64,000 nt of DNA, taken from positions 9,178,001-9,242,000 of the forward strand of contig NC_088319.1 of assembly GCF_910592395.1 (NCBI RefSeq), given 5' to 3'. This DNA comes from Lineus longissimus. Its lineage: Eukaryota; Nemertea; Pilidiophora; Heteronemertea; Lineidae. Positions 1-64,000 of the stretch are shown piece after piece. The notes beneath the pieces were generated by a model. It was given only the letters and a program-made list of their open reading frames with translations. It was not told the DNA's origin and did not search any database. The position numbers and the translations under genes are program-made. Every line of letters starts with the position of its first letter. Position 1 is the first letter of the stretch.

Positions 1-930
1 TTGCTTTTTAAGTTAGGCCTGTAAACAATAATGACGTAGGGGCCTTGAAGGCTTTAAACAATATTGTTCCGCCCTGCGAAGAGCGATCGTGTGCAAAGCG
101 GTGGGACAGAATGGGGTACAACTAGATTACCCTGGGCTCACTGTGATCCATCCGAATTTGACCACCCCCACTCTTACTCTTAGGAGAGGAGCCTTGCCTC
201 TATCTCACCTAACTTGAAAATAGTACACATCCCTGCGGCCTATATAATGTATGCTATTGCGTGGCCTACTTACTGACACAGACTCCCTGTAGCCAGGTCA
301 GAACTATCCGTCCAATTTCAACTTAAGCTAAAAAGATTGCAATGCATCAGGTTTGGATATACTGCCTATCCTGCAATGTCCAGTTTAGCATGAAGCATGC
401 TGTTTCATCTTTACTTGTTCTGTTAACACACAGACCATGCAGACCTTGGCCTAGGAATTTTATGGTCAGTCTGGGGTGAAATCCCAAGGTGTATTGTAAC
501 AGTGACAAACAGGAATATTGCTTCAAATCTGCCAAGGGTTTGTAGAGTGACTTTGAACGAAATTTCATGGACATCAGATAGAAACCAATGCAGAAGCATA
601 CACTGCTTCTCTGCATCACAATCATTGAAGCAACTGTTCCTTGACCAATCCATGACTCATCATTATATAACATTATATAACAATTCATGGCACGAATTCA
701 GCAACACATTGAGTGCATTCGATCTAATCCACTAATCCACATACCCATATTGCACCAAGTGTAATGAACCCAGTAAGACAGGTAAACCTAACACAGCAGG
801 TGGTGTCTGTAGTGCAATAGCAGATGTCTAGGAGGAAGGCCTTGGAGTGCAATTAATCAGCTTATCTGACCTATTATAAACATCCAGCTGAGAGGCATTC
901 CACCTATTTTGCTCATCTTTCGCTAACGGG
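1..930. other. No gene recognised
   Basis: I see no coding region, RNA gene or clear repeat in this stretch. The open frames here are short, overlap on both strands and show no family motif. It is anonymous intergenic or repeat-derived DNA. Confidence 0.5.
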
Positions 931-939
931 GTCTGGCGG

Positions 940-1535
940 TCATGCTAAACTGCAATGACTATTGATCCCAAATTTGGTACACATTTACACCTTAGTCAGG
1001 TGATCTCAGGGACCGAAGTTTGGTCCAATATGATTCACGACTTGACCACCAGGGGGCAAAATCCAAAAACCTTAAAAATGTGATTATTCCTTAACTTCTT
1101 GCCCGATTGCCACCAATTTAATATCATGGGTACATCTAACCACCATACAGTATATGTCACACAGGTTTTTAATTTGACCTTCTTGTCAAGGTCACAGAGG
1201 TCAAATGGCGTAAATTGGCCGTCAGGCCGTAACTATGGCACGTTTCTTAATTGCAATGACTATTGATCACAAATTAAGTACACATGTACCCCTTGGTCAG
1301 GTGATCTCAGGTACCGAAGTTTGGTGCGATCTGATTTGCCGTTTGGCCTCCAGGGAGGGGGCCAAATCCTAAATTCTTCAAAATGCCATTATAGTAATGA
1401 CTTGCCCGATTGGCACCAATTTTATATCATAGGTACATCTAATTCTAACAACCATTCAATGTGTCACCCGGGTCTTCTTTGATTTGACCTACTTTTCAAG
1501 GTCACAGAGGTCGAATGTACTGTAAATTGGCCATT
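940..1535 (-). repeat. Two units of the ~302-bp interspersed repeat family
   Basis: The phrase TGCAATGACTATTGATC starts at 951 and again at 1252, a 301-bp period. Each unit ends with a stretch whose reverse complement reads like the 59.6-61.3 kb array (GAAACGTGCCATAG, then a GACCTCTGTGACCTTG block). It is therefore an inverted, diverged copy of that family. Confidence 0.75.
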
Positions 1536-1675
1536 GCTTGGACCTACATCAAACCTAACACTACATGAAACAATACCACGCTCTTTATCCATCTTTCCTC
1601 CACATGAGGTGAGCACAATGGCCCTGGCCATTTCATTACGCCCTAAATGTGGAGACCACAGATCATCCTCGATAT

Positions 1676-2170
1676 ATTGGTGCCGAAACCCGGGAAAATA
1701 ACATCTTCCGAACAAGTAGGGGCGTAAAAAACCAAGTAAGATGCCTAAGGTGAACGAAGAATTGAAAGGACTTTTGAAGTCGCGAGCGTCGGCACGAAGT
1801 TGGCTGACCCGCGTGCAGCAAATGCATTGGACGATGCATGTAGCGATGCACGTAAAGACACTGCAGACGCCGATGTTGATTTTTCGGCTGTGATAGTGGT
1901 TGTAGAGGAGGCTATTGGGGACTTTGACAAGCGTCTCGCTGCTCTGGAATGTGTCCAGAGGGAAGTTGAAGAATCCCTGCCTGAGGAGCAATTGGAAGAG
2001 GACATTGCTGTTGCTGTAGCTTTCTGGAATACATGTAGTTTTAAAGGCTAAAACAGTAGTAAAAGAGTTCGAACCGAGGCCGTGGTTTTGGTCAACAAGT
2101 TGAATCAGAAAGTCAACGTGAATAGAGACAAGAGTGGGCTTAGCCCAAGTAGTCATAGTGACTAGGAGTC
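1676..2170 (+). pseudogene. BEL/Pao-type LTR retrotransposon 5' remnant (primer-binding site plus broken gag)
   Basis: A tRNA primer-binding-site-like sequence (TGGTGCCGAAACCCGGGA) sits at 1678-1695. A gag-like start codon follows at 1741, in a frame opening with a basic helix (residues KGLLKSRASARSWLTR). That frame breaks soon after. A second frame continues from about 1800 to 2051 with an acidic helical region rich in Glu, Asp and Ala (KRLAALECVQREVEESLPEE), typical of the first part of BEL/Pao gag. The sequence then decays into a Ser-rich linker with stops up to about 2170. The upstream LTR edge cannot be defined. This is a broken retroelement. The family assignment rests on the primer site and the gag-like helices, not on a polymerase. 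Confidence 0.6.
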
Positions 2171-2243
2171 GCCGAGTGGCGCCGTTAGTCGAAGTAGCAG
2201 CGATGTGGGTGGTGTTTGTAGTGAGAGGTTGGCATATTCCGCC

Positions 2244-2870
2244 ACGCTCTCCTGCTCAACAATTCCACGCAAACGGAGACATGCGTGCCCTGTGATTCCG
2301 TCACAATCGTGTCTTATTCTGCATCAAATCTCGTCGATATCATTCTTGCTTAATAGATCTTTGCCCAGCAATTAGTACTGAACTGTCCTGAATATATGGC
2401 GTGGCATACGTTTTCTATAACTAAGCATGGAAACTCGTGAAATAGTTGGTTGTGATTCCGTCACGTGATTCCGTCACGCTGGAAAATCTTTACCACGCTG
2501 TCGGCTTAATTATTTTTCATACTTCCCCTGCGAAATGAATTTTACCTTAGGTGGATTTTGTTGGAAATAGCTGGAATTTCCAGCTCTTGGCTGGAATAAG
2601 CTGACACTTTGAATTTAGAGAGTTTCATCGAAAAGTTATAGCTGGCAAAAGCTGACAAAAACTGGAACTTTATCCATGGGGTGGAAATTCTTGGCATTTT
2701 CTGGAACTTTACTTTTCGTAAAAGTTCCAGCGCTGGAAATCTCTGTCACTTTACTATGAGATTGTCAGAGCTGGAATTAGCTGGAAATTTCAAATTCGAT
2801 GTTTCTGACAATTGTTGGAAAAAGCTGGCATTTGCTGGCATTATGCAAATTGCTATTATGTTATGCAATT
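2244..2870 (+). repeat. Left terminal repeat zone of the large element
   Basis: GTGATTCCGTCAC occurs near 2292 and twice in tandem around 2453-2480. A CCCCTGCGAAAT block (about 2526) and a run of TGGAAATAGCTGGAA / AATTTCCAGCTC repeats follow to about 2850. The reverse complement of 26060-26835 contains the same items in the same order. Repeated GTGATTCCGTCAC boxes near an end resemble subterminal transposase-binding repeats, but that role is inferred. Confidence 0.55.
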
Positions 2871-3690
2871 CTATCATGTGGTCTTATCACCTGACCTATC
2901 CCATGATGCATTACACCTCAGACAGGAACTGGTAGGTTTGAATTTTCAAGTCAAACAAAGAAATCATGTGGGAGCTCTTCTTATTTCTTGATTTTTACCC
3001 CGAATTCGATATCAAGATATCCAAAGTTTACACAAATTGAATTGGAACACATAAGGATTCAAATGAATGCAAAAAGGGTAATCTGGACAGGCCTTGAGGT
3101 TGTTTTTTTAGCATATGATGAAGCCTGAATCAGTGTATGTGCTGTAAGCCTGTATTATTGTATGCATGATCGTAGACCCGGACGGTATCATAACTGTAAG
3201 ATTTTGCATGGGAGATGTCCACAGCTCATGACTCATGTAAGTGATGGAGTCAATCAACAGTCGGCTTGCTCCATCATTCTTTTCAAGGTCGTGCAGTGAT
3301 GTTATTTGGACATCCATTTTGGACGTCAGTCCCCGTCTGTAACCCTGCCCTCCAGACATCAAAGTGACAGAGTGTGCTATGTGTGGTTGACATCATGTTG
3401 ATGTCACGGTATCCAGTTAAAACGGCACCTCTTTTTTATTTGGCTCACCTTGTGAGCCTATGCGATGATGTGGCGTCCATCGTCGGTGGCGGCCGTATTG
3501 TTAGCGCGGCACGTTTTGTAAAGTCTGGACTTAAAATTGGTATAGGCCTACATATGTTCCATGGGCCCTGGGGCATTTCACACCAATCTGGTCAATCCAT
3601 GATCCTCAAACTTACGAGCCTAATATTACAATGTGAATACTTTGCACTATCTATATTATTAAACGAGAGGCAAAATTTTCCTGTCAGTGA
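2871..3690. other. Non-coding interior of the large element
   Basis: No coding region is supported. A short inverted motif GGCTCACCTTGTGAGCC lies at about 3440-3456. The same GCTCACC...GGTGAGC pairing occurs at the edges of other interspersed repeats in the window (for example 54.87 and 59.59 kb), so this may be a repeat edge. Confidence 0.4.
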
Positions 3691-3699
3691 TTGTCAATG

Positions 3700-4195
3700 A
3701 TAGTCCGGGAGCCATGGGGTTGAACGTGGAAAGCCGGATGAAGTTTTTTCTTTGCTGTTTTCAATAGTATAGGGGGTCCTCATCAAGATTCAAGAGGGTG
3801 CCCGATAATATCCCTTGAGCAATTTTCAAAATATGCAAATTAGGTCCGCCATTACTGAAATTCCATTTATTGGCTATAACTCAAACATTATTAATGATAA
3901 CATCATAAAAATTGTGTCGGCACCCATGTTTTCAGGGTATACGAACAAGATAAGTCCATCACTACTCTATTTTAACGCCTTACAGTCGACTAATGACGTT
4001 AATTATGCTAATTAGGTCCGACATTACTGATATTTTGATTTTCGGATTATCTCAGGAAATATGTAAGCAGATGTCAAAAACAAGTGTCCAATCATAGGTT
4101 ATCTAGGCCTGTCTTTCAAGTAAGACTGTAACAGTATCGATTGCATGTGTTGCTGAACATTAAGGTACCGGGTATGCATAAATAAGATGCCGTTG
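3700..4195 (+). repeat. Left inner inverted repeat flanking the PIN-like gene
   Basis: Blocks such as GCCGGATGAAGTTTTTT, TTCAAGAGGGTGCCCG and GCAAATTAGGTCCGCCA reappear in reverse complement at 24745-25275 in the same order. Inside the block the phrase AAATTAGGTCCG(C/A)CATTACTGA occurs twice, so the repeat has its own internal duplication. It ends just downstream of the stop codon of the PIN-like gene. Confidence 0.7.
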
Positions 4196-4210
4196 TGGCA
4201 AATGGTAAGA

Positions 4211-5567
4211 CTACTTTACTCTAGCGCATCCTACGGGGTAACATGCACAAAAGATAGTGCACTCCGAGCCATGACTGTTCACGCAACTACACCTTTTTGA
4301 ACTACAAGGGTTCTTGCTCTTACAACCACAACGGATCATCTCCATTATGTAATCAGGGGCGAGTTTAACATCATCTGGAATGGCAGTTGGTGTTAATGAC
4401 TTGTTGCTGGTATCCTTCTTCCATCCGAAGTCCTCTGGGTTTAGTTCGGGTAAATCATTTGTATCAAGGGTTCGCCACAGGATTGCTTGATAGTGGGCTC
4501 TCTTCACATTCTCTTTAAATGCCTCTCTTGTAGGTGGAAGCGTAGACATGTTTGGTGTGGATGTATGCCCCTTGCCATTCTTTTTCCCCCATACATATAG
4601 CCTGGTTTGTGACATGTCCTTTGTGTCCTTCACACCATAACAGGCAGACATGAAAGCGGTAGCTTGGTCCATGACGTCAGTAAAGGATGCATCTACAATC
4701 CCAATGGTGTTCAGCTTATATCCAGCCCTCAGTGATTTGACCACAGAACCCTTTCCTACTCCAAAACAACATGCCACAGTGTCACAACCGGAAATAGCAT
4801 GTGCAGGAAGGAGCTGCTTCACGATGTCGCGATGCTTTTCTACTGTCCGTTGTATATCTACTACTGCCCTGCCTTTACTAGGTGATTCCATCCTCATTGG
4901 TAGCTTCAGCTTTGCTTCCTCATAGTGGTGGACCAGAAGAACAAACACATCTGTGTCGTCTGATACCACTGCAAGTCTCCTGGCTTCACTTGCGCACTTC
5001 AACGCTTGTTGCACAATAATGATATCGGCTTCTTCGTGATATGTCTCCAGATCATATCTAATGCTGATTTCATCCTTCTTGATTTCAGTGGGGCACGGGT
5101 CTTCTCCAGTGACAACTAACTTGTGTTTCTCAGTGCTCCGATTGTGAAACAATCTGTCTGCAGTAAGATCACTACAGATGATTTTAATCAACTGTTTTTT
5201 GTTTTCAACATTTGACAAGATAACCTTCTGGGCAGGTAGTCTTGTTGTCAACAACAAGCGATGTGTACGGCTGACACCAGTCTCCCTGCCATCCCTTGTG
5301 ACAGATTTTATACTGTAGTCATCGTATCTATCAAAGATCAGATAGACATCACTGTTCACCAGGTATGAAGCAACTCGCTTTTTAACGTTGGTGACATAAT
5401 CTTCCACAATATTATCTGCCGGCCAATGAATTGTCCATAAAAGCGCTGAGCCATCTATAACGGTTACATCTGCATCTCCGGCATTCCTGCTGGACACCTC
5501 CACTTGAAGGGAGTTCTTCAGTGCTGATTTGCCTTTTGCAATACGCATCCCGTCTTTCTTGAACATT
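4211..5567 (-). pseudogene. PIN-nuclease-like/CXC protein, C-terminal part (cut by the Polinton)
   Basis: This 451-codon open stretch is the C-terminal two thirds of a protein family found at high copy in cnidarian, mollusc and other invertebrate genomes. Visible features are VDGSALLW and VYLIFDRYDDYS near the N-terminal side, an acidic VSDDTDVFVLL strand and SGCDTVACCFGVGKG, which together resemble a PIN/FEN-type metal-binding nuclease fold. The last ~40 residues hold a cysteine cluster (CGCKSKNPC, CSCVNSHGSEC, CAC) like a tesmin/TSO1 CXC domain. The frame runs straight into the Polinton junction at 5567. The rest of the gene lies at 23892-24720, and the apparent first ATG here (5566) is an internal codon at the target site. 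Function is unknown. The frame itself has no stops, so the cut is recent relative to decay. Confidence 0.75.
5562..5567. repeat. Target-site duplication AACATT (left copy)
   Basis: AACATT immediately precedes the first base of the Polinton. The identical hexamer follows its last base at 23892-23897. Six-base duplications are typical of Polinton integration. Confidence 0.95.
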
Positions 5568-5779
5568 AGAATATATGTATTGTGGTGGTAGGAATATAGG
5601 TATTTTGAAGCTATTTTGACAAAAGCCCTTACAGGCCTTTTTGTCTCAAATTAGCTTAGAAACCCCTAAGAACCAGACACCACAATACATATATTCTATC
5701 ATTCATTAGATTCCCAGTGAAGCGTTGCAATGAAATGGTCAGTGAAATGGTAAGGGAATACTAGAGTTCAATGGGTTAA
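5568..5779 (+). repeat. Left terminal inverted repeat of the Polinton
   Basis: The outer 130 bp (5568-5697) is itself bounded by a perfect 20-bp inverted pair: AGAATATATGTATTGTGGTG at 5568-5587 and its complement at 5678-5697. An inner part to about 5779 (CAGTGAAGCGTTGCAATGAA, ACTAGAGTTCAATGGGTTA) also matches the right end in inverted orientation. At the right end the inner CAGTGAAGCGTTGCAATGAA segment is duplicated. Confidence 0.93.
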
Positions 5780-5907
5780 TGTAATCATGACTTACTGTAT
5801 TCCAACAGAAAGTACACGTCAATAGCTTTTTTCCGTGCATTTTACCTGATATATGATGTTGGCACTGTTCACTGCATGTACATAATTTTACTAGTAAATA
5901 AATAGAA

Positions 5908-7164
5908 ATGGCAACAGGATATTTATTAAATACCGAAAGGGCACATAAGATTCCACTTGGTTTGAAAGCTGAGAGGCAGCATCATATCATTACTCATAAC
6001 CCATCATCTGCTAACCCCAAAGAAACTTTGTATGTTAGAATACCGGCATTGCGAGAGAATACATTCTTTGTACCTAAATCTCTTTATCTGTCTGCTGATG
6101 TAACCATTTCTGGTGATTCTAAAAATAGTGTTGTAAATAATCTTGGTAGAAACCTGATCTCAAAGATGGTGGTTAAGTGGGGAACAGAGCAGATATTTGA
6201 CCTTGACGAATACAGTCATTATTCTACATTTAAAGATCTGTGGCTAACTGGAGAAGAAAGAAATGATAGAGTTTTTCAGGGTATTCAGTCAGAAAATCTT
6301 AGAGAATTAAGATCAGGAGTCGCTGAAGCTGATGTCACTGGAGAAACAGCTAATGAAAAGACTTTAAAGAAAGTGTTTGACAAGAAGTACAAAATACCAT
6401 TAGATTTTGAACTATTCCATCATCATGCTCCATTTTACAAGTTTCCAATTCAAGAAGATGTGATTATTGAAATAACTTTAGCACCAAAGGAGGAAATCAT
6501 AGTCACCACAACCACAGCTAGCATGGGCTACAAACTAGAGAATATTTGTTTTGAATATGATACCGTAGCCAACAAAATGATTGCTAGTCAATTGAGTAAC
6601 AAGTACAACTCTGGATTCTCAATATTTTATGATTGGGTAGACCATTTTAAGACAGTCAATGTTACTGCTAATGAAACACTAATTAATGAGAACATCAACT
6701 TTCCAAGAATGTCTATTAAAGGATTATTATTACTATTTGTGTCTGACTATGTAGATGGAGCTAGAGATTCAGAGAAGTTTGAAAACCCTAACATAAGTAA
6801 AGTGCAGATCACAATAGAGGGTGTTGCCAATCAGGTGTTCCCAGAAGGAATGAGAATGATGGATCAATGGGAGGAGATCAAGAAACATTTTATGTCTGAA
6901 GATTTGAAGAAAACTCATGACTGTAACATGACCATGGAGAAATACTATGGTGGTTCTAATCACTATTGTTTATGGTTGGACCTGAGAACTTCTGAAGATA
7001 ATCGTCTACACGGATCAGGAAAGAAGCTCCAGAACACAAAAGATGGTATTCAATTATCTATTACAAAGAAATCTGGAAAGGGACCATACAAAATGCACAT
7101 ATTCGTGGTTTCTGACGCCCAGGTTAACATTCAGAATTCTCAGATTGCTTCACTCCAACACTGA
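5908..7164 (+). CDS. Polinton major capsid protein
   Basis: This 418-residue protein is the first gene inside the left end and heads the capsid block. It fits the Polinton double-jelly-roll major capsid family in length, position and general character: beta-rich, no membrane segment, no signal peptide. Recognisable stretches include the early YVRIPALRENTFFVPKSLYL and a late KMHIFVVSDAQVNIQN strand. The product would be the main shell subunit of a virion-like particle. The start is the ATG in AATAGAAATGG, a motif shared with 16828. None of the double-hairpin repeats lies in this gene. The frame is intact. The assignment rests on family resemblance and synteny, without a structural comparison. 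Confidence 0.8.
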   Translation: MATGYLLNTERAHKIPLGLKAERQHHIITHNPSSANPKETLYVRIPALRENTFFVPKSLYLSADVTISGDSKNSVVNNLGRNLISKMVVKWGTEQIFDLDEYSHYSTFKDLWLTGEERNDRVFQGIQSENLRELRSGVAEADVTGETANEKTLKKVFDKKYKIPLDFELFHHHAPFYKFPIQEDVIIEITLAPKEEIIVTTTTASMGYKLENICFEYDTVANKMIASQLSNKYNSGFSIFYDWVDHFKTVNVTANETLINENINFPRMSIKGLLLLFVSDYVDGARDSEKFENPNISKVQITIEGVANQVFPEGMRMMDQWEEIKKHFMSEDLKKTHDCNMTMEKYYGGSNHYCLWLDLRTSEDNRLHGSGKKLQNTKDGIQLSITKKSGKGPYKMHIFVVSDAQVNIQNSQIASLQH

Positions 7165-7242
7165 AACAAAGTTCGTACAACACTAAATTAAATACTGAAT
7201 ACTAGATAAATGAGTTTTACTAGTGATTTTCTAAGTAATTAA

Positions 7243-7479
7243 ATGGATACACCAGGAAAGAAAGATATCATAAATACACTGTATCAAAGTTTACTGTTGG
7301 CATCAACAACAATTGGTTACTCTATGTTACTGAAAAGGTTCTTGAGAATCAATATTGGTCCCCCAAGTCAGGCCAACCTAGAGGAAATTCTTAAACTGGG
7401 CGGAACTGTAGCTATTAGTAATGGAACATTAGAGTACCTTTACGATCAAGGAATCCTACCCAGAAATATTATGAAGTAA
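7243..7479 (+). CDS. Small Polinton protein of unknown function
   Basis: A 78-residue frame lies between the two capsid genes and starts in TAATTAAATGG, the strongest form of the shared start motif. One moderately hydrophobic helix is visible near residues 13-30 (LYQSLLLASTTIGYSMLL), followed by a basic turn and a mixed C-terminal half. I do not recognise the family. Its place in the morphogenesis block suggests a virion or assembly role, which is inference from position only. Confidence 0.7.
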   Translation: MDTPGKKDIINTLYQSLLLASTTIGYSMLLKRFLRINIGPPSQANLEEILKLGGTVAISNGTLEYLYDQGILPRNIMK

Positions 7480-7536
7480 GAATAATTTACTTATTTGATA
7501 AAAGGAAAATTTGAAAACGAAAATTTGCTTAAGTAA

Positions 7537-8304
7537 ATGGTTACTGTAATGAACATAGATTCAAGTGACTATCCAGATCAGAGTTCAAGTGATTTAACAG
7601 TCAATCTCAAGACTGAAATTCAAGATGCATGTAGCATCACTTTAACTTTTGCAGTAATACCTTGTACATTCTACAACATAAGTGCAGCCAGGGAGAATAA
7701 CCGAATCAAAGTTAAGGGGTTTGATGTGGCAGAGATTACGCTACCAGATGGTCTCTATGACCTACAGAGCTTTTCAAAAGTATTTGCGGATAAGTTGAAA
7801 GAAAATAGTATGAGTAGAGGTGCTGTCAGATTTGACCTTGAAGAACCAACAGGTAAGGCCATCTTACACTTCCTAAAGAGAAAAAATGAGGCGCATTATC
7901 AGATCTATTTTCTTGGTAAAAGTAATGAATTATTTGGCATGAAATCAGAATGGCCTTACCCTTTAGACAATAAAAGTAAGGATGATGTTGTAAGCGAGAA
8001 ACCCATCAATTTTAGACCAATTAACCATTTTGTTTTTCACTGTGACATAATCGAATCTAATAGTGTATTAAGTAATGGTGAAGCATCTGATGTGCTAACC
8101 ACAAGACCAATAAAGGAAGCTAATTTTGGGGATTTAATAGCATACACATTTGAGAAACCAATAGCAATTCCCTGTAAACCAAGATTCAATAAGCTGAATA
8201 TTCGCTTAACTGATGAAAAAGGTGACATCATCGATCTTAATGGTCATGATGTACAGTACCAATTGGTATTAACTCGAGCTATGCTCTCAGGGACACATCA
8301 TTGA
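7537..8304 (+). CDS. Polinton minor capsid (penton-like) protein
   Basis: This 255-residue beta-rich protein follows the major capsid gene and matches the single-jelly-roll minor capsid (penton) class by order and length. The N-terminus has the SSDYPDQSSSDLTVNLK pattern and the C-terminal strand reads KLNIRLTDEKGDIIDLNGHDVQYQLVL. That C-terminal strand pattern returns in the protein at 16828-17841. The last residues (RAMLSG plus THH) are encoded by a half-decayed double-hairpin repeat at 8276-8299, so the natural C-terminus appears to have been overwritten by the repeat. The start lies in TTAAGTAAATGG. Confidence 0.78.
   Translation: MVTVMNIDSSDYPDQSSSDLTVNLKTEIQDACSITLTFAVIPCTFYNISAARENNRIKVKGFDVAEITLPDGLYDLQSFSKVFADKLKENSMSRGAVRFDLEEPTGKAILHFLKRKNEAHYQIYFLGKSNELFGMKSEWPYPLDNKSKDDVVSEKPINFRPINHFVFHCDIIESNSVLSNGEASDVLTTRPIKEANFGDLIAYTFEKPIAIPCKPRFNKLNIRLTDEKGDIIDLNGHDVQYQLVLTRAMLSGTHH
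8276..8299 (+). repeat. Double-hairpin repeat, partial, at the 3' end of the minor capsid gene
   Basis: The GAGC-TAT-GCTC stem is complete at 8276-8286. The TCA spacer and the start of the GGAC stem follow but decay into GGGACACATC. It encodes the last residues of the minor capsid protein. Confidence 0.8.
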
Positions 8305-8326
8305 AATTAAAATTCGTTGAAATTAA

Positions 8327-8785
8327 ATGGCTGGCATTGGCATGTTATTTGGATCTGCAATAATCAATGGATTAGCATTCACTGGATCCGGTTACCTTTT
8401 TAAAAAACTAGACAAGAATGGCTATGAGATTGAAATTAGGAGACATAATTTAGCTCAAGAGCAATTGCAAAGAGCATCCACAGAATGGGATGAGCATAGG
8501 AAAAGTACCATTGACTTCGTTAACCTTGAATTAAAGAGAGAAAGAGATGCTTCTATTGATTTTAACAATACTGATTCAGCACTTACTGTTTACAATCATT
8601 TACATCCAGAAAGAACTATTGTACTACCTCAGCGACCACAATTAAGTGATTACTACCAACCTAGTGATGAAATGAAGAAATACGAGTACCTATGGATTAT
8701 CCTAGGACTTAGTGGTTTAGGGTTAATAATTTATTATTTTACTAGGGTTAGAAAGACTAAGACCATTGATCGGACACAGTCCTGA
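8327..8785 (+). CDS. Polinton membrane protein
   Basis: This 152-residue protein has a glycine-rich hydrophobic N-terminal segment (about residues 3-25), a charged helical middle (about 30-85) and a strong C-terminal membrane span (about 120-140, WIILGLSGLGLIIYYF) followed by a basic RVRKTK tail. The start is ATG in AAATTAAATGG, 22 bp after the minor capsid stop. The last codons and the TGA stop are supplied by a half double-hairpin repeat at 8772-8782. It could be a virion membrane or entry-related protein by position, but there is no family evidence for a specific role. Confidence 0.75.
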   Translation: MAGIGMLFGSAIINGLAFTGSGYLFKKLDKNGYEIEIRRHNLAQEQLQRASTEWDEHRKSTIDFVNLELKRERDASIDFNNTDSALTVYNHLHPERTIVLPQRPQLSDYYQPSDEMKKYEYLWIILGLSGLGLIIYYFTRVRKTKTIDRTQS

Positions 8786-8815
8786 TGATCGGACACAGTC
8801 CTGAGAGCATAGCTC
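8772..8815 (+). repeat. Double-hairpin repeats: one half unit and one full unit
   Basis: The half unit GGAC-ACA-GTCC is at 8772-8782. The full unit is GGAC-ACA-GTCC at 8791-8801, spacer TGA, then GAGC-ATA-GCTC at 8805-8815. The shared ACA loop shows that the two are sister copies. The TGA after the half unit is the stop codon of the membrane-protein gene. Confidence 0.9.
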
Positions 8816-8915
8816 AATCAGAAGCGGGACTAAGATTTTTGATGGGAAAGAGTAAATCCAAATGGATGTTGTAGTCTAATGATCAGTTTTGATCCTTTTT
8901 TCATCTTAAGTTCTT

Positions 8916-9422
8916 CTATGTAGTACTGTCTTTTAAGGCATCTTTCATGGCTGATTCATCCATATTAAAAAATAATACTAAAATTCTTATGTTCTCTCTG
9001 TAGTCCTTGACAACTGAATTGTACTTCTGAACTAGTAACCAAACAGTGAGATTGTAGTGCCTGCCGGAAAAGGCAAGATTACATAACTCGGACACCTTCT
9101 TTTTTGTGTCTCTCAAATTAGCACAGTCATCAATGAGGAATAATGTGTTAGAACCAGCAAAGGTCAGTGTAGCAAACTGAAGCACAAGGTCCAAATTACT
9201 GGCCACAGCTTCGGGATTAACTATGTAGACGTTCTTGTCTTGGTAAATCCATTTCCTTTCATATGTCTTATTGTTGAAATATGTTGGACAGAAAATGACT
9301 ATGTTCTGGAATTTGTGCCGATACTCCTTTTCTAAGAGGTCAAGGGCAAAATATGTCTTACCACAATTGGTAACACCAGAAATTAACATATTGTGTGGCT
9401 CGTAAATAAATACTTCACTCAT
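8916..9422 (-). CDS. Polinton packaging ATPase (FtsK/HerA-like)
   Basis: This 168-residue P-loop ATPase has Walker A GVTNCGKT at residues 16-23 and Walker B NTLFLIDD at about 92-99. The following SGRHYNLTVWLLVQKYN segment is typical of the Polinton/adenovirus-like genome packaging ATPases (A32 group). It is expected to pump genome DNA into capsids. The start codon lies 4 bp from the divergent integrase start (CATTTAAATG). This reverse gene sits between the forward capsid block and the forward integrase. The frame is intact, the length is at the short end for the family, and no double-hairpin repeat is present. Confidence 0.93.
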   Translation of the reverse strand: MSEVFIYEPHNMLISGVTNCGKTYFALDLLEKEYRHKFQNIVIFCPTYFNNKTYERKWIYQDKNVYIVNPEAVASNLDLVLQFATLTFAGSNTLFLIDDCANLRDTKKKVSELCNLAFSGRHYNLTVWLLVQKYNSVVKDYRENIRILVLFFNMDESAMKDALKDSTT

Positions 9423-9431
9423 TTAAATGAA
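9418..9431. promoter_or_regulatory. Shared divergent start region, CATTTAAATG palindrome
   Basis: The ATPase start (complement of 9420-9422) and the integrase start (9427-9429) are separated only by TTAA at 9423-9426. Both ATGs therefore sit in the TTAAATG-type start motif seen throughout the element, and one palindrome serves two genes. Confidence 0.7.
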
Positions 9432-10548
9432 TGTAAAGGATGACACACAGCAGTATCTAAGGGATTTGTACTACAACCCCGAGAGTCCCGTGGCTTACAG
9501 TTCTTTGAGTAAAATCTGGAAACAGGTCAAGGAAGATATGACTTCGTCACGAGAGCAGAGCTCAGGAAAACTTATTAAACAAAAAGAAGTGAAAGAATTT
9601 CTAGAAACACTACCAACTCACCAACTACACAAACCGGCCATTAAGAAATTCACCTTCAGGAAGACAATGGTATCGTACATCGATCAACAATGGCAAGCAG
9701 ATCTGGTTGACATGCAAAAATTCGAGAAACAAAATAAAGGCAAAAGATTCATTTTGACAGTCATAGATCTATTTAGTCGTTTTTCTTGGGCTCTAGCAGT
9801 TAAGAGTAAGAGGGGAGAAGAAATCAGAGATTCATTTAAAGTGATATTTGAGGAAGCAAAACCAACGAAAATCCAGTTTGATGACGGTAAAGAATTTTAC
9901 AACAAACACTTCAAGGAACTCTTAACAGAAAATGACATAGAATGGTTCTCCACAAAATCTGATAAGAAGGCAGCAGTAGTAGAGAGATTCAATAGAACCC
10001 TTAAAGAAAAAATGTGGCGTTATTTCACCGCTAAGGAGACTGACAAGTGGATTGACGTTCTGGATGACCTGGTCAGCGGCTACAATAACACATTTCACTC
10101 ATCAATAGGTATGAAACCTGTAGACGCCAGAAAGATGGAAAACGAAGGAACAGTGTGGTACAATCTTTACGGTCTTCACCTCAAAGAGACATTTGGTGAT
10201 CCAAAGTACAAAGTAGGTGACAGTGTAAGAATTTCAAAGTACAAGTCCATTTTCGGTAAAGGTTACATGCCCAACTACACTGAGGAGGTGTTCCAAATCA
10301 AACAGATCATCTTTACTCACCCTATCGTCTACCAGCTTGAGGATTACCACAAAGAAGAAATTCAAGGATATTTCTATGAAGAGGAATTGAGCTATGTTCC
10401 TAATCCTGACCAGCCAGAGTACAAGATCGAGAAAATCCTAAGGTACAAGACCAGTAAAGGCAAGAAATACGGATTAGTGAAGTGGAAGGGTTACAGTGAT
10501 AAGTTCAATGAATGGTTACCAGTTTCTGATATCAAATCATTGAAATGA
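9427..10548 (+). CDS. Polinton integrase (rve family) with C-terminal chromodomain
   Basis: This 373-residue retroviral-type integrase inserts the element's ends into target DNA. Catalytic residues are D92 (WQADLVDM), D153 (FDDGKEF) and E186 (VVERFNRTLK). A chromodomain follows at about residues 330-373 (YGLVKWKGYSDKFNEWLP), which usually directs integration toward modified chromatin. The flanking 6-bp duplication is the product expected of this enzyme class. Residues about 38-46 (DMTSSREQSSG) are encoded by a double-hairpin repeat at 9540-9563, inserted in frame ahead of the catalytic core. The start codon is ATG in TTTAAATGAATG. Confidence 0.97.
   Translation: MNVKDDTQQYLRDLYYNPESPVAYSSLSKIWKQVKEDMTSSREQSSGKLIKQKEVKEFLETLPTHQLHKPAIKKFTFRKTMVSYIDQQWQADLVDMQKFEKQNKGKRFILTVIDLFSRFSWALAVKSKRGEEIRDSFKVIFEEAKPTKIQFDDGKEFYNKHFKELLTENDIEWFSTKSDKKAAVVERFNRTLKEKMWRYFTAKETDKWIDVLDDLVSGYNNTFHSSIGMKPVDARKMENEGTVWYNLYGLHLKETFGDPKYKVGDSVRISKYKSIFGKGYMPNYTEEVFQIKQIIFTHPIVYQLEDYHKEEIQGYFYEEELSYVPNPDQPEYKIEKILRYKTSKGKKYGLVKWKGYSDKFNEWLPVSDIKSLK
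9540..9563 (+). repeat. Double-hairpin repeat inside the integrase gene
   Basis: The unit is GAC-TTC-GTC at 9540-9548, spacer ACGA, then GAGC-AGA-GCTC at 9553-9563. It is a 24-bp form with a shortened first stem. The usual TGA spacer is replaced, so this frame stays open. Confidence 0.9.
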
Positions 10549-10563
10549 AATAAAGTCTCTAAA

Positions 10564-10589
10564 GTGACTTAAGTCACAAGAACAAGTTC
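10564..10589. promoter_or_regulatory. Two adjacent palindromes between integrase and HNH-type gene
   Basis: GTGACTTAAGTCAC (10564-10577) is a perfect 14-bp palindrome, followed after AA by GAACAAGTTC (10580-10589). The layout of two small palindromes separated by a short spacer recalls the double-hairpin repeat, and the second matches its GAAC/GTTC stem. It may be a distant relative or a transcription-end signal. Confidence 0.4.
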
Positions 10590-10636
10590 GAAAAACGTAA
10601 TTTAAAAAAAAAATGTCCTACTAAATAAAGAAAGAA

Positions 10637-11746
10637 ATGGATGGAGCAATATTTGATAATCAAAATGGTATGATGAATCAAAATGGTATGATGAATCAGA
10701 ATAATATGATGAATCATGATAATATGATGAATCAAAATATTCAGAAGTTTTTGTATTATTTGCATCAAAATAATATGTTAAATCAAAATATGATAAATCA
10801 GATTATGTTAAATCAAAATATGATAAATCAGTTTATCTTAAATCAAAACATGGAAAATCAAAACATGGAAAATCAAAATATGGAAAATCAAAATATGATA
10901 AATCAACCTACAATTTATTGTGTTAAGTGCTGTGAAAAGAAACCTGAAATTAATTTTGAAAAGAACAGGCGTAATAAACTACTTGATTACTGTAAAGAAT
11001 GTGGTTCAAGTAAAATCAAGGGATGTAATAAATGTTATGAAAATAAATTACTAAGTGATGGTGAATTTGGTAAAGACGGAAATAGAGGTAACTGCAGATC
11101 ATGTTTTAATTCATATTACAAAAGGGATTACCTTGACCAAAATGGTAATAGAGACAGACACAAAATTAGAGTTGGTCTAAACCGCATTTCTAAGGGAGAG
11201 TGTACCGGTAATTCATCATTCAATCTAGGATGTACAGACAGTTTCTTCTCACAGTGGTTAGAGTACCAGAGGAGTCTATCTCCAATAGGACAAAGTCCCG
11301 AGAACAGAGTTCGAATAGTAGAAGAAGAGTTGGATCATGTCTTACCAATCAAGGAATTCAAAGATAAACCTGAACTGTGCTTTGCTTGGTTTAACATTAG
11401 ACCAATGGAAAAGACAGAAAACAGACAGAAGAGTGCTAAAGTAGACTACACACTATTTAAGGATCAATTGGATAGGTCAATGGATTTCATGGTAAAGATG
11501 AGAAGTGAAAACTGGTTTGTCTTTCGAGACCAGGATGTAATACCAGATTGGAAAATAGTGATATCACAGCATTTCGGGGATTATCTTCGTGATGAAAATA
11601 TGATTCTGCTTGATAGATTATCGAATTTAAATAATAACATGAGAATGAACCAGAACATTAACATATGTAGTCAGACAGAAATCATAAACGAGATGATTAA
11701 GTTGAATAATAGACTTGAAAGAAATTTACTCTTTGCAGTGAATTGA
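10637..11746 (+). CDS. Zinc-cysteine protein with HNH-like endonuclease motif
   Basis: This 369-residue protein has three parts. Residues 1-90 are a low-complexity Asn/Gln/Met run (MMNQNG, NMENQ) encoded by a 12-15 bp DNA repeat. Residues about 94-160 hold several CxxC pairs (CVKCCEKK, CKECG, CNKCYE, CRSCFN), suggesting one or two zinc-binding modules. Residues about 228-265 read EEELDHVLPIKEF then CFAWFNIRPMEKTEN, the DH...N pattern of HNH nucleases. A DNA nicking or resolution role is plausible but inferred. One full double-hairpin unit (11288-11312) lies in frame just before the HNH motif and encodes GQSPENRVR. Confidence 0.75.
   Translation: MDGAIFDNQNGMMNQNGMMNQNNMMNHDNMMNQNIQKFLYYLHQNNMLNQNMINQIMLNQNMINQFILNQNMENQNMENQNMENQNMINQPTIYCVKCCEKKPEINFEKNRRNKLLDYCKECGSSKIKGCNKCYENKLLSDGEFGKDGNRGNCRSCFNSYYKRDYLDQNGNRDRHKIRVGLNRISKGECTGNSSFNLGCTDSFFSQWLEYQRSLSPIGQSPENRVRIVEEELDHVLPIKEFKDKPELCFAWFNIRPMEKTENRQKSAKVDYTLFKDQLDRSMDFMVKMRSENWFVFRDQDVIPDWKIVISQHFGDYLRDENMILLDRLSNLNNNMRMNQNINICSQTEIINEMIKLNNRLERNLLFAVN
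10660..10910 (+). repeat. Coding minisatellite for the Asn/Gln/Met tract
   Basis: Short units around AATCAAAATATGAT(G)A repeat through the first 250 bp of the gene and give MMNQNGMMNQN- and NMENQ-type peptides. Unit length varies between 12 and 15 bp and always keeps frame. Confidence 0.8.
11288..11312 (+). repeat. Double-hairpin repeat inside the HNH-type gene
   Basis: GGAC-AAA-GTCC at 11288-11298, spacer CGA, GAAC-AGA-GTTC at 11302-11312. The second stem is the GAAC/GTTC variant with both arms changed. Confidence 0.92.
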
Positions 11747-11765
11747 TTTTATTTTACTTAATTAA

Positions 11766-12017
11766 ATGAATAGAACTTGGGGTTACACAAAACGACCACG
11801 TAATTGGAAAGAAAGATTAGAACGATTTCATAGAGAATTAGAGGCAGAAGTAGAGTCAAAGTTGGAGCCTGGTCCCGAAAAACCTTTAAAACCTGCTGTG
11901 CCTGCTGGGTCAGAAAAACCTTTAAAATTTAATGTACTTCAAAAACCTGTAGTGTATGTAGGATCAACACTAAACACTAGAAATGACAGAACAACTGATT
12001 CTAGTTATTCCCACTAA
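11766..12017 (+). CDS. Small basic/charged Polinton protein
   Basis: This 83-residue frame starts at ATG in TTAATTAAATGAA, directly after the HNH-type gene, and ends 4 bp before the next start. The N-terminal third is strongly basic (KRPRNWKERLERF). A repeated PEKPLK segment (PGPEKPLKPAVPAGSEKPLKF) follows. I do not recognise it. Strong start context and tight spacing on both sides support a real gene. Confidence 0.6.
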   Translation: MNRTWGYTKRPRNWKERLERFHRELEAEVESKLEPGPEKPLKPAVPAGSEKPLKFNVLQKPVVYVGSTLNTRNDRTTDSSYSH

Positions 12018-12021
12018 TTAA

Positions 12022-12681
12022 ATGGATGGAGACAATAAGGTTTATCCAGATTTAAGTAATTTAAACTCTGAAAGTCAATTAAACTATGAAAGGTCTGAAA
12101 AGCATACAGAAAGTAACCCTCAGGCTTTCAGACTACAACAAATATGTGAGGTTAAGAGTTTCTTAGAAAGCGAGATTGAATTTAGAAGAAAGATATTTTC
12201 AAAGTACAAAAAAGCATTTAGCGTAATTACTGGCATTAGCCATTTCCTTAATTTAACTAGCGTAGCAGCCGGATCTGTTGGTGTTTCCGCTCTAGCTGGT
12301 GTCATCACGGCACCGATAGGCTTAGCTTTGGGTGGTGTAACAATAGGTAGTGCCATTATTTCATCAGCCTTAGGCTGGGAGAAAAAGAATATTCTAAGGA
12401 AAATTGAAAAACATGAGAATATCAGAATGTTGGCAATTTCAAAACTGAACACAATCAATGATTTGGTTAGTAAAGCCTTAACCGATTCTCACATATCTAC
12501 AGATGAGTTTACTTTGATTCTCAAGGAGAAGGAGAAATACATTTCGATGAAAAATGCCATTAGGAAAAAACAAAGGGAGGCAAGTTCAGCTGTTGATGTA
12601 GAGTCTTTAAAGAAGACTTTTTTAGAAGAAGGAAAAAAACTAGCACAGACAGAGATGCTAGAAAAACTAAAAGTTCAGTAA
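12022..12681 (+). CDS. Polinton helical membrane-associated protein
   Basis: This 219-residue protein has a Gly/Ala-rich hydrophobic block at about residues 77-117 (VGVSALAGVITAPIGLALGG) between two charged helical regions. The C-terminal half (KLNTINDLVSKALTDSHIS, then a Lys/Glu-rich helix) looks coiled-coil-like. Proteins of this layout recur in Polintons of other invertebrates, but I know no function. The start codon is ATG in CTAATTAAATGG, 4 bp after the previous stop, so the pair may be co-expressed. Confidence 0.72.
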   Translation: MDGDNKVYPDLSNLNSESQLNYERSEKHTESNPQAFRLQQICEVKSFLESEIEFRRKIFSKYKKAFSVITGISHFLNLTSVAAGSVGVSALAGVITAPIGLALGGVTIGSAIISSALGWEKKNILRKIEKHENIRMLAISKLNTINDLVSKALTDSHISTDEFTLILKEKEKYISMKNAIRKKQREASSAVDVESLKKTFLEEGKKLAQTEMLEKLKVQ

Positions 12682-12695
12682 ATCAAACAGGACCC

Positions 12696-12749
12696 GGACT
12701 ACGTCCAGAGAACAAAGTTCGACTCGAGCTATGCTCTCAAGACGAAGTC
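12696..12749 (+). repeat. Double-hairpin pair, opposite orientations
   Basis: Unit 1 is GGAC-TAC-GTCC, AGA, GAAC-AAA-GTTC (12696-12720). Unit 2 is GAGC-TAT-GCTC, TCAA, GAC-GAA-GTC (12726-12749). The linker is 5 bp (GACTC). Confidence 0.92.
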
Positions 12750-12871
12750 GTACTAAATAGTCCTAATCCTAATGTGGTGTATCACTATCACTATTATCAT
12801 TACTTTGGTGTTAGGGGTGAATTTCACCAAGTAGCACTACCATCAGCACCACCCTATTCATTAGTTTAATC

Positions 12872-12942
12872 GAACTTTGTTCTCTGGACGTAGTCCTAAT
12901 CGAGCTCTGCTCTCAGGTCAAAGCTCGACTAGGACAAAGTCC
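12872..12942 (+). repeat. Double-hairpin triplet, partly decayed
   Basis: Unit 1 is GAAC-TTT-GTTC, TCT, GGAC-GTA-GTCC (12872-12896). Unit 2 starts at 12902 with an intact GAGC-TCT-GCTC stem, but its second stem is mutated to GGTCAAAGCTC. Unit 3 retains only GGAC-AAA-GTCC (12932-12942). Starts are exactly 30 bp apart. Confidence 0.85.
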
Positions 12943-12963
12943 GAATAATGATTTTTGCAACTC

Positions 12964-13047
12964 GAGCTATGCTCTCAAGACGAAGTCGGACTAGGACAAA
13001 GTCCAGAGAGCAAAGCTCGACTCGAGCTATGCTCTCAAGACGTAGTC
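12964..13047 (+). repeat. Double-hairpin triplet near the polymerase 3' end
   Basis: Units at 12964-12987 (GAGC-first), 12994-13018 (GGAC-first) and 13024-13047 (GAGC-first) have starts 30 bp apart. Loops are TAT/GAA, AAA/AAA and TAT/GTA. Confidence 0.92.
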
Positions 13048-13051
13048 GTAC

Positions 13052-16000
13052 TCAAGCGAAGTTTGAATCGCTGTAATCTATGTAGCCTTCATAATACATT
13101 CCAAATGGTAAGGTGCTTATTCCATCTTCAAGTATGAACCTCTTGTCATCAAAAGGACTGAGGCTTTTTTTGTCAACTTCTTCCAAATAGATTTGGTGTT
13201 TATCTGATCTTAAGTGTCTCATCTTGTGGTAAAATGACCTACTCTTTTCAAGACAATCAACATAGTCATCAAATGAGATATTTCTCCTTACTACATTCTT
13301 GGCAATACCCTTTAATTTCTTAGAATCGTAATCTTTTGTCGAGCCTTGCTCTCCAGACATAGTCTTGGTCCTGTAAGCGTACATCTTACTTCTCAGGGCA
13401 ATGAATTCAGTCATCTCTACTCCTCCTAGCTCATCCTTAAAGTAGCCTGGTACCTTCTTCTTACTGGTGTCATAGAGTGTATGATCTTTTGGATAATTAC
13501 TGAAGTCAAAATAGTGTTTCAACTCCTTTAAGTCTTTAGTTAAGTCATCAGTATTAATGTTAAGTACAAAGGAATCTGTATCTAGATACAGTAGTTCAAT
13601 ATTTTTCTCACCAAAGTACGGTTGAAGAACTTCATAATAGAATTCATACATTAATAATTTAGACAATTCAAGTACTGAAGCTCCTATGTAGATTGGTTTG
13701 TTGAATTTCATTGATGTTTTCCTCATGCTAATAGCAGCATTATGTTCGTCAAATACGCATATCGATGAAAACCTGGGATTGGCCATTACATTCCTGGCTC
13801 TCTCCCCGTCCGATACAAATTCAATTTCAACCCTGTTCCTTACATTCTCACAAGTCTTTCCGTAGAACGCATTATTCATGAGCTTAAAATAGTCTTTCTC
13901 AAAATCAGTCTTAGAATCCATACGTCTTTTAGTGTTAAAATCAATGTATGGTGCTAACCACTTTGATTGTTTAAAGCTTATCACTGAATGAACCCTCTTA
14001 AGTACCATTCCGTGCTTGAGGTAAAATTGTAGCATTCTGTAATGCACTATGTAATTAGTTTTATCCTTTTGTGTTAGTATTAGTTTCTCTACATTTGATC
14101 TTTTATCATCGCCCAGTAACTCTCTCTGGTAAGGACTTAATTCATCATCTTCAATAAAGAGAGATTCGGGACAGAATGGAAAGTTCCTTGACTTAAATTT
14201 AATATTTCCTGGATACTCCAAATCCACCTCTAAGAAATACCCTACCTCACTATCACTTGGAATTGCCATAATCTGCTCTTTACTGATAACATTCATGTTA
14301 AGTGGATCAATATCTATCATTTCAAAACTACCATAGGGTTGAGGTTCCATCATGGACCAGCCGTAGAGATTATTTGCGTCTACGTAGAGTAGTTTGTGGT
14401 GTTCATCTGCCTTGACATGTCTTGTTCCCATAACACCCGAAATTCCACCTCGTATTGCTTTCTCAAAAGTAAGTAAGATGTTGGTATCAGTCAGTAGTTC
14501 TAGGTTTATTCCTGTGTACTTCAAACCAGCTTGCCAGGTTAGGCCTGGTGCCGAGTAACAGTGACATGGATCTATCTGAAAGTAGTTCAAATTGACATCC
14601 CTGAATTTCTCAAATAAATCAGCTAAAAGGATCACATCAGTTTTGAGGTAGAGGTCAATGAACTCACCGTGATTCCTGATCTTGAAATGATCCCATATTA
14701 CCTTAGCCTCATCATAGGCAGAATCAGGTGCCATTTCATTTTTCAATTCGTCAAAAAACATAGACTTTTCTAGGTAAGTAACATTGTAGCTTTCATGTGA
14801 TGTGTAAAAAGAGTAAGGTACTGAACCCTTCTTCCTCAATAGCTTAAAGTCAGTGGTATTTGGGAACAGCTGTCTGGTAATTTTAAAATCATCATCCAAC
14901 ATTGATTTGGTTATGTTGTCTAAACTGGACTGCAGGAATCTGTACGAGTCCAAAAACCTGAAACAACCGAACTGAAATGAGATGTATTCCTCTGATGTTT
15001 TGGCAAGTATTTTCAGTTTCTTGTACTTCGGTAGCTTAGTCATTAATTCTTTAATAAATAAGTGAGAATCGTAATTACTGAGATTGTGAAAAAACACTGG
15101 AACAAACATAGCTTTCTTTTCATTCAAATTACACGAGTTGTGAGCAGCACCTCGATATCTACCACAGTAGTGATCATGATCCTTGACCTTGTCATATCCC
15201 AAAGGTTGATTACAATAGTAACAATGTGTTTCTAATTGATATTTATGCCAGTCTTCATCTGTCATTGTTAGAGGAAAGTTACAGTTCAATAAATTAGAGA
15301 ATTGTTCTTCCATCCTGATTAACCAATTACAGAACACATCTACAACATCAGCACCCCTGTGAGACACATACTGGCTACTGTAAAGGTGTGTGTAGTCTGA
15401 GTGAACATAAACACCAACAGCTGATGCATTTTGTTTAAAAAGTTTTTTAGTGGTAACAGTGGTATCTGTCTGAGTTGTGAGAGCAGAGCTCGAGTTATCA
15501 TTGACTGTTGTGCTTATCACTTCGAAATCAGCATAGATAACAAACGGAACTCTATTTTTGAATGAGTGTTTTTCAAATTTAATTTGTGACCATTTACTGT
15601 TAGGTGGAGGCAAAGTAATCTTACAGTAATCGTGTTCTCCACATTTCTTTTTATGTTTATCTAGTGTTGACTTCCTGTAAAAGTAATTCATGCATCTCCT
15701 GCAAAGATACACTCTATGAGTTAGTGTCCTGAAGAAAAGATTGATGTCTCTTATGTACATGAAATGGTCCTTGAAATACAACAGATCGATGACATCATCA
15801 TCATCATAATTCTTGGACAGGTAGAGAGGTTCTAGTTTTGCCTCACAGGTGCTCTTAGCCGATTCGTTCTCTAACTTGAACACATTAATTTTGAGATTAT
15901 TATCACTCTCTATCTTAGGGATATCCTTTTGAATACATACAGGAAATGATTTGATTTTGATATCAGTAGTTTTCGAACTCTGTTCTCGTGACGAAGTCAT

Positions 16001-16774
16001 TTGTAGCATATCGGTAGTAATATTTAATGTACTCTCGAGCTCTGCTCTCAGGACAAAGTCCGTCTCTGGATTTTCTTTCAGATATTTAGCGGCCAATAAA
16101 GACCAGAGAAAACATTTATTGTCATTTGATTCCACATTTATTACTGCTTTTGTTTTAAATGGTAATTTAGTGTAATGACCACCTTTACACCTCTTGTAAG
16201 AACAGATGGTCATGTTACAAGACTCTATTTTATTTAAAGTAAGTCCAGAACCTTGAAAGTACCTTTCCTCAATCTGTGTCTTAATGTAGTTTAACTGGTT
16301 GGTTATGGCATAAATTGCCTGGTTCCTTGAAATTATGCTTTCCATTGGAGACTGTATGGGGTGTGTTACACTTTCACCCTGACGATCAAACTGAGCAAAT
16401 ACTGATATGCTAATTTTGTGATGGTAATCATTGAGTTGAAATAATACCTCCTCTAATTTATCTCTGTATTCATACACCTGTTTAGCTTCTCTGTCAATCT
16501 TCAAACTAATGGTGATTACAGGCTTTCCAAATTGTTTTACTATTTCTATTCCACTCACTTTCTTTATGCCATCTAGCTCATTTTCCTCAAATGCAAGTTT
16601 CTTATCCATAGTTTTAGGGATCAGTGATGGGGCTCGGGGTTGAGCAATAGGGACATAATCCGGATTTAATTTACTTAAGTGACCTTTGGTTCTCCTGTGA
16701 ATAGCCATATTATTGTAGGATATGTACTTGTCACATGTAGTGCAAAGTATTTTCTGATTCTTATCAGTCATTCT
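13052..16774 (-). CDS. Protein-primed family B DNA polymerase
   Basis: This ~1240-residue polymerase replicates linear Polinton DNA from a protein primer. It opens with a C2H2-like finger (CTTCDKYISYNNMAIH). It carries Exo I VIYADFEVIS at about residue 411 and an endonuclease-VII-like CYYC...HDHYCGRYRGAAHNSC zinc segment at about 517-549. Exo II follows as FFHNLSNYDSHLFI, then Motif A YVDANNLYGWSM (~795), Motif B KLMNNAFYGKTCEN (~965) and Motif C LLYLDTDSF (~1061). I chose ATG 16774 (AATAGAATGAC context); the frame stays open upstream but has no ATG there. Double-hairpin repeats at 13341, 15975 and 16037, and a half unit at 15481, add short in-frame peptides (MSGEQGST, SSREQSS, DFVLRAELE) away from the catalytic motifs. 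Confidence 0.98.
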   Translation of the reverse strand, partial: RMTDKNQKILCTTCDKYISYNNMAIHRRTKGHLSKLNPDYVPIAQPRAPSLIPKTMDKKLAFEENELDGIKKVSGIEIVKQFGKPVITISLKIDREAKQVYEYRDKLEEVLFQLNDYHHKISISVFAQFDRQGESVTHPIQSPMESIISRNQAIYAITNQLNYIKTQIEERYFQGSGLTLNKIESCNMTICSYKRCKGGHYTKLPFKTKAVINVESNDNKCFLWSLLAAKYLKENPETDFVLRAELESTLNITTDMLQMTSSREQSSKTTDIKIKSFPVCIQKDIPKIESDNNLKINVFKLENESAKSTCEAKLEPLYLSKNYDDDDVIDLLYFKDHFMYIRDINLFFRTLTHRVYLCRRCMNYFYRKSTLDKHKKKCGEHDYCKITLPPPNSKWSQIKFEKHSFKNRVPFVIYADFEVISTTVNDNSSSALTTQTDTTVTTKKLFKQNASAVGVYVHSDYTHLYSSQYVSHRGADVVDVFCNWLIRMEEQFSNLLNCNFPLTMTDEDWHKYQLETHCYYCNQPLGYDKVKDHDHYCGRYRGAAHNSCNLNEKKAMFVPVFFHNLSNYDSHLFIKELMTKLPKYKKLKILAKTSEEYISFQFGCFRFLDSYRFLQSSLDNITKSMLDDDFKITRQLFPNTTDFKLLRKKGSVPYSFYTSHESYNVTYLEKSMFFDELKNEMAPDSAYDEAKVIWDHFKIRNHGEFIDLYLKTDVILLADLFEKFRDVNLNYFQIDPCHCYSAPGLTWQAGLKYTGINLELLTDTNILLTFEKAIRGGISGVMGTRHVKADEHHKLLYVDANNLYGWSMMEPQPYGSFEMIDIDPLNMNVISKEQIMAIPSDSEVGYFLEVDLEYPGNIKFKSRNFPFCPESLFIEDDELSPYQRELLGDDKRSNVEKLILTQKDKTNYIVHYRMLQFYLKHGMVLKRVHSVISFKQSKWLAPYIDFNTKRRMDSKTDFEKDYFKLMNNAFYGKTCENVRNRVEIEFVSDGERARNVMANPRFSSICVFDEHNAAISMRKTSMKFNKPIYIGASVLELSKLLMYEFYYEVLQPYFGEKNIELLYLDTDSFVLNINTDDLTKDLKELKHYFDFSNYPKDHTLYDTSKKKVPGYFKDELGGVEMTEFIALRSKMYAYRTKTMSGEQGSTKDYDSKKLKGIAKNVVRRNISFDDYVDCLEKSRSFYHKMRHLRSDKHQIYLEEVDKKSLSPFDDKRFILEDGISTLPFGMYYEGYIDYSDSNFA
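13341..13364 (+). repeat. Double-hairpin repeat in the polymerase gene (C-terminal region)
   Basis: GAGC-CTT-GCTC at 13341-13351, spacer TCCA, GAC-ATA-GTC at 13356-13364. On the coding (minus) strand it contributes MSGEQGST. Confidence 0.88.
15481..15491 (+). repeat. Half double-hairpin repeat in the polymerase gene
   Basis: Only the GAGC-AGA-GCTC stem remains. The place of the other stem (GTCTGAGTTGTGA) is decayed. It is read as SSSALT on the minus strand. Confidence 0.65.
15975..16061 (+). repeat. Two double-hairpin repeats in the polymerase N-terminal region
   Basis: 15975-15998 is GAAC-TCT-GTTC, TCGT, GAC-GAA-GTC. 16037-16061 is GAGC-TCT-GCTC, TCA, GGAC-AAA-GTCC. Both are in frame in the polymerase, encoding TSSREQSS and DFVLRAELE, and lie before the Exo I motif. 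Confidence 0.92.
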
Positions 16775-16827
16775 ATTTATTAGATTAAAATTTATTAAAT
16801 TCAATAAATCTCTTGAATTAAATAGAA

Positions 16828-17841
16828 ATGGACTTCATAATCAATGAACAAGAATGTAATGAAGCCAAATTTGAGTACTACTTAACAGACCAATTAGACA
16901 TAAAATCCATTACTTTGAAATCGATAACCTTTTACAATTCATGGTGGACAGGTGATTTTCTACCAGAGGGAGTCAGGATTTTCTCATTTCTAGTCGAAAT
17001 AACCAGAATTACAACACATGAGCCCTTAGATAAACAATTATGGTGTAGGACATTATTTGCTCCTGGACTTGAAACAGATACACTTGAAAAGGAAGTCATG
17101 AAAATTTGCGAACGGCATTTGGAAAATGAATCTACCACAACTAAAGACACCATTACTCAATACACATTTCCATACTCTCGACATTTTAGTTTAAGTGAGT
17201 TTTGTGAGGTATGGCAAAAATACATAAAAGAAATTGGAATTAGCCATGTGAAAATTTACTGTGATAACAATAATTACATAACCCTTGAACTTACAGAGGA
17301 TAAAGAGTACCCTCTGAAAGTAGACAAGTTAGATAAAAATGAAAAAATCAAGATTGAGAGAAACACAGAAGGTTTTCAAATAAGCAAAACCATAAGAGAG
17401 GTGATAGAAAAACAGCTCACAGTGGTGAATGAGTGGTTTGGCTTTAAGCAAACTAAATTCACCAAGAAAGGAAAATACTACTCCACAAGACCACTCAACT
17501 TTTACAGGAAATATCTATTCCTGCAAGCTAATTTGGTTGACAAAGCTAAGACCCTCTACAACAATAAACCATCTAACATTTTCTGCATCATACCTGTAGA
17601 AGATGGTGACCAAATAAAAATGCAGCGATACGAACCGAATTGTAAGAAAACGATAAATAAGTGTACTAATCACATAAAATTCGAAATCACTGATGAGAAT
17701 GGTAAGCTAGTTAATTTCAGAGGAACAGAGGTTTCTTTAGAGTTAAGAATCGAGCTTTGCTCTCTGGCCTTTGTCCTAGACGGACTTCGTCCTGAGAGCT
17801 CTGCTCGACCACCTGATGAGATCATTCCATTAAAGGAATAG
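16828..17841 (+). CDS. Second minor-capsid-like (penton-like) Polinton protein
   Basis: This 337-residue beta-rich protein ends its conserved part with HIKFEITDENGKLVNFRGTE, matching the C-terminal strand pattern of the minor capsid protein at 7537-8304 (KLNIRLTDEKGDIIDLNG). This suggests a related single-jelly-roll protein such as a spike or alternative vertex subunit; that is inference. The start is ATG in AATAGAAATGG, the same context as the major capsid gene. The last ~35 residues come from two tandem double-hairpin repeats (17752-17806; ELCSLAFVL, GLRPESSAR). The 3' end overlaps the convergent gene at 17822 by 20 bp. Confidence 0.75.
   Translation: MDFIINEQECNEAKFEYYLTDQLDIKSITLKSITFYNSWWTGDFLPEGVRIFSFLVEITRITTHEPLDKQLWCRTLFAPGLETDTLEKEVMKICERHLENESTTTKDTITQYTFPYSRHFSLSEFCEVWQKYIKEIGISHVKIYCDNNNYITLELTEDKEYPLKVDKLDKNEKIKIERNTEGFQISKTIREVIEKQLTVVNEWFGFKQTKFTKKGKYYSTRPLNFYRKYLFLQANLVDKAKTLYNNKPSNIFCIIPVEDGDQIKMQRYEPNCKKTINKCTNHIKFEITDENGKLVNFRGTEVSLELRIELCSLAFVLDGLRPESSARPPDEIIPLKE
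17752..17806 (+). repeat. Double-hairpin pair encoding a protein tail
   Basis: Unit 1 is GAGC-TTT-GCTC, TCT, GGCC-TTT-GTCC with one stem mismatch (17752-17776). Unit 2 is GGAC-TTC-GTCC, TGA, GAGC-TCT-GCTC (17782-17806). The pitch is 30 bp. Both are translated in the 3' end of the second minor-capsid-like gene. Confidence 0.9.
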
Positions 17842-18388
17842 TACATTTCTTCTCTTTAACTACAGGTTTAACAAGAGGGCTAATTGATCCCTTCATGACT
17901 GCTTCATTCGGACTTTGTCCAGAGAACAAAGTTCGATTAGGACTTTGTCCTGAGAGCATAGCTCGATTCAAGCCTGATCGCTGCTCTTTACTTACTTTTT
18001 TAGGAAGTTTCTTAAACATAATGAATGCTGCTAAAATAACGGCACCTAAACCTAGTACATAGACATAGGTATTACTACTAGATTCACGCAGTGATACATC
18101 GGTATTTTGAGATTGTGGTTCTTCTTCCTCTACTTCTTCTTCCTCCTTTTCCACAACTCTGTTTTTTGGTGAGGAGTCCTGTACTTTAAATGTCGTCTTA
18201 TCCTTTTTTATCCTCTTAAATTCCTTAGATCTTCTACCCAGTTCTCTAGACCATGCTAATTGTTTCTCTGATCGAGGTTTCTTAGACACTGAAACTTTAG
18301 TCGAACTTTGTTCTCTGGACGTAGTCCTAGTCGGACTTTGTCCTGAGAGCATATCTCGAGTAGTATCAGTTACAGTTTCAAGTTCCAT
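17822..18388 (-). CDS. Polinton single-span membrane protein, basic and acidic tracts
   Basis: This 188-residue protein has a Ser/Thr/Arg-rich N-terminus, a Lys/Arg-rich segment (about 36-66), an acidic run EEEEVEEEE (about 81-89), a membrane span (about 107-124, VYVLGLGAVILAAFIMF) and a basic tail. Four full double-hairpin units are translated within it: 18303 and 18333 near the N-terminus (MLSGQSPT, TSREQSST), and 17910 and 17940 near the C-terminus (RAMLSGQSPN, TLFSGQSPN). Repeat sequence therefore makes up about a fifth of the protein. Function is unknown. The start is ATG in GATAAATGG. Confidence 0.7.
   Translation of the reverse strand: MELETVTDTTRDMLSGQSPTRTTSREQSSTKVSVSKKPRSEKQLAWSRELGRRSKEFKRIKKDKTTFKVQDSSPKNRVVEKEEEEVEEEEPQSQNTDVSLRESSSNTYVYVLGLGAVILAAFIMFKKLPKKVSKEQRSGLNRAMLSGQSPNRTLFSGQSPNEAVMKGSISPLVKPVVKEKKCTIPLME
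17910..17964 (+). repeat. Double-hairpin tandem pair, same orientation
   Basis: 17910-17934 is GGAC-TTT-GTCC, AGA, GAAC-AAA-GTTC. 17940-17964 is GGAC-TTT-GTCC, TGA, GAGC-ATA-GCTC. They are 30 bp apart. Confidence 0.92.
18303..18357 (+). repeat. Double-hairpin pair, opposite orientations
   Basis: 18303-18327 is GAAC-TTT-GTTC, TCT, GGAC-GTA-GTCC. 18333-18357 is GGAC-TTT-GTCC, TGA, GAGC-ATA-TCTC with one stem mismatch. They are 30 bp apart. Confidence 0.9.
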
Positions 18389-18409
18389 TTATCTTGCTCA
18401 AATTAATTC

Positions 18410-18423
18410 GAACTATGTTCTCA
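18410..18423 (+). repeat. Half double-hairpin repeat between genes
   Basis: GAAC-TAT-GTTC (18410-18420) plus TCA remain. The partner stem is lost. It lies between the stop at 18437 and the start at 18388 of two minus-strand genes. Confidence 0.75.
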
Positions 18424-18436
18424 TAACCAGGTTAAT

Positions 18437-19258
18437 TTAGTCTTCTTTATCATAACTACCTGTGATATCTAGACTTTCATCTATTGGTTTGTCACATTCA
18501 GAGACAGTCATATTTGGTGTATTCATATTTGATGCAGTCATACTCGATGTATTCATAGATGATTCCTCATGACAATGACCTAAAGTAATAAGTGTTGTTG
18601 AAGCAAGTGCAGTTAATGGACCCATTCTCAAACTCAACCATCCAAGCCATTTATCCAACTCGTTAGTTATCAAATAATCATTTCTAAGATCATGATAAAG
18701 ATTATCTTCATCATCTATTGGTAATAACCACCTTGATAATTTAGTGTAAGCTTTAATTACTGTCTTACCCAAAGAATCATTAAGTCTGGCAGCCATCTTT
18801 GTTTCATACATTCTATGATGTTTTAAGATTTCTTTTTCAGTCATATTATCTAAGTCATTAAAAGTTATTTGTTTATTAAGGAAATCCTTGCTTTTACCAG
18901 TTGCAACTAGAATCTCTAAGTCTTGTTTGGCTTTAAGACCACTATCAGTCAAATAGTTCAAATTTTGTTGATTGCTGGTTGATCCTAGTTGGCAACTAGA
19001 ATTGACTATTCCTTGACTGGGATTAACTATTCCTTGACTAGGATTAACTAAATTTGAACTATTCAACTGCTTGTTTGAAACTTGTCGATTTGTAGAGCAG
19101 TTCTGTTGAAAGTTAGTTCTGTTTTGTTGGTAACTACCAGTGTTCTGTTGGTTAGAAGCCCCAACTCGAGCTAAGCTCTCAGGACTCATAACACCAATCT
19201 GTTTCATCTGTTGTTCAATCACTGCAGATGTCTGACTATTCATTTGCTGATTATTCAT
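18437..19258 (-). CDS. Polinton protein with Asn/Gln-rich N-terminus, unknown function
   Basis: This 273-residue protein has an Asn/Gln/Ser-rich first 100 residues containing a tandem VNPSQGI repeat. A charged helical middle follows (about 105-185), then a Trp-containing segment SRWLLPIDDEDNLYHDL, and a hydrophobic LGWLSLRMGPLTALASTTLI stretch (about 207-226) that could be membrane-associated. A Met/Asn/Thr-rich tail ends it. A partial double-hairpin repeat (19168-19190) contributes MSPESLARVG near the N-terminus. I do not recognise a family. The start codon is ATG in TTTTAAATGAA. Confidence 0.68.
   Translation of the reverse strand: MNNQQMNSQTSAVIEQQMKQIGVMSPESLARVGASNQQNTGSYQQNRTNFQQNCSTNRQVSNKQLNSSNLVNPSQGIVNPSQGIVNSSCQLGSTSNQQNLNYLTDSGLKAKQDLEILVATGKSKDFLNKQITFNDLDNMTEKEILKHHRMYETKMAARLNDSLGKTVIKAYTKLSRWLLPIDDEDNLYHDLRNDYLITNELDKWLGWLSLRMGPLTALASTTLITLGHCHEESSMNTSSMTASNMNTPNMTVSECDKPIDESLDITGSYDKED
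19168..19190 (+). repeat. Partial double-hairpin repeat in a coding region
   Basis: GAGC-TAA-GCTC (19168-19178), TCA, then GGACTCATAA where the second stem has decayed. It is in frame in the Asn/Gln-rich protein. Confidence 0.75.
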
Positions 19259-19309
19259 TTAAAATTATGGAAAAATGACTGTTAAGTGCAAAATGCTGTT
19301 TTCACAACT

Positions 19310-20476
19310 TTATTGCATCTTAACACTAGCTCGAGCTATGCTCTCAGGACGAAGTCCGGCTCGAGCTATGCTCTCAGGACGAAGTCCGGCTGGTGTAAAC
19401 TTAATACTACTGATGCAGTTAATGTCTCGACCTGCACTGGCACTCAGTAAAACGTCAAACTGCTTGTCAATATCCTGGTCATATTCCTTCTCAACCTTGT
19501 AATTCTGGAAGAAAATACTTTGAGTGAAATCATACCATAATCTCTCCAAATCATTTACTCGCTCCTTGTTGGTTAAAAAAGGTGTAAATATTACATAATC
19601 AATTTTCAGCGTTTTAAAGGCTTGGTGTAAAAATACCTTGTAGTTAATGGTGACCTTCACACCACAGTAATGCAGAAATCTAAGGAAAGCATAGCACACT
19701 AGTCTAAGGTCAGTGATATTCTCATCGGTTAATTGCGGTTTACCAATTGCCCTGTTAATAAATTCAATGGCAAGAAACCAATCATATTCCCCACAGTGAA
19801 ATTTAAAAAGCATGGCTTCACCATGTAACCCTTGGTTACAAAACTTAGAGGGGAGAGTGTTAATACCCATTTTTAGGGCTGACTGAAGAGTACTTTCATA
19901 TCTCTGCTTACTAAGACATTTTCTGTGACTTGAAAAGTAGCACTGTAAATACCCTTCCACAAAGTCCTTTAAATACTTAACTGCCGATTCGGACAGCCGA
20001 CTCCATCCAAGTTTCCTTAGAATACTGTAAAAGTAACGTGTCTTGTTGTCAATATTGATCTCAAGAGTTTTAAAATCATCGTCGTAAGTAGTCGAATTGC
20101 AATTGGTGCAGAATTGATACTTCACAGTTTTAGCTGCGTACCTTGCTGAATTCAAGTTTTTTTGATACTCAAAAAGTGTCCACCTTTTACAATTACGGCA
20201 GAATTGAGCATTAGTGTTGGTACTGACGTCATATTCTTTCATTCTTGGCAGGACTACTTTGCCTGTCTCAGTCGAGCAGAGCTCTCGGGACTTTGTCCTA
20301 GTCAGACTTCGTCCTGAGAGCTCTGCTCGAGTCGAGCTTTGCTCTCTGGACTTTGTCCTAGTCGGACTTCGTCTTGAGAGCATAGCTCGATCCATAACCC
20401 TAGGACGAAGGAATCCAGTAAGATTTTCATTGCTACATTTACTAAAATAGTCTTTTAATGAGATGTATTTATTCAT
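19310..20476 (-). CDS. Zinc-ribbon-like helical Polinton protein
   Basis: This 388-residue protein has two CxxC pairs (CRNCKRW at about residue 93 and CTNCNST at about 123), spaced like a zinc ribbon. A mostly helical region follows with the cysteine-rich segment SALKMGINTLPSKFCNQG. The layout of an N-terminal zinc ribbon plus a helical core recalls TFIIB-like transcription factors of large DNA viruses, but I see no decisive motif. Four double-hairpin units (20274-20388) encode residues about 30-68 as ten-residue steps (RAMLSRRSPT, RTKSREQSST and relatives). Two more (19333, 19363) encode the C-terminal tail (AGLRPESIAR twice). Confidence 0.7.
   Translation of the reverse strand: MNKYISLKDYFSKCSNENLTGFLRPRVMDRAMLSRRSPTRTKSREQSSTRAELSGRSLTRTKSRELCSTETGKVVLPRMKEYDVSTNTNAQFCRNCKRWTLFEYQKNLNSARYAAKTVKYQFCTNCNSTTYDDDFKTLEINIDNKTRYFYSILRKLGWSRLSESAVKYLKDFVEGYLQCYFSSHRKCLSKQRYESTLQSALKMGINTLPSKFCNQGLHGEAMLFKFHCGEYDWFLAIEFINRAIGKPQLTDENITDLRLVCYAFLRFLHYCGVKVTINYKVFLHQAFKTLKIDYVIFTPFLTNKERVNDLERLWYDFTQSIFFQNYKVEKEYDQDIDKQFDVLLSASAGRDINCISSIKFTPAGLRPESIARAGLRPESIARASVKMQ
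19333..19387 (+). repeat. Two identical tandem double-hairpin repeats
   Basis: Units at 19333-19357 and 19363-19387 are both GAGC-TAT-GCTC, TCA, GGAC-GAA-GTCC. Repeat and linker together are an exact 30-bp direct duplication, the clearest sign of recent tandem copying. Confidence 0.95.
20274..20388 (+). repeat. Four double-hairpin repeats in alternating orientation
   Basis: Starts at 20274, 20304, 20334 and 20364 are exactly 30 bp apart, with orientation alternating GAGC-first, GGAC-first, GAGC-first, GGAC-first. Linkers are TAGTC, GAGTC and TAGTC. Units 20304 and 20364 each have one mismatch in the GGAC stem. The array is translated near the N-terminus of the zinc-ribbon-like protein. Confidence 0.95.
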
Positions 20477-20533
20477 ATTTACATAATAATTATTTTTTAA
20501 ACATTGTTTTGATAGAAGGTCACCTAAGACCTT

Positions 20534-22174
20534 TTATGTTTTTTTTACTGTTTTACGTGATTTTAAGGCTTTAACACCCTCTATTAAACCATAGATTATG
20601 GAGCTCACTATAGCAATAACTGCTATGATCAGATGTTCAGCTAGAAAGCCAACAACTGCACCAATTGTTTTCAGGAGAAATGATACGATAGAACCGATGA
20701 TTCCCGGTAAAGCCGCAGCTGATTTCTTGGCTAGTTCTTTTAGCCATTCAGCAAACTTCTTGAGACCTTCTTTTACTTTATCTGGTATTGATGGTTTTGG
20801 TCCTGGTCCAGGTTCTGGTGTAGGTCCTGGAGTTGGGTCTGGTCCTGGAGTTGGTTTTACAGATTTAGTGGCACCACTTAAAGCACTACTGATACTGAGA
20901 CCTAGAGTTGTAAATGTCATTACAACAGCTGTTATTATGGCGCTAATAGTTACACCATACGTCTTAAAAAGTAACTTTATTCTGTCCTTCAGAGGAATAG
21001 TTGAATCTGGTTTCTTTAGAACATCAACAATTAAACGTTTAATTCTTCTAGTTTGTGACTCCCTGTCATTGTCTAACCTCCATACCTTTGACTGTTCCTC
21101 ATACAATTTGTCATTTAGTTCATCTATTTGCTTTTTCAACTCTCCTTTATCTTCAGTATCTTCTTCTACAGACTTTACATAGTCTCTTGTTAAATTACGC
21201 AGTTTATTTCTTAATTCCTCTATTTGCATGTCCTTATCCCTCTTTACTGCAGCTAGATCATCACCAGCCTGTTTTAACCCTCTAAGTTCTCTCAAGGCAT
21301 ATTCAGTAAAACCCAGTGATTTAAGTTCATCATCATTAGAATCTATCAGTTTATCTATTGGTTTGTTTGAACTGTTTACCTCATTAATTAATGCCTGTGT
21401 TTCAGGGGTTACTAATGTAGGTTGACTTACTGGTGGGTCAGGTGCAATCATACCTCTAATCATGTTAGCAAATCTAGTACCAAACTTAGTCTTTAATGTG
21501 CCTTCAGAAAGGAATTTACCATCTGATTTAATTAAAGGAATGATAAAGGCATTCCCTCCATTAGGATTAGGAATTTTATTCATATTGTTCTTTTGTTGTT
21601 CTGTAAAGTTTGCTAATTCTCCTTTTGTAGGCAAGAAGTAAGGTTCCTCGTTGTGCAAATAAATACGTGTTGCTAGTTTACTTAGTTTGTTAGGGTCATA
21701 TTTCCATTTACCACTTTTTTTCAATGCTGTATCAAGTTTATCCTCTTTATCATCTAGAAATGACTCCTTTTCCATCAATTCAGGGACAATACCTCTTGGC
21801 CTTTCTGGTATACTTAATGAAGTTTCATCAGTAAGATTTTCACCTCCTGTGTTGTATGTTGTGCCTGGCCTTTCTGAAGTTTTAGTGAATGAAGTTTCAG
21901 TAGTAAGATTTTCACCTCCTGTGTTGTATGTTGTGCCGTCATCTTGAAAAGTTCTATTGGTTTCAACTGTATTAGGATCATTCAAATTACTAATGCGATA
22001 ATTATCTATCTCATCCATTTGGATATCTTCACCTCCTGTGTTGTATGTTGTGCCTGCCAATTCTGGATAAAAGATAAACTTTCTCCATTTATCCCAGTCT
22101 TTATCAGTTCCTGATGATGATGATGATTGTGAATCGTAATCATCCATTTCATAATTTTCACCTCCTTCAGCCAT
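20534..22174 (-). CDS. Large Polinton membrane protein with coiled coil and Pro-Gly hinge
   Basis: This 546-residue protein begins with a Ser/Asp-rich region holding three copies of GTTYNTGGE. A conserved-looking central block (YFLPTKGELANFTEQQKNNM) follows, then a Lys/Glu-rich coiled coil (about 300-370) and a hydrophobic segment (about 398-425). A proline-glycine hinge (PTPGPDPTPGPTPEPGP) and two C-terminal hydrophobic helices (about 487-530) end it. The architecture suggests a membrane-anchored stalk or fibre; the role is unknown and inferred from layout only. No double-hairpin unit is present. The start is ATG in AGTAATTATGG. Confidence 0.75.
   Translation of the reverse strand: MAEGGENYEMDDYDSQSSSSSGTDKDWDKWRKFIFYPELAGTTYNTGGEDIQMDEIDNYRISNLNDPNTVETNRTFQDDGTTYNTGGENLTTETSFTKTSERPGTTYNTGGENLTDETSLSIPERPRGIVPELMEKESFLDDKEDKLDTALKKSGKWKYDPNKLSKLATRIYLHNEEPYFLPTKGELANFTEQQKNNMNKIPNPNGGNAFIIPLIKSDGKFLSEGTLKTKFGTRFANMIRGMIAPDPPVSQPTLVTPETQALINEVNSSNKPIDKLIDSNDDELKSLGFTEYALRELRGLKQAGDDLAAVKRDKDMQIEELRNKLRNLTRDYVKSVEEDTEDKGELKKQIDELNDKLYEEQSKVWRLDNDRESQTRRIKRLIVDVLKKPDSTIPLKDRIKLLFKTYGVTISAIITAVVMTFTTLGLSISSALSGATKSVKPTPGPDPTPGPTPEPGPGPKPSIPDKVKEGLKKFAEWLKELAKKSAAALPGIIGSIVSFLLKTIGAVVGFLAEHLIIAVIAIVSSIIYGLIEGVKALKSRKTVKKT
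21830..22060 (-). repeat. Coding repeat for GTTYNTGGE
   Basis: CACCTCCTGTGTTGTATG recurs at about 21841, 21911 and 22031 in nearly the same surroundings, giving three GTTYNTGGE peptides. The shorter CACCTCC at the gene's start may be a fourth remnant. Confidence 0.8.
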
Positions 22175-22184
22175 AATTACTTAT

Positions 22185-23576
22185 TTATCTAACCATAAAA
22201 ACAATCAATGTACCAACAACTGAGTAAAGCATGAATTTAATTGTTTCATGAGTATCATCCACCTTCTCAACTTTGGTGTCAAGTTTAGTAGTAGTAGGAG
22301 TATTCTTTGAGGTTTCAGTTGTTTTTGGTGTATCAACATTACTCTTTGGTTTATGACTGGTCTCGAGCTTTGCTCTCAGGACGAAGTCCGTCTTGACAGT
22401 ACCAACGCTACTCTTAACTCTTATTTTCTTAGAACTATTTCCTTCCATCAGTGGTGGTGGTAAGGTCTTTTTGTGGTTAATGTCATTCTTACCGGGTTTA
22501 GCATTTTTTGGTGCTATTAAAATGTTATTATTGTAGTTATCCAGCTTACCAATAACGAGTACCATATTTGATCCTATGACATACAATCCTGGTGCTATTA
22601 CATAATCTAGTCTTGTATGAGTGTCACTCACTGCTTTTTGGTATCTTTGAATTGAAGTGGGAATATCAGGATGTTGATTAATCGAGTCCTTTAATAGTTT
22701 GTTAAATTCCTTCTGTGCATCCAATTCTGTACCCGGTACTCCAATTATTGGTGTTCTGGTCAACGCCTGAGCACCCAGAATACAGTAAACATATGTTCTT
22801 ATTGTATCATTCAACCTCTCTATTCCAGGATTAGAGAAACCATTTGATTTAAATATCATGAATTGTTGATAGGTTTGACATTCATTTTGTGTAATTACAT
22901 CAAATACATTCTTGTGTCTCCTGACATGATCCTTGATGAAAATATCTGGATATTTGAAATTAGCCATTCCAGCATCCCAGTCTTTACTGAACATCGGTGG
23001 CATTCTATTTTCATGAACTTGCATGAGGAAGAAATTGATTTTAGAATCATTGATGTAATATCCGGGATCAGTAATGTTCGGGTTGTAATCCGGTACACTC
23101 CATGACCTCCAACCACCGTTATTTTCAAACACCGAGAAATCGTACTCGTCTTTTAAACCAAATTCACTCAATAACCCTCCTAGTTTCCTACGGTTAATGT
23201 TATTGTTTGTCTCATTAAAATCACTTTCACCTGGAATTGGTATCTCTAGATTCTTCATGATCTTCAATATTTGATAGTAAACATGAAACCTGTAAATTGA
23301 CCTTAACAATGGGTCACTGTGATTCAAGTGATCGTCTATTGAAATACCACAACCTGTTGTAGCAAACCAAACAGCCATGTTAAATTGGTTCTGATAAAAC
23401 GATAATGGATTCTTTTCCAGTCGCAGACAGTCTTTCTTATTTTTCAGGCTCAAAAACCCAGGTGTTATCTTAGTTTCTTGTAGGCGGAAGAAGTTATTAG
23501 TATTAACAGTTACTTCTAAATTAAAGAAGTCATAGGTGAATTTACTTTTATGTTGATTTGCTATTGGATAATACAT
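22185..23576 (-). CDS. Polinton protein with C-terminal membrane anchor, unknown function
   Basis: This 463-residue protein has a conserved-looking N-terminal domain (FYQNQFNMAVWFATTGCGIS at about residues 60-80) that I associate with uncharacterised proteins of invertebrate Polintons. A Ser/Thr/Lys-rich linker (about 365-440) and a C-terminal membrane span (FMLYSVVGTLIVFMV) follow. It is the last gene before the right end and reads inward. A full double-hairpin repeat (22365-22389) lies in the linker and encodes DFVLRAKLE. I considered the protease slot but saw no His-Asp/Glu-Cys adenain pattern. The start is ATG in AAATTAAATG. Confidence 0.75.
   Translation of the reverse strand: MYYPIANQHKSKFTYDFFNLEVTVNTNNFFRLQETKITPGFLSLKNKKDCLRLEKNPLSFYQNQFNMAVWFATTGCGISIDDHLNHSDPLLRSIYRFHVYYQILKIMKNLEIPIPGESDFNETNNNINRRKLGGLLSEFGLKDEYDFSVFENNGGWRSWSVPDYNPNITDPGYYINDSKINFFLMQVHENRMPPMFSKDWDAGMANFKYPDIFIKDHVRRHKNVFDVITQNECQTYQQFMIFKSNGFSNPGIERLNDTIRTYVYCILGAQALTRTPIIGVPGTELDAQKEFNKLLKDSINQHPDIPTSIQRYQKAVSDTHTRLDYVIAPGLYVIGSNMVLVIGKLDNYNNNILIAPKNAKPGKNDINHKKTLPPPLMEGNSSKKIRVKSSVGTVKTDFVLRAKLETSHKPKSNVDTPKTTETSKNTPTTTKLDTKVEKVDDTHETIKFMLYSVVGTLIVFMVR
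22365..22389 (+). repeat. Double-hairpin repeat in the membrane-anchored protein gene
   Basis: GAGC-TTT-GCTC at 22365-22375, spacer TCA, GGAC-GAA-GTCC at 22379-22389. It is the rightmost copy found. Confidence 0.93.
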
Positions 23577-23639
23577 TTAATTTACTTGAATTTTTTCCTT
23601 GAATTTTGGTTAATGAGGCAGTAAAAAGGCCATTTATTT

Positions 23640-23891
23640 TAATGGAATAACCCGTTGAACTCTAGTATTCCCTCACCATTTCACTGACCATTTCATTGCA
23701 ACGCTTCACTGGGAATCTCATGAATGAACCATTTTCATTGCAACGCTTCACTGAAGAATGATAGAATATATGTATTGTGGTGGATTGGTTCTTTGGGGTT
23801 GTAGGCTAATTTGGGGCAAAAGCCCTGTAAGGGCTTTGGTCAAAGGGCCTAAAACATAACCTAGTTCCTACCATCGCAATACATATATTCT
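23640..23891 (-). repeat. Right terminal inverted repeat of the Polinton
   Basis: The outer block 23763-23891 matches 5568-5697 in inverted orientation and is again bounded by near-complementary AGAATATATGTATTGTGGTG ends (two mismatches at the inner pairing). The inner part has the CAGTGAAGCGTTGCAATGAA segment twice (around 23690 and 23735), against once at the left end. Confidence 0.93.
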
Positions 23892-23897
23892 AACATT
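23892..23897. repeat. Target-site duplication AACATT (right copy)
   Basis: Identical to 5562-5567. It directly follows the terminal ...ATATTCT of the Polinton. Confidence 0.95.
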
Positions 23898-24720
23898 GAG
23901 GTTGGCACTGGAGCAAGTTCATACGAAAGAACATCCTTTATGTGTAAGTCACGGTAACTTGCCAGCAAGGCAATAACCCTAGCATATATTGCATTGAGAT
24001 CATATGCTTTTGTGTCGGCAACCTGTTTAGACTTGTCCACTACGGCCATAGTTGTAACCATTTTTGATATGGTGTTATAGAAGCCACTGGGCAAGTCCTT
24101 CTCAAAGTTTGCAAGCATCGTTTCTCCAATGGACACTGCATCGTGCACATTCACTGCAGGTATAGCCACCCTTCCACTGGCAATGTTCACTATTCCATCG
24201 GGATGTTCTTTCGGGTCTAATGGATCGATGTACGCGTCCAACTTTTGACGGATTCCAGTCCTGTCTTTGCCATCAGATTGAATCGAGCTTTTCCCTCTTC
24301 TTTGTGGTAGAGCTGACTGATGTGTGATGTCTCACCCTCCTCCATCTCGTCCAGGTTGGATTCAATCTTGCAGGACAAATGACGACTGAGCGCCCAAACC
24401 TTCAGAGTTTCTTCCTTCAAGGTGATTCCTATAATCCCTCCGGAACCGTGGCCGTACCTCATAAATGTGGACTCAATGAACTGGTCACTCCAAATGCCAT
24501 TCCAAATACCTTGAATGTGACGAGTCACATGTTCTCCTTTCACGAAATGGCTCAAAACATGAGGCGGGAGTTTCTCCATTGTGCGCAGGTAGTAGAGTCC
24601 GTACCTAGCGTAATGAACATGACTGGCAGCAAAGTAGTATGGGAGCATTCGTCTAAATGTCGCAAGGTGGAGATTCAGTGTGATGTAAAGCGCACAGTTG
24701 CATTATGTATGGTCATCTCT
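23892..24720 (-). pseudogene. PIN-like/CXC protein gene, N-terminal part (cut by the Polinton, one frameshift)
   Basis: This is the upstream half of the gene continued at 4211-5567. From about 24715 to 24290 the frame includes MLPYYFAASHVHYARYGLYY and GIWSDQFIESTFMRYGHGSG, both typical of this invertebrate family. Near 24285-24300 the frame shifts. A second frame then runs on (LDAYIDPLDPKEHPDG...) to the Polinton edge, where it is in register with the distal half across the AACATT target. The upstream N-terminal portion is not visible and may be a further exon or lost. The gene is disabled twice, by the insertion and by the frameshift. Confidence 0.72.
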
Positions 24721-24744
24721 GATATAGTCTAGGCATACACTAAT

Positions 24745-25275
24745 TCTTTTTATCATCCTTGAGATTTTGGTAATGGCAGCATCTAATTTGCACATTTCAG
24801 TGGCATGTAAGCATACAATTACATCAGTTATAGTATCATTTGTAAGATAGACCCTGATAACCTAGGAATGGACACTTATTTGATGAGATTATACTGCATA
24901 TTTCCCGCGATATTGCCAAAAAACTGAAATTTGGTAATGGCCGACCTCATTTGCACAATTTGCATGCGTTCAAAACGTTTGATTACTGCAATGATGGGCT
25001 TATTGTGTTCGTAGACCCTGATAACCTAGGTATAGACACCAATTTCGTTATGGTATGATGCATATCAATTGAGATATAGTCAATTAACGGAATTTCAGTA
25101 TTGGCGGACCTAATTTGCATATTTTGAAAATTGCTCAAGAGATATCACCGGGCACCCTCTTGAATCATGATGAGCATCCCCTAGACTAGTGAAAACAGCA
25201 AAGAAAAAAACTTCATCCGGCATTTCCAGGTTCAGGTAAATATAAGCCTTTGGCTCCCGGACTATGACGTCATCG
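24745..25275 (-). repeat. Right inner inverted repeat flanking the PIN-like gene
   Basis: The reverse complement reads like 3700-4195: GCCGGATGAAGTTTTTTTC, TTCAAGAGGGTGCCCGG, GCAAATTAGGTCCGCCA, then a second AAATGAGGTCGGCCATTACC unit. The order and spacing are alike, with diverged single bases. Confidence 0.7.
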
Positions 25276-26060
25276 TATCAACTGATCACAATTAGCTATG
25301 ATGTAAATGACGTGCTGTCTCCAGGATGGGCATTGAGCCCTGACGACGCCAGTCGGCATTGACGAGCACTCCAACCCAGGTCATGTGGCAACTTAAACCA
25401 TCTGCAATGGGGAAGTGTCCGCCTGGCAGAGGTGTCTGCAAGGAGCCTCAGTGAAGCAATAATCTTACGTTTTATATGATAGGGCCTCTTATGCTCGTGT
25501 AAGTCCATGGTCAACACACACCAAGAATGATATTTACATTATAACAGTGTGACAAGATTGTGTCAGAAAACTAAGGGATTAGGTCAGTGGCATATGCTCA
25601 AAACTTGATAATGCCACAGCAATCATGTTTGCAAGTGACATAAATCACTTGTTTGCATAGATAATTTCAGGTGCCCGCAACAAGAACTGGTCATCCTAGC
25701 AACCTCTGTTGGAAGCAAAATCAACCTGCAACCTTTAATCATATTTCTGTGTGACAGAAATTGCTTGTTTGCAGTTATAATTGCAGATGCCATCAAAATT
25801 GAATTAGAATTGGAAATCGCACGGCCTGGGATCAAGCAAAATCAACATGCAATCATGTTTGCATGTGAAAAATTGCCTGTCTGTGGTGATAATCGCAGGT
25901 GCGTGTGACAAGATTGCAATCAGCAAAGTCAAAACTAATTATTGGTTTTACTCCACGACAAGAGATCTTCTTGTTGCATATCACAACGATTCTAATCATA
26001 GTCACTGTTGAGTGACAAAAAACGCCTGTTTATTAGTGTGCAGTGCTCTGATCGATTCAA
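25276..26060. other. Non-coding interior of the large element
   Basis: No gene is supported. Phrases such as TTGTTTGCA, AATCATGTTTGCA and AAATTGCCTG recur loosely between 25620 and 25900, hinting at a degenerate short tandem repeat. Confidence 0.4.
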
Positions 26061-26835
26061 ACGTAGAGCAGGTCACATACTCAATATTAAATTTCCAGCT
26101 AATGTCAACTAATGCCAGCTATTTCCAATAAATGACAGCCCTGACATTCCTCGTTGCATGCTGAATTTGTAATTTCCGGCTAATGTCAACTAATGCCAGC
26201 TATTTCCAATAAATGACAGCCCTGACATTGGTAATCAGCTGGAAGGCCTGGGTCAAGATTTTTCCACCTAATTCCAGCTCTGGAAATTTAAAGGTTCCAG
26301 CTAATGCCAGGTTATGCCAGCTTTTTCCAGAGCTGGCATTTTCTGGCACTGCCATTTACCAAAATACCGCCAAACTCCAGCCCTGACATTTTCTGGAATT
26401 TCCAGCTAATTCCAGCCTCCTGGCAAGGAAAAATAGTTTGGAATTAGGTGGAAATTGCCGGCTTTTGCCGACAATTTCCAGTCGAATTTCGCAGGGGTAT
26501 GGTTCCGCCATATAGTAGAGTAAGGAAATTACTTAATAACGCTGAATGAATAGATGTGACAGAATCACTTGATGAAAGGTTGTGGCCGTGATTCTGTTGT
26601 GAACAGACGTCACCTTTAAGTGATTCCGTCACATCTGTTCAAAGTCCCTTCACTGCAAACTGTATATGTTTAGGACTCACGTGACTAACTTTTGCGAACG
26701 TCTGTATTGCAAGTTTGATATATATTGCCAAATTGTAGATCGATATAAACAGCAACTGTTTGCTAAGCTTGTTTGAAGTTGAAAATTTTCTGGAATCCGT
26801 GATTCCGTCACGCTGGAATTGTTGTGCTGTGGGTA
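26060..26835 (-). repeat. Right terminal repeat zone of the large element
   Basis: A 60-bp segment (TCCAGCTAATGTCAACTAATG...) is repeated at about 26093 and 26172. A field of TTCCAGCT variants and the GAATTTCGCAGGGG block follow. GTGATTCCGTCAC-like boxes occur near 26562 (reverse), 26618 and 26808. The zone mirrors 2244-2870. Confidence 0.6.
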
Positions 26836-27004
26836 TTCATGAGGGGAAGTCTTGAATCGGTCAACGGGCTTTAATTACACACAAACCTAACAGGAACTGT
26901 AGAGAGTCTCGCGCCAGCTTTAAGAAGAGAGTATCACTCCGCGGACCTGCGCACCTTGCTCCAATCTATGGGGCGCCTGCCCGCCCATATTATGTCGCCG
27001 TCAC

Positions 27005-27188
27005 AGTAGTGTCCGATTGCCAAAACTGCAGTCCCCACTTCCAACTGACATCCGACTTGAATGGGCTCGTGATGGTGATGGAAAGGAAGCTGACTTAGAG
27101 TTTCTTCTTGAATTTCTACGGAAGGAAATAATGTGCCGAGAACGATCAGAGACTTTCAAAGTGCTCGCCCTGGGCAGTGGTGGTTTTG
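27005..27188 (+). pseudogene. BEL/Pao gag fragment
   Basis: The frame encodes LPTDIRLEWARDGDGKEADLEFLLEFL followed by REIM-like CRERSETFK. I recognise this as the BEL/Pao gag region that follows the linker. It is on the same strand as the gag start at 1741. About 200 residues of gag would be missing between the two pieces. It abuts the Polinton polymerase fragment at about 27190. Confidence 0.6.
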
Positions 27189-27189
27189 G

Positions 27190-28118
27190 TAATGTCAGTA
27201 CACCAGGACAAACTTTTCCTAGCAGCCAGTAGACTCCAGATCATTTCCCTGTTCCTGTGACATTACATTGATTACAGCTTTAGTGTTAAATGGTAATCTA
27301 ATGTAATGACCACCTTTACACCTCTTGTAATAACATATTGTCATGTCACATGACTCTATTATATTAAGAGACAAGCCAGACCCCTGAAAGTACCTCTCTT
27401 CAATCTGTGTATTAATGTAGTTAAGCTGGTTGGTTACTGAATAGATTGCCTGATTCCTTGAAATTATGCTTTCCATTGGAGACTGAATTAGGTGTGTGAC
27501 ATTAGGGCCGTTTAGACGACGCGAAAAAATCCGGATGCGTCCCGAATCCGGATTAATTTTTCGTCGTGTAAACGCAAAAAGATCCGGATCAATGTGGTTG
27601 CATCCGGACTAAAAAGGTACCATCGCCTTGGGTGGTTTTAATCCGGATTCATCCAGATTCGATCCGAATGCGGTCTTTTCGCCTGTCGTCTAAACGGCCC
27701 TATTGCCACCTTGCACTGCGGCCGAAGGTCGATTGAATTGGGCGAACACTGATATGCTTCTTTTGTGGTGGTAATCATGGAGTTGAAAAATCACCTCCTC
27801 TGACTTCTCTCTGTATTCATACACCTGTTTAGCTTCTCTGTCAATATTAACTTTAATAGTAACCACAGGCTTACCAAACTCCTTCACTGCTTCAATTCCT
27901 TCCACTTTCTTTATGCCATCAAGCTCCTTGGTCTCAAAGGAAAACTTCTTATCTACACCTTTTGGGATGAGTGGTGGAATAGTAGGTTGTACTTGTACCC
28001 CTAACTTACTCATCTGTTTATCTAAATGTCTCTTAGTCGTCCTATTGGCTGCCATATTGCTGTATGAAACGTATTTATCACAAGTAGGACAGTGAACCTT
28101 TTGGTTTCTGTCACTCAT
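27190..28118 (-). pseudogene. Fragment of a second Polinton family B polymerase (N-terminal region)
   Basis: Both open pieces (28118-27702 and 27503-27220) match the N-terminal third of the polymerase at 13052-16774 closely. They cover the C2H2-like start (CPTCDKYVSYSNMA), the DREAKQVYEYR segment and MESIISRNQAIY. The match continues after a frameshift to about 27190 (IWSLLAARK). A 198-bp MITE splits it at 27504-27701. Sequence divergence from the resident polymerase shows that it comes from another, older Polinton copy. The catalytic motifs are absent. Confidence 0.88.
27504..27701. mobile_element. MITE inside the polymerase fragment, 198 bp
   Basis: The ends are AGGGCCGTTTAGACGAC and its complement GTCGTCTAAACGGCCCT, flanked by ATT direct repeats (27501-27503, 27702-27704). 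The interior is rich in ATCCGGAT-type palindromes and has no coding capacity. It splits the polymerase frame cleanly. Confidence 0.85.
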
Positions 28119-28205
28119 TATTGAGAATAAAAAGATTTATTAAATTTCATTCATTCCAGTTATGGTATTCCAGTTATGTTACTTCTTACAGACAGTACAG
28201 GTTGT

Positions 28206-28353
28206 AGTAATAGGATAATGGGTGCTAGATTAATCGGTTTTGGATTGGGATTAAGGCGGCTTTAATGGGAAACCCTTGTGTTTTCCCCCATTGATTTGGC
28301 CCTTTTTCCTACGTAAAATCGTAGATATTCGTAGATCGCATTATCCTATTACT
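28206..28353. mobile_element. Short inverted-repeat element, about 148 bp
   Basis: AGTAATAGGATAATG (28206-28220) pairs with CATTATCCTATTACT (28339-28353). The interior is non-coding. No convincing target duplication was seen. Confidence 0.65.
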
Positions 28354-28379
28354 GGCACAGTGTAGTAGAACATACTGCT

Positions 28380-28960
28380 ACGTTGTCGTTGTCTCCATAG
28401 CAAGTTGTGACAATGTCTCCAGTTGGCAGAACATGTTGCCGAGTAGTCGTTATACTTTGACAGCAAGCTATGACAATAGGTGATATGAATAAAGACTGGC
28501 AAATGCTTTTGACTAAAACTCCATGTACATTTACACTAGGCCTTTCTGTACAAAATTGAAGTTAAAGCATTTCCTTGCCTTTATCCACATCAGTCATTGT
28601 CTCCGGTTGGCACAGTGCAGATTGGAACATGTTGCCAAGTTGTGACAATGTCCCCAGTTGGTGCATGCTTCCATAGCAAGTTGTGACAATGTCTCCAGTC
28701 GACACATTGTAGAACATGTTCCCACATTATCTCTACAGCAAGTTGTGACAGTGGCTGTTATGAATCAAAGTCTAGCAAATGCTTTTACTTTAATTTTGTA
28801 CAGAAAGGCCAAGTGTAAATGTACATGGAGTTTTAGATAAAAGCATTTGCTAGTCTTTATTCATATCCCCATGGTCTCCAGTTGGCACAGTGTAGAGCAT
28901 GTGGTCAAGTTCTCTCCATACTTTGACAGCAAGCTGTGACAACATATCTTGTTGGTACTG
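28380..28960. repeat. Degenerate tandem repeat with two inverted short elements
   Basis: Variants of CAAGTTGTGACAATGTCTCC and AGTTGGCACAGTGTAGAACA recur every 50-80 bp. Embedded are two copies of a ~90-bp piece in opposite orientation (28499-28590 and 28762-28858), with AGCAAATGCTTTTA ends and the shared phrase CCATGTACATTTACACT or its complement. Confidence 0.6.
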
Positions 28961-31267
28961 TGTAGAACTACACTCCGACACAGTGGACATGCCTCGTCCT
29001 GTCAATTGGTACATTGTGGAAAGACGATCAGGATGACTAAATGGTCTGTATAGGAGTCTGTTGCCACGCTGTACCCTTACTTCAATAGCAAAATTTGACT
29101 CTTTCTCTTGTTGGTATAATGCGGACCATATTGCCCTGTTGTCTCTTTACTCAGACAGTTGTGGAAAGTCTAGAGTTGGTAAAAGAATGGGAAAAATATT
29201 TTGGTATTACGCTAGTATTACTGTCTAACTGGTAGAATAGAGAATGCTGCGAGAATATCTTGGCATTTCATAAGTGCACTGTTTCAACACCATGTAACTG
29301 GTATATTTACCATGAATTATATCGTCACAATAGACAGCAGGTTGCGAGACTGTAAACAACTAGAAACATCACAGCATGTGACCTAATCATGGATGGAGAC
29401 ATGAACTACCAGGCACACATGGTGTCAAAACCAAACCTGCCATGTATAAATACCAAGACACTGTTGAGAGCTTTTTGGCATTGTATTACATAATACAATC
29501 TCTACTCTAGGTTGTGGTACTTTTCTCTCCCTAGAACAGTTCAGAGGACTATGGCACTACCGTCAATGGCAGCATTTGTCAATCCCAAGGTTGTCCTTAT
29601 CAGACAGTATTTCTGGGTCAACGTTAAGTCCAGGCATTTCATCATGAAGATAAAACCACACCGAGCAAATCAACAGGCTGATTGTTCCGGTGCGTTTTCA
29701 GTGAATGACCAAGTAGTGCATCTTTCTTGCAGTTCATCTTCGCTCATAAGCATTCCAACTGTTTCACTGCAAACTGTCTGCAGATTTTGGAGAGCCAGTT
29801 CACAAGGATGACTTCTTCCTATGATGTTATCTAGAACACATCCGATGATCCTAACAGCATTTGTCATACATGTAGATGCATTATGTACTCGTGTTATTAA
29901 AGTCGCACTTAAAGAAGGTGAATAGCAGAAAATCAACAAATCATTTGGATCAAGACATTTAATCTTCCAAGCACGATACAAAGCAATATCATAGGGGCAT
30001 ATTTACAAGTGCACCATTTGCATAGTGAACCAGCTTTTTTTCTCGCTTATGAGTGTCATGTGCATGTATACCATGTTTCCTCTCAAGTTTTTTATGGTTT
30101 GATAAAGATGGCTTCATCATGACTTTTTTTTTGTTGTGGTTTGTGCACAATGTTTCCTCAATAGATGGCCATTTTTCAAATTTCTGAATTTACTCTCATT
30201 TAATACATCAGAACAAGCTGTTTAATATCGACAATAGACGTCGGTCGACACTCTGGCACATCAGACAATATACATTATAAAGGTAATACTGAAGCATAAG
30301 TCCTAATACCACACTGGCAGGATTCGCAGTGCGTACATACTTAAGGGGGGTTTTACTGAAACGTACAGCACGCGTACAGGGGCGAGGGTCCAAAAATCTG
30401 GCTTTTCGTGCGTCTGTACAAAATGAATGGCCCCTAAACTGGTTTCAAAATGGTTGCCCCACACTGGAACGAATGCGCATTGAAATCGGTTTAAAATACG
30501 CCACACTCAATACGCACTAACTGAATGGTAGCCCAATGCAGGCCCCATTGTTCACATGTTCATCAGGACGAATCTAGATATTTGATCTACGACGGATTTC
30601 GAAACAGGAAATAAAACGGTGCATTTTCATGGCCTGAGAAAATGAATTTAAAACGAAAAAATTGAGGGGAGTTGGCACAAAGTTTCAAAGTTTTCTGGAT
30701 GAAGTAAGAAGAAGCACTTAAACCTGGAAAAAACGTCTGCGTGTTGTAGTTGAGGAAGAAGGGGGTCACATTGAGCTCCTGCTCAAATAAGGCAGTTTTC
30801 CAATCCACTGATATAGGATTTTTAGACTTGCATTTTTTACGAAAGTACCACATCAGTGATATAGGGCCTAGCAAATTGAAATTTTGATTGCTTACTTATG
30901 ATATCCGAAGCTAGATCAGGGTCGAATTTCAAACTGACTGCGAAGTCAAACTTTTAAAACAGGATGTTTTTTTAGATCCCCGATATATGCTTATTAGCTT
31001 GAAATAATTTTCAGAGATTGCAGCATTGTCCCAAGCTTTCCAATGATACCTTGAGTGTTTTCATAGGGTACATTTCTCTACGACAAGTCAAGTTTGATGC
31101 AGCAGCGGCAGAAAAACATAAGTGAATGATTTCTGACCGTCCCAATTTGGGGTTCTAATAAACCAAAAATTGCCATCATTTAAAAAAAAAAATTTCTATT
31201 GCAAAGACTCAATCAGTATTTGCAAACTCAGATCTTGACAGTCACCTTGAAGGGAGACTATAGTCTT
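28961..31267. other. No gene recognised
   Basis: Open frames on both strands (for example at 29512-29981) overlap one another and lack family signatures. No tRNA, rRNA or clear transposon ends were seen. Confidence 0.45.
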
Positions 31268-31339
31268 GGTTCCACTACAGGGTTTAGATCCGTTTCTATC
31301 GCATCCGCATCAGGTCCGAACTTAGCTTAGTCCGGACTA

Positions 31340-31366
31340 ACGAATGTATGTATGTATGTATGTATA
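31340..31366 (+). repeat. (ATGT)n microsatellite at the LINE 3' end
   Basis: Five or six ATGT steps lie just beyond the 3' end of the minus-strand LINE fragment. Such tails are common at the 3' ends of CR1/L2-type elements. Confidence 0.8.
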
Positions 31367-31429
31367 TACCATATTTAAATTTAAGCGCCCTTTTCAGATT
31401 ATTATCCGTTCAAAGGCGCTTTTACAATA

Positions 31430-32010
31430 TTAATTACATTGTCGAAAAAGATGAGTCTTTAGCATCGTCTGAAATGATGCAAGGCTCCTTGCTTGCCTGA
31501 CCTCAAAAGGGAGCGCATTCCACAGAACAGCAGCGGAGAAAGAGAAGCAACGCTCTCCATATTTGCTCCGGGCCCTTGGAACTTCCAGTCTGTTGTCATC
31601 AGCTGACCGAAGGTCTCTGCCTGGCCTGTAGATATTAACTAGGCTTGACAGGTAACCCGGGGCTGTTCCATGCACACACTTGAAAACGTGCATGAGGATT
31701 TTATAGTTCACCCTCTGCTCAACTGGCAACCAGTGGAGCTCGCGTAGTACAGGGGAGATGTGGTCTCGACGCTTGGTGCGCGTGATGATGCGGGCCGCCA
31801 CGTTCTGCACCCTCTGCAACTTGTTCATAAGGTCTTTTAAAATGCCATAGAGCAGTGAATTACAGTAGTCCAGCCGTGATGTGACTAGGCCGCACACTAG
31901 CGAGCGGGCTGCAGAAGCGCTGAGATACTGCCGGATAAGTCCAACATTCCTCAGTTGGGCGTAGGCTGATCTGCAGACAGCATTCACCTGTGCTTCCATG
32001 TTCATGAATG
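31430..32010 (-). pseudogene. C-terminal fragment of a non-LTR retrotransposon (LINE) reverse transcriptase
   Basis: This open frame of 191 codons has the sequence signature that ends CR1/L2/jockey-type ORF2 proteins in animals: RLDYCNSLLYGI, LQRVQNVAARII, HWLPVEQRVNYKI, a short linker, then CFSFSAAVLWNALP and a final LKTHLF. The reverse transcriptase core and endonuclease are missing, as in a 5'-truncated insertion. The frame itself has no stops, so the insertion is fairly young. It lies on the same strand as, and just downstream of, EXOSC10. Confidence 0.92.
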
Positions 32011-32807
32011 TGGTGCAGTTCGACTACAGGATTGGTAAGTTAACAGGTACGGCTACAGGCGGCGCCACTCTATGCGCGTTTGGCTAAACTCTTCAAAACT
32101 GGAGGTAAGGAAACATGAAAAGCGAGCCATAGTTAGGATAAAGCACTAGAATTTACTTAAATTAAGAATTGAATAATGAAATGAGAAATGAGAACGAATC
32201 AGAGTTGACCTGTTGACAGAAATACCGCGTGTTGTTTTGACAGAACCAACACTTCCGCTCATGCGCAATACGTTCACATTGACACGCCACCTGTAGCCGT
32301 ACTTAGTAACTTGATCTTAATCCGGACTAATGCGGTTCCATTACAGGTAATTTCTGCTTTAGATCTAAGTTCGGCTTAAATCCGCTTGTCCTATCCGCAC
32401 TTAATAAGACCGCTCTTAGTGAGAGCCGGACTTGTTTAGTCCGGACTAGCTGTAATGGAATCACAACTAATTCGGATGTAGTCCGCACTTTCCTGTAGTG
32501 GAACCGCAACTTATAGCAAAGAGCAAGGTAGCTCAGATTAAGTTACATAATATTGCCAAGAGGGGTCTCTCCTATCACAAAGTATATCAAACAGTACATC
32601 ATTCATGTCTTGTACGAGGAATGTCTTTATCGTTGAATCAAACATGACCACCAATTTGACCTCTAGGTCCTGCCTATCGTCCCACTTAAAAGACAAAGCC
32701 CAAAAAATGATGACCTCTGCCTACTTTAGTTTTGAGGAATTCTGTCCCAAATTAACTGGTTTACAGCATGAAGGTATGACAGTAAGATTTTACTGTGTAG
32801 ATTTCTT

Positions 32808-35800
32808 TCATCGTTTTGGCCAGTTTTGCTTTGAACTTGATGGTTTGCTTGAAAACTGTAAACTCTTCTTCCCAGATGATAGATTTTTCCCCGACTTTGA
32901 CTTTGCAGGAGCCTGTAAAAGAGAAGGATGTTGAAAGAAGAATGAAGGTTTAAGGAATAGATATTGAACTGGAAGAACTGGTCTGGAAGCCGATGTTTTG
33001 GGTAAAATGACAGCTCCAGTCTCGTGGTGTTGGTCAGACAACCAATACCTAACGTTAGGTATCAATTTCTATTCTAAAACACCTGCAACTAAACAATGAG
33101 ATTTTGACACCCTCTATATTTTGCATTAACCTAACATTAAAACCATTTTCGAATCAGTCGGTCGGTCGCCAAAACGAAAACCAGGATATCGAGTATGATC
33201 CTGGAGGGAAGCTGGACGCAAGGGCCCAAAGCGGCGGCAAAAAAGCGAAGCTGGCGAAACATTTATAACGGGTCACCGTCACTCATTATTGGACTTGTAG
33301 CGCATTTACGGGGTTGCAACTAATTTGCTTTATAGTGTCACCAGGAAAGAAAAGCATGTGACCTAACGCCGATCTATTTGTATAAAGTGATAATTGGAAG
33401 GTATACAGTAGGAAATATCAATAAAATAATCATTCCATGTCGTCTTTTGAGGGCATTTTTGATTGTAAAAAATATATGTGTACGTCACCGGAGTCTCTGC
33501 AATGATAATCTTATCACAACAGTCTCGCGCAAGTAGAAGTTCTTTACCTATTAGTTCTTCACTTATTAGTCTCAATGTCTGGCGCAAAGCCAGACGTTTT
33601 CCATTACGATTTCACTACGATGTTTGACCAGAAGGAGCAGTGCGCGAGATATGCTAACTGGTACAGGTTGGAACTGAACATTGAATATGCTAGTGGTGAT
33701 GCTTTCTGATGAGAAGTTGGTCGTGATTGATGCAGTATCCTTGGACTTGTCCACAGCATCGTTCAATCATTGCTCTCTGAGCTGGCTTAATTCTGTACTT
33801 ACCCAAATACTGAGACCAAATGCCTGCTGACTGTGCTTTAAAGAGAGACTGGCGCCATGCCTAGTCTCTCTTAAAGCACAGTCAACAGACACCAACCCCC
33901 TCAGACTCAGAAACCACAAACGCCCAACCCTTCCTGCTACCTTAATACTTCTGGGTTGCCCATATATGCCATAAGTTGGAGGGTGCTGGTATTTTTTAGC
34001 CTTCCGCAGGCCTCTTCGGGAGAAATATCCACCGGAGCTGTCAGTCGTTCTCGTGGGGTACAATATGGTGTTATCTAAAATTGACTCCCAAGGGGTATTT
34101 CACAGGAGTGATTACTGCCGTAGGATAATTTTGTAAATCATGTTTTTTGTCATACATGTATTCATTTTGGTTTTGGTAGCTTTCAACATTTTAGTACATG
34201 TAGTCCTAATTGAAATAAATCTTATCATTTATTGAATTAATAGTTGTAGTCCATTATCTGATAAATGTATCAGGCCAGAGAGGGACTTAAAAACTTTCCT
34301 GGACAAGGTTCAAGATACAGCAGCTATGTGAGAAATTGTCTTCTCTCAACAACAAGAATTCACCTTTAAGAGAAAACAATTAGAAAAAGATCATCATGTA
34401 CGCCCTAATGTGAGGTTCTCCAATTGATCAGGACTGCACAAACGCAGTGGGTTAAACTCGACAACTGGAAGAGCCATGCTGTGCTACATGTATTTTTAGA
34501 CATCTCTGGCCAGTCCAAGAGGGCTATAAATAGGCACCCAATGCAATGCCTTGTGTGGGGATTGCGGCATCCAGTAGCCTGGTACCACTGGCCAGTGGTA
34601 CCAGGCTAGGCATCCAGAACATCATTGACAGGCCATGTGGTCTGGAAAGGTTACCAAATAGTCTGTTATCTGAAGTAAATATCTCTTTAGTGGGGAGGAA
34701 TTAATTCTTATACTTGATTTATTTTATTGGAAAAATTAAAATGTTGTAAAATAAGCTGCAGATTTTAGAAATATGAGCTGCGCATTGAAACGATCTCTTG
34801 GCAGACAAAATGTTGAAGTTGGCAAAAAAAGTCCTAGGGATTATGTTACGCCTTACTGAACTCTATCTGAAACTCTTGTTCAACAATCACATACAAACAT
34901 TCATCGATCGTGAGTAAGCAAAAACAAAAGCAACCCTTTTTTCCTTCCTGCCAAAAATGTTCTAAAGATGGCACAGCAGTAAATAACTGGGCAGCAAGCA
35001 GGTGTGCATGAAAAAAGCCATATTGGTATATTCACTAAAGAGTGTTGAAAGATAGTAATGAAATCAGGTTCATAACTCAATATTCATAAAAAATCTTTTG
35101 TCAAAAGCTATGGTTTTGTAATTTGAGATTCGTACTTTTCAACAAAATTGAAGAAATAGCTAGGGGAAGTTTGTTTTTCAAGAAATCGTGATATATGCTA
35201 CTCTGCGTGTTGACGATCTTTTTGGCGGGAAGAATTGTCTGCTGTGTGTGTATTGTACCTCTCTATCATGGCAGAAATACGTGTCGAATTTCGCTGCAAT
35301 GGTACTTTTGTTACTTGGCAACCAGGAATTTCTAAGCAGCGCTCAGTAAAAAAATGAATATAAAAAACACCTTATTTCCATTTTCTCAGTTCTTCAAGTC
35401 TGCGGGTGCGAGAGATACCCGAAAAATAATTTTATCTTAAATTTCTCTCTGCCTTTGCTAGTATTGACTAATAATGTAATGTCCAACTGCCAGTGAATCT
35501 GATGGCATTTGTTTCTTAATTCTTACCCTAAAATGGACAGCACCACTTGGATTGAAATCTTTATTCTTTCCTTTTCCTTTTCCTTCCCCTTTTCCTCTAC
35601 CCTTTCCTGAATCTGAAATTGAAATTGAAATTCTGATTGGTGTGTAAAGAACACATATGTCAGGTGATCCAGAAACACGTCCCACTTTTTAAATTTATAG
35701 TATCTCAATTATTTTAGTTCCAAATTCTTTGAAAAATCTCATTATCTAATGCATCATTACTGGAAGGGGGACAAGTTAAATCATACTAAGGGACTTTGTA

Positions 35801-38800
35801 TCGCATTGAATTTTGGCACGGATGTTATCCTGATGCAACGTTTTGTTTAATTAAGAAAACTTACTTCAGCGGAGCAGTTATAATGAGGAATTTTTAATCG
35901 GATCACTATCAATTCTCCTTACCACGCACAGAAGCCAAGCCATTGTGTAGGAGATGTTTGGAACAGCCTGTTCCTGCCGATGAACCAACAAGGAAGTTGC
36001 ATGCACTCATTCTCCAAAGCAGACATTTTGACAACTATTATTGTGCCGGAGTATGGCATGCATCCAAACACTATGACCATGTGTGCCCGAGTGATATTAT
36101 ACGTTGCGCCAGGTACCCATTAGGCGAATTGATTTCATCAGGATCGAATGAAATGTATCCCAACATGAAGAGATCAGTGTCCGACAAAAGCTACTTTTGA
36201 TGAGCAGAAACTAAAAACATGAACAAATCAGTTCCTGACCACAATAGACCTGAGGGAATGAACAGATAGTGGCAAAATACCAACATGTAGGCCCTGACAT
36301 CGTCGTGTGTCCTTTTATCGTTGTTCTCATCGCGAATCTAGGCGGATCGTCAAGGACCATCATTCACCCAGAACATTGTCGGCAATGAAGTCCTCTAAAC
36401 CAACAATCAGGTCACATTGCCATTGGCCTCCAATATTATTTGGTCATCTTTTCCCACTCTGAAAACAAGTACTTCTCCTCGGGCCCATTTCTAGTTTTAG
36501 CATATTAGACCTCACGATTGAGGTTTTTGGGGACCAGGAAAAACCTTCCTTGAAAGGGGCAATTTGCCTCTTTGAAGTGCTGTCATCTACATAACATGGA
36601 CACCACACCTTGTCCAATACTCGGCCTGCTTTGGGGAGTATTCATGTATAATATATACAGTACCAGTACTGAATCTACATGAAATATTGGCCTTGGTTTT
36701 TTACGAATACATGAGTGTTGCCTAGGTGACAGATATAAAACTTATCAAGCTACTAGTAATGACATGATCAATTGCTTGTACCATTACGCTCTGAGTCGAC
36801 AACCCTGGGGCCAGGTCAACTTTTGTCCAACTTCACTCCAAAACTAGAAAAACAGTGATTGCGGGCAATCACTCATGATACCCCCGCCGTGGGAGTATAG
36901 CAGTGGTCGTGGCTAGGTGAAAAGATGTTTTTGAGGCTAGAGGTGATTTTTTTCATGGGCGAGAGTTTTTGCAAGCAAAGGTTGTGAATGAGTACAGAGA
37001 GTGGATTGATATTAGTATGACCAAAAATCTACAAGGCTGGCTGCCCCTGGCGGCCATATTGGATAAGTGGCGACGACCATTTTCAATACCAACCATCGGC
37101 AACCTGGTACGAACCTTCCCAAGAAATATCGGATCAATGGGCGCACTGGTTCTCTTTAAAATGAGCGGAAACGAAAATCAAGATGGCTGCCCCTGGCGGC
37201 CATATTGGATAAGTGGCGACGACCATTTTCAATACCAACCATCGGCAACCTGGTACGAACCTTCCCTAGAAATATCGGATCAATGGGCGCACTGGTTCTC
37301 TTTTAAATGAGCAGAAACGAAAATCAAGATGGCTGCCCCTGGCGGCCATATTGGATAAGTGGCGACGACCATTTTCAATACCAACCATCGGCAACCTGGT
37401 ACGAACCTTCCCTAGAAATATCGGATCAATGGGCGCACTGGTTCTCTTTTAAATGAGCGGAAACGAAAATCAAGATGGCTACCCCTGGCGGCCATATTGG
37501 ATAAGTGGCGACGACCATTTTCAATACCAACCATCGGCAACCTGGTACGAACCTTCCCTAGAAATATGAGATGAATGGGTGCCCTGGTTCTCTTTTAAAT
37601 GAGCGGAAATGAAAATGGGCGTCGCCACAAAAATCAAGATGGCAGCCCCTGAAGCCATATTGGATGCGTGACGACATTGAATACCATACCATGCGACCTC
37701 CCACTCATGGTGAGTTTCCACAATAAAAACATATTTGTTCCATGCAGTGGTTTTCATTCAATCACTCCGGACAGACGGACGGACGCACGGACGAGTGGAA
37801 AACAGTATACCCCCACCAACTCGTTGGCGGGGGTATAATAATAATAATATGACAACAATCGTCAAACAAACAGGCTTAGCCACTGCCCACACACAGGACA
37901 GGGCAGTGTCTCTTGTGGTCAGTGCAGATGATGCATCCTCATTATACATTGTTATAAGAAAGCTTGTTCAGTATTGCCTGATGGCCACCACCTAATGAGA
38001 GGTGGGTTACTAGGGAAGTATCTCTCCACGCGATTAAAGTCAGGGTGGAGTTAGATGTAATACCAGCTTTCAAAGAACTCTTCAGCTATTTTTCTATTCC
38101 CTATTTAACCTGCGGATGTTTTGAGAAAGTGACTTAGTGGTTAAATAGACCTGTCATAACAGGCCACCCGTTTGGTGTGAAGTGGGGTTCATTGCAGCTT
38201 ATGACTGGTGGTAGATTTGAACTCATCTGGAGTTCTAGTAACTTATGCAGTATGATCTACTGGATTTGACGAGTAGATAGTTCTGGCTCTCTTCTAGGTT
38301 AATTTCTTCAAGTTCTTAAGGAAACTATCTTGACAAGAGCTACGCAAAGCGTGAAATATACCAGGTTTTTTTAATGGTAAAGAGAATGATGTATTGTGAA
38401 GGAGGTGGTGTAGTGGCGTCACAGTGACCAGGTGGTTGTGCATTGACATCCTAGTCAGGGCTACTAACAAAATAAGCAGAATCGCCCGACCCTTGCTGTG
38501 CTAGTTGGCAATCATTCCTAGTGGCAAAACCGAGAATCGCATCACACCCGCTATTGAAGGAACCTCCCCCTACTCTACCCCAATATTCCCACAAAAAATA
38601 AAATCAATCACAAAAGCCATTCCCAAGTTATCTTGCGGAAACCAAAAGTGTTGATGGCCCCCTAGGGGCAAAACTGAGCACTGCATCGTGCTGAATATGA
38701 AAAGGAACCTTCCCCTACCCGACAGCAATGAACCACCAAGAGATGAAATCAATGCGTAAAGCCATTCTCAAGATATTGGCAAATGTGGATGCCAGGATTT

Positions 38801-41800
38801 TTTGAGAAAAAAAACCTGGTTAAAAATGAAGTACAATAAATCCCTCTTCGGAGATACCATCCCGCAATGCACACCGGGATTGAAAGGGGGTACTGCCAGT
38901 GCTCCACACAGCGTGGAGTGAAACTGCTAATGGTTTATGCATTGAATTCAGACTGGGAAATCGAAAAACTGCACTTTTCAATGTTTATAAATTGTTAATC
39001 TAAAATTTTGTTCATCAAAACTCTGACATCAAATCTATCAGTATGTTCTTATTTATGTATTCCGTAAACCCTGCATTTTATAGCCTAAAATCACATCGGA
39101 CTGACCAGAATTTCTGCCAAAATTGTGCGAACAGAATTTGTCAATGTAACAGGTGCATTGATTGGCTGAGATAGGGCATATTTCAAATTGGCAGCCAATT
39201 TGACCAATCAGAAGGCACGTACTTATTCATCAATATTTCAAGGATCTTGGCCAACTTTAACAAACAAACTTACAATTGTTAATCATGAAGTGAAAAAAAT
39301 GCACTTGAAGTATGCAATCAGATGAGGTTTATTGCATGGCGCAGTTCGCGACAAGTTGCATGAAGATAATCGGCGATTTGATCGAGCCCGGGTGGGTGAT
39401 TTGATCTGTATTTTTGTTTGTTTTTTATCATTCAGAAAATACTTCAAAAACTGCATAAAACGGCTGAGAAACTTATCGAATGTTTTAAGTTCAGCAAGTT
39501 TGAAAAAAAATTTGTTTGTCTTGTTCAAGAAATGGGAGAAGTTTTCTCCCAATTTTCTCAACAAACACTTCAAAACACATTGAGCCAAAGCACATGGCTC
39601 TTTTTTGCCCCTTTTCAATCTAACAATGCATCACGTTCCCATATTAGGGCGTAAATAACGCATGCGTAGAAGTATGAAAGTCGTATCCTCAGAGAGGATT
39701 ATGGTGACGGAAAAAAATTCACTTGCACATGTTTTTTGTCACATTTAATCATGCCAGCAACATAGATAAAACCTGATCATGGATTGATAAGGCAGAAATA
39801 TGGCTCACCTTCAAATACTCTAAAGTCTGATTGACTGTAATTGAAAGCTTTGAATTCCTTCAACCTCTCTCCCACCTCCTCCTGTATGACTTTCTTCCTG
39901 CCAACATCCCTGCCATCCTCTTCAGACTCCTCATGTTTCCTTTTCTGGCCCACTTTGCCATTTGTACCAGATTTTGTCTTAAAAAACTGTAATTTGTAAT
40001 TAAGGAAATCTTATTAAATGCGATAAACCCCTTTAGAACGAGGATTCATCATTGGACCACGAATGGAAGCTCTGTACAGGAGCACAAGTATCAATGTACA
40101 CGTAAATCCTAAACGGTTGGATTTATACCCACTAAATGTAATACCAACAGATAGAAACATGGTGCCTCTGAGTGAAATAAGCATGTTTTTTAAAGCCTCC
40201 TTTTGATATGTTATAGGAAATGACAGTTTAAATTGGTTTCTATGGAAATCAAGGCAGAATACATAATAAAAATCATTTCCAACCACACTGCCACTTACCT
40301 GTATAACCTGTTGGTAATACATTTAGGTTTAAATCCAACCGTTCAAGATTTACGCGTACATTGATGCTTGTGCTCCTGTACAGAGCTCCCATTCATGGTC
40401 CAATGATGAAGACATGAACACACATTCTAACCCCTCTATCTCCTACACCACCATTTGTGGTCCAATGATGAAGACATTAACACACACTCTAACCCATCTA
40501 TCTCCTACACCCACCATTTGTGGTCCAATGAAGAAGACATTAACACACATTCTAACCCATCTATCTCCTACACCCACCACCGAAAAAAAGCTTACGAATT
40601 GTGTTTCTATGGTCAGGTAGGCATACTCTATCCCACAACACATTAAAATCATTTGTAGCCTGCACATTAAATAAAAGTCGCTCAGCTCCTGGACTACGTG
40701 GGTCAATATCCAACAAAGATATGTGGACTCTAGCTTGTCATGAAATGCAGCTTAAAGAAGCTTTCAGCATTTCAGGCATTTTCTCCAGTAGATTTGGAAA
40801 GACTTTCGTCAGTTGTATTGCTCAGTCAACAGCACTAAAACTATGCAGTCAATAGAGACAATCTGAAGACAATATTTCAGTTAACCCTTTCGCTGCTGAA
40901 CATGTTTGGGGCCCATATCCAATCTGTGCTGAGCATGTTTGGGGAAAAACGCTCATTTTCATAGTACCAACTTTGAAGCTAAATATCTCAAAACTGGTTA
41001 GAGTTAGAGCTTTGATGTAATTGAAATGCTGTTAGAGTATTGGTCCTAGATTATAAATCAATTATTGTTGTTATGGTTATGCACTTGATCGGACCTAAGT
41101 TTGTTCCAACCAGTCCTCTGAGTATGGTCAACATCATCCCCCTCCCCATCACTGCTATCAGACCGCATATCATGATATCGTAATCTCCAGTACCCCCTAC
41201 ACTATGTACTGTTATCGCTATCGCTATGCACAGATTCGCCATCAGAATCATCATCAAAACTTTCTAATTCAGATTCACTGTCAGCAAAAAGAGCAATCTC
41301 CGTTTTGAAGCCATTCTGAATTTTCACAAAGTCGATATTCACCCTCAAAATACCGAAATATCTTGAGAACAAACCCCCGTCAAATTTGGTATCAAAATGA
41401 CCACTAAATGGCCAACTAACCACGTGTAGCATGGGTGTTAGGTCTTCTAAAGGTTATGGACTTGTCGAAAAAAGTCAACATGCCGCAACTTAGGGGATTT
41501 TGAGCTGGGCGGAAAAAGTCGACATGCCGCAGCGAAAGGGTTAAAGGGGCTGGGTGCTTAAGGAACCATCCCTTGGATTGTGATGGTAGCAAAAACTACC
41601 AGGGCGATTTTTCTTAAATTTGCATGGATGACACCATGGCCCAAAACATTAATTATGGTAAATCAATGAATTGACATTGACCTAATTAACTTCTTTTGTC
41701 TTGCTTCAAACCCACCCAGCCCCTTCATAGCATGATAGCATTAACATTGAAATAGCATTGGATATTGTGTAAAAGAATTCTCGGTCATCATTATCATCAT

Positions 41801-44800
41801 TTAAAATCACCTCACGTATCGCTAACATGTTAAGCTGGATGAAATTGCCTACCTTCTCTGCCACACTTTCACCCTCCTCCATCTTCACATCACTTGGGTC
41901 AGTCGGTTGCTTCTCTTGGTCACTTTTGTCAGCAGCCATCGTGAGGAAGGCTCCCCACTTGTTCTTAATCTGAAAAGATCAAAGATTGTATACCTATATT
42001 ATACCATTGGTTATACATAAGCAGCAAAATGAAATGTCCTGGGGACATTGTGCTCACCTGGGAATTTACTTCTCAATGTGGCATTATCAATGACACTTTA
42101 GAGTTTGCCCTCTGTGAACTTGATAACTAGGTAAAAATTAGGTCACAATTGACCTAAATTGAGTTACTTGTACAGATGCCCAATAGATGTCTACATATAA
42201 AATTTGAAGAATCTGTGGCAAATAGTAGTGAAATGTATCACCTTTCATTAAAATTTTAGCATTTGAACTTCCTGACCTTTGAAACTAGGTCAAGGTCAAA
42301 ATGTTATAAGAACTATGTTAGCTTGATCATATCAATCAATGATGCACATTTAAAGATCACACAGTGAATGTTTCTTGATATATGACCGACATGGGTTTTA
42401 TGACCTGACCTACTTACACCTAAAAAGTAGGTCACATTGAGCTGAGTTTTTGTTAATATGTACAGATGCCCAATAGGTGTCTACATATAAAATTTGAAGA
42501 GTCTAGGACAATTATTTACGAAACATGCCACCTTTGCTGAAACTTATAGAGTTTGACCTCTGTGACCTTCAAAAGTACGTCAAATAAAAAACCCAGATAT
42601 TATTTCATGTAGTCTCATGAGAACTATTGACAATAGAAATTTCATGGTTCTAGCTATCAGTGTTCATGAGATATTGACAAAATAAGATTTTCAAAGATGG
42701 CTACCTGGGGCCAAGAAAGTAGGTCAAATGGCAATGATTTTTTGTGTGTCAAGTCATGTTATCATAAGACATCCACACACAAAGTTTCAACTTTCTAGAC
42801 TCAACAGTGAGCAAACGTGCCACCATTGTTAACGAACGACGGAAAAGGCGGGATGACATAAGCTCACCCAGGTGAGCTGACAAGAGCTTGGGGACTTTTG
42901 GCTCCTCGGTGTTAACAGTTAATTTTTCAAAAACTTTATTATGCATATTATCAAACCAAGTGGAATCTTCTAAGAAAGGCTCCACTGAAGCTTGAAGCTG
43001 ACAAAGTTACAAAAACAAACCAAATCCATATTTCGAGACCTAACAGCCGCTAGTATAGCTTGATAGGTGGGAATATCTCGCCAGCTGCATGGAAAATTAA
43101 AGATAATGTACAAAATGCAGATGTTTTCAAATCTTTGAAGTGTACCAGTAGTGTAAAAAATTGGATATCATTGGTAAAACTTACTATCATGGATCTATTG
43201 TGAAAAATAGAACCATAGACAATCACCAGTATAACACCTACCTCTTCAACTCTCTTTGCCCAAGTATTCTGAGGTTCAGATACTCTTTTTCCTAATAACT
43301 TTGGTTTCTTCAGCCAAGTCACCTTAGGCTGTGGACTAGAAACCTGCAAGAGCAAAACAATTGAAAGAAATAGCTATTGTTAGGGGCACAGGCAGAGTTT
43401 GGGGTGAAGGCACTCCCCTTTCAGCCTAAGAGCAAAAAAATCTTTCAGAGTGTCTCTCCCCAAGAGGCCAATGACTACTCTAATTTTAGCCCTCCGATTC
43501 CCAAAAAACGCATATAATGCTACCCAAATTTTTTGAGGGAGGACCCGCAGAGCCCTTGTTACCTTCGGTGCTCTCTGGATGCGGCTAGGCTTGCATCTCG
43601 GGCTAAAAAAAAGTTTATCATGTAGCTTAAAAAAGCGAAGTCCCCGGGTCCCTAAACTCAAGTGGTCTGTGTTAACATCAACTTGCCAATTTCCAAAGCT
43701 AACCGAAAGAATTTATGGTACGTGACATCGCATATGGCAGCCATCTTTCCCTGTGGTGAAAATGTGCATGTGGCTTTCATTTTCACATTAGTCACATTTA
43801 CAAATAATCAATTAGTGGCCATTTTGAGTTAGTGACAGACAGAGTGACTGACTTTTAGAAAGGAATCGTCTGCTGATCAGCCTCAATGAGCAACAAAAAC
43901 ATAGACAATTTTCAGTTATTGCCCTGAAGTGTTTCACGCCCAATGACTGAGCGAGTAGTGTAGTTACTGAGTGAGTGATTGTACATTGCTGTAGGGCGAC
44001 TCCCTAAGTCATCACATCTAGCCCACTGCCTGTGCAAAGCGAAAAATAGTTACCTAGAAGAAAATGAATCTTACCCTGTTAAAAGGAGAGACCAAGGTTG
44101 CCAGGATGGATTCCACTTTCTTCAGCTTGGACGTTATCTGTCCTGAGAATGTCTGCAAAAAATATGTTGTCGAGGAATTTTAATATACGAGAAGTTCTAT
44201 ATTGTTTCAAAAAGATGATGTTTGCATGAATTTTTTTATGAAACTCCTTGGAAGATATTCGCAGATATATCATAATATATTGAGTTATTCAGAACTGAAA
44301 CAACCAGCGGCCTGTGCACACCTGTTGGAATAAGGCTGCATGGTTGTGGTGCACTGACCTAAATGCACTCACACCAGGAAAATAGATTACATTTTCCTAG
44401 ATATTTTGTCATTTTCACTACCTAGATGTTTACAGAGATATGATATCATGGGTAGAAGACTTAGTGAGCCACAAAGCATGTTTACAAATTTGACATTTAT
44501 GACCATCAGAAAATGATATAATAAGGCAATATCGTATAATTAGACTAGTTTCTTAGTTATGCGCCACGCAGAGTTGATCTGCAGCCTTTTATATATCACG
44601 GATGACAACACATCAAACCTGTCAATTTCATATTTGCTGTTGATGTACACTGTAGTTATCTATTGACATTTAAACGAGATGGTTTCATCCAATAGTATTT
44701 GAGAAAAAGAGGTGCGGCCATATTGTACTGTAAAACTTACTGCATCCGAGGTCAATGCAGGAGGTGCCGATTCCGGTTGTATTGCCATCTTTGAGCTGAA

Positions 44801-47800
44801 CAGTAAGGAACTTGTAGCAATCATTGATGTATCTGAAGTCAAAGTTTTTAAATTAGTTGAAGTTGGGGTTTCTAGTCTGATATCAATTTGGGTAGAGGTT
44901 GTGTTTGACTTCACACTTTAACACTGGACTATCCTGAAAATTTTTCAGTCGAACTCAACTGAATTGCACATTCAACACTACCTCTGGACCATTTCTGACC
45001 GGTATGGCACCCATTTTTTAGGCAAACGTTGAGTGTGGCAAGTTAGGTAAAGTGATGTTGCTAAGGACTCACACTGACTATGGGCTTCGAACCAGGGATG
45101 ACCTTTTGACCGTGAGCTGAGAGTTTGAGCCAAAAGTCCATGGCGTCTCAATGATAGCACAGATCATATAAAAAATTGAACAAACGTGTCCTAAACAATG
45201 CTTTTGGACTCGGTATTCCATTTTATAAATATCAAACCATAGCACCCATTTAAAGAAATAATACTATTCGATTTATACAAGTATTAACCCAAAAGAGCCA
45301 CCTATTTTTTTGGCACTTTCCATCTGTAACTACCTATTTTTTGGGGGAGTATACAAATCCAGACATGAATTTTTTCAAATATCTTCATGTAGGCCTATTG
45401 TAGGAATTCAAAATCATGTCTAACAAGTTGAAAATTCCTCGCCATCTCGGAGCCAAAATCACTTGATTGCTATAGAATGGTGCAAATGGCGAACTTACTG
45501 CAGTAAATGAAATCCGGGGATTCCCCATCGTGATTCCCTGACACCAAGAATAGAAACCCGCATATTTTATTACATATTTGGATAGCCCAGTGCATTGGCT
45601 CAATGATATGAATAAAATGACGTAGCCGGGGATTCCCAAGTGGGGTAATCCAGTTGTTTTAATGGACATCATCGATATGGCGGTTCAGAGCAATCGAAAA
45701 CTTTCTGACGCGCCACTGCAGATAAAGTCATGTTTTGCAACAGTTCAGTGTGGCCTTCCAACCCATGAGCGGTCCACCATTACTGTTTTTCATACACTAT
45801 TTAATTAGACAAACAACATCATGTGACCGGTCCATAAAAACGATGCCAGATGATGTCACCTCTGCGGGCAACATCATCATTTATGAACCACTCATTGGTA
45901 GGAAGGGTGCAGTGAACTTTAAAAAATTGTGAATCAATCTGCAGTGGTGTGTTGGAATTTCAGGGTACTCATGTAATAAAGAAAGTTTGCCCCTTTTTCT
46001 TGGGCAAATAAATTTTTCTTTCCCTCAAAATGTGATATCAACCCTGGTCTCTGGCGTTGTCACGTTCCTCAGGGTTATATATTTTTTTTAAATGTTGTCC
46101 GCAGATTTGACATCACCGGGCAACATCAGTTTTTATGGTAACATGATGCCTTTTGGTTCATCGAGGTATGGGGGATTCCAGGTTGTAATGTAATAATGTT
46201 AGTTCACCCAACAGCAAGTTGGAATGATATTTTCACCCAGGATAGGCAAAGTAGTTTTTTTTATCTGACGCAGACATAAGATTTCTGCAAAAACATTTCA
46301 GTCTTTGTGATGAGCTTGGCATACCTAGATTGACCTGGTTCTTCTGGTCTTCTCCAACCTCAGGCGTAGCATGCGACAGGTCATGTGGACAGTTGAGCAG
46401 GCTGCTGGCATTGTATTTGGGATGTTCAAGAACACTTGGTCTCATGTGCTTATTATCAGCAAGAAGCTGAAACAGGAAGCATGAATCTTGATACTAGGTC
46501 CACCATATAATTTCTGTAACGTGTCATATCTACCATTTGAAGTGACATGTATGCAAAGAAGACACTTCGATAACGTTAAAACCCACTAAAGTCGCAAATG
46601 CATCAAATCTTTCAAAACTCCCAACTCCGAAAGTAAAAAACCTTTGTTGACATTGAGAAGTTTTGGCGCTGTCTTCATTGGCTCCAATTGCACTATCATC
46701 TACACTACAGCCAACCCTGTGTTATTCTTTCATACAGCGTCTGCCTGCACAATAAAGTTGACCGCGACCAACCTCATTCTCCAAGCAGGTACAAACTGTT
46801 CGATGCATGCAAGTCGTTTCCTGGCATCTGGAATTCTGTGTGCTGTGCAAGAGTTCCCCCCGAAACAATGGCCACTATGCTTTTTGCAGTGAAAGTTTAA
46901 CTTTGGGCTGAAGTTCACATGTTACACGTTGTGAATGGAGTGACACCTCACACAAATTCGGGACTTGGAGATATGCACTGTGGGGGTGTAAACGTTATAA
47001 ATGGGGTATGCAGTAACAAGGTTTGACTGTTAACATGCTAATTTTAATATTACTGCTGCAGGCCTATTAAGCAGTCCCCCCTCCATCAACACCTCAAGTC
47101 CCATGCATCATCATTTTTTCCAAACACATGATGTATCTGTAGTCCCCCTGCAGAGAGAAGCTTAACTTCACATGAGAGCTATCTTGAAAACGCAAAAGAT
47201 GAGAGAAGTTAACAGCACGTCTGCTTCAGACGGGGTATGACCGTGGACTGACGTAAGTCATCAGAGCAGAATCTGTTCACTGCATGGGTTTGTTGTAGAG
47301 CTGGCGTCAGTCGAGAGCTTCACATGAGAGCTAGCCCAACACCAACACGCTTTTCTCCTCCTTATAGGGGGACTATAGGCAGCAGGGGAGGGGCTAATTT
47401 GGCCATCTTCAGTTGACTAGTATACATAGTAAGTGCCCTTGGTCATGTCAGACTCAAAACTAAATATATCCCTTGTACAAGCGTGAATCATTTCGACCAA
47501 CTGTGAGATGTGAGAGACCCCTATTGTCAGCTTAGTGTAATTTTATCTTGCCTGCCTAGCTGCTGCCTATATTGTCCCTTTTGAGATTTGGAGGCAAAAC
47601 TGCAAGTTTGACTTTTGTTAAGAACTCACCTTTATCAGTTGTTTGTCTCTTGCCTCCAAGATGATGTTGTGGATTTCACTGAGATATTGCCGTACAAAAG
47701 GTGGGATAGGATTACAGCACGCTAGAACACCCTGTGATTCCCTGAAAGAAACAAACATGTATATTACTAAGTGTTCGGAAACAGATTTGACAATTTCGAT

Positions 47801-50800
47801 CTTTAGATTTTTAGAACAAAACATTGCATAAATGATTAATTCCCAATTTTTATAAAGAATTTTCGTACTTTACAACGGCATCTTGAATGTCCGCCAGTAA
47901 TGAGAAGCAATCAACAACCTGGACCACTGCATTATGCTGCTGCTATACCTGGCCTTAAATAAACACCTCTGAAGATGATGTTTCACCGATGGTTAACTTA
48001 GCAATACATGTGAACAACCTCGGCAAAATGAGTCGCATGTCGCACAGAAGATGAGCCTAAAATGACACCTGGACATAATAGAAGAAAATGATATACGGGT
48101 TGTTTCAAGATCAGCGGCGCTTTGTGTCAACCAGGGAGTCAACAAATTATGAGTAATTCCATTCTGAACCAAATTGTACACATCATAGGAAAAAGGAACT
48201 GAAGACGGAATTTGAATACTATTTTCTATTGACAATTTATATCAGTTTGAAGTCTATTGTTTCTTCCAGGTTATGTATGGGACAGTGAACCAATGACAGC
48301 ATATGAAATGATATAAAATAATTCAGATTTGCCTAAAACTTTGTTGCTGAGGACCTCTTGGTTTACACTATAAAATAAAATGACAAGTTTTATACTCAGA
48401 TTTCACAAAAGGCAGACAATAGTGAAATGAACAACCAGTCCGTCTCAACCTATCAAGCTCGGAGCAACATGCGACTCATTTTGCCATGGCGGGTCACATA
48501 TGCAGGCTATACCGAGTATCAATTAATTTGATATCCTTATTTTGACCATAATATCAGTTATAATTTGTCAATCTGCCACAATTTTGAGTGATGAAATGCA
48601 AAGAATATCTGTAAATGAAATGGTACAAACCTGGGCAGAAGTTCCGAGATATGCAACAGCATGTGGTTTGGCATGACATAGCTGGAAAAGTCAGAAAAAT
48701 CACATGGGTAAATTACCTTTAATGCTCTTTGTGGGCACAAGTTCCCTTTTGAAAGATTCCAGCATATCTTGGCAGAGGTATATGTGAAACCCCACAGATG
48801 CAATTGCAGACTTGTGGGCAGAATATAGCAATCAATGAACATAAGTCTGGCCTTGTTCTACAAAGTGGTCACTCACCACAAACCAACTATCCCAGTTACT
48901 TAACCCTTTAACACTTTCAGCGCCCAGCCATATTTAGCATACTTCCCCCAGGGGCCAAGGTTACGCCCCTTTTTACCCTTTTTCAAAATTATGAAAACAA
49001 TAGAAGGAATAAAGATAATTACATGAAATTTTCTGTGTTGGTTCTTCTTTATTAGATCTCTTTACAATGCTAATTTGGAATGATAGTCAGCAAAGCACTT
49101 GATTTTGCACAATGGTACCCCACACATAGAACAGTAATATCTGGTGTCTTTCCGAATACCCGCTTTTTGGCATACTCTCGGCTTCATCTCCCCCGTCATC
49201 AATCTTCGACCTGCCATTGCGCCTATTCGAATGCAGACGATCTTGGCTATAAATAGCACATTGGCTGAACATCATACTATCACCTCAAGCGCTGTATAGT
49301 TAAATTATTTTCCCCTATACTGCGCTGCTAGTCGCCTCGAAGACAAAGCGGGAAATTTAAAAATGCGACGTAATATTACGTCGGATGGCTCAACCGTGTG
49401 AACTTGCAAGACGTAAAATTACGTCGAATGGCGCTGAAAGTGTTAAGGACTGATCTCGCACTGCTGAGAGCAACCGATTTCCGTCCTGACGGCCTGATCT
49501 CGCATCTGTGCGAGCAATAAAGTACACGTTAGAACTTCGTTCCGGCTGCAGCAAATGGCCTAGTCCGTGTTTTAGAAACACACAGAGGGGATTCCCCAGA
49601 TTCTATGCTGTACATTTTTCATTCAGCGCAACTTTGTCGGACCGGTGTTACCATCAAAATACCTGTAGTCCTTACAGGGTTAAGAAGAGGAGAGAGACAC
49701 TGAATAAGGTAAATGGAAGCAGTCAAACCATCGGCATCAATCAAAATTCACAGAGACTAGCAACCATCCAGGTTTTAAGACACAAAAATGATCAAACAGA
49801 TGAGGACTTTGGTCACCATATTGTGGAGAATAAGTAAGTACTCACCCCAAACTCTCATCCTCATCGCGAGCAACCTTATCTCGCCAGGCAAACAGCTGTT
49901 TCAGAGCAAACATCTGCTGGGAGTTAAACACCTTCCGGCTCTTGTAATATAATCCCAAGTGACTCTCTTCATCACAAACAGGCTTCTTATATTTCTGCAA
50001 TTAAAGTGAATAAACTGAAATGGACATTCGATGATTGGTATCTGCATGGAGTTTAAACACCTTCCGGCTTATAATACATTCCCAAGTGACTCTCTTCATC
50101 ACAGGCTTTTTATAATTCTGCCAGTGAAATGAATCAACTGAAATGGACATTTGATGGTAAGTGCCAGCAGAGCTGCACCTAGGAATCTAACTCGTCAACG
50201 TCATATAAATGGCCACCAACAAGCACATCAGGGCAGGGGTAAAAAAATCCTAATTTTCCCTACTAGCCCAGGACTACCTTTTAAGAAGACTAGCCCATGG
50301 GCAAAAGCTGCTAACCCGAGCCAAGCCACCACACGACAATTCCACGTGATTCAACAGAGATTCCCGAAGGCCGCTGATTAATTAATCGGAATTAATAGGG
50401 CGTTATTCCTACAATGAAACATCCCCCATGTACACACACGATCTATCATAGTGCATTTGACGGGAGGGCTAGCATCGGAAGAAAGTGCCACCCATACATC
50501 CAATCAGAGCTGATCATGTACACAATGTATTACTATAAACAGAATGCATGGTTGGGTTTACCGAGTAGTGAGAATCAGCAGGGATCTTTGCTGGGATTTG
50601 AAAAGATTATCCTGGGGTGAATGGAATGGTGTATTGTGGATTATAACCAACATCTAGAGGTTGTCAGGCTGCCAAGGTAAGGCACTAGTCCCTCGGGCTA
50701 GTTGCTTCTGCTAGCCCAAGGTAAAAAGTGGCTAGTCCCAGGCGTCGGACGAGCCGATTTGTTTTTGACCCCTGCAGGGACCTGGATGCACCTCTTACAG

Positions 50801-53800
50801 GGAACCAATTCCAAGAACTTCCTGTGTCAAACAAATATATTACCATAAATTCTTTTGTTTTAGTACTTTTTTAATCACCCAATTTTACCGGGATTTACAC
50901 GCACCACCATTCTTACCTTGAGACAGAGTTGTTTGCTGCGGTCAAATACTGATATCAGCAGATTCTTCTGAGCATTTCCTTTTTCGATTAGTTCAATCTT
51001 CATCTTGTCATAGATGTAGAGGAGATAATGAGTATCCTCGCGGGCATACTTGATCAACTCATCGGGCAGGGGTCTGTAAACAGGCATCAAAATATCAAGA
51101 CAACAAGCCAGGTGGTGACAGGGTTCACTGAGAAACTTGATTGCTTGGGTTCGCCCCTGTTTGACTTTCACAGGTTTTGTGGTCGGTTACAAACTTATAT
51201 TGAAAACAATGAAACAACAGTGAAAACTGTGCGGGTTTCCGGTGTTAACTAGTTTCCTGCATTTGCCGTGGTTTCCTGATTTAGTAATAGTAGAAAAGAG
51301 AAAGTTTCTCTATATTTCACAACAGAGATCTCCCAACTGGGACACACCAGACAATAGTATCTATGCAGGATTCACAATCAGAAGAACGACAACTGAACAA
51401 GTAAAACCTTTCTCTAATTAATCTAATAGGCCTAATTCTATCAACTATTTCACCACGGAAAAATAGTAAAAGAGAATGGTCAACAGTGTCATGACAGATC
51501 ATCAGAAAAGATGTATATAATAATAATAAATAATGTCTATTATTTATAAAGCGCTACTCAGTACGCTATCCTGTTCAAGCGCTATTTGTTAATTCTCTAC
51601 TCCTTGTCACTGATAATGTCTCTCGAATAGATGTTCCCAAATGTATCACTCACTATCAGTACACAGGATTTCGGGATGGGAGGCCGCCTCTTTGAAGGTT
51701 ACCGTTAGTGAATGCCTCTACGGTCAACAACGGTACGGTAAAGTTGTACTTTTGTATTGATAAGGGCCGCAACTACAAGTAGTTCCTACGTGGTGAAATC
51801 AACAAATAAATTCACTTAGCTCCCTGGGCAGGGCTCTACAAAAGACTTGTATTCAATGACTTAATGTTGATAGACTTTCATGTATCGTCCTAAAAGTGTG
51901 TGAGAATCATGAATGGAAAGGATTGGATTTTTTTTAAAATTTCTATTCTTCATGATGATATTATACAAGTTTATTCATGTTTCTTATTCTCCCATCAGAA
52001 AACAAATATTTTGAGTTGAAAACACACAAAAACAATGTGTGTATTCTGTATAAAATGTGTCCTGTCAATTCAAAATCATGTCCCAACGGGTAAACAAGAG
52101 GCACAAGGGCCAGGTGCTCAGCTGAAATACATGGGTTAAATACAATGCACAAAACATGGAAAGTACCAGGTAGGTCTCTTTCAACCTCAATTATTTTCGT
52201 TTACCTATTGATAGGCCTATATCACGCATATACATGTATACCAAAGTAAAAAGACTCTTCGACAAATAATAACAAAATGTGCCACTTATTAGTCGAATAC
52301 CTGGGTGATATGTAATGGAGACTTATCAGATACACCGACAATTTAGTCACTCTAGCTACAGCCAAAGGCTATAAAATGGCAAAATATGACTTCAAAGATG
52401 GCCGCTGTCAAATTTTTAAAAAAATAAAGAAAATGTAATATACAAGTGAAAAGGGAATTTTTTTCCTTGAAGGATAAACTCACAACCTTCGAAGTTATAC
52501 AATAGCGGAAAATTCAAATCAATTTAAAACTTGATCAATGCAGATTTTTGCTCAGCAACACCAACTTGTAGTATCAATCAAACCTATTCCAATTTCATAT
52601 CAAAATCTACTTGCACGAAAACTTCCTCAAATTTGTTTCAAACCTCTATCTATTGGAATAAAGCGACAAAAAATTTATTTGTAATCTACGCCTTTAGCCC
52701 CCTGGTGAGAAGAATTTAAGTCGAACTGTGCTAAATTTTCTGTCAGGGGCATTTCCTTGGCTGTTCTTCCTCATGGCAAGATTGGAAGTGCCTAGGTCTT
52801 ACAGTTACAAAACATGCACTCATGTCGACGGACACCATTTTGAAAAGCTTTTTTACCAGGTCTGCTGACTTTTGTCAGCTGAGCTAAAAATGAACCTGAC
52901 AAACCTTATTCTCCAGTCAGCCAACTGATACTGTTTATCCGCCGTCACCTGACAATAATGACTCATCAAGTGGGCAAGGGAGAAGCGAGACATGTTCAGC
53001 ACCCTGGAAGCCTGGCCAGTATCAAACATGTTGACGATATAGACACCAAAGTCACGTTGCAACCAATCCACATCACTGTCAGAACCATGGAGTGCCTGGA
53101 AAGAACAGGACACACAGATTCTCAAATCATTCCCTGGAAGATCCAGTACGAAGGGTGATAAGAAATGGTCGAGCTTACACCAGACAGTCGGTCATACTCA
53201 CCTCGATTTCCCAAACGTGTAAGATAGTCAACAGCAGCTGCTGCCTTTACACATCAGATGTTTTTGTTCCAGGACCAATAATGTCACAAAATTTCAAATC
53301 CTCAAATAAATGAATAATGCTCAAATCAGATAAAACAAGTCTACCCATCAAAAGAGTCAAACCCAGAGTGGCAAGTCACAAAAATCAAGTTCATTATCTG
53401 CCCATGTTCCATCCAACACAAGAGCTATTTTTTATTGTCAAGCTCTCTGGGTTAAAAAATTATTGCCGGTTGTAATCCATACTGTAGTAGTCCACAAGAG
53501 CTATACCAGACACAATTCTCAAAGAATTCAATTGAAAGCATATTCATGATTATTCAAGGAACATTTTGGTTTGGACAGAATTTATTATCCAATTTTTGAA
53601 AATGATCCTGTGTTACCTTGATGATGTTCGGGTCTGTCATCACATCATTTAGCAGATGAATGTCCGACCTGAGAGCTAGGGCATCAACAATCCAATCTTG
53701 GCTCCTGGACGAGATCTGTATCAGGCATGTGATACCCAGGTAGGAACGGTAGGAATGATGCTGAAAGATAGAATGCAACAACATGACACATGCACATTGT

Positions 53801-56800
53801 GACAAAATCGTTCAATTATCTGTCATTCTGAACAATGGATATTCTGAGAATGACCAGTCTTGTCCAACATGGTCACAGCTGCAAAGGATATTAGGCCGTT
53901 ATATCTTCATTTACTGCTGAGAATGTCAAGTTTGTCTTGAGCTTAACATGTTTCAGGTTTTCGCATTCATCCAAACAACCTGTAAAATGGTAATAGTCAT
54001 AGAACAAGCGATGATCTCCAATACAGTGCTCTCGAGGTCACTGTTGGTCTTCGTTAACTCTTTCACTGCCGGCCCTATTTTAAAGTTATTCCCCCATCTT
54101 GCCAGCATTTTTGCCATTTTTACCACTTTTTTGTAGCAGGAGCTGGGGGCCCTCTTGGGCGCCCACGGCCACGTGCAGCTTGATCACCAGCTGCAGCAGG
54201 CTGCGCCCCCTGCCCACCATCACCTGAGTCATTGTCACTACTACTTATATCATTACCCCCAACATTATCACCATCAGAATCAGGCTGATCACGCAAATTG
54301 ATCTCAAATTGGTCTATCTTCACCAATTCACCCGACTCGAAATACCCACTTCCTGGGCACGAGATTGAACCGAATGCTTCCGAGAACACTTCCGAAGACA
54401 TGGCGGGAGGTTTAAATCAACGTAGAACCAATAGTTTGGTTTACTTTTTGATGAGTAGATGGAAACACAGAGATAACGTTTTGAAACGTTATTGGCAATT
54501 TAGCAACCTATTTTCAATAACGTTTTAAAACGTTATTGGCAGTGAAAGGGTTAAACAGGAGAGTGGAGTTAGGAACAAGACCAGTCTCTTCTTGATCATA
54601 CCTCCAAATCCACAGCAATTTCTTGTTCCTTTCTCAGCACCGAAATCATCTTCTCCAAATCAGGTAATTTATCCACAAATGTTAATGGTGTTTCTTCTAT
54701 GGGCAGAGGCTCCTAAAGTGAACAAAAGGCATCAGATTATAGCACAACATCAGTGGAATAGATTATGACATCAACCTGTCTGTTCATCCAAATCCAAGTA
54801 CTTTTATTTTCTGTGCCGATAGTGATGGTAATTACAGAGTAATAAAACGGCCAGGGGCCACTGTGCTCACCGTATAGATATTTGGTGGTTAGGAATTCAT
54901 CCTGGTTAAACAACATGCTGTTTGTATATTATGTAGGTCAAACCAAAGTTGGTATGACATGTGATGTATCCTTGCTTGGAGTACCTACCATAAAAAAATC
55001 ACGAAAACAAGTCACGAATAAGCGAGATATTGCACTTTTTACCTTTTTTAGTTTTGGCCTCCTGGTGGCCAAGTCGAGAATCAGATCGGATCAAAATTTG
55101 GTGTCAGAGGTAACATGACATAGGGAATCATGTGTTCCAAATTTCAAGTTTATAGTTTAAGCGGTTAAGAAACGTGCCACGGACAATTTATGCCATCTGA
55201 CCTCTGTGACCTTGAAAATTAGGTCAAATCAAAAACTCGTTGAGATTATATGACATAGGGGGTCATGTGTATCAAATTTCAAGTTCATAGCTTTATCGGT
55301 TAAGAAACGTGCCATAGTTACACTCAAACGGACAATTTACGTCATTTGACCTCTGTGACCTTAATAAATTATTTCAAGTCAAAAACCTGTATGATGCATG
55401 ATGTATGCTAATACTAGGAGAACCTCCCATAACAATTTCATCGAAAACGAGTCACTCGTAAGAGAGATATCACACTTTTTAGGTTTCCACTTCTGGCCCC
55501 CTGGTGGCCAAGTCCAGAATCAGATCCAACCGAAATTCATTGTCAGAGGTCACCTGACCAGGGGGGTCTTGTGTAAAAAGTTTCAAGTTCATAGCTCAAG
55601 CGGTTAAGAAACGTGCCACTGTTTTTAAAACAGGATACAGACAATGACGACGATGACAACGGACGACGACGACGGACACAGCGGTGTTGTATAGACTCCC
55701 CTGCGGTGAACCAAAAAAACTTCATCCGTCATTTCCAGGTTGGACCCCCTGGCTCCCGGACTTAATATTCTATTTTGGGCATAAACAACTTTCTTTTTTT
55801 TTTCGCTTTTGTATTGTATGCGCTGACAAATCTACTGCACATCACAGTTTTTTTCCTCAACTTTTCCTTGCCTTTGGAACCTGTTTCTCTAGCTTGGATG
55901 GGTCATACTCTAGCTGGTTGATCTCATACTCATATGGATGGGGGTAACTGAAATATCAAGTTGTAGAACCTTGATGGTAAAAAATAAATAAATAAAAGTT
56001 CTTACATAGTGCATTATGCTGTAGGCCTGAAATAATGTCAAACCTGTTTGTGATCTGACACCCAGAGCCCAAACGACATAAAAAATATCTTGGACAGCCA
56101 TTGAGTTGATGTTAAACTCTCTACTACATGTATTCTATAACAAGTTTCTCCAAAACCATCCCTTTGAATTTACATTAGAATAGCTCACACACGTGACAGT
56201 CTTTGGTGAAGCAGGAAAAAATTTTGAATTCTGCTTTTTCATCAAAAGCGCTTGGCGTACAGAAATCTTTGAGTAGCAACAAATAAAGACCATCAGTTAA
56301 AGGGACTCTAAAGGCAGCATCTAGGTAGGCAAGATAAACACACCAAGTCGCCAATAGGGGGTCTTGTCCACCTCACAGTACGTCTAAACTATTAATTCAC
56401 GCTTTTACGAGGAATATATTGAGTGTTGAATAAAATATGACCAAGGGCCATGTGTGCATATTAGTCAACCGAAGATAGCCTACTTAATCCCCCTGCTCCC
56501 GTCCATAGTCCCCCTTAAACAACGACTTCTCTTTGGAAAGAATGAGGTGACTAGGAAGTGATTTGAACGTGCAACCGAGGTCTAGCACACGAACTACAAC
56601 ACCACTGGCCTCTTAAATGGGTGCATCTGCTATCTATAACTCGCTTCATCAGATCTCTTCTATATGAATGACATAGTCTTATGATCAATTTTGAGATGGA
56701 TCCCAAAAAATTCCAACCAATTCCCAAGATGCAATCAGAAATTCAAACAGTGATGAAAACTCTGCGGAAGGGGGATTCAAAATTAGTCATAAACAATAAG

Positions 56801-59800
56801 TGCATCTCGTTGGACTACAGGAGTAACTAGAAGTCTCAGGCAAAGCGACATTGCGGTATTGAAGTGGCTATTACATAAACTATTTCTTACTCATTAGACA
56901 CTATCTTCTCATCCTCTTCATCATCGTCAGGCAGATTCAATCGGATACTTTCTGAAAATAGTGAACGTTGTGTTTAAAACTCTAAGTCTGAAATATAAAG
57001 GCCTGAACTCACTGTCGTCTTTTGACGCCTTGGAAAAAACGCTGCGATTTCACACGACGGGAAAACGTTGCGACAGAGATTTTGTAACCTGTTCTCACTG
57101 AAGCGTATAATCGCTGGCGGTGAAAGGGTGCAGACAAGGGTATAGACTTTCCATACCAAACAGCTGGCACAGACGTGTTGCAAAAATGTCTGACTCGGAT
57201 TCGGATTTTGCTGAAATCATGGTATCGTACCTGTATGCGAAGAGAAAAAGAAAGCGCAGACAATTTTTTTCTTCAGATACCTTCCTTCTTGTCAACATCT
57301 TTATATTCTGACAAGGATTTGTCATTAATCGAAGGATGTTTTTCGATTTGAACTATCAATCTCTCTATCAGGTCTGAAGACATGGTGCCAATGGGTTTGG
57401 GAGACAATTCCTAACTGCACACATGTACCGGCACTGCAGTGACAAATGCCTATCTTAATACCACAACTTAAACCTCTGTCAACCTTACAATTTATATCAC
57501 GAGACCCCACGATGATGTTATAATTTGCGGCGAATTCTACGCTTCGGTCGCTAATTTTGCAACGTACTTTTGCCCGAGCGCGTGGAACGCCGCGTCAAAA
57601 ACAAGGTATTTTGTCGCTTCGCCCAAGTGGGAACACATCTATGGAATTCAATGGATACCATTTGTGGCGCTAATCGCGGCGTTTTAACGCAACGTCGAAA
57701 GGCCGCGTAAAAACGCGACAGTGAGTTCAGACCTTTATGGTCAATATTTTCTCTGGGTCTCCGAGGTGAATTACAAGCATGACTTGAGTGTTGACGCAGA
57801 CCATTACATATGGTCCTCATCTGGATATGGGTGATGCAGACCACCCGGAGAAGCATCCAGGGGTTTCCAACCTCAGCAACCTCAGCAATGGCTTGACGCA
57901 CTGAAAAGCCCAGAAGCCAGCTCCAAGACCGAAGGACAAGTGAAATCAGTCAGATAGTTTGCTGATCATGTTAAAAACTGTGACTGGTATTCGCTATGAT
58001 TGTGACATTGATTGGAGCTGACATCAACATTTGACGTTACATGCAGTGGTTTCTTCAGCTTTCCTTTTAAAGCTGTGTCTTGAGATTGAACACTTTTCCA
58101 AAAAAATCAAAGAACTTTTTTATGACAATCATTTGAGCTATTGTTTCTTTTTCTTTAGTTGTGTTTAGTGCATTTTGACAGTTGTACTATTTGTGCAAAT
58201 GTGTGAGTGATTCTGGAATGGGTAATAACACAGACGTCACAGTATCATATCCAAATTGTGCCGTCTGAAGCTGTCTCACACAGGATATTGATTCTCCTTG
58301 GTGCAGACACGCACACACAACCAACTAATGTTCCTATCTTTCTGCCTTCAAAAGTCAACACCTTAACCCCTAGAACCCGAGCGGGCGGTTTCTGTGCCGC
58401 TGACAAGAAGCACATATACCCGAGCGGCCGGTTTTGGTACCAAATGGTTAGGCCCATTGCTATCAGCTACTGAACAAGTATTAGTTCAGCCACCTACCAC
58501 AGGATGTCTCTCCCATCGCTCAGCGTGTTGCTGACGCCAGTCAAGCAGACAATCTTCTCATAGGGCAGCCCAGCAGGGTGCCTAGGGCTGGGAAAGAGCT
58601 GATTTCGGTAAAAATGTCAAGAAAGTGGCCACCACTCGCATTTTCGCCTCCGTTTAAAGAAATGGGGGCGTCTTCTTTCATTCAGAACTCTTTTTTAATA
58701 GATAGAGGAAAGCTAGATGAACATCACAAACTTCAGTTGGAAAGGTTTTCTCTTATAGTTTTTATTCTAGATTCTTTTCAAATACCCTCTAAATACCCCA
58801 GGAACCCAGGGTACGGAGGTGGGTACCTCTGGGGAACCTAGGCTTCTAAGGGCTAAGAATAAGAATGCCAATGTGGTCTAACTGTGCACTTCCACTCACC
58901 GTTTAAAGATTTCAGCGCATGTGGCTTCACTGTTAACTTCGGGTAGAATGGTCTCGATGTGTTATCAACCTTTTCCTTGAACTTCAACTGAGGCCTCTGC
59001 ACAAACCTGGCAGCAAGAAGCCTGTAGCTTGACTTTTTGGCAGTGGATGGCGTTGTTGGCTGAAAAGAAGCTTTAATATGAACTAAAAGTCGCATGAACT
59101 CTCGAACATCTTTAGAAAGATAAGTTTTTGCATCATAAACCTCGAAATGTGTTCACATATAGCTTGAGTAATGTGAATTCCAGTTGACACTTGTGATGAA
59201 AATCAGCTGGAAAACATATACATGTACATAAATGTAGGTCTTAAATAAAAGATAAGAAATGTTAAAATATTTTATTTAAAATGCCCCCCCCCCAAAAAAA
59301 CCCAACTTCAAATTGAGGGCAAAATCCCTGTAAGACCAGAGATGAGTCAGCTTTGAAGAGAGAGAGTTGGGATGCCATTGAATTCGCCGCCCAAAGTGGT
59401 TGCCAATGCCAGGTTGTTGGATTCATTTGAAACAATCTAGATAAGGCATGAGCTCTACTACTAAGATTAACACCTTGGGTGGCAGGGTTTTTTAAAGAAA
59501 GTCTGTAGCCAGTGCCAGCGTTTACGCAAATTTTGTGAATTTTCAATGCAATAATAATAATAATAATGAAACGGCCAGGGGCCATTGTGCTCACCGTATA
59601 CATCTTTTAGTAGGCAGGATCATGCTTAGTTTAGAGGTGAATATGGTGAACACAATCAGGCATGAAGACTTTTTTTAGATGTGTATTGATGTCAAGTAAT
59701 AAGACAGGGCAGTATATATAAGTTTATGATCCAACCAATAATTGTCTATGACATCAATAAGATCAATATCATGTGATTGCTAAGAGTCCCTGCAATAAAA

Positions 59801-62414
59801 AAATCATCGAAAAAAAAGACATTAATAAGCGAGATATTGCACGTCCTACTTTTTCAGTTTTGACCCCCTGGTGGCCAAATCAAGAATCAGATCAGGCCAA
59901 AATTCGGTGTCAGAGATTATCTGATGTAGGGGGTTACATGTACCAACTTTCAAGTTCATAGCTTTAGCAGTTAAGAAACGTGCCATAGTTACACTCGAAC
60001 GGTCAATTTACGCCATTTGACCTCTGTGACCTAGAAAAGGAGGTCAAATCCAAAAATCATAGGAAATGTGATGTATCCTTGCTAGGAGTCCCTGCCATAA
60101 AATTTTATCGAAAACAATTCACATAAATAAGCAAGATATTGCACTTCTTCCTTTTTCCGTTATGGCCCCCTGGTGGCCGAATAAAGAATCAGATCAGGCC
60201 AAAATTCGACATCAGACGTTATCTGATGTAGGGGGTTATATGCACCAAGTTTCAAGTTCATAGCTTTACTGGTTAAGAAACGTGCCATAGTTTACACTCT
60301 AACAGCCAATTTACGCCATATGACTTCTGTGACCTTGAAAAGTAGGTCAAATTGAAAACCCGTAAAACATGTGATGTATTCTTCCTAACAGTACCTACCA
60401 TAAGAATTTTATCGAAAACAAGTCACTTATAAGCGAGATATCACACTTTTTAGATTTCCACTTTTGGCCCCCTGGTGGCAAAGTTAGGAATCAGATCGAA
60501 CCAAAATTCAGCACCAGAGGCTATGTGATATAGGGGGTTATATGTACCAAGTTTCAAGTTCATAGCTTTAGTGGTTAAGAAACGTGCCATAGTTTACACT
60601 CTAATGGCCAATTTACGCCATATGACCTCTGTGACCTTGAAAAGTAGGTCAAATTGAAAACCCGTATAATATAAAATGTATATTTGCTATGAGTACCTAC
60701 AACAAAAGTTTTATCGAAAACAAGTCACTTATAAGCGAGATATCACACTTTTTAGATTTCCACTTTTGGCCCCCTGGTGGCAAAGTTAGGAATCAGATCG
60801 AACCAAAATTCAGCACCAGAGGCTATGTGATATAGGGGGTTATATGTACCAAGTTTCAAGTTCATAGCTTTAGTGGTTAAGAAACGTGCCATAGTTTACA
60901 CTCTAATGGCCAATTTACGCCATATGACCTCTGTGACCTTGAAAACAAGGTCAAATTAAAAACCCGTATAATATAAAATGTATATTTGCTATGAGTACCT
61001 ACAACAAAAGTTTTATCGAAAACAAGTCACTAATAAGCGAGATATCACACTTTTTAGATATCGACATTTGGCCCCCTGGTGGCCAAACAGAGAATCAGAT
61101 CGGACCGAAAATCAGTGTCAGAGGTCAGCTGACCTAGGGCATTCTGTGTACAAAGTTTCAAGTTCATAGCCCTAGCAGTTAAGAAACGTGCCACTGTTAG
61201 GATACGACGACGACGACGACGACGGACACAGCGTTATCATATAGACTCCCCTTACGGTGAGCCAATAATGAGCAACAACAATACTGACTTCAGCTCGAGA
61301 GCTGGAGTCATAATCATATTGAATTCTTATATAGCGCTTTTCCATGTTTGCCTGATCAAAGCACTTTTGGGATATCATATTATTACCCCGGTCTCCACAG
61401 AAATCAATCAGGGGTTTCAAGGAGCAACCAGAAGGCTCTCAGTCTCACTTGAACTTGACCAGTACGGGAACTCAGCAGTGACTCGGCCGGGAGTTGAACC
61501 CATGACCTCCTGATCATGACGCCGACTCTCTTCCACTCCGCTACTACTGCCCCAAGTATTTGCAACGGCTAAATTTTACCCCAGCATCTTGACTAGTAGT
61601 AGACCATTGATTTTATAGCAGTTTGTACTTTGTAACCCAGAAAAGCCCAGAATGGAAAACATTTCTGAATTGAGAACACAGAAGAAGAAAAAAACAGGCA
61701 ATATCATCTCTTTCAGTTTCACAAGGAAATGCTCTTGGAGTCTCACACCTTCTGGGCTTACAAATGCCACTCCTTATCAGTACTTGCCTTTTTATTCCAG
61801 CTGGCATTTGTTGCTGTTGATTTTGGAGCAGTGGATGCAACAACCAGTGACGTCTCTGCTTTCTTGATGCCGGCGGCCTCATCCAGGAGGTTGCCCTGGA
61901 ACAAGGTTGAGAGCATAAGATTGATATGTAAAATTGTTACTTAAGAACAAAGTTTGCACTGGACCACAAGAACATAATCTCACCAGAGAGAGGTCCCCTT
62001 TCTACCTGAGTTCCTACATGTTCACGTATGCCAGGGCAGGCTAAACATCCCACACAGGGGATGTAACTTATGTGGACAAAATCAGCAGCTCTTCTCGCCT
62101 GTCCAAAATTATCAAGACTGAAATGATACACTTGGTGTGATCAGGCTCAGCATCATAACCCATCAAAAGATAAACACAACGCAGTATATTTTCGTTGCAG
62201 ATGCATGTGTTGGGATGGACTTGGTCTGTGGTGAAATCTTTCCCACTTTTTCCGCTGTCAATGCAAGTATGCAAATCAATTTTTACTTACAACTCTTTCC
62301 AGCAACTGGTCATTAGCATCAACAAGGACATCAAAGCGGTCCTCAACGTCCATATGGTGCGAATCAGCGTGGAGATTACCCTTTACTCCTTCGTGCTTCA
62401 TCAAAGTCTGCATC
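32808..62414 (-). CDS. EXOSC10: Exosome component 10 (Rrp6-type 3'-5' exoribonuclease), spliced, 5' end missing
   Basis: This is the nuclear exosome exonuclease for rRNA, snoRNA and mRNA processing. Twenty exons keep phase. From the 5' end: 62414-62291, 61895-61788, 59059-58900, 56953-56893, 55947-55872, 54712-54602, 53760-53617, 53095-52905, 51073-50917, 49994-49846, 48681-48631, 47741-47630, 46466-46325, 44871-44741, 44152-44075, 43343-43242, 41969-41853, 39986-39809, 35606-35527, 32912-32808. The DEDD-Y residues are present: AVDLE (exon 6), HGSDSD (exon 8), [10 protein letters not shown] (exon 9). The HRDC-like domain follows in exons 10-12, with the conserved [11 protein letters not shown] in exon 12. 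The YSQSDF motif (exon 18) and the NWPKR C-terminus match family ends. About 90 N-terminal residues were not found. The acceptor at 44871 was chosen to keep phase; a start at 44915 is possible only with an unseen exon. Confidence 0.95.
33828..33884. repeat. Snap-back inverted repeat, about 23-bp arms
   Basis: TGACTGTGCTTTAAAGAGAG... (33828-33850) pairs with its near-complement at 33863-33884 across a 12-nt loop (GGCGCCATGCCT). No direct repeats mark it as a transposon. Confidence 0.8.
34566..34617. repeat. 34-bp perfect palindrome flanked by 9-bp direct repeats
   Basis: 34575-34608 is fully self-complementary (TAGCCTGGTACCACTGG joined to its exact complement). GGCATCCAG occurs directly on both sides (34566-34574, 34609-34617). 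Nine-base duplications are typical of Mutator-like transposition, but the palindrome is too short to assign. Confidence 0.9.
36860..37840. mobile_element. Interspersed element bounded by CCCCCGCC / GGCGGGGG sequences
   Basis: ATACCCCCGCCGTGGGAGTATA near 36878 is mirrored by TATACCCCCACC and TTGGCGGGGGTATA at 37809-37838. A GACGGACGGACGCACGGACG run precedes the right end and an ATA-rich tail follows. The interior is the 146-bp tandem array. This is typical of non-autonomous repeats in marine invertebrates; the class is not determined. Confidence 0.55.
37030..37690. repeat. 146-bp tandem array, about four and a half units
   Basis: CTGCCCCTGG starts at 37041, 37187 and 37333, and a one-base variant at 37479, an exact 146-bp period. 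A fifth, degenerate unit at 37643 lies 164 bp further on. Each unit contains ATTGGATAAGTGGCGACGAC and ATCGGATCAATGGGCGCACT. Units 2-4 are nearly identical. Confidence 0.95.
40047..40410. mobile_element. Foldback-like element with ~85-bp inverted arms
   Basis: The left arm (40047-40135, with GCTCTGTACAGGAGCACAAG) and right arm (40324-40410, CTTGTGCTCCTGTACAGAGC) are inverted matches around a ~190-bp interior. A 62-63 bp tandem repeat begins at the outer edge of the right arm. Confidence 0.8.
40397..40590. repeat. 62-63 bp tandem repeat, three units
   Basis: GGTCCAATGA(T/A)GAAGACAT starts at 40397, 40459 and 40522. Each unit continues with CTAACCC(A/C)TCTATCTCC and CCACCATTTGTGG. The unit seeds from the outer end of the right arm of the adjacent inverted repeat. 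Confidence 0.9.
40885..41540. mobile_element. piggyBac-like non-autonomous element, 656 bp
   Basis: The ends CCCTTTCGCTGC / GCAGCGAAAGGG are flanked by TTAA on both sides (40881-40884, 41541-41544). A minus-strand open piece (41432-41202) encodes an acidic stretch ([17 protein letters not shown]) like the N-terminus of piggyBac transposases. It lies in the EXOSC10 intron between exons 41969-41853 and 39986-39809. Confidence 0.78.
42030..42890. repeat. Interspersed repeat with ~292-bp internal period
   Basis: GTACAGATGCCCAATAG recurs at about 42172 and 42464, and GTCTACATATAAAATTTGAA follows each. GTGCTCACCTGGG near 42050 and CCCAGGTGAGCTGACA near 42867 form inverted edges. It resembles the 302-bp family in layout (GACCTCTGTGACC blocks) but is a different sequence. 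Confidence 0.65.
45000..45190 (-). repeat. tRNA-like (SINE-like) segment, degenerate
   Basis: On the minus strand CTGGTTCGAAGCCC resembles a pol III B box, preceded by a weak A-box-like region. It does not fold into a clear tRNA, so it is probably a tRNA-derived repeat remnant. Confidence 0.35.
47365..47580. mobile_element. Short inverted-repeat element (copy 1 of a pair)
   Basis: Ends AGGGGGACTATAGGCAGC and GCTGCCTATATTGTCCCTT. The interior shares GTGAATCATTT / CCTTGGTCATG-type sequence with an inverted copy at 56300-56515. Both lie in EXOSC10 introns. Confidence 0.65.
48912..49442. mobile_element. piggyBac-like element, 531 bp, keeping the transposase C-terminal zinc domain
   Basis: The ends CACTTTCAGCGCC / GGCGCTGAAAGTG are flanked by TTAA (48908-48911, 49443-49446). 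The minus-strand frame at 49259-49062 encodes [21 protein letters not shown], the cysteine-histidine pattern that ends piggyBac transposases. It is therefore an internal-deletion derivative of an autonomous element. Confidence 0.85.
50045..50156 (-). pseudogene. Partial tandem duplicate of an EXOSC10 exon
   Basis: This copies 49925-50037, the 5' half of exon 49994-49846 plus its acceptor and upstream intron (phrases CACCTTCCGGCTT, CCCAAGTGACTCTCTTCATC and AACTGAAATGGACATT are shared). Small deletions shift the frame, and the 3' half and donor are absent, so it should not be a usable exon. Confidence 0.85.
51520..51600. repeat. SINE-tail-like segment
   Basis: A TAATAATAATAAA run is followed by ATTTATAAAGCGCTACTCAG, a common 3' signature of tRNA-derived SINEs in marine animals. 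No head is recognisable. Confidence 0.4.
54058..54550. mobile_element. piggyBac-like element, 493 bp, keeping a transposase N-terminus
   Basis: The ends CTCTTTCACTGCC / GGCAGTGAAAGGG are flanked by TTAA (54054-54057, 54551-54554). The minus-strand frame at 54401-54120 opens with an acidic Ser/Asp-rich region and an RGRGRPRG motif, as in piggyBac transposase N-termini. AACGTTTTAAAACGTT-type palindromes lie inside the right end. Confidence 0.78.
54846..55735 (+). repeat. Copy of the ~302-bp repeat family, shortened
   Basis: It starts AAACGGCCAGGGGCCA(C)TGTGCTCACCGTA and ends GACTCCCCTGCGGTGAACC after a GACGACGACGGACACAGCGG run, the same edges as 59575-61262. Units have the marker GAAACGTGCCA at about 55170, 55305 and 55610, so one unit carries a deletion. 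Confidence 0.85.
56300..56515. mobile_element. Short inverted-repeat element (copy 2, inverted to 47365-47580)
   Basis: It begins AGGGACTCTAAAGGCAGC and ends GTCCATAGTCCCCCTT, matching the other copy in inverted orientation. TTAA is present at both outer edges, which could be a target duplication. Confidence 0.65.
56530..56620 (-). repeat. tRNA-like segment, degenerate
   Basis: On the minus strand GGCCAGTGGTGTTGTAGTTC resembles a tRNA 5' half, and CGTTCAAATCACTTCC a B box/T arm with its 3' stem. The acceptor pairing is poor. I read it as a tRNA pseudogene or SINE head. Confidence 0.4.
59575..61262 (+). repeat. 302-bp tandem array, five units
   Basis: The marker CGTGCCA starts at 59979, 60281, 60583, 60885 and 61187, exactly 302 bp each time. 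The units centred on 60.58 and 60.88 kb are almost identical. Edges are AAACGGCCAGGGGCCATTGTGCTCACCGTA on the left (after an ATA microsatellite) and GACTCCCCTTACGGTGAGCC on the right (after a GAC microsatellite at 61205-61227). GCTCACCGTA and TACGGTGAGC are inverted. Small frames inside it are not conserved. Confidence 0.95.
61311..61553 (-). mobile_element. tRNA-derived SINE
   Basis: On the minus strand the head carries an A box TAGCGGAGTGG (complement of 61532-61542) and a B box GGTTCAACTCC (complement of 61490-61500), at tRNA-like spacing. The body ends with AAAGCGCTATATAAGAATTC and an AT-rich tail near 61311. It inserted next to the 302-bp array in an EXOSC10 intron. Confidence 0.82.
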
Positions 62415-62529
62415 CTGGAATAAGTTACAAGCTCAAGTCTGTGATTGGTTCAGTTTATAAAACTCCTTTTAGAGGTAGCATAATGTACAGTAGCTAACAG
62501 CAGTTGTTGAATTACATGCAAGTTCATCG

Positions 62530-64000
62530 AACAAACATTTGACCTTTCTTGGCATACACTACAGTAGAACCTCTCCTTGCAGACACCTCTGCATTATGGA
62601 CCTGATTTTTTTCTAAGTCATTTCCTTTAACCAAAACATCTGTAGGGCGGACACATCTCTACTCCTAATTGCAGACACAGGATGGTGACTTTTTGGTCCA
62701 ATGACCTCACAATTACGGACAGTTAAAAAAAACAATGGCTTCCCGTGTTCTTAGGTAAAGACGCTGTGTTGAGTCAATGACAGGATGGAGTGAATTTAAT
62801 GGCCGTTGCTCTCCTAATTAAAACTGATTATTTTGTTGTATCTTCACTGCGCATACTTTATATTGCAACATTAATTGCAGTCCATTGAGTTATTAGTCCC
62901 CCAAGCTCTAATTACAATGAAATAGCATAATACCCGTGGCGCAGGTTGTTTTAGGGTGTTGGCTTTTTGTGGGGTTGGGGCAATTTGGTTGAAATGAAAT
63001 TATAATGTCTGGGGGTTGTGATGTTGTCTAAACTCCACCACTCTTCAAAGAGGTCTCAAGTTATTTTGACGAACTATTTCGCGCATGGTGAAGAGGCAAT
63101 GGCGTGAAGCTACGAACTTAGTACAACAGATGCCGCGAGCATAGTGGGCGGCAGCACCTGACGAAGGAAGTAGTTCGCCTAGGGTTTTTTCGACACCCTC
63201 CGCACGGACTCCACTCGTTCCGGAACACTCGCTTGTTAATCTGCAGTGGTTAGCCTGTTTTTATTGCAGTAAAGAAATTAATCGGGATTTTATATTATAT
63301 TTTATATTTGCCCCGGGTATTCATATTGGGAGCTGTGCACTACTTTGCGCCCAGTGCTTCGGTCGGGTGAGGCAGTTTTGTTATTATGTGACGTGTATCA
63401 CGTGATGAATTCCCATACAGTACTTCGAAAAATTAAGAGCGATTAACCACGTAAGGTGAAAGAGTACGACCAAAATAAAGGGGGAAAATTGCAGAGATGG
63501 ATGAATGTTTTAAACATATAGTGGCCCCAATACTTTCCCGGCTTATTTTTGTATAATCCCACACTTTTGATTTAATAGATGGCCCCATATGCAAATTCAG
63601 ACCTGCTGAAATGGCCCCTTATGTTTTATGAGTATGCCCAGATATAGAAAGAACAAAAAATGCTATTTCTCCGAGATCGCTGCAAAGTTTACCCATTTAA
63701 CCCGGCGAAGACCAGCTTCATATCAACCACAACTTTCAGGAAAAGTTTCGAGCTCATCCGATCTGAACTGACGGAGGAGATGTGTGACAAACTATTTCAG
63801 CTCTACGTCCATTATAGTAGTGATGAAGATTGGTGCGTACAGAGCCTAATATTATTTGATAGTACATTTGTAGCTAAATCAAAGGCTTTTATACAACAAC
63901 TAGGATGAAGCAATGCATACCAACACAACTTGCTAATATCAATGTTGGCAGATGAAAAATACCTCCACTAGAAATGTTATAAGGTAATGATGTAATTTCA
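62530..64000. other. Upstream of the first recognised EXOSC10 exon, no further exon found
   Basis: The missing N-terminal exon of EXOSC10 could lie here or beyond the window; I could not identify it. A CAGTAGAACCTCTCC sequence at about 62563 resembles the end of a pogo/Tigger-type element, without a visible partner. The 82-codon open frame at 63660-63908 (plus strand) has no family signature. Confidence 0.4.

What the first reader, a model, noticed from the sequence alone, without database searches (positions are those of the whole stretch)
8276..22389. A double-hairpin palindromic repeat family colonising a Polinton
About 25 units with both stems, and about seven partial ones, share one design: GGAC-NNN-GTCC, a 3-4 nt spacer, GAGC-NNN-GCTC, in either orientation. 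They occur in spacers and inside at least eight genes, and I found none in the 45 kb of window outside the Polinton. The layout parallels double-hairpin elements of fungal mitochondria and Rickettsia palindromic elements. I know of no such family described in Polintons. It could be a tiny parasitic element using the Polinton's replication machinery, or a functional site array such as packaging, replication or recombination signals.
Basis: partly seen in the sequence, partly recalled or inferred. Interest (0 to 1): 0.92.

Follow-up and report, generated by a model that had tools for sequence, protein, structure and literature searches.

The report
Tiny jumping hairpins inside a Polinton
A virus-like animal transposon (a Polinton) carries about thirty copies of a 27-letter double hairpin that looks as if it inserts itself, duplicating three letters of its target and keeping genes readable, which would make it one of the smallest mobile DNA elements known.

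Summary
A Polinton (5568-23891, 18,324 bp, 6-bp duplication AACATT) carries 30 double-hairpin units scoring 28-46 bits, all at 8274-22391; nothing outside the Polinton exceeds 8.0 bits. They look like insertions, not a fixed site array. The inferred element is 27 bp (N-GGAC-NNN-GTCC-NGA-GARC-NNN-GYTC-G). Of 27 scorable copies 17 have an exact 3-bp direct repeat at both ends, against 2.8% of random intervals. 27+3=30 explains the exact 30-bp spacing of tandem copies and the kept reading frame. Within arrays 14 of 19 adjacent triplets are equal (2.8 by shuffling), yet neighbours are no more alike than random pairs. Copies lie in nine ORFs and all six reading frames. Three polymerase copies correspond to extra residues missing from all covering aligned homologues. 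One Lineus longissimus integrase appears to carry a copy in another frame (protein only). Closest known kinds: yeast mitochondrial GC clusters and fungal double-hairpin elements; I found none described for Polintons. How it moves is inferred, and the host genome could not be searched.

The parts
5568..23891 (.). Polinton, 18,324 bp, termini AGAATATATG..., imperfect terminal inverted repeats of about 215-250 bp
   Evidence: genes
5562..5567 (.). left Polinton target-site duplication AACATT
23892..23897 (.). right Polinton target-site duplication AACATT
8274..8302 (-). unit with intact GAGC half, GGAC half not recognisable; end of ORF 7537-8304
8770..8788 (+). partial unit (GGAC half)
8790..8816 (+). 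27-bp element; flanks not a direct repeat (GAT/ATC)
9538..9564 (+). 27-bp element in the integrase ORF, stem TGAC/GTCA; no flanking repeat
11287..11313 (+). 27-bp element in ORF 10637-11746; repeat AAT/AAT
12695..12751 (.). array of 2 (+,-); triplets ACC,ACT,ACT
12871..12927 (.). array of 2 (-,-); triplets AAT,AAT,ACT
12930..12944 (+). half unit (GGAC hairpin only)
12963..13049 (.). array of 3 (-,+,-); triplets ACT x4
13340..13366 (-). 27-bp element in PolB, stem AGAC/GTCT; flanks TGT/GGT; 10 extra residues against homologues
15465..15493 (+). unit with intact GAGC half only, in a length-variable part of PolB
15974..16000 (-). 27-bp element in PolB, stem TGAC/GTCA; flanks TTT/TTG
16036..16062 (-). 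27-bp element in PolB; repeat TCT/TCT
17751..17807 (.). array of 2 (-,+) in ORF 16828-17841; triplets AAT,AGA,ACC (no repeat)
17909..17965 (.). array of 2 (+,+) in ORF 17822-18388; triplets ATT x3
18302..18358 (.). array of 2 (-,+) in ORF 17822-18388; triplets AGT x3
18409..18435 (-). 27-bp element, stem TAAC/GTTA, intergenic; flanks ATT/TTT
19166..19194 (-). unit with intact GAGC half only, in ORF 18437-19258
19332..19388 (.). array of 2 (-,-) at the 3' end of ORF 19310-20476; triplets GCT x3
20273..20389 (.). array of 4 (-,+,-,+) in ORF 19310-20476; triplets AGT x4, then ATC
22364..22390 (-). 27-bp element in ORF 22185-23576; repeat TCT/TCT
13052..16804 (-). protein-primed family B DNA polymerase; endonuclease VII-like HNH motif at residues 525-572 (below Pfam's curated cut-off)
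9427..10548 (+). integrase (rve and chromo domains)

Best explanation
The units are copies of a 27-bp non-autonomous insertion element, a nuclear double-hairpin element, that multiplies inside Polinton DNA. Supported by sequence: each insertion is 27 bp with, in most scorable copies, a 3-bp duplication of a target triplet that usually starts with A; new copies often land on the triplet beside an older copy, in either orientation, which builds arrays with exact 30-bp phasing; 27 and 30 are multiples of 3, so genes stay open and insertions survive in tolerant parts of proteins. Inferred: a nuclease cuts the triplet with a 3-nt stagger, a folded single strand or excised duplex of a unit is joined in, and fill-in gives the duplication. 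Candidates present in the element are the endonuclease VII-like motif in the polymerase protein (that family cuts cruciforms and branched DNA; recalled) and a possible HNH protein, ORF 10637-11746 (judged by eye only). Strand-displacement replication would expose the hairpins as single strands (recalled). Multi-unit blocks are also copied.
For: Permutation tests that search all offsets: 0 of 1000 (15 arrays and single units), 0 of 2000 (27 units) and 17 of 2000 (8 isolated units). At the chosen geometry 17 of 27 units have exact repeats, and 7 of 16 outer ends against 1.06 shuffled (not corrected for choosing the geometry). Random intervals 2.8%; adjacent array triplets equal 14 of 19 against 2.8; neighbour identity 0.766 against 0.775 for all pairs. 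Polymerase: 20 residues against 10-11 in 16 of 16 covering homologues, 43 against 21-27 in 13 of 13. All six frames; in the frame where spacer TGA would be a stop, 6 of 6 units have another base, elsewhere 6 of 24 (Fisher P 0.0016). Identical 26-mers in different arrays. A likely copy in another frame in a Lineus integrase (2 of 3000 shuffles). A 3-unit block copied between 12962-13052 and 20300-20390 (91 nt, 91%).
Against: 10 of 27 scorable copies lack an exact repeat and 4 of them match at 0-1 of 3 bases; 3 further units could not be scored. Duplication lengths of 2-4 bp fit nearly as well; 3 rests also on the 30-bp phasing. Two arrays share a copied block, so arrays are not all independent. 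The integrase linker varies in length anyway (15 of 26 covering homologues have 6 residues, 11 have 7-23). No empty allele was seen at DNA level, no nuclease was tested, and the endonuclease VII motif is also found in homologues not shown to carry the units. Hairpins are weak: 5 of 6 tested fold as drawn at -3.4 to -4.5 kcal/mol, but only one has z below -2.
Confidence: 0.62

Rival explanations
1. No dedicated enzyme: the Polinton polymerase or host repair switches template at triplet microhomology, copies one hairpin unit from elsewhere and switches back, so the flanking triplet is the microhomology used and not a staggered-cut duplication.
For: Triplets are shared within arrays, blocks of several units are copied, one integrase copy has no duplication, and hairpins are known to provoke switching (recalled).
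Against: Copies of one subfamily sit beside different triplets: the 26-mer shared by 12694, 12870 and 18301 has oriented triplets ACC/ACT, ATT and ACT. Exact 27-bp edges in isolated copies would need precise switching each time.
Confidence: 0.24
2. The units move through an RNA copy, as proposed for Allomyces double-hairpin elements; copies lacking the GGAC half would be incomplete copies.
For: Three of the 30 units keep the GAGC half only.
Against: Two partial units keep the GGAC half instead (8770, 12930); the loss may be decay; no reverse transcriptase was seen in the Polinton's annotated ORFs.
Confidence: 0.08
3. A functional site array of the Polinton (packaging, replication, recombination or regulation).
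For: Many copies with conserved stems and covarying pairs, spread over 14 kb.
Against: Polymerase copies are missing from homologues; units lie inside nine ORFs in all frames; target-like duplications; none in 7 more distant related loci (polymerase identity 26-39%).
Confidence: 0.05
4. A protein-level repeat (a peptide module spread through the proteins).
For: 21 of 30 units lie in ORFs and stay open.
Against: All six frames and both strands are used, and 9 units are intergenic.
Confidence: 0.01

Closest known systems
Yeast mitochondrial GC clusters (e.g. GC42)
   Same: [quoted passage not shown] tandem arrays by insertion beside older copies (title of Weiller et al. 1989 seen in that paper's references; content recalled).
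   Different: Mitochondrial, about 42 nt in the best studied case; here 27 bp inside a nuclear virus-like transposon, often in coding sequence in frame.
Double-hairpin elements of Allomyces and hairpin elements of sponge mitochondria
   Same: Two hairpins, variable copy number, compensatory changes, copying of multi-unit blocks (PMC2800124, passages and section 23).
   Different: Allomyces elements are reported there to lack flanking duplications; here 17 of 27 have them. Different genome.
Rickettsia palindromic elements
   Same: Palindromic elements found inside genes (passages of PMC2635572; in-frame insertion recalled).
   Different: Bacterial and, as recalled, 100-150 bp.
MITEs, including the Pandoravirus submariner family
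   Same: Small non-autonomous elements with target duplications, known in a DNA virus (passages of PMC5799277).
   Different: MITEs have terminal inverted repeats; here the two ends are not inverted repeats of each other, and the element is only 27 bp.
PARCEL palindromic coding repeats
   Same: Palindromic DNA inside ORFs of mobile elements (abstract of PMC2996958).
   Different: PARCEL is a 25-residue protein motif; here no peptide is conserved.

Membership tests
Polinton (the carrier) | Protein-primed PolB, rve integrase, A32-like ATPase, capsid, terminal inverted repeats, 6-bp duplication | tested here: met
   PolB, integrase, ATPase by Pfam; inverted repeats and AACATT duplication; capsid only a weak Pfam match below cut-off
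Mitochondrial double-hairpin elements (Allomyces type) | Two adjacent hairpins with short loops | tested here: met
Mitochondrial double-hairpin elements (Allomyces type) | No flanking duplication | tested here: not met
   17 of 27 units with exact 3-bp repeats
Mitochondrial double-hairpin elements (Allomyces type) | Located in mitochondrial DNA | tested here: not met
   Polinton beside an EXOSC10-like exon
Yeast GC clusters | Palindromic, with short direct repeats at the ends | tested here: met
Yeast GC clusters | Sequence relation to the known clusters | not tested
   no cluster sequence was fetched
MITE | Terminal inverted repeats | tested here: not met
   ends N-GGAC and GYTC-G are not complementary to each other (alignment)
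Rickettsia palindromic elements | In-frame presence inside ORFs | tested here: met
   21 of 30 units
Rickettsia palindromic elements | Rickettsia genome, 100-150 bp (recalled) | tested here: not met
   27 bp in an animal Polinton
PARCEL | One conserved protein motif | tested here: not met
   all six frames used
Known structured RNA family | Match to Rfam | tested here: not met
   0 matches at gathering thresholds

The most novel reading that the evidence does not exclude
A 27-bp hyperparasite of a virus-like transposon: a selfish double hairpin that lives in Polintons of at least two animal hosts, is cut and joined by the Polinton's own structure-specific nuclease-polymerase, uses its own flanking triplet as a landing site, and has a length that spares reading frames. 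It would be among the smallest elements known to duplicate their target.
Probability: 0.3. Interest if true: 0.92.

Novelty: new variant of a known kind. Interest (0 to 1): 0.82.

Why it matters
Mobile hairpin repeats have been discussed for decades in mitochondria and Rickettsia without a known mechanism. A family in a compact element that encodes its own polymerase and integrase, with defined edges, target triplets and landing rule, gives a small system in which the mechanism can be tested. It would also show a second layer of selfish DNA inside a virus-like element and a route by which viral proteins gain 9-10-residue inserts.

Tried and rejected
Chance or composition: rejected. Peptide repeat: rejected. 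Tandem duplication as the origin of arrays: neighbours are no more alike than random pairs, though one block was copied. A 4-bp duplication with a 26-bp core was my first fit; 27+3 replaced it because it fits the orientation-independent spacing. Three half-lost units as 5' truncations: not pursued, as two partial units keep the other half. Exact-pattern scans of IMG/VR for two full-unit forms: 0 and 0; a half-unit pattern gave 9 contigs with one match each, at most 21 bits. Relatives: capsid scan none, integrase scan none, PolB scans 2 viral and 5 prokaryote-bin loci at 26-39% identity, without the family. Other repeats in L001 and L002 are unrelated in sequence. Homologues of ORF 19310-20476: none scored. 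Structure of part of ORF 10637-11746: unusable, pLDDT 41. Whole-protein scan for unit-like peptides in 240 homologues: the Lineus protein ties with one chance-like match (P0166, elsewhere in the protein), and 1 of 4800 shuffled proteins scored as high, so that claim rests on the linker test. Peptide regexes in the first 120 PolB homologues found nothing.

Full report
What is there. The window holds an animal genome segment (an exon matching exosome component 10) with a Polinton at 5568-23891 between two copies of AACATT. It encodes a family B polymerase, an rve/chromo integrase and an A32-like ATPase, a weakly matched capsid candidate and unassigned ORFs. Between 8274 and 22391 it carries 30 double-hairpin units plus partial units at 8770 and 12930.

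More than chance. Expected counts of the two triloop hairpins are 0.06 each against 22 and 18. The 30 units score 28.3-46.5 bits; the best place outside the Polinton scores 8.0. Stems are conserved (mean identity to the commonest base 0.90 and 0.93), loops less (0.62 and 0.70). Paired positions change together more often than in shuffles (12 cells against 3.0, 0 of 500), although two of the five measures, pairs with two-sided changes and further pair types, do not exceed shuffles, and related sequences can inflate such counts. As single-stranded DNA 5 of 6 tested units fold as drawn, weakly, and only one clearly better than its shuffles.

Edges and duplication. I compared bases left and right of single units and arrays at all offsets near the edges. 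Own pairs match better than shuffled pairs: 0 of 1000 shuffles for 15 arrays and single units, 0 of 2000 for 27 units, 17 of 2000 for 8 isolated units. The three units without a GGAC half were left out. The geometry that also fits the spacing is a 27-bp element with a 3-bp repeat: 17 of 27 units exact; 7 of 16 outer ends exact against 1.06 shuffled; 34 of 48 bases equal against 21.1 (at this chosen geometry). Random intervals in the same Polinton give 2.8%. In 23 of 27 units the left triplet, read along the element, starts with A.

Arrays. All 11 neighbouring pairs in the 8 arrays start exactly 30 bp apart whatever the orientation (coordinates). In five arrays all triplets are the same; overall 14 of 19 adjacent triplets are equal, 2.8 expected. 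Neighbours are 0.766 identical, all pairs 0.775. So arrays are mostly not duplications; new units landed on the triplet beside older ones. Exception: the 3-unit array at 12962 and part of the 4-unit array at 20272 are 91% inverted copies.

Genes. 21 of 30 units lie in nine ORFs, in all six frames; 9 are intergenic although ORFs cover about 92% of the span. In the one frame where the common spacer TGA is a stop, 6 of 6 units have A, C or G there; elsewhere 18 of 24 have T (P 0.0016). So what is tolerated is an open frame, not a peptide.

Relatives. Of 794 polymerase homologues 120 were listed and 17 aligned. Where the window has the unit at 13339, the 16 covering homologues have 10-11 residues against 20. 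Around 16035 and 15973 the 13 covering homologues have 21-27 against 43. The region of 15465 is too variable to judge. Of 120 listed integrase homologues 27 were aligned: the window linker has 15 residues, 15 of 26 covering homologues have 6, and 11 have 7-23, so this linker takes insertions often. A 94% identical partial protein filed under Bartonella, probably contamination, starts at the linker with residues that fit the short form, but it does not cover the site. Lineus longissimus, 76% identical, has 21 residues that include a nine-residue match to one frame of the unit, a frame other than that of the window's copy. Over 27 linkers, 2 of 3000 shuffles reach that score. A model of the integrase puts the window's copy in a coil between two helices (mean pLDDT 68). 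A decayed second polymerase fragment at 27219-28136 shows that the host has had related Polintons.

Mechanism. Shown from sequence: short, edge-defined copies with target-like duplications, dispersed and nested. Inferred: staggered cutting at a triplet and joining of a folded or excised unit. The polymerase protein has an endonuclease VII-like motif (Pfam 20.1 bits, under the 23.6 cut-off; PHROG E 6e-5) with invariant C528, C531, H543, H545, R551, C558, N559 among 18 sequences, and many homologues carry the same Pfam label. That makes it a candidate, not a proof, since homologues without known units have it too. Template switching at triplets is the strongest rival.

Known kinds. Yeast GC clusters have AG or ACT repeats at their ends (passages of PMC4478555); Allomyces double-hairpin elements are said to lack duplications (PMC2800124, section 23). 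Searches for such repeats in Polintons (openly licensed PMC papers only, listings seen) showed no such description. I therefore call it a new variant of a known kind: like GC clusters in behaviour, in a new carrier, and smaller.

Limits. The host genome and sister Polintons could not be searched, so confinement to Polintons is shown only against 45.7 kb of flank and 7 distant related loci.

Noticed in passing
27219-28136 (-): Decayed second Polinton polymerase fragment, 64-78% amino-acid and 79-86% nucleotide identity to the intact one; no units in it.
   Followed up: partly
13052-16804 (-), residues 525-572: Endonuclease VII-like HNH motif inside the polymerase protein, invariant residues across 18 homologues.
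   Followed up: partly
4211-5566 and 23861-24702 (-): The Polinton seems to interrupt one host ORF; a 75% inverted repeat (3700-4132 / 24827-25265) lies further out.
   Followed up: no
31430-32023 (-): ORF that looks like a reverse transcriptase end of a non-LTR element (judged by eye).
   Followed up: no
10637-10940: Tandem 15- and 18-nt coding repeats (NQN-rich) at the start of an ORF whose later part looks like an HNH nuclease by eye.
   Followed up: partly
L002:2370, 2811, 2830, 4599, 5446: Another dispersed palindromic repeat (TATAGC-AAA-GCGTATA type) in a distant Polinton-like viral contig.
   Followed up: no
L001:15339-15588: 58-bp tandem repeats with strong GC hairpins at a contig end.
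   Followed up: no
P0121 (protein): An integrase 94% identical to the window's is filed under Bartonella sp. CL29QHWL, which suggests animal contamination of that assembly.
   Followed up: no
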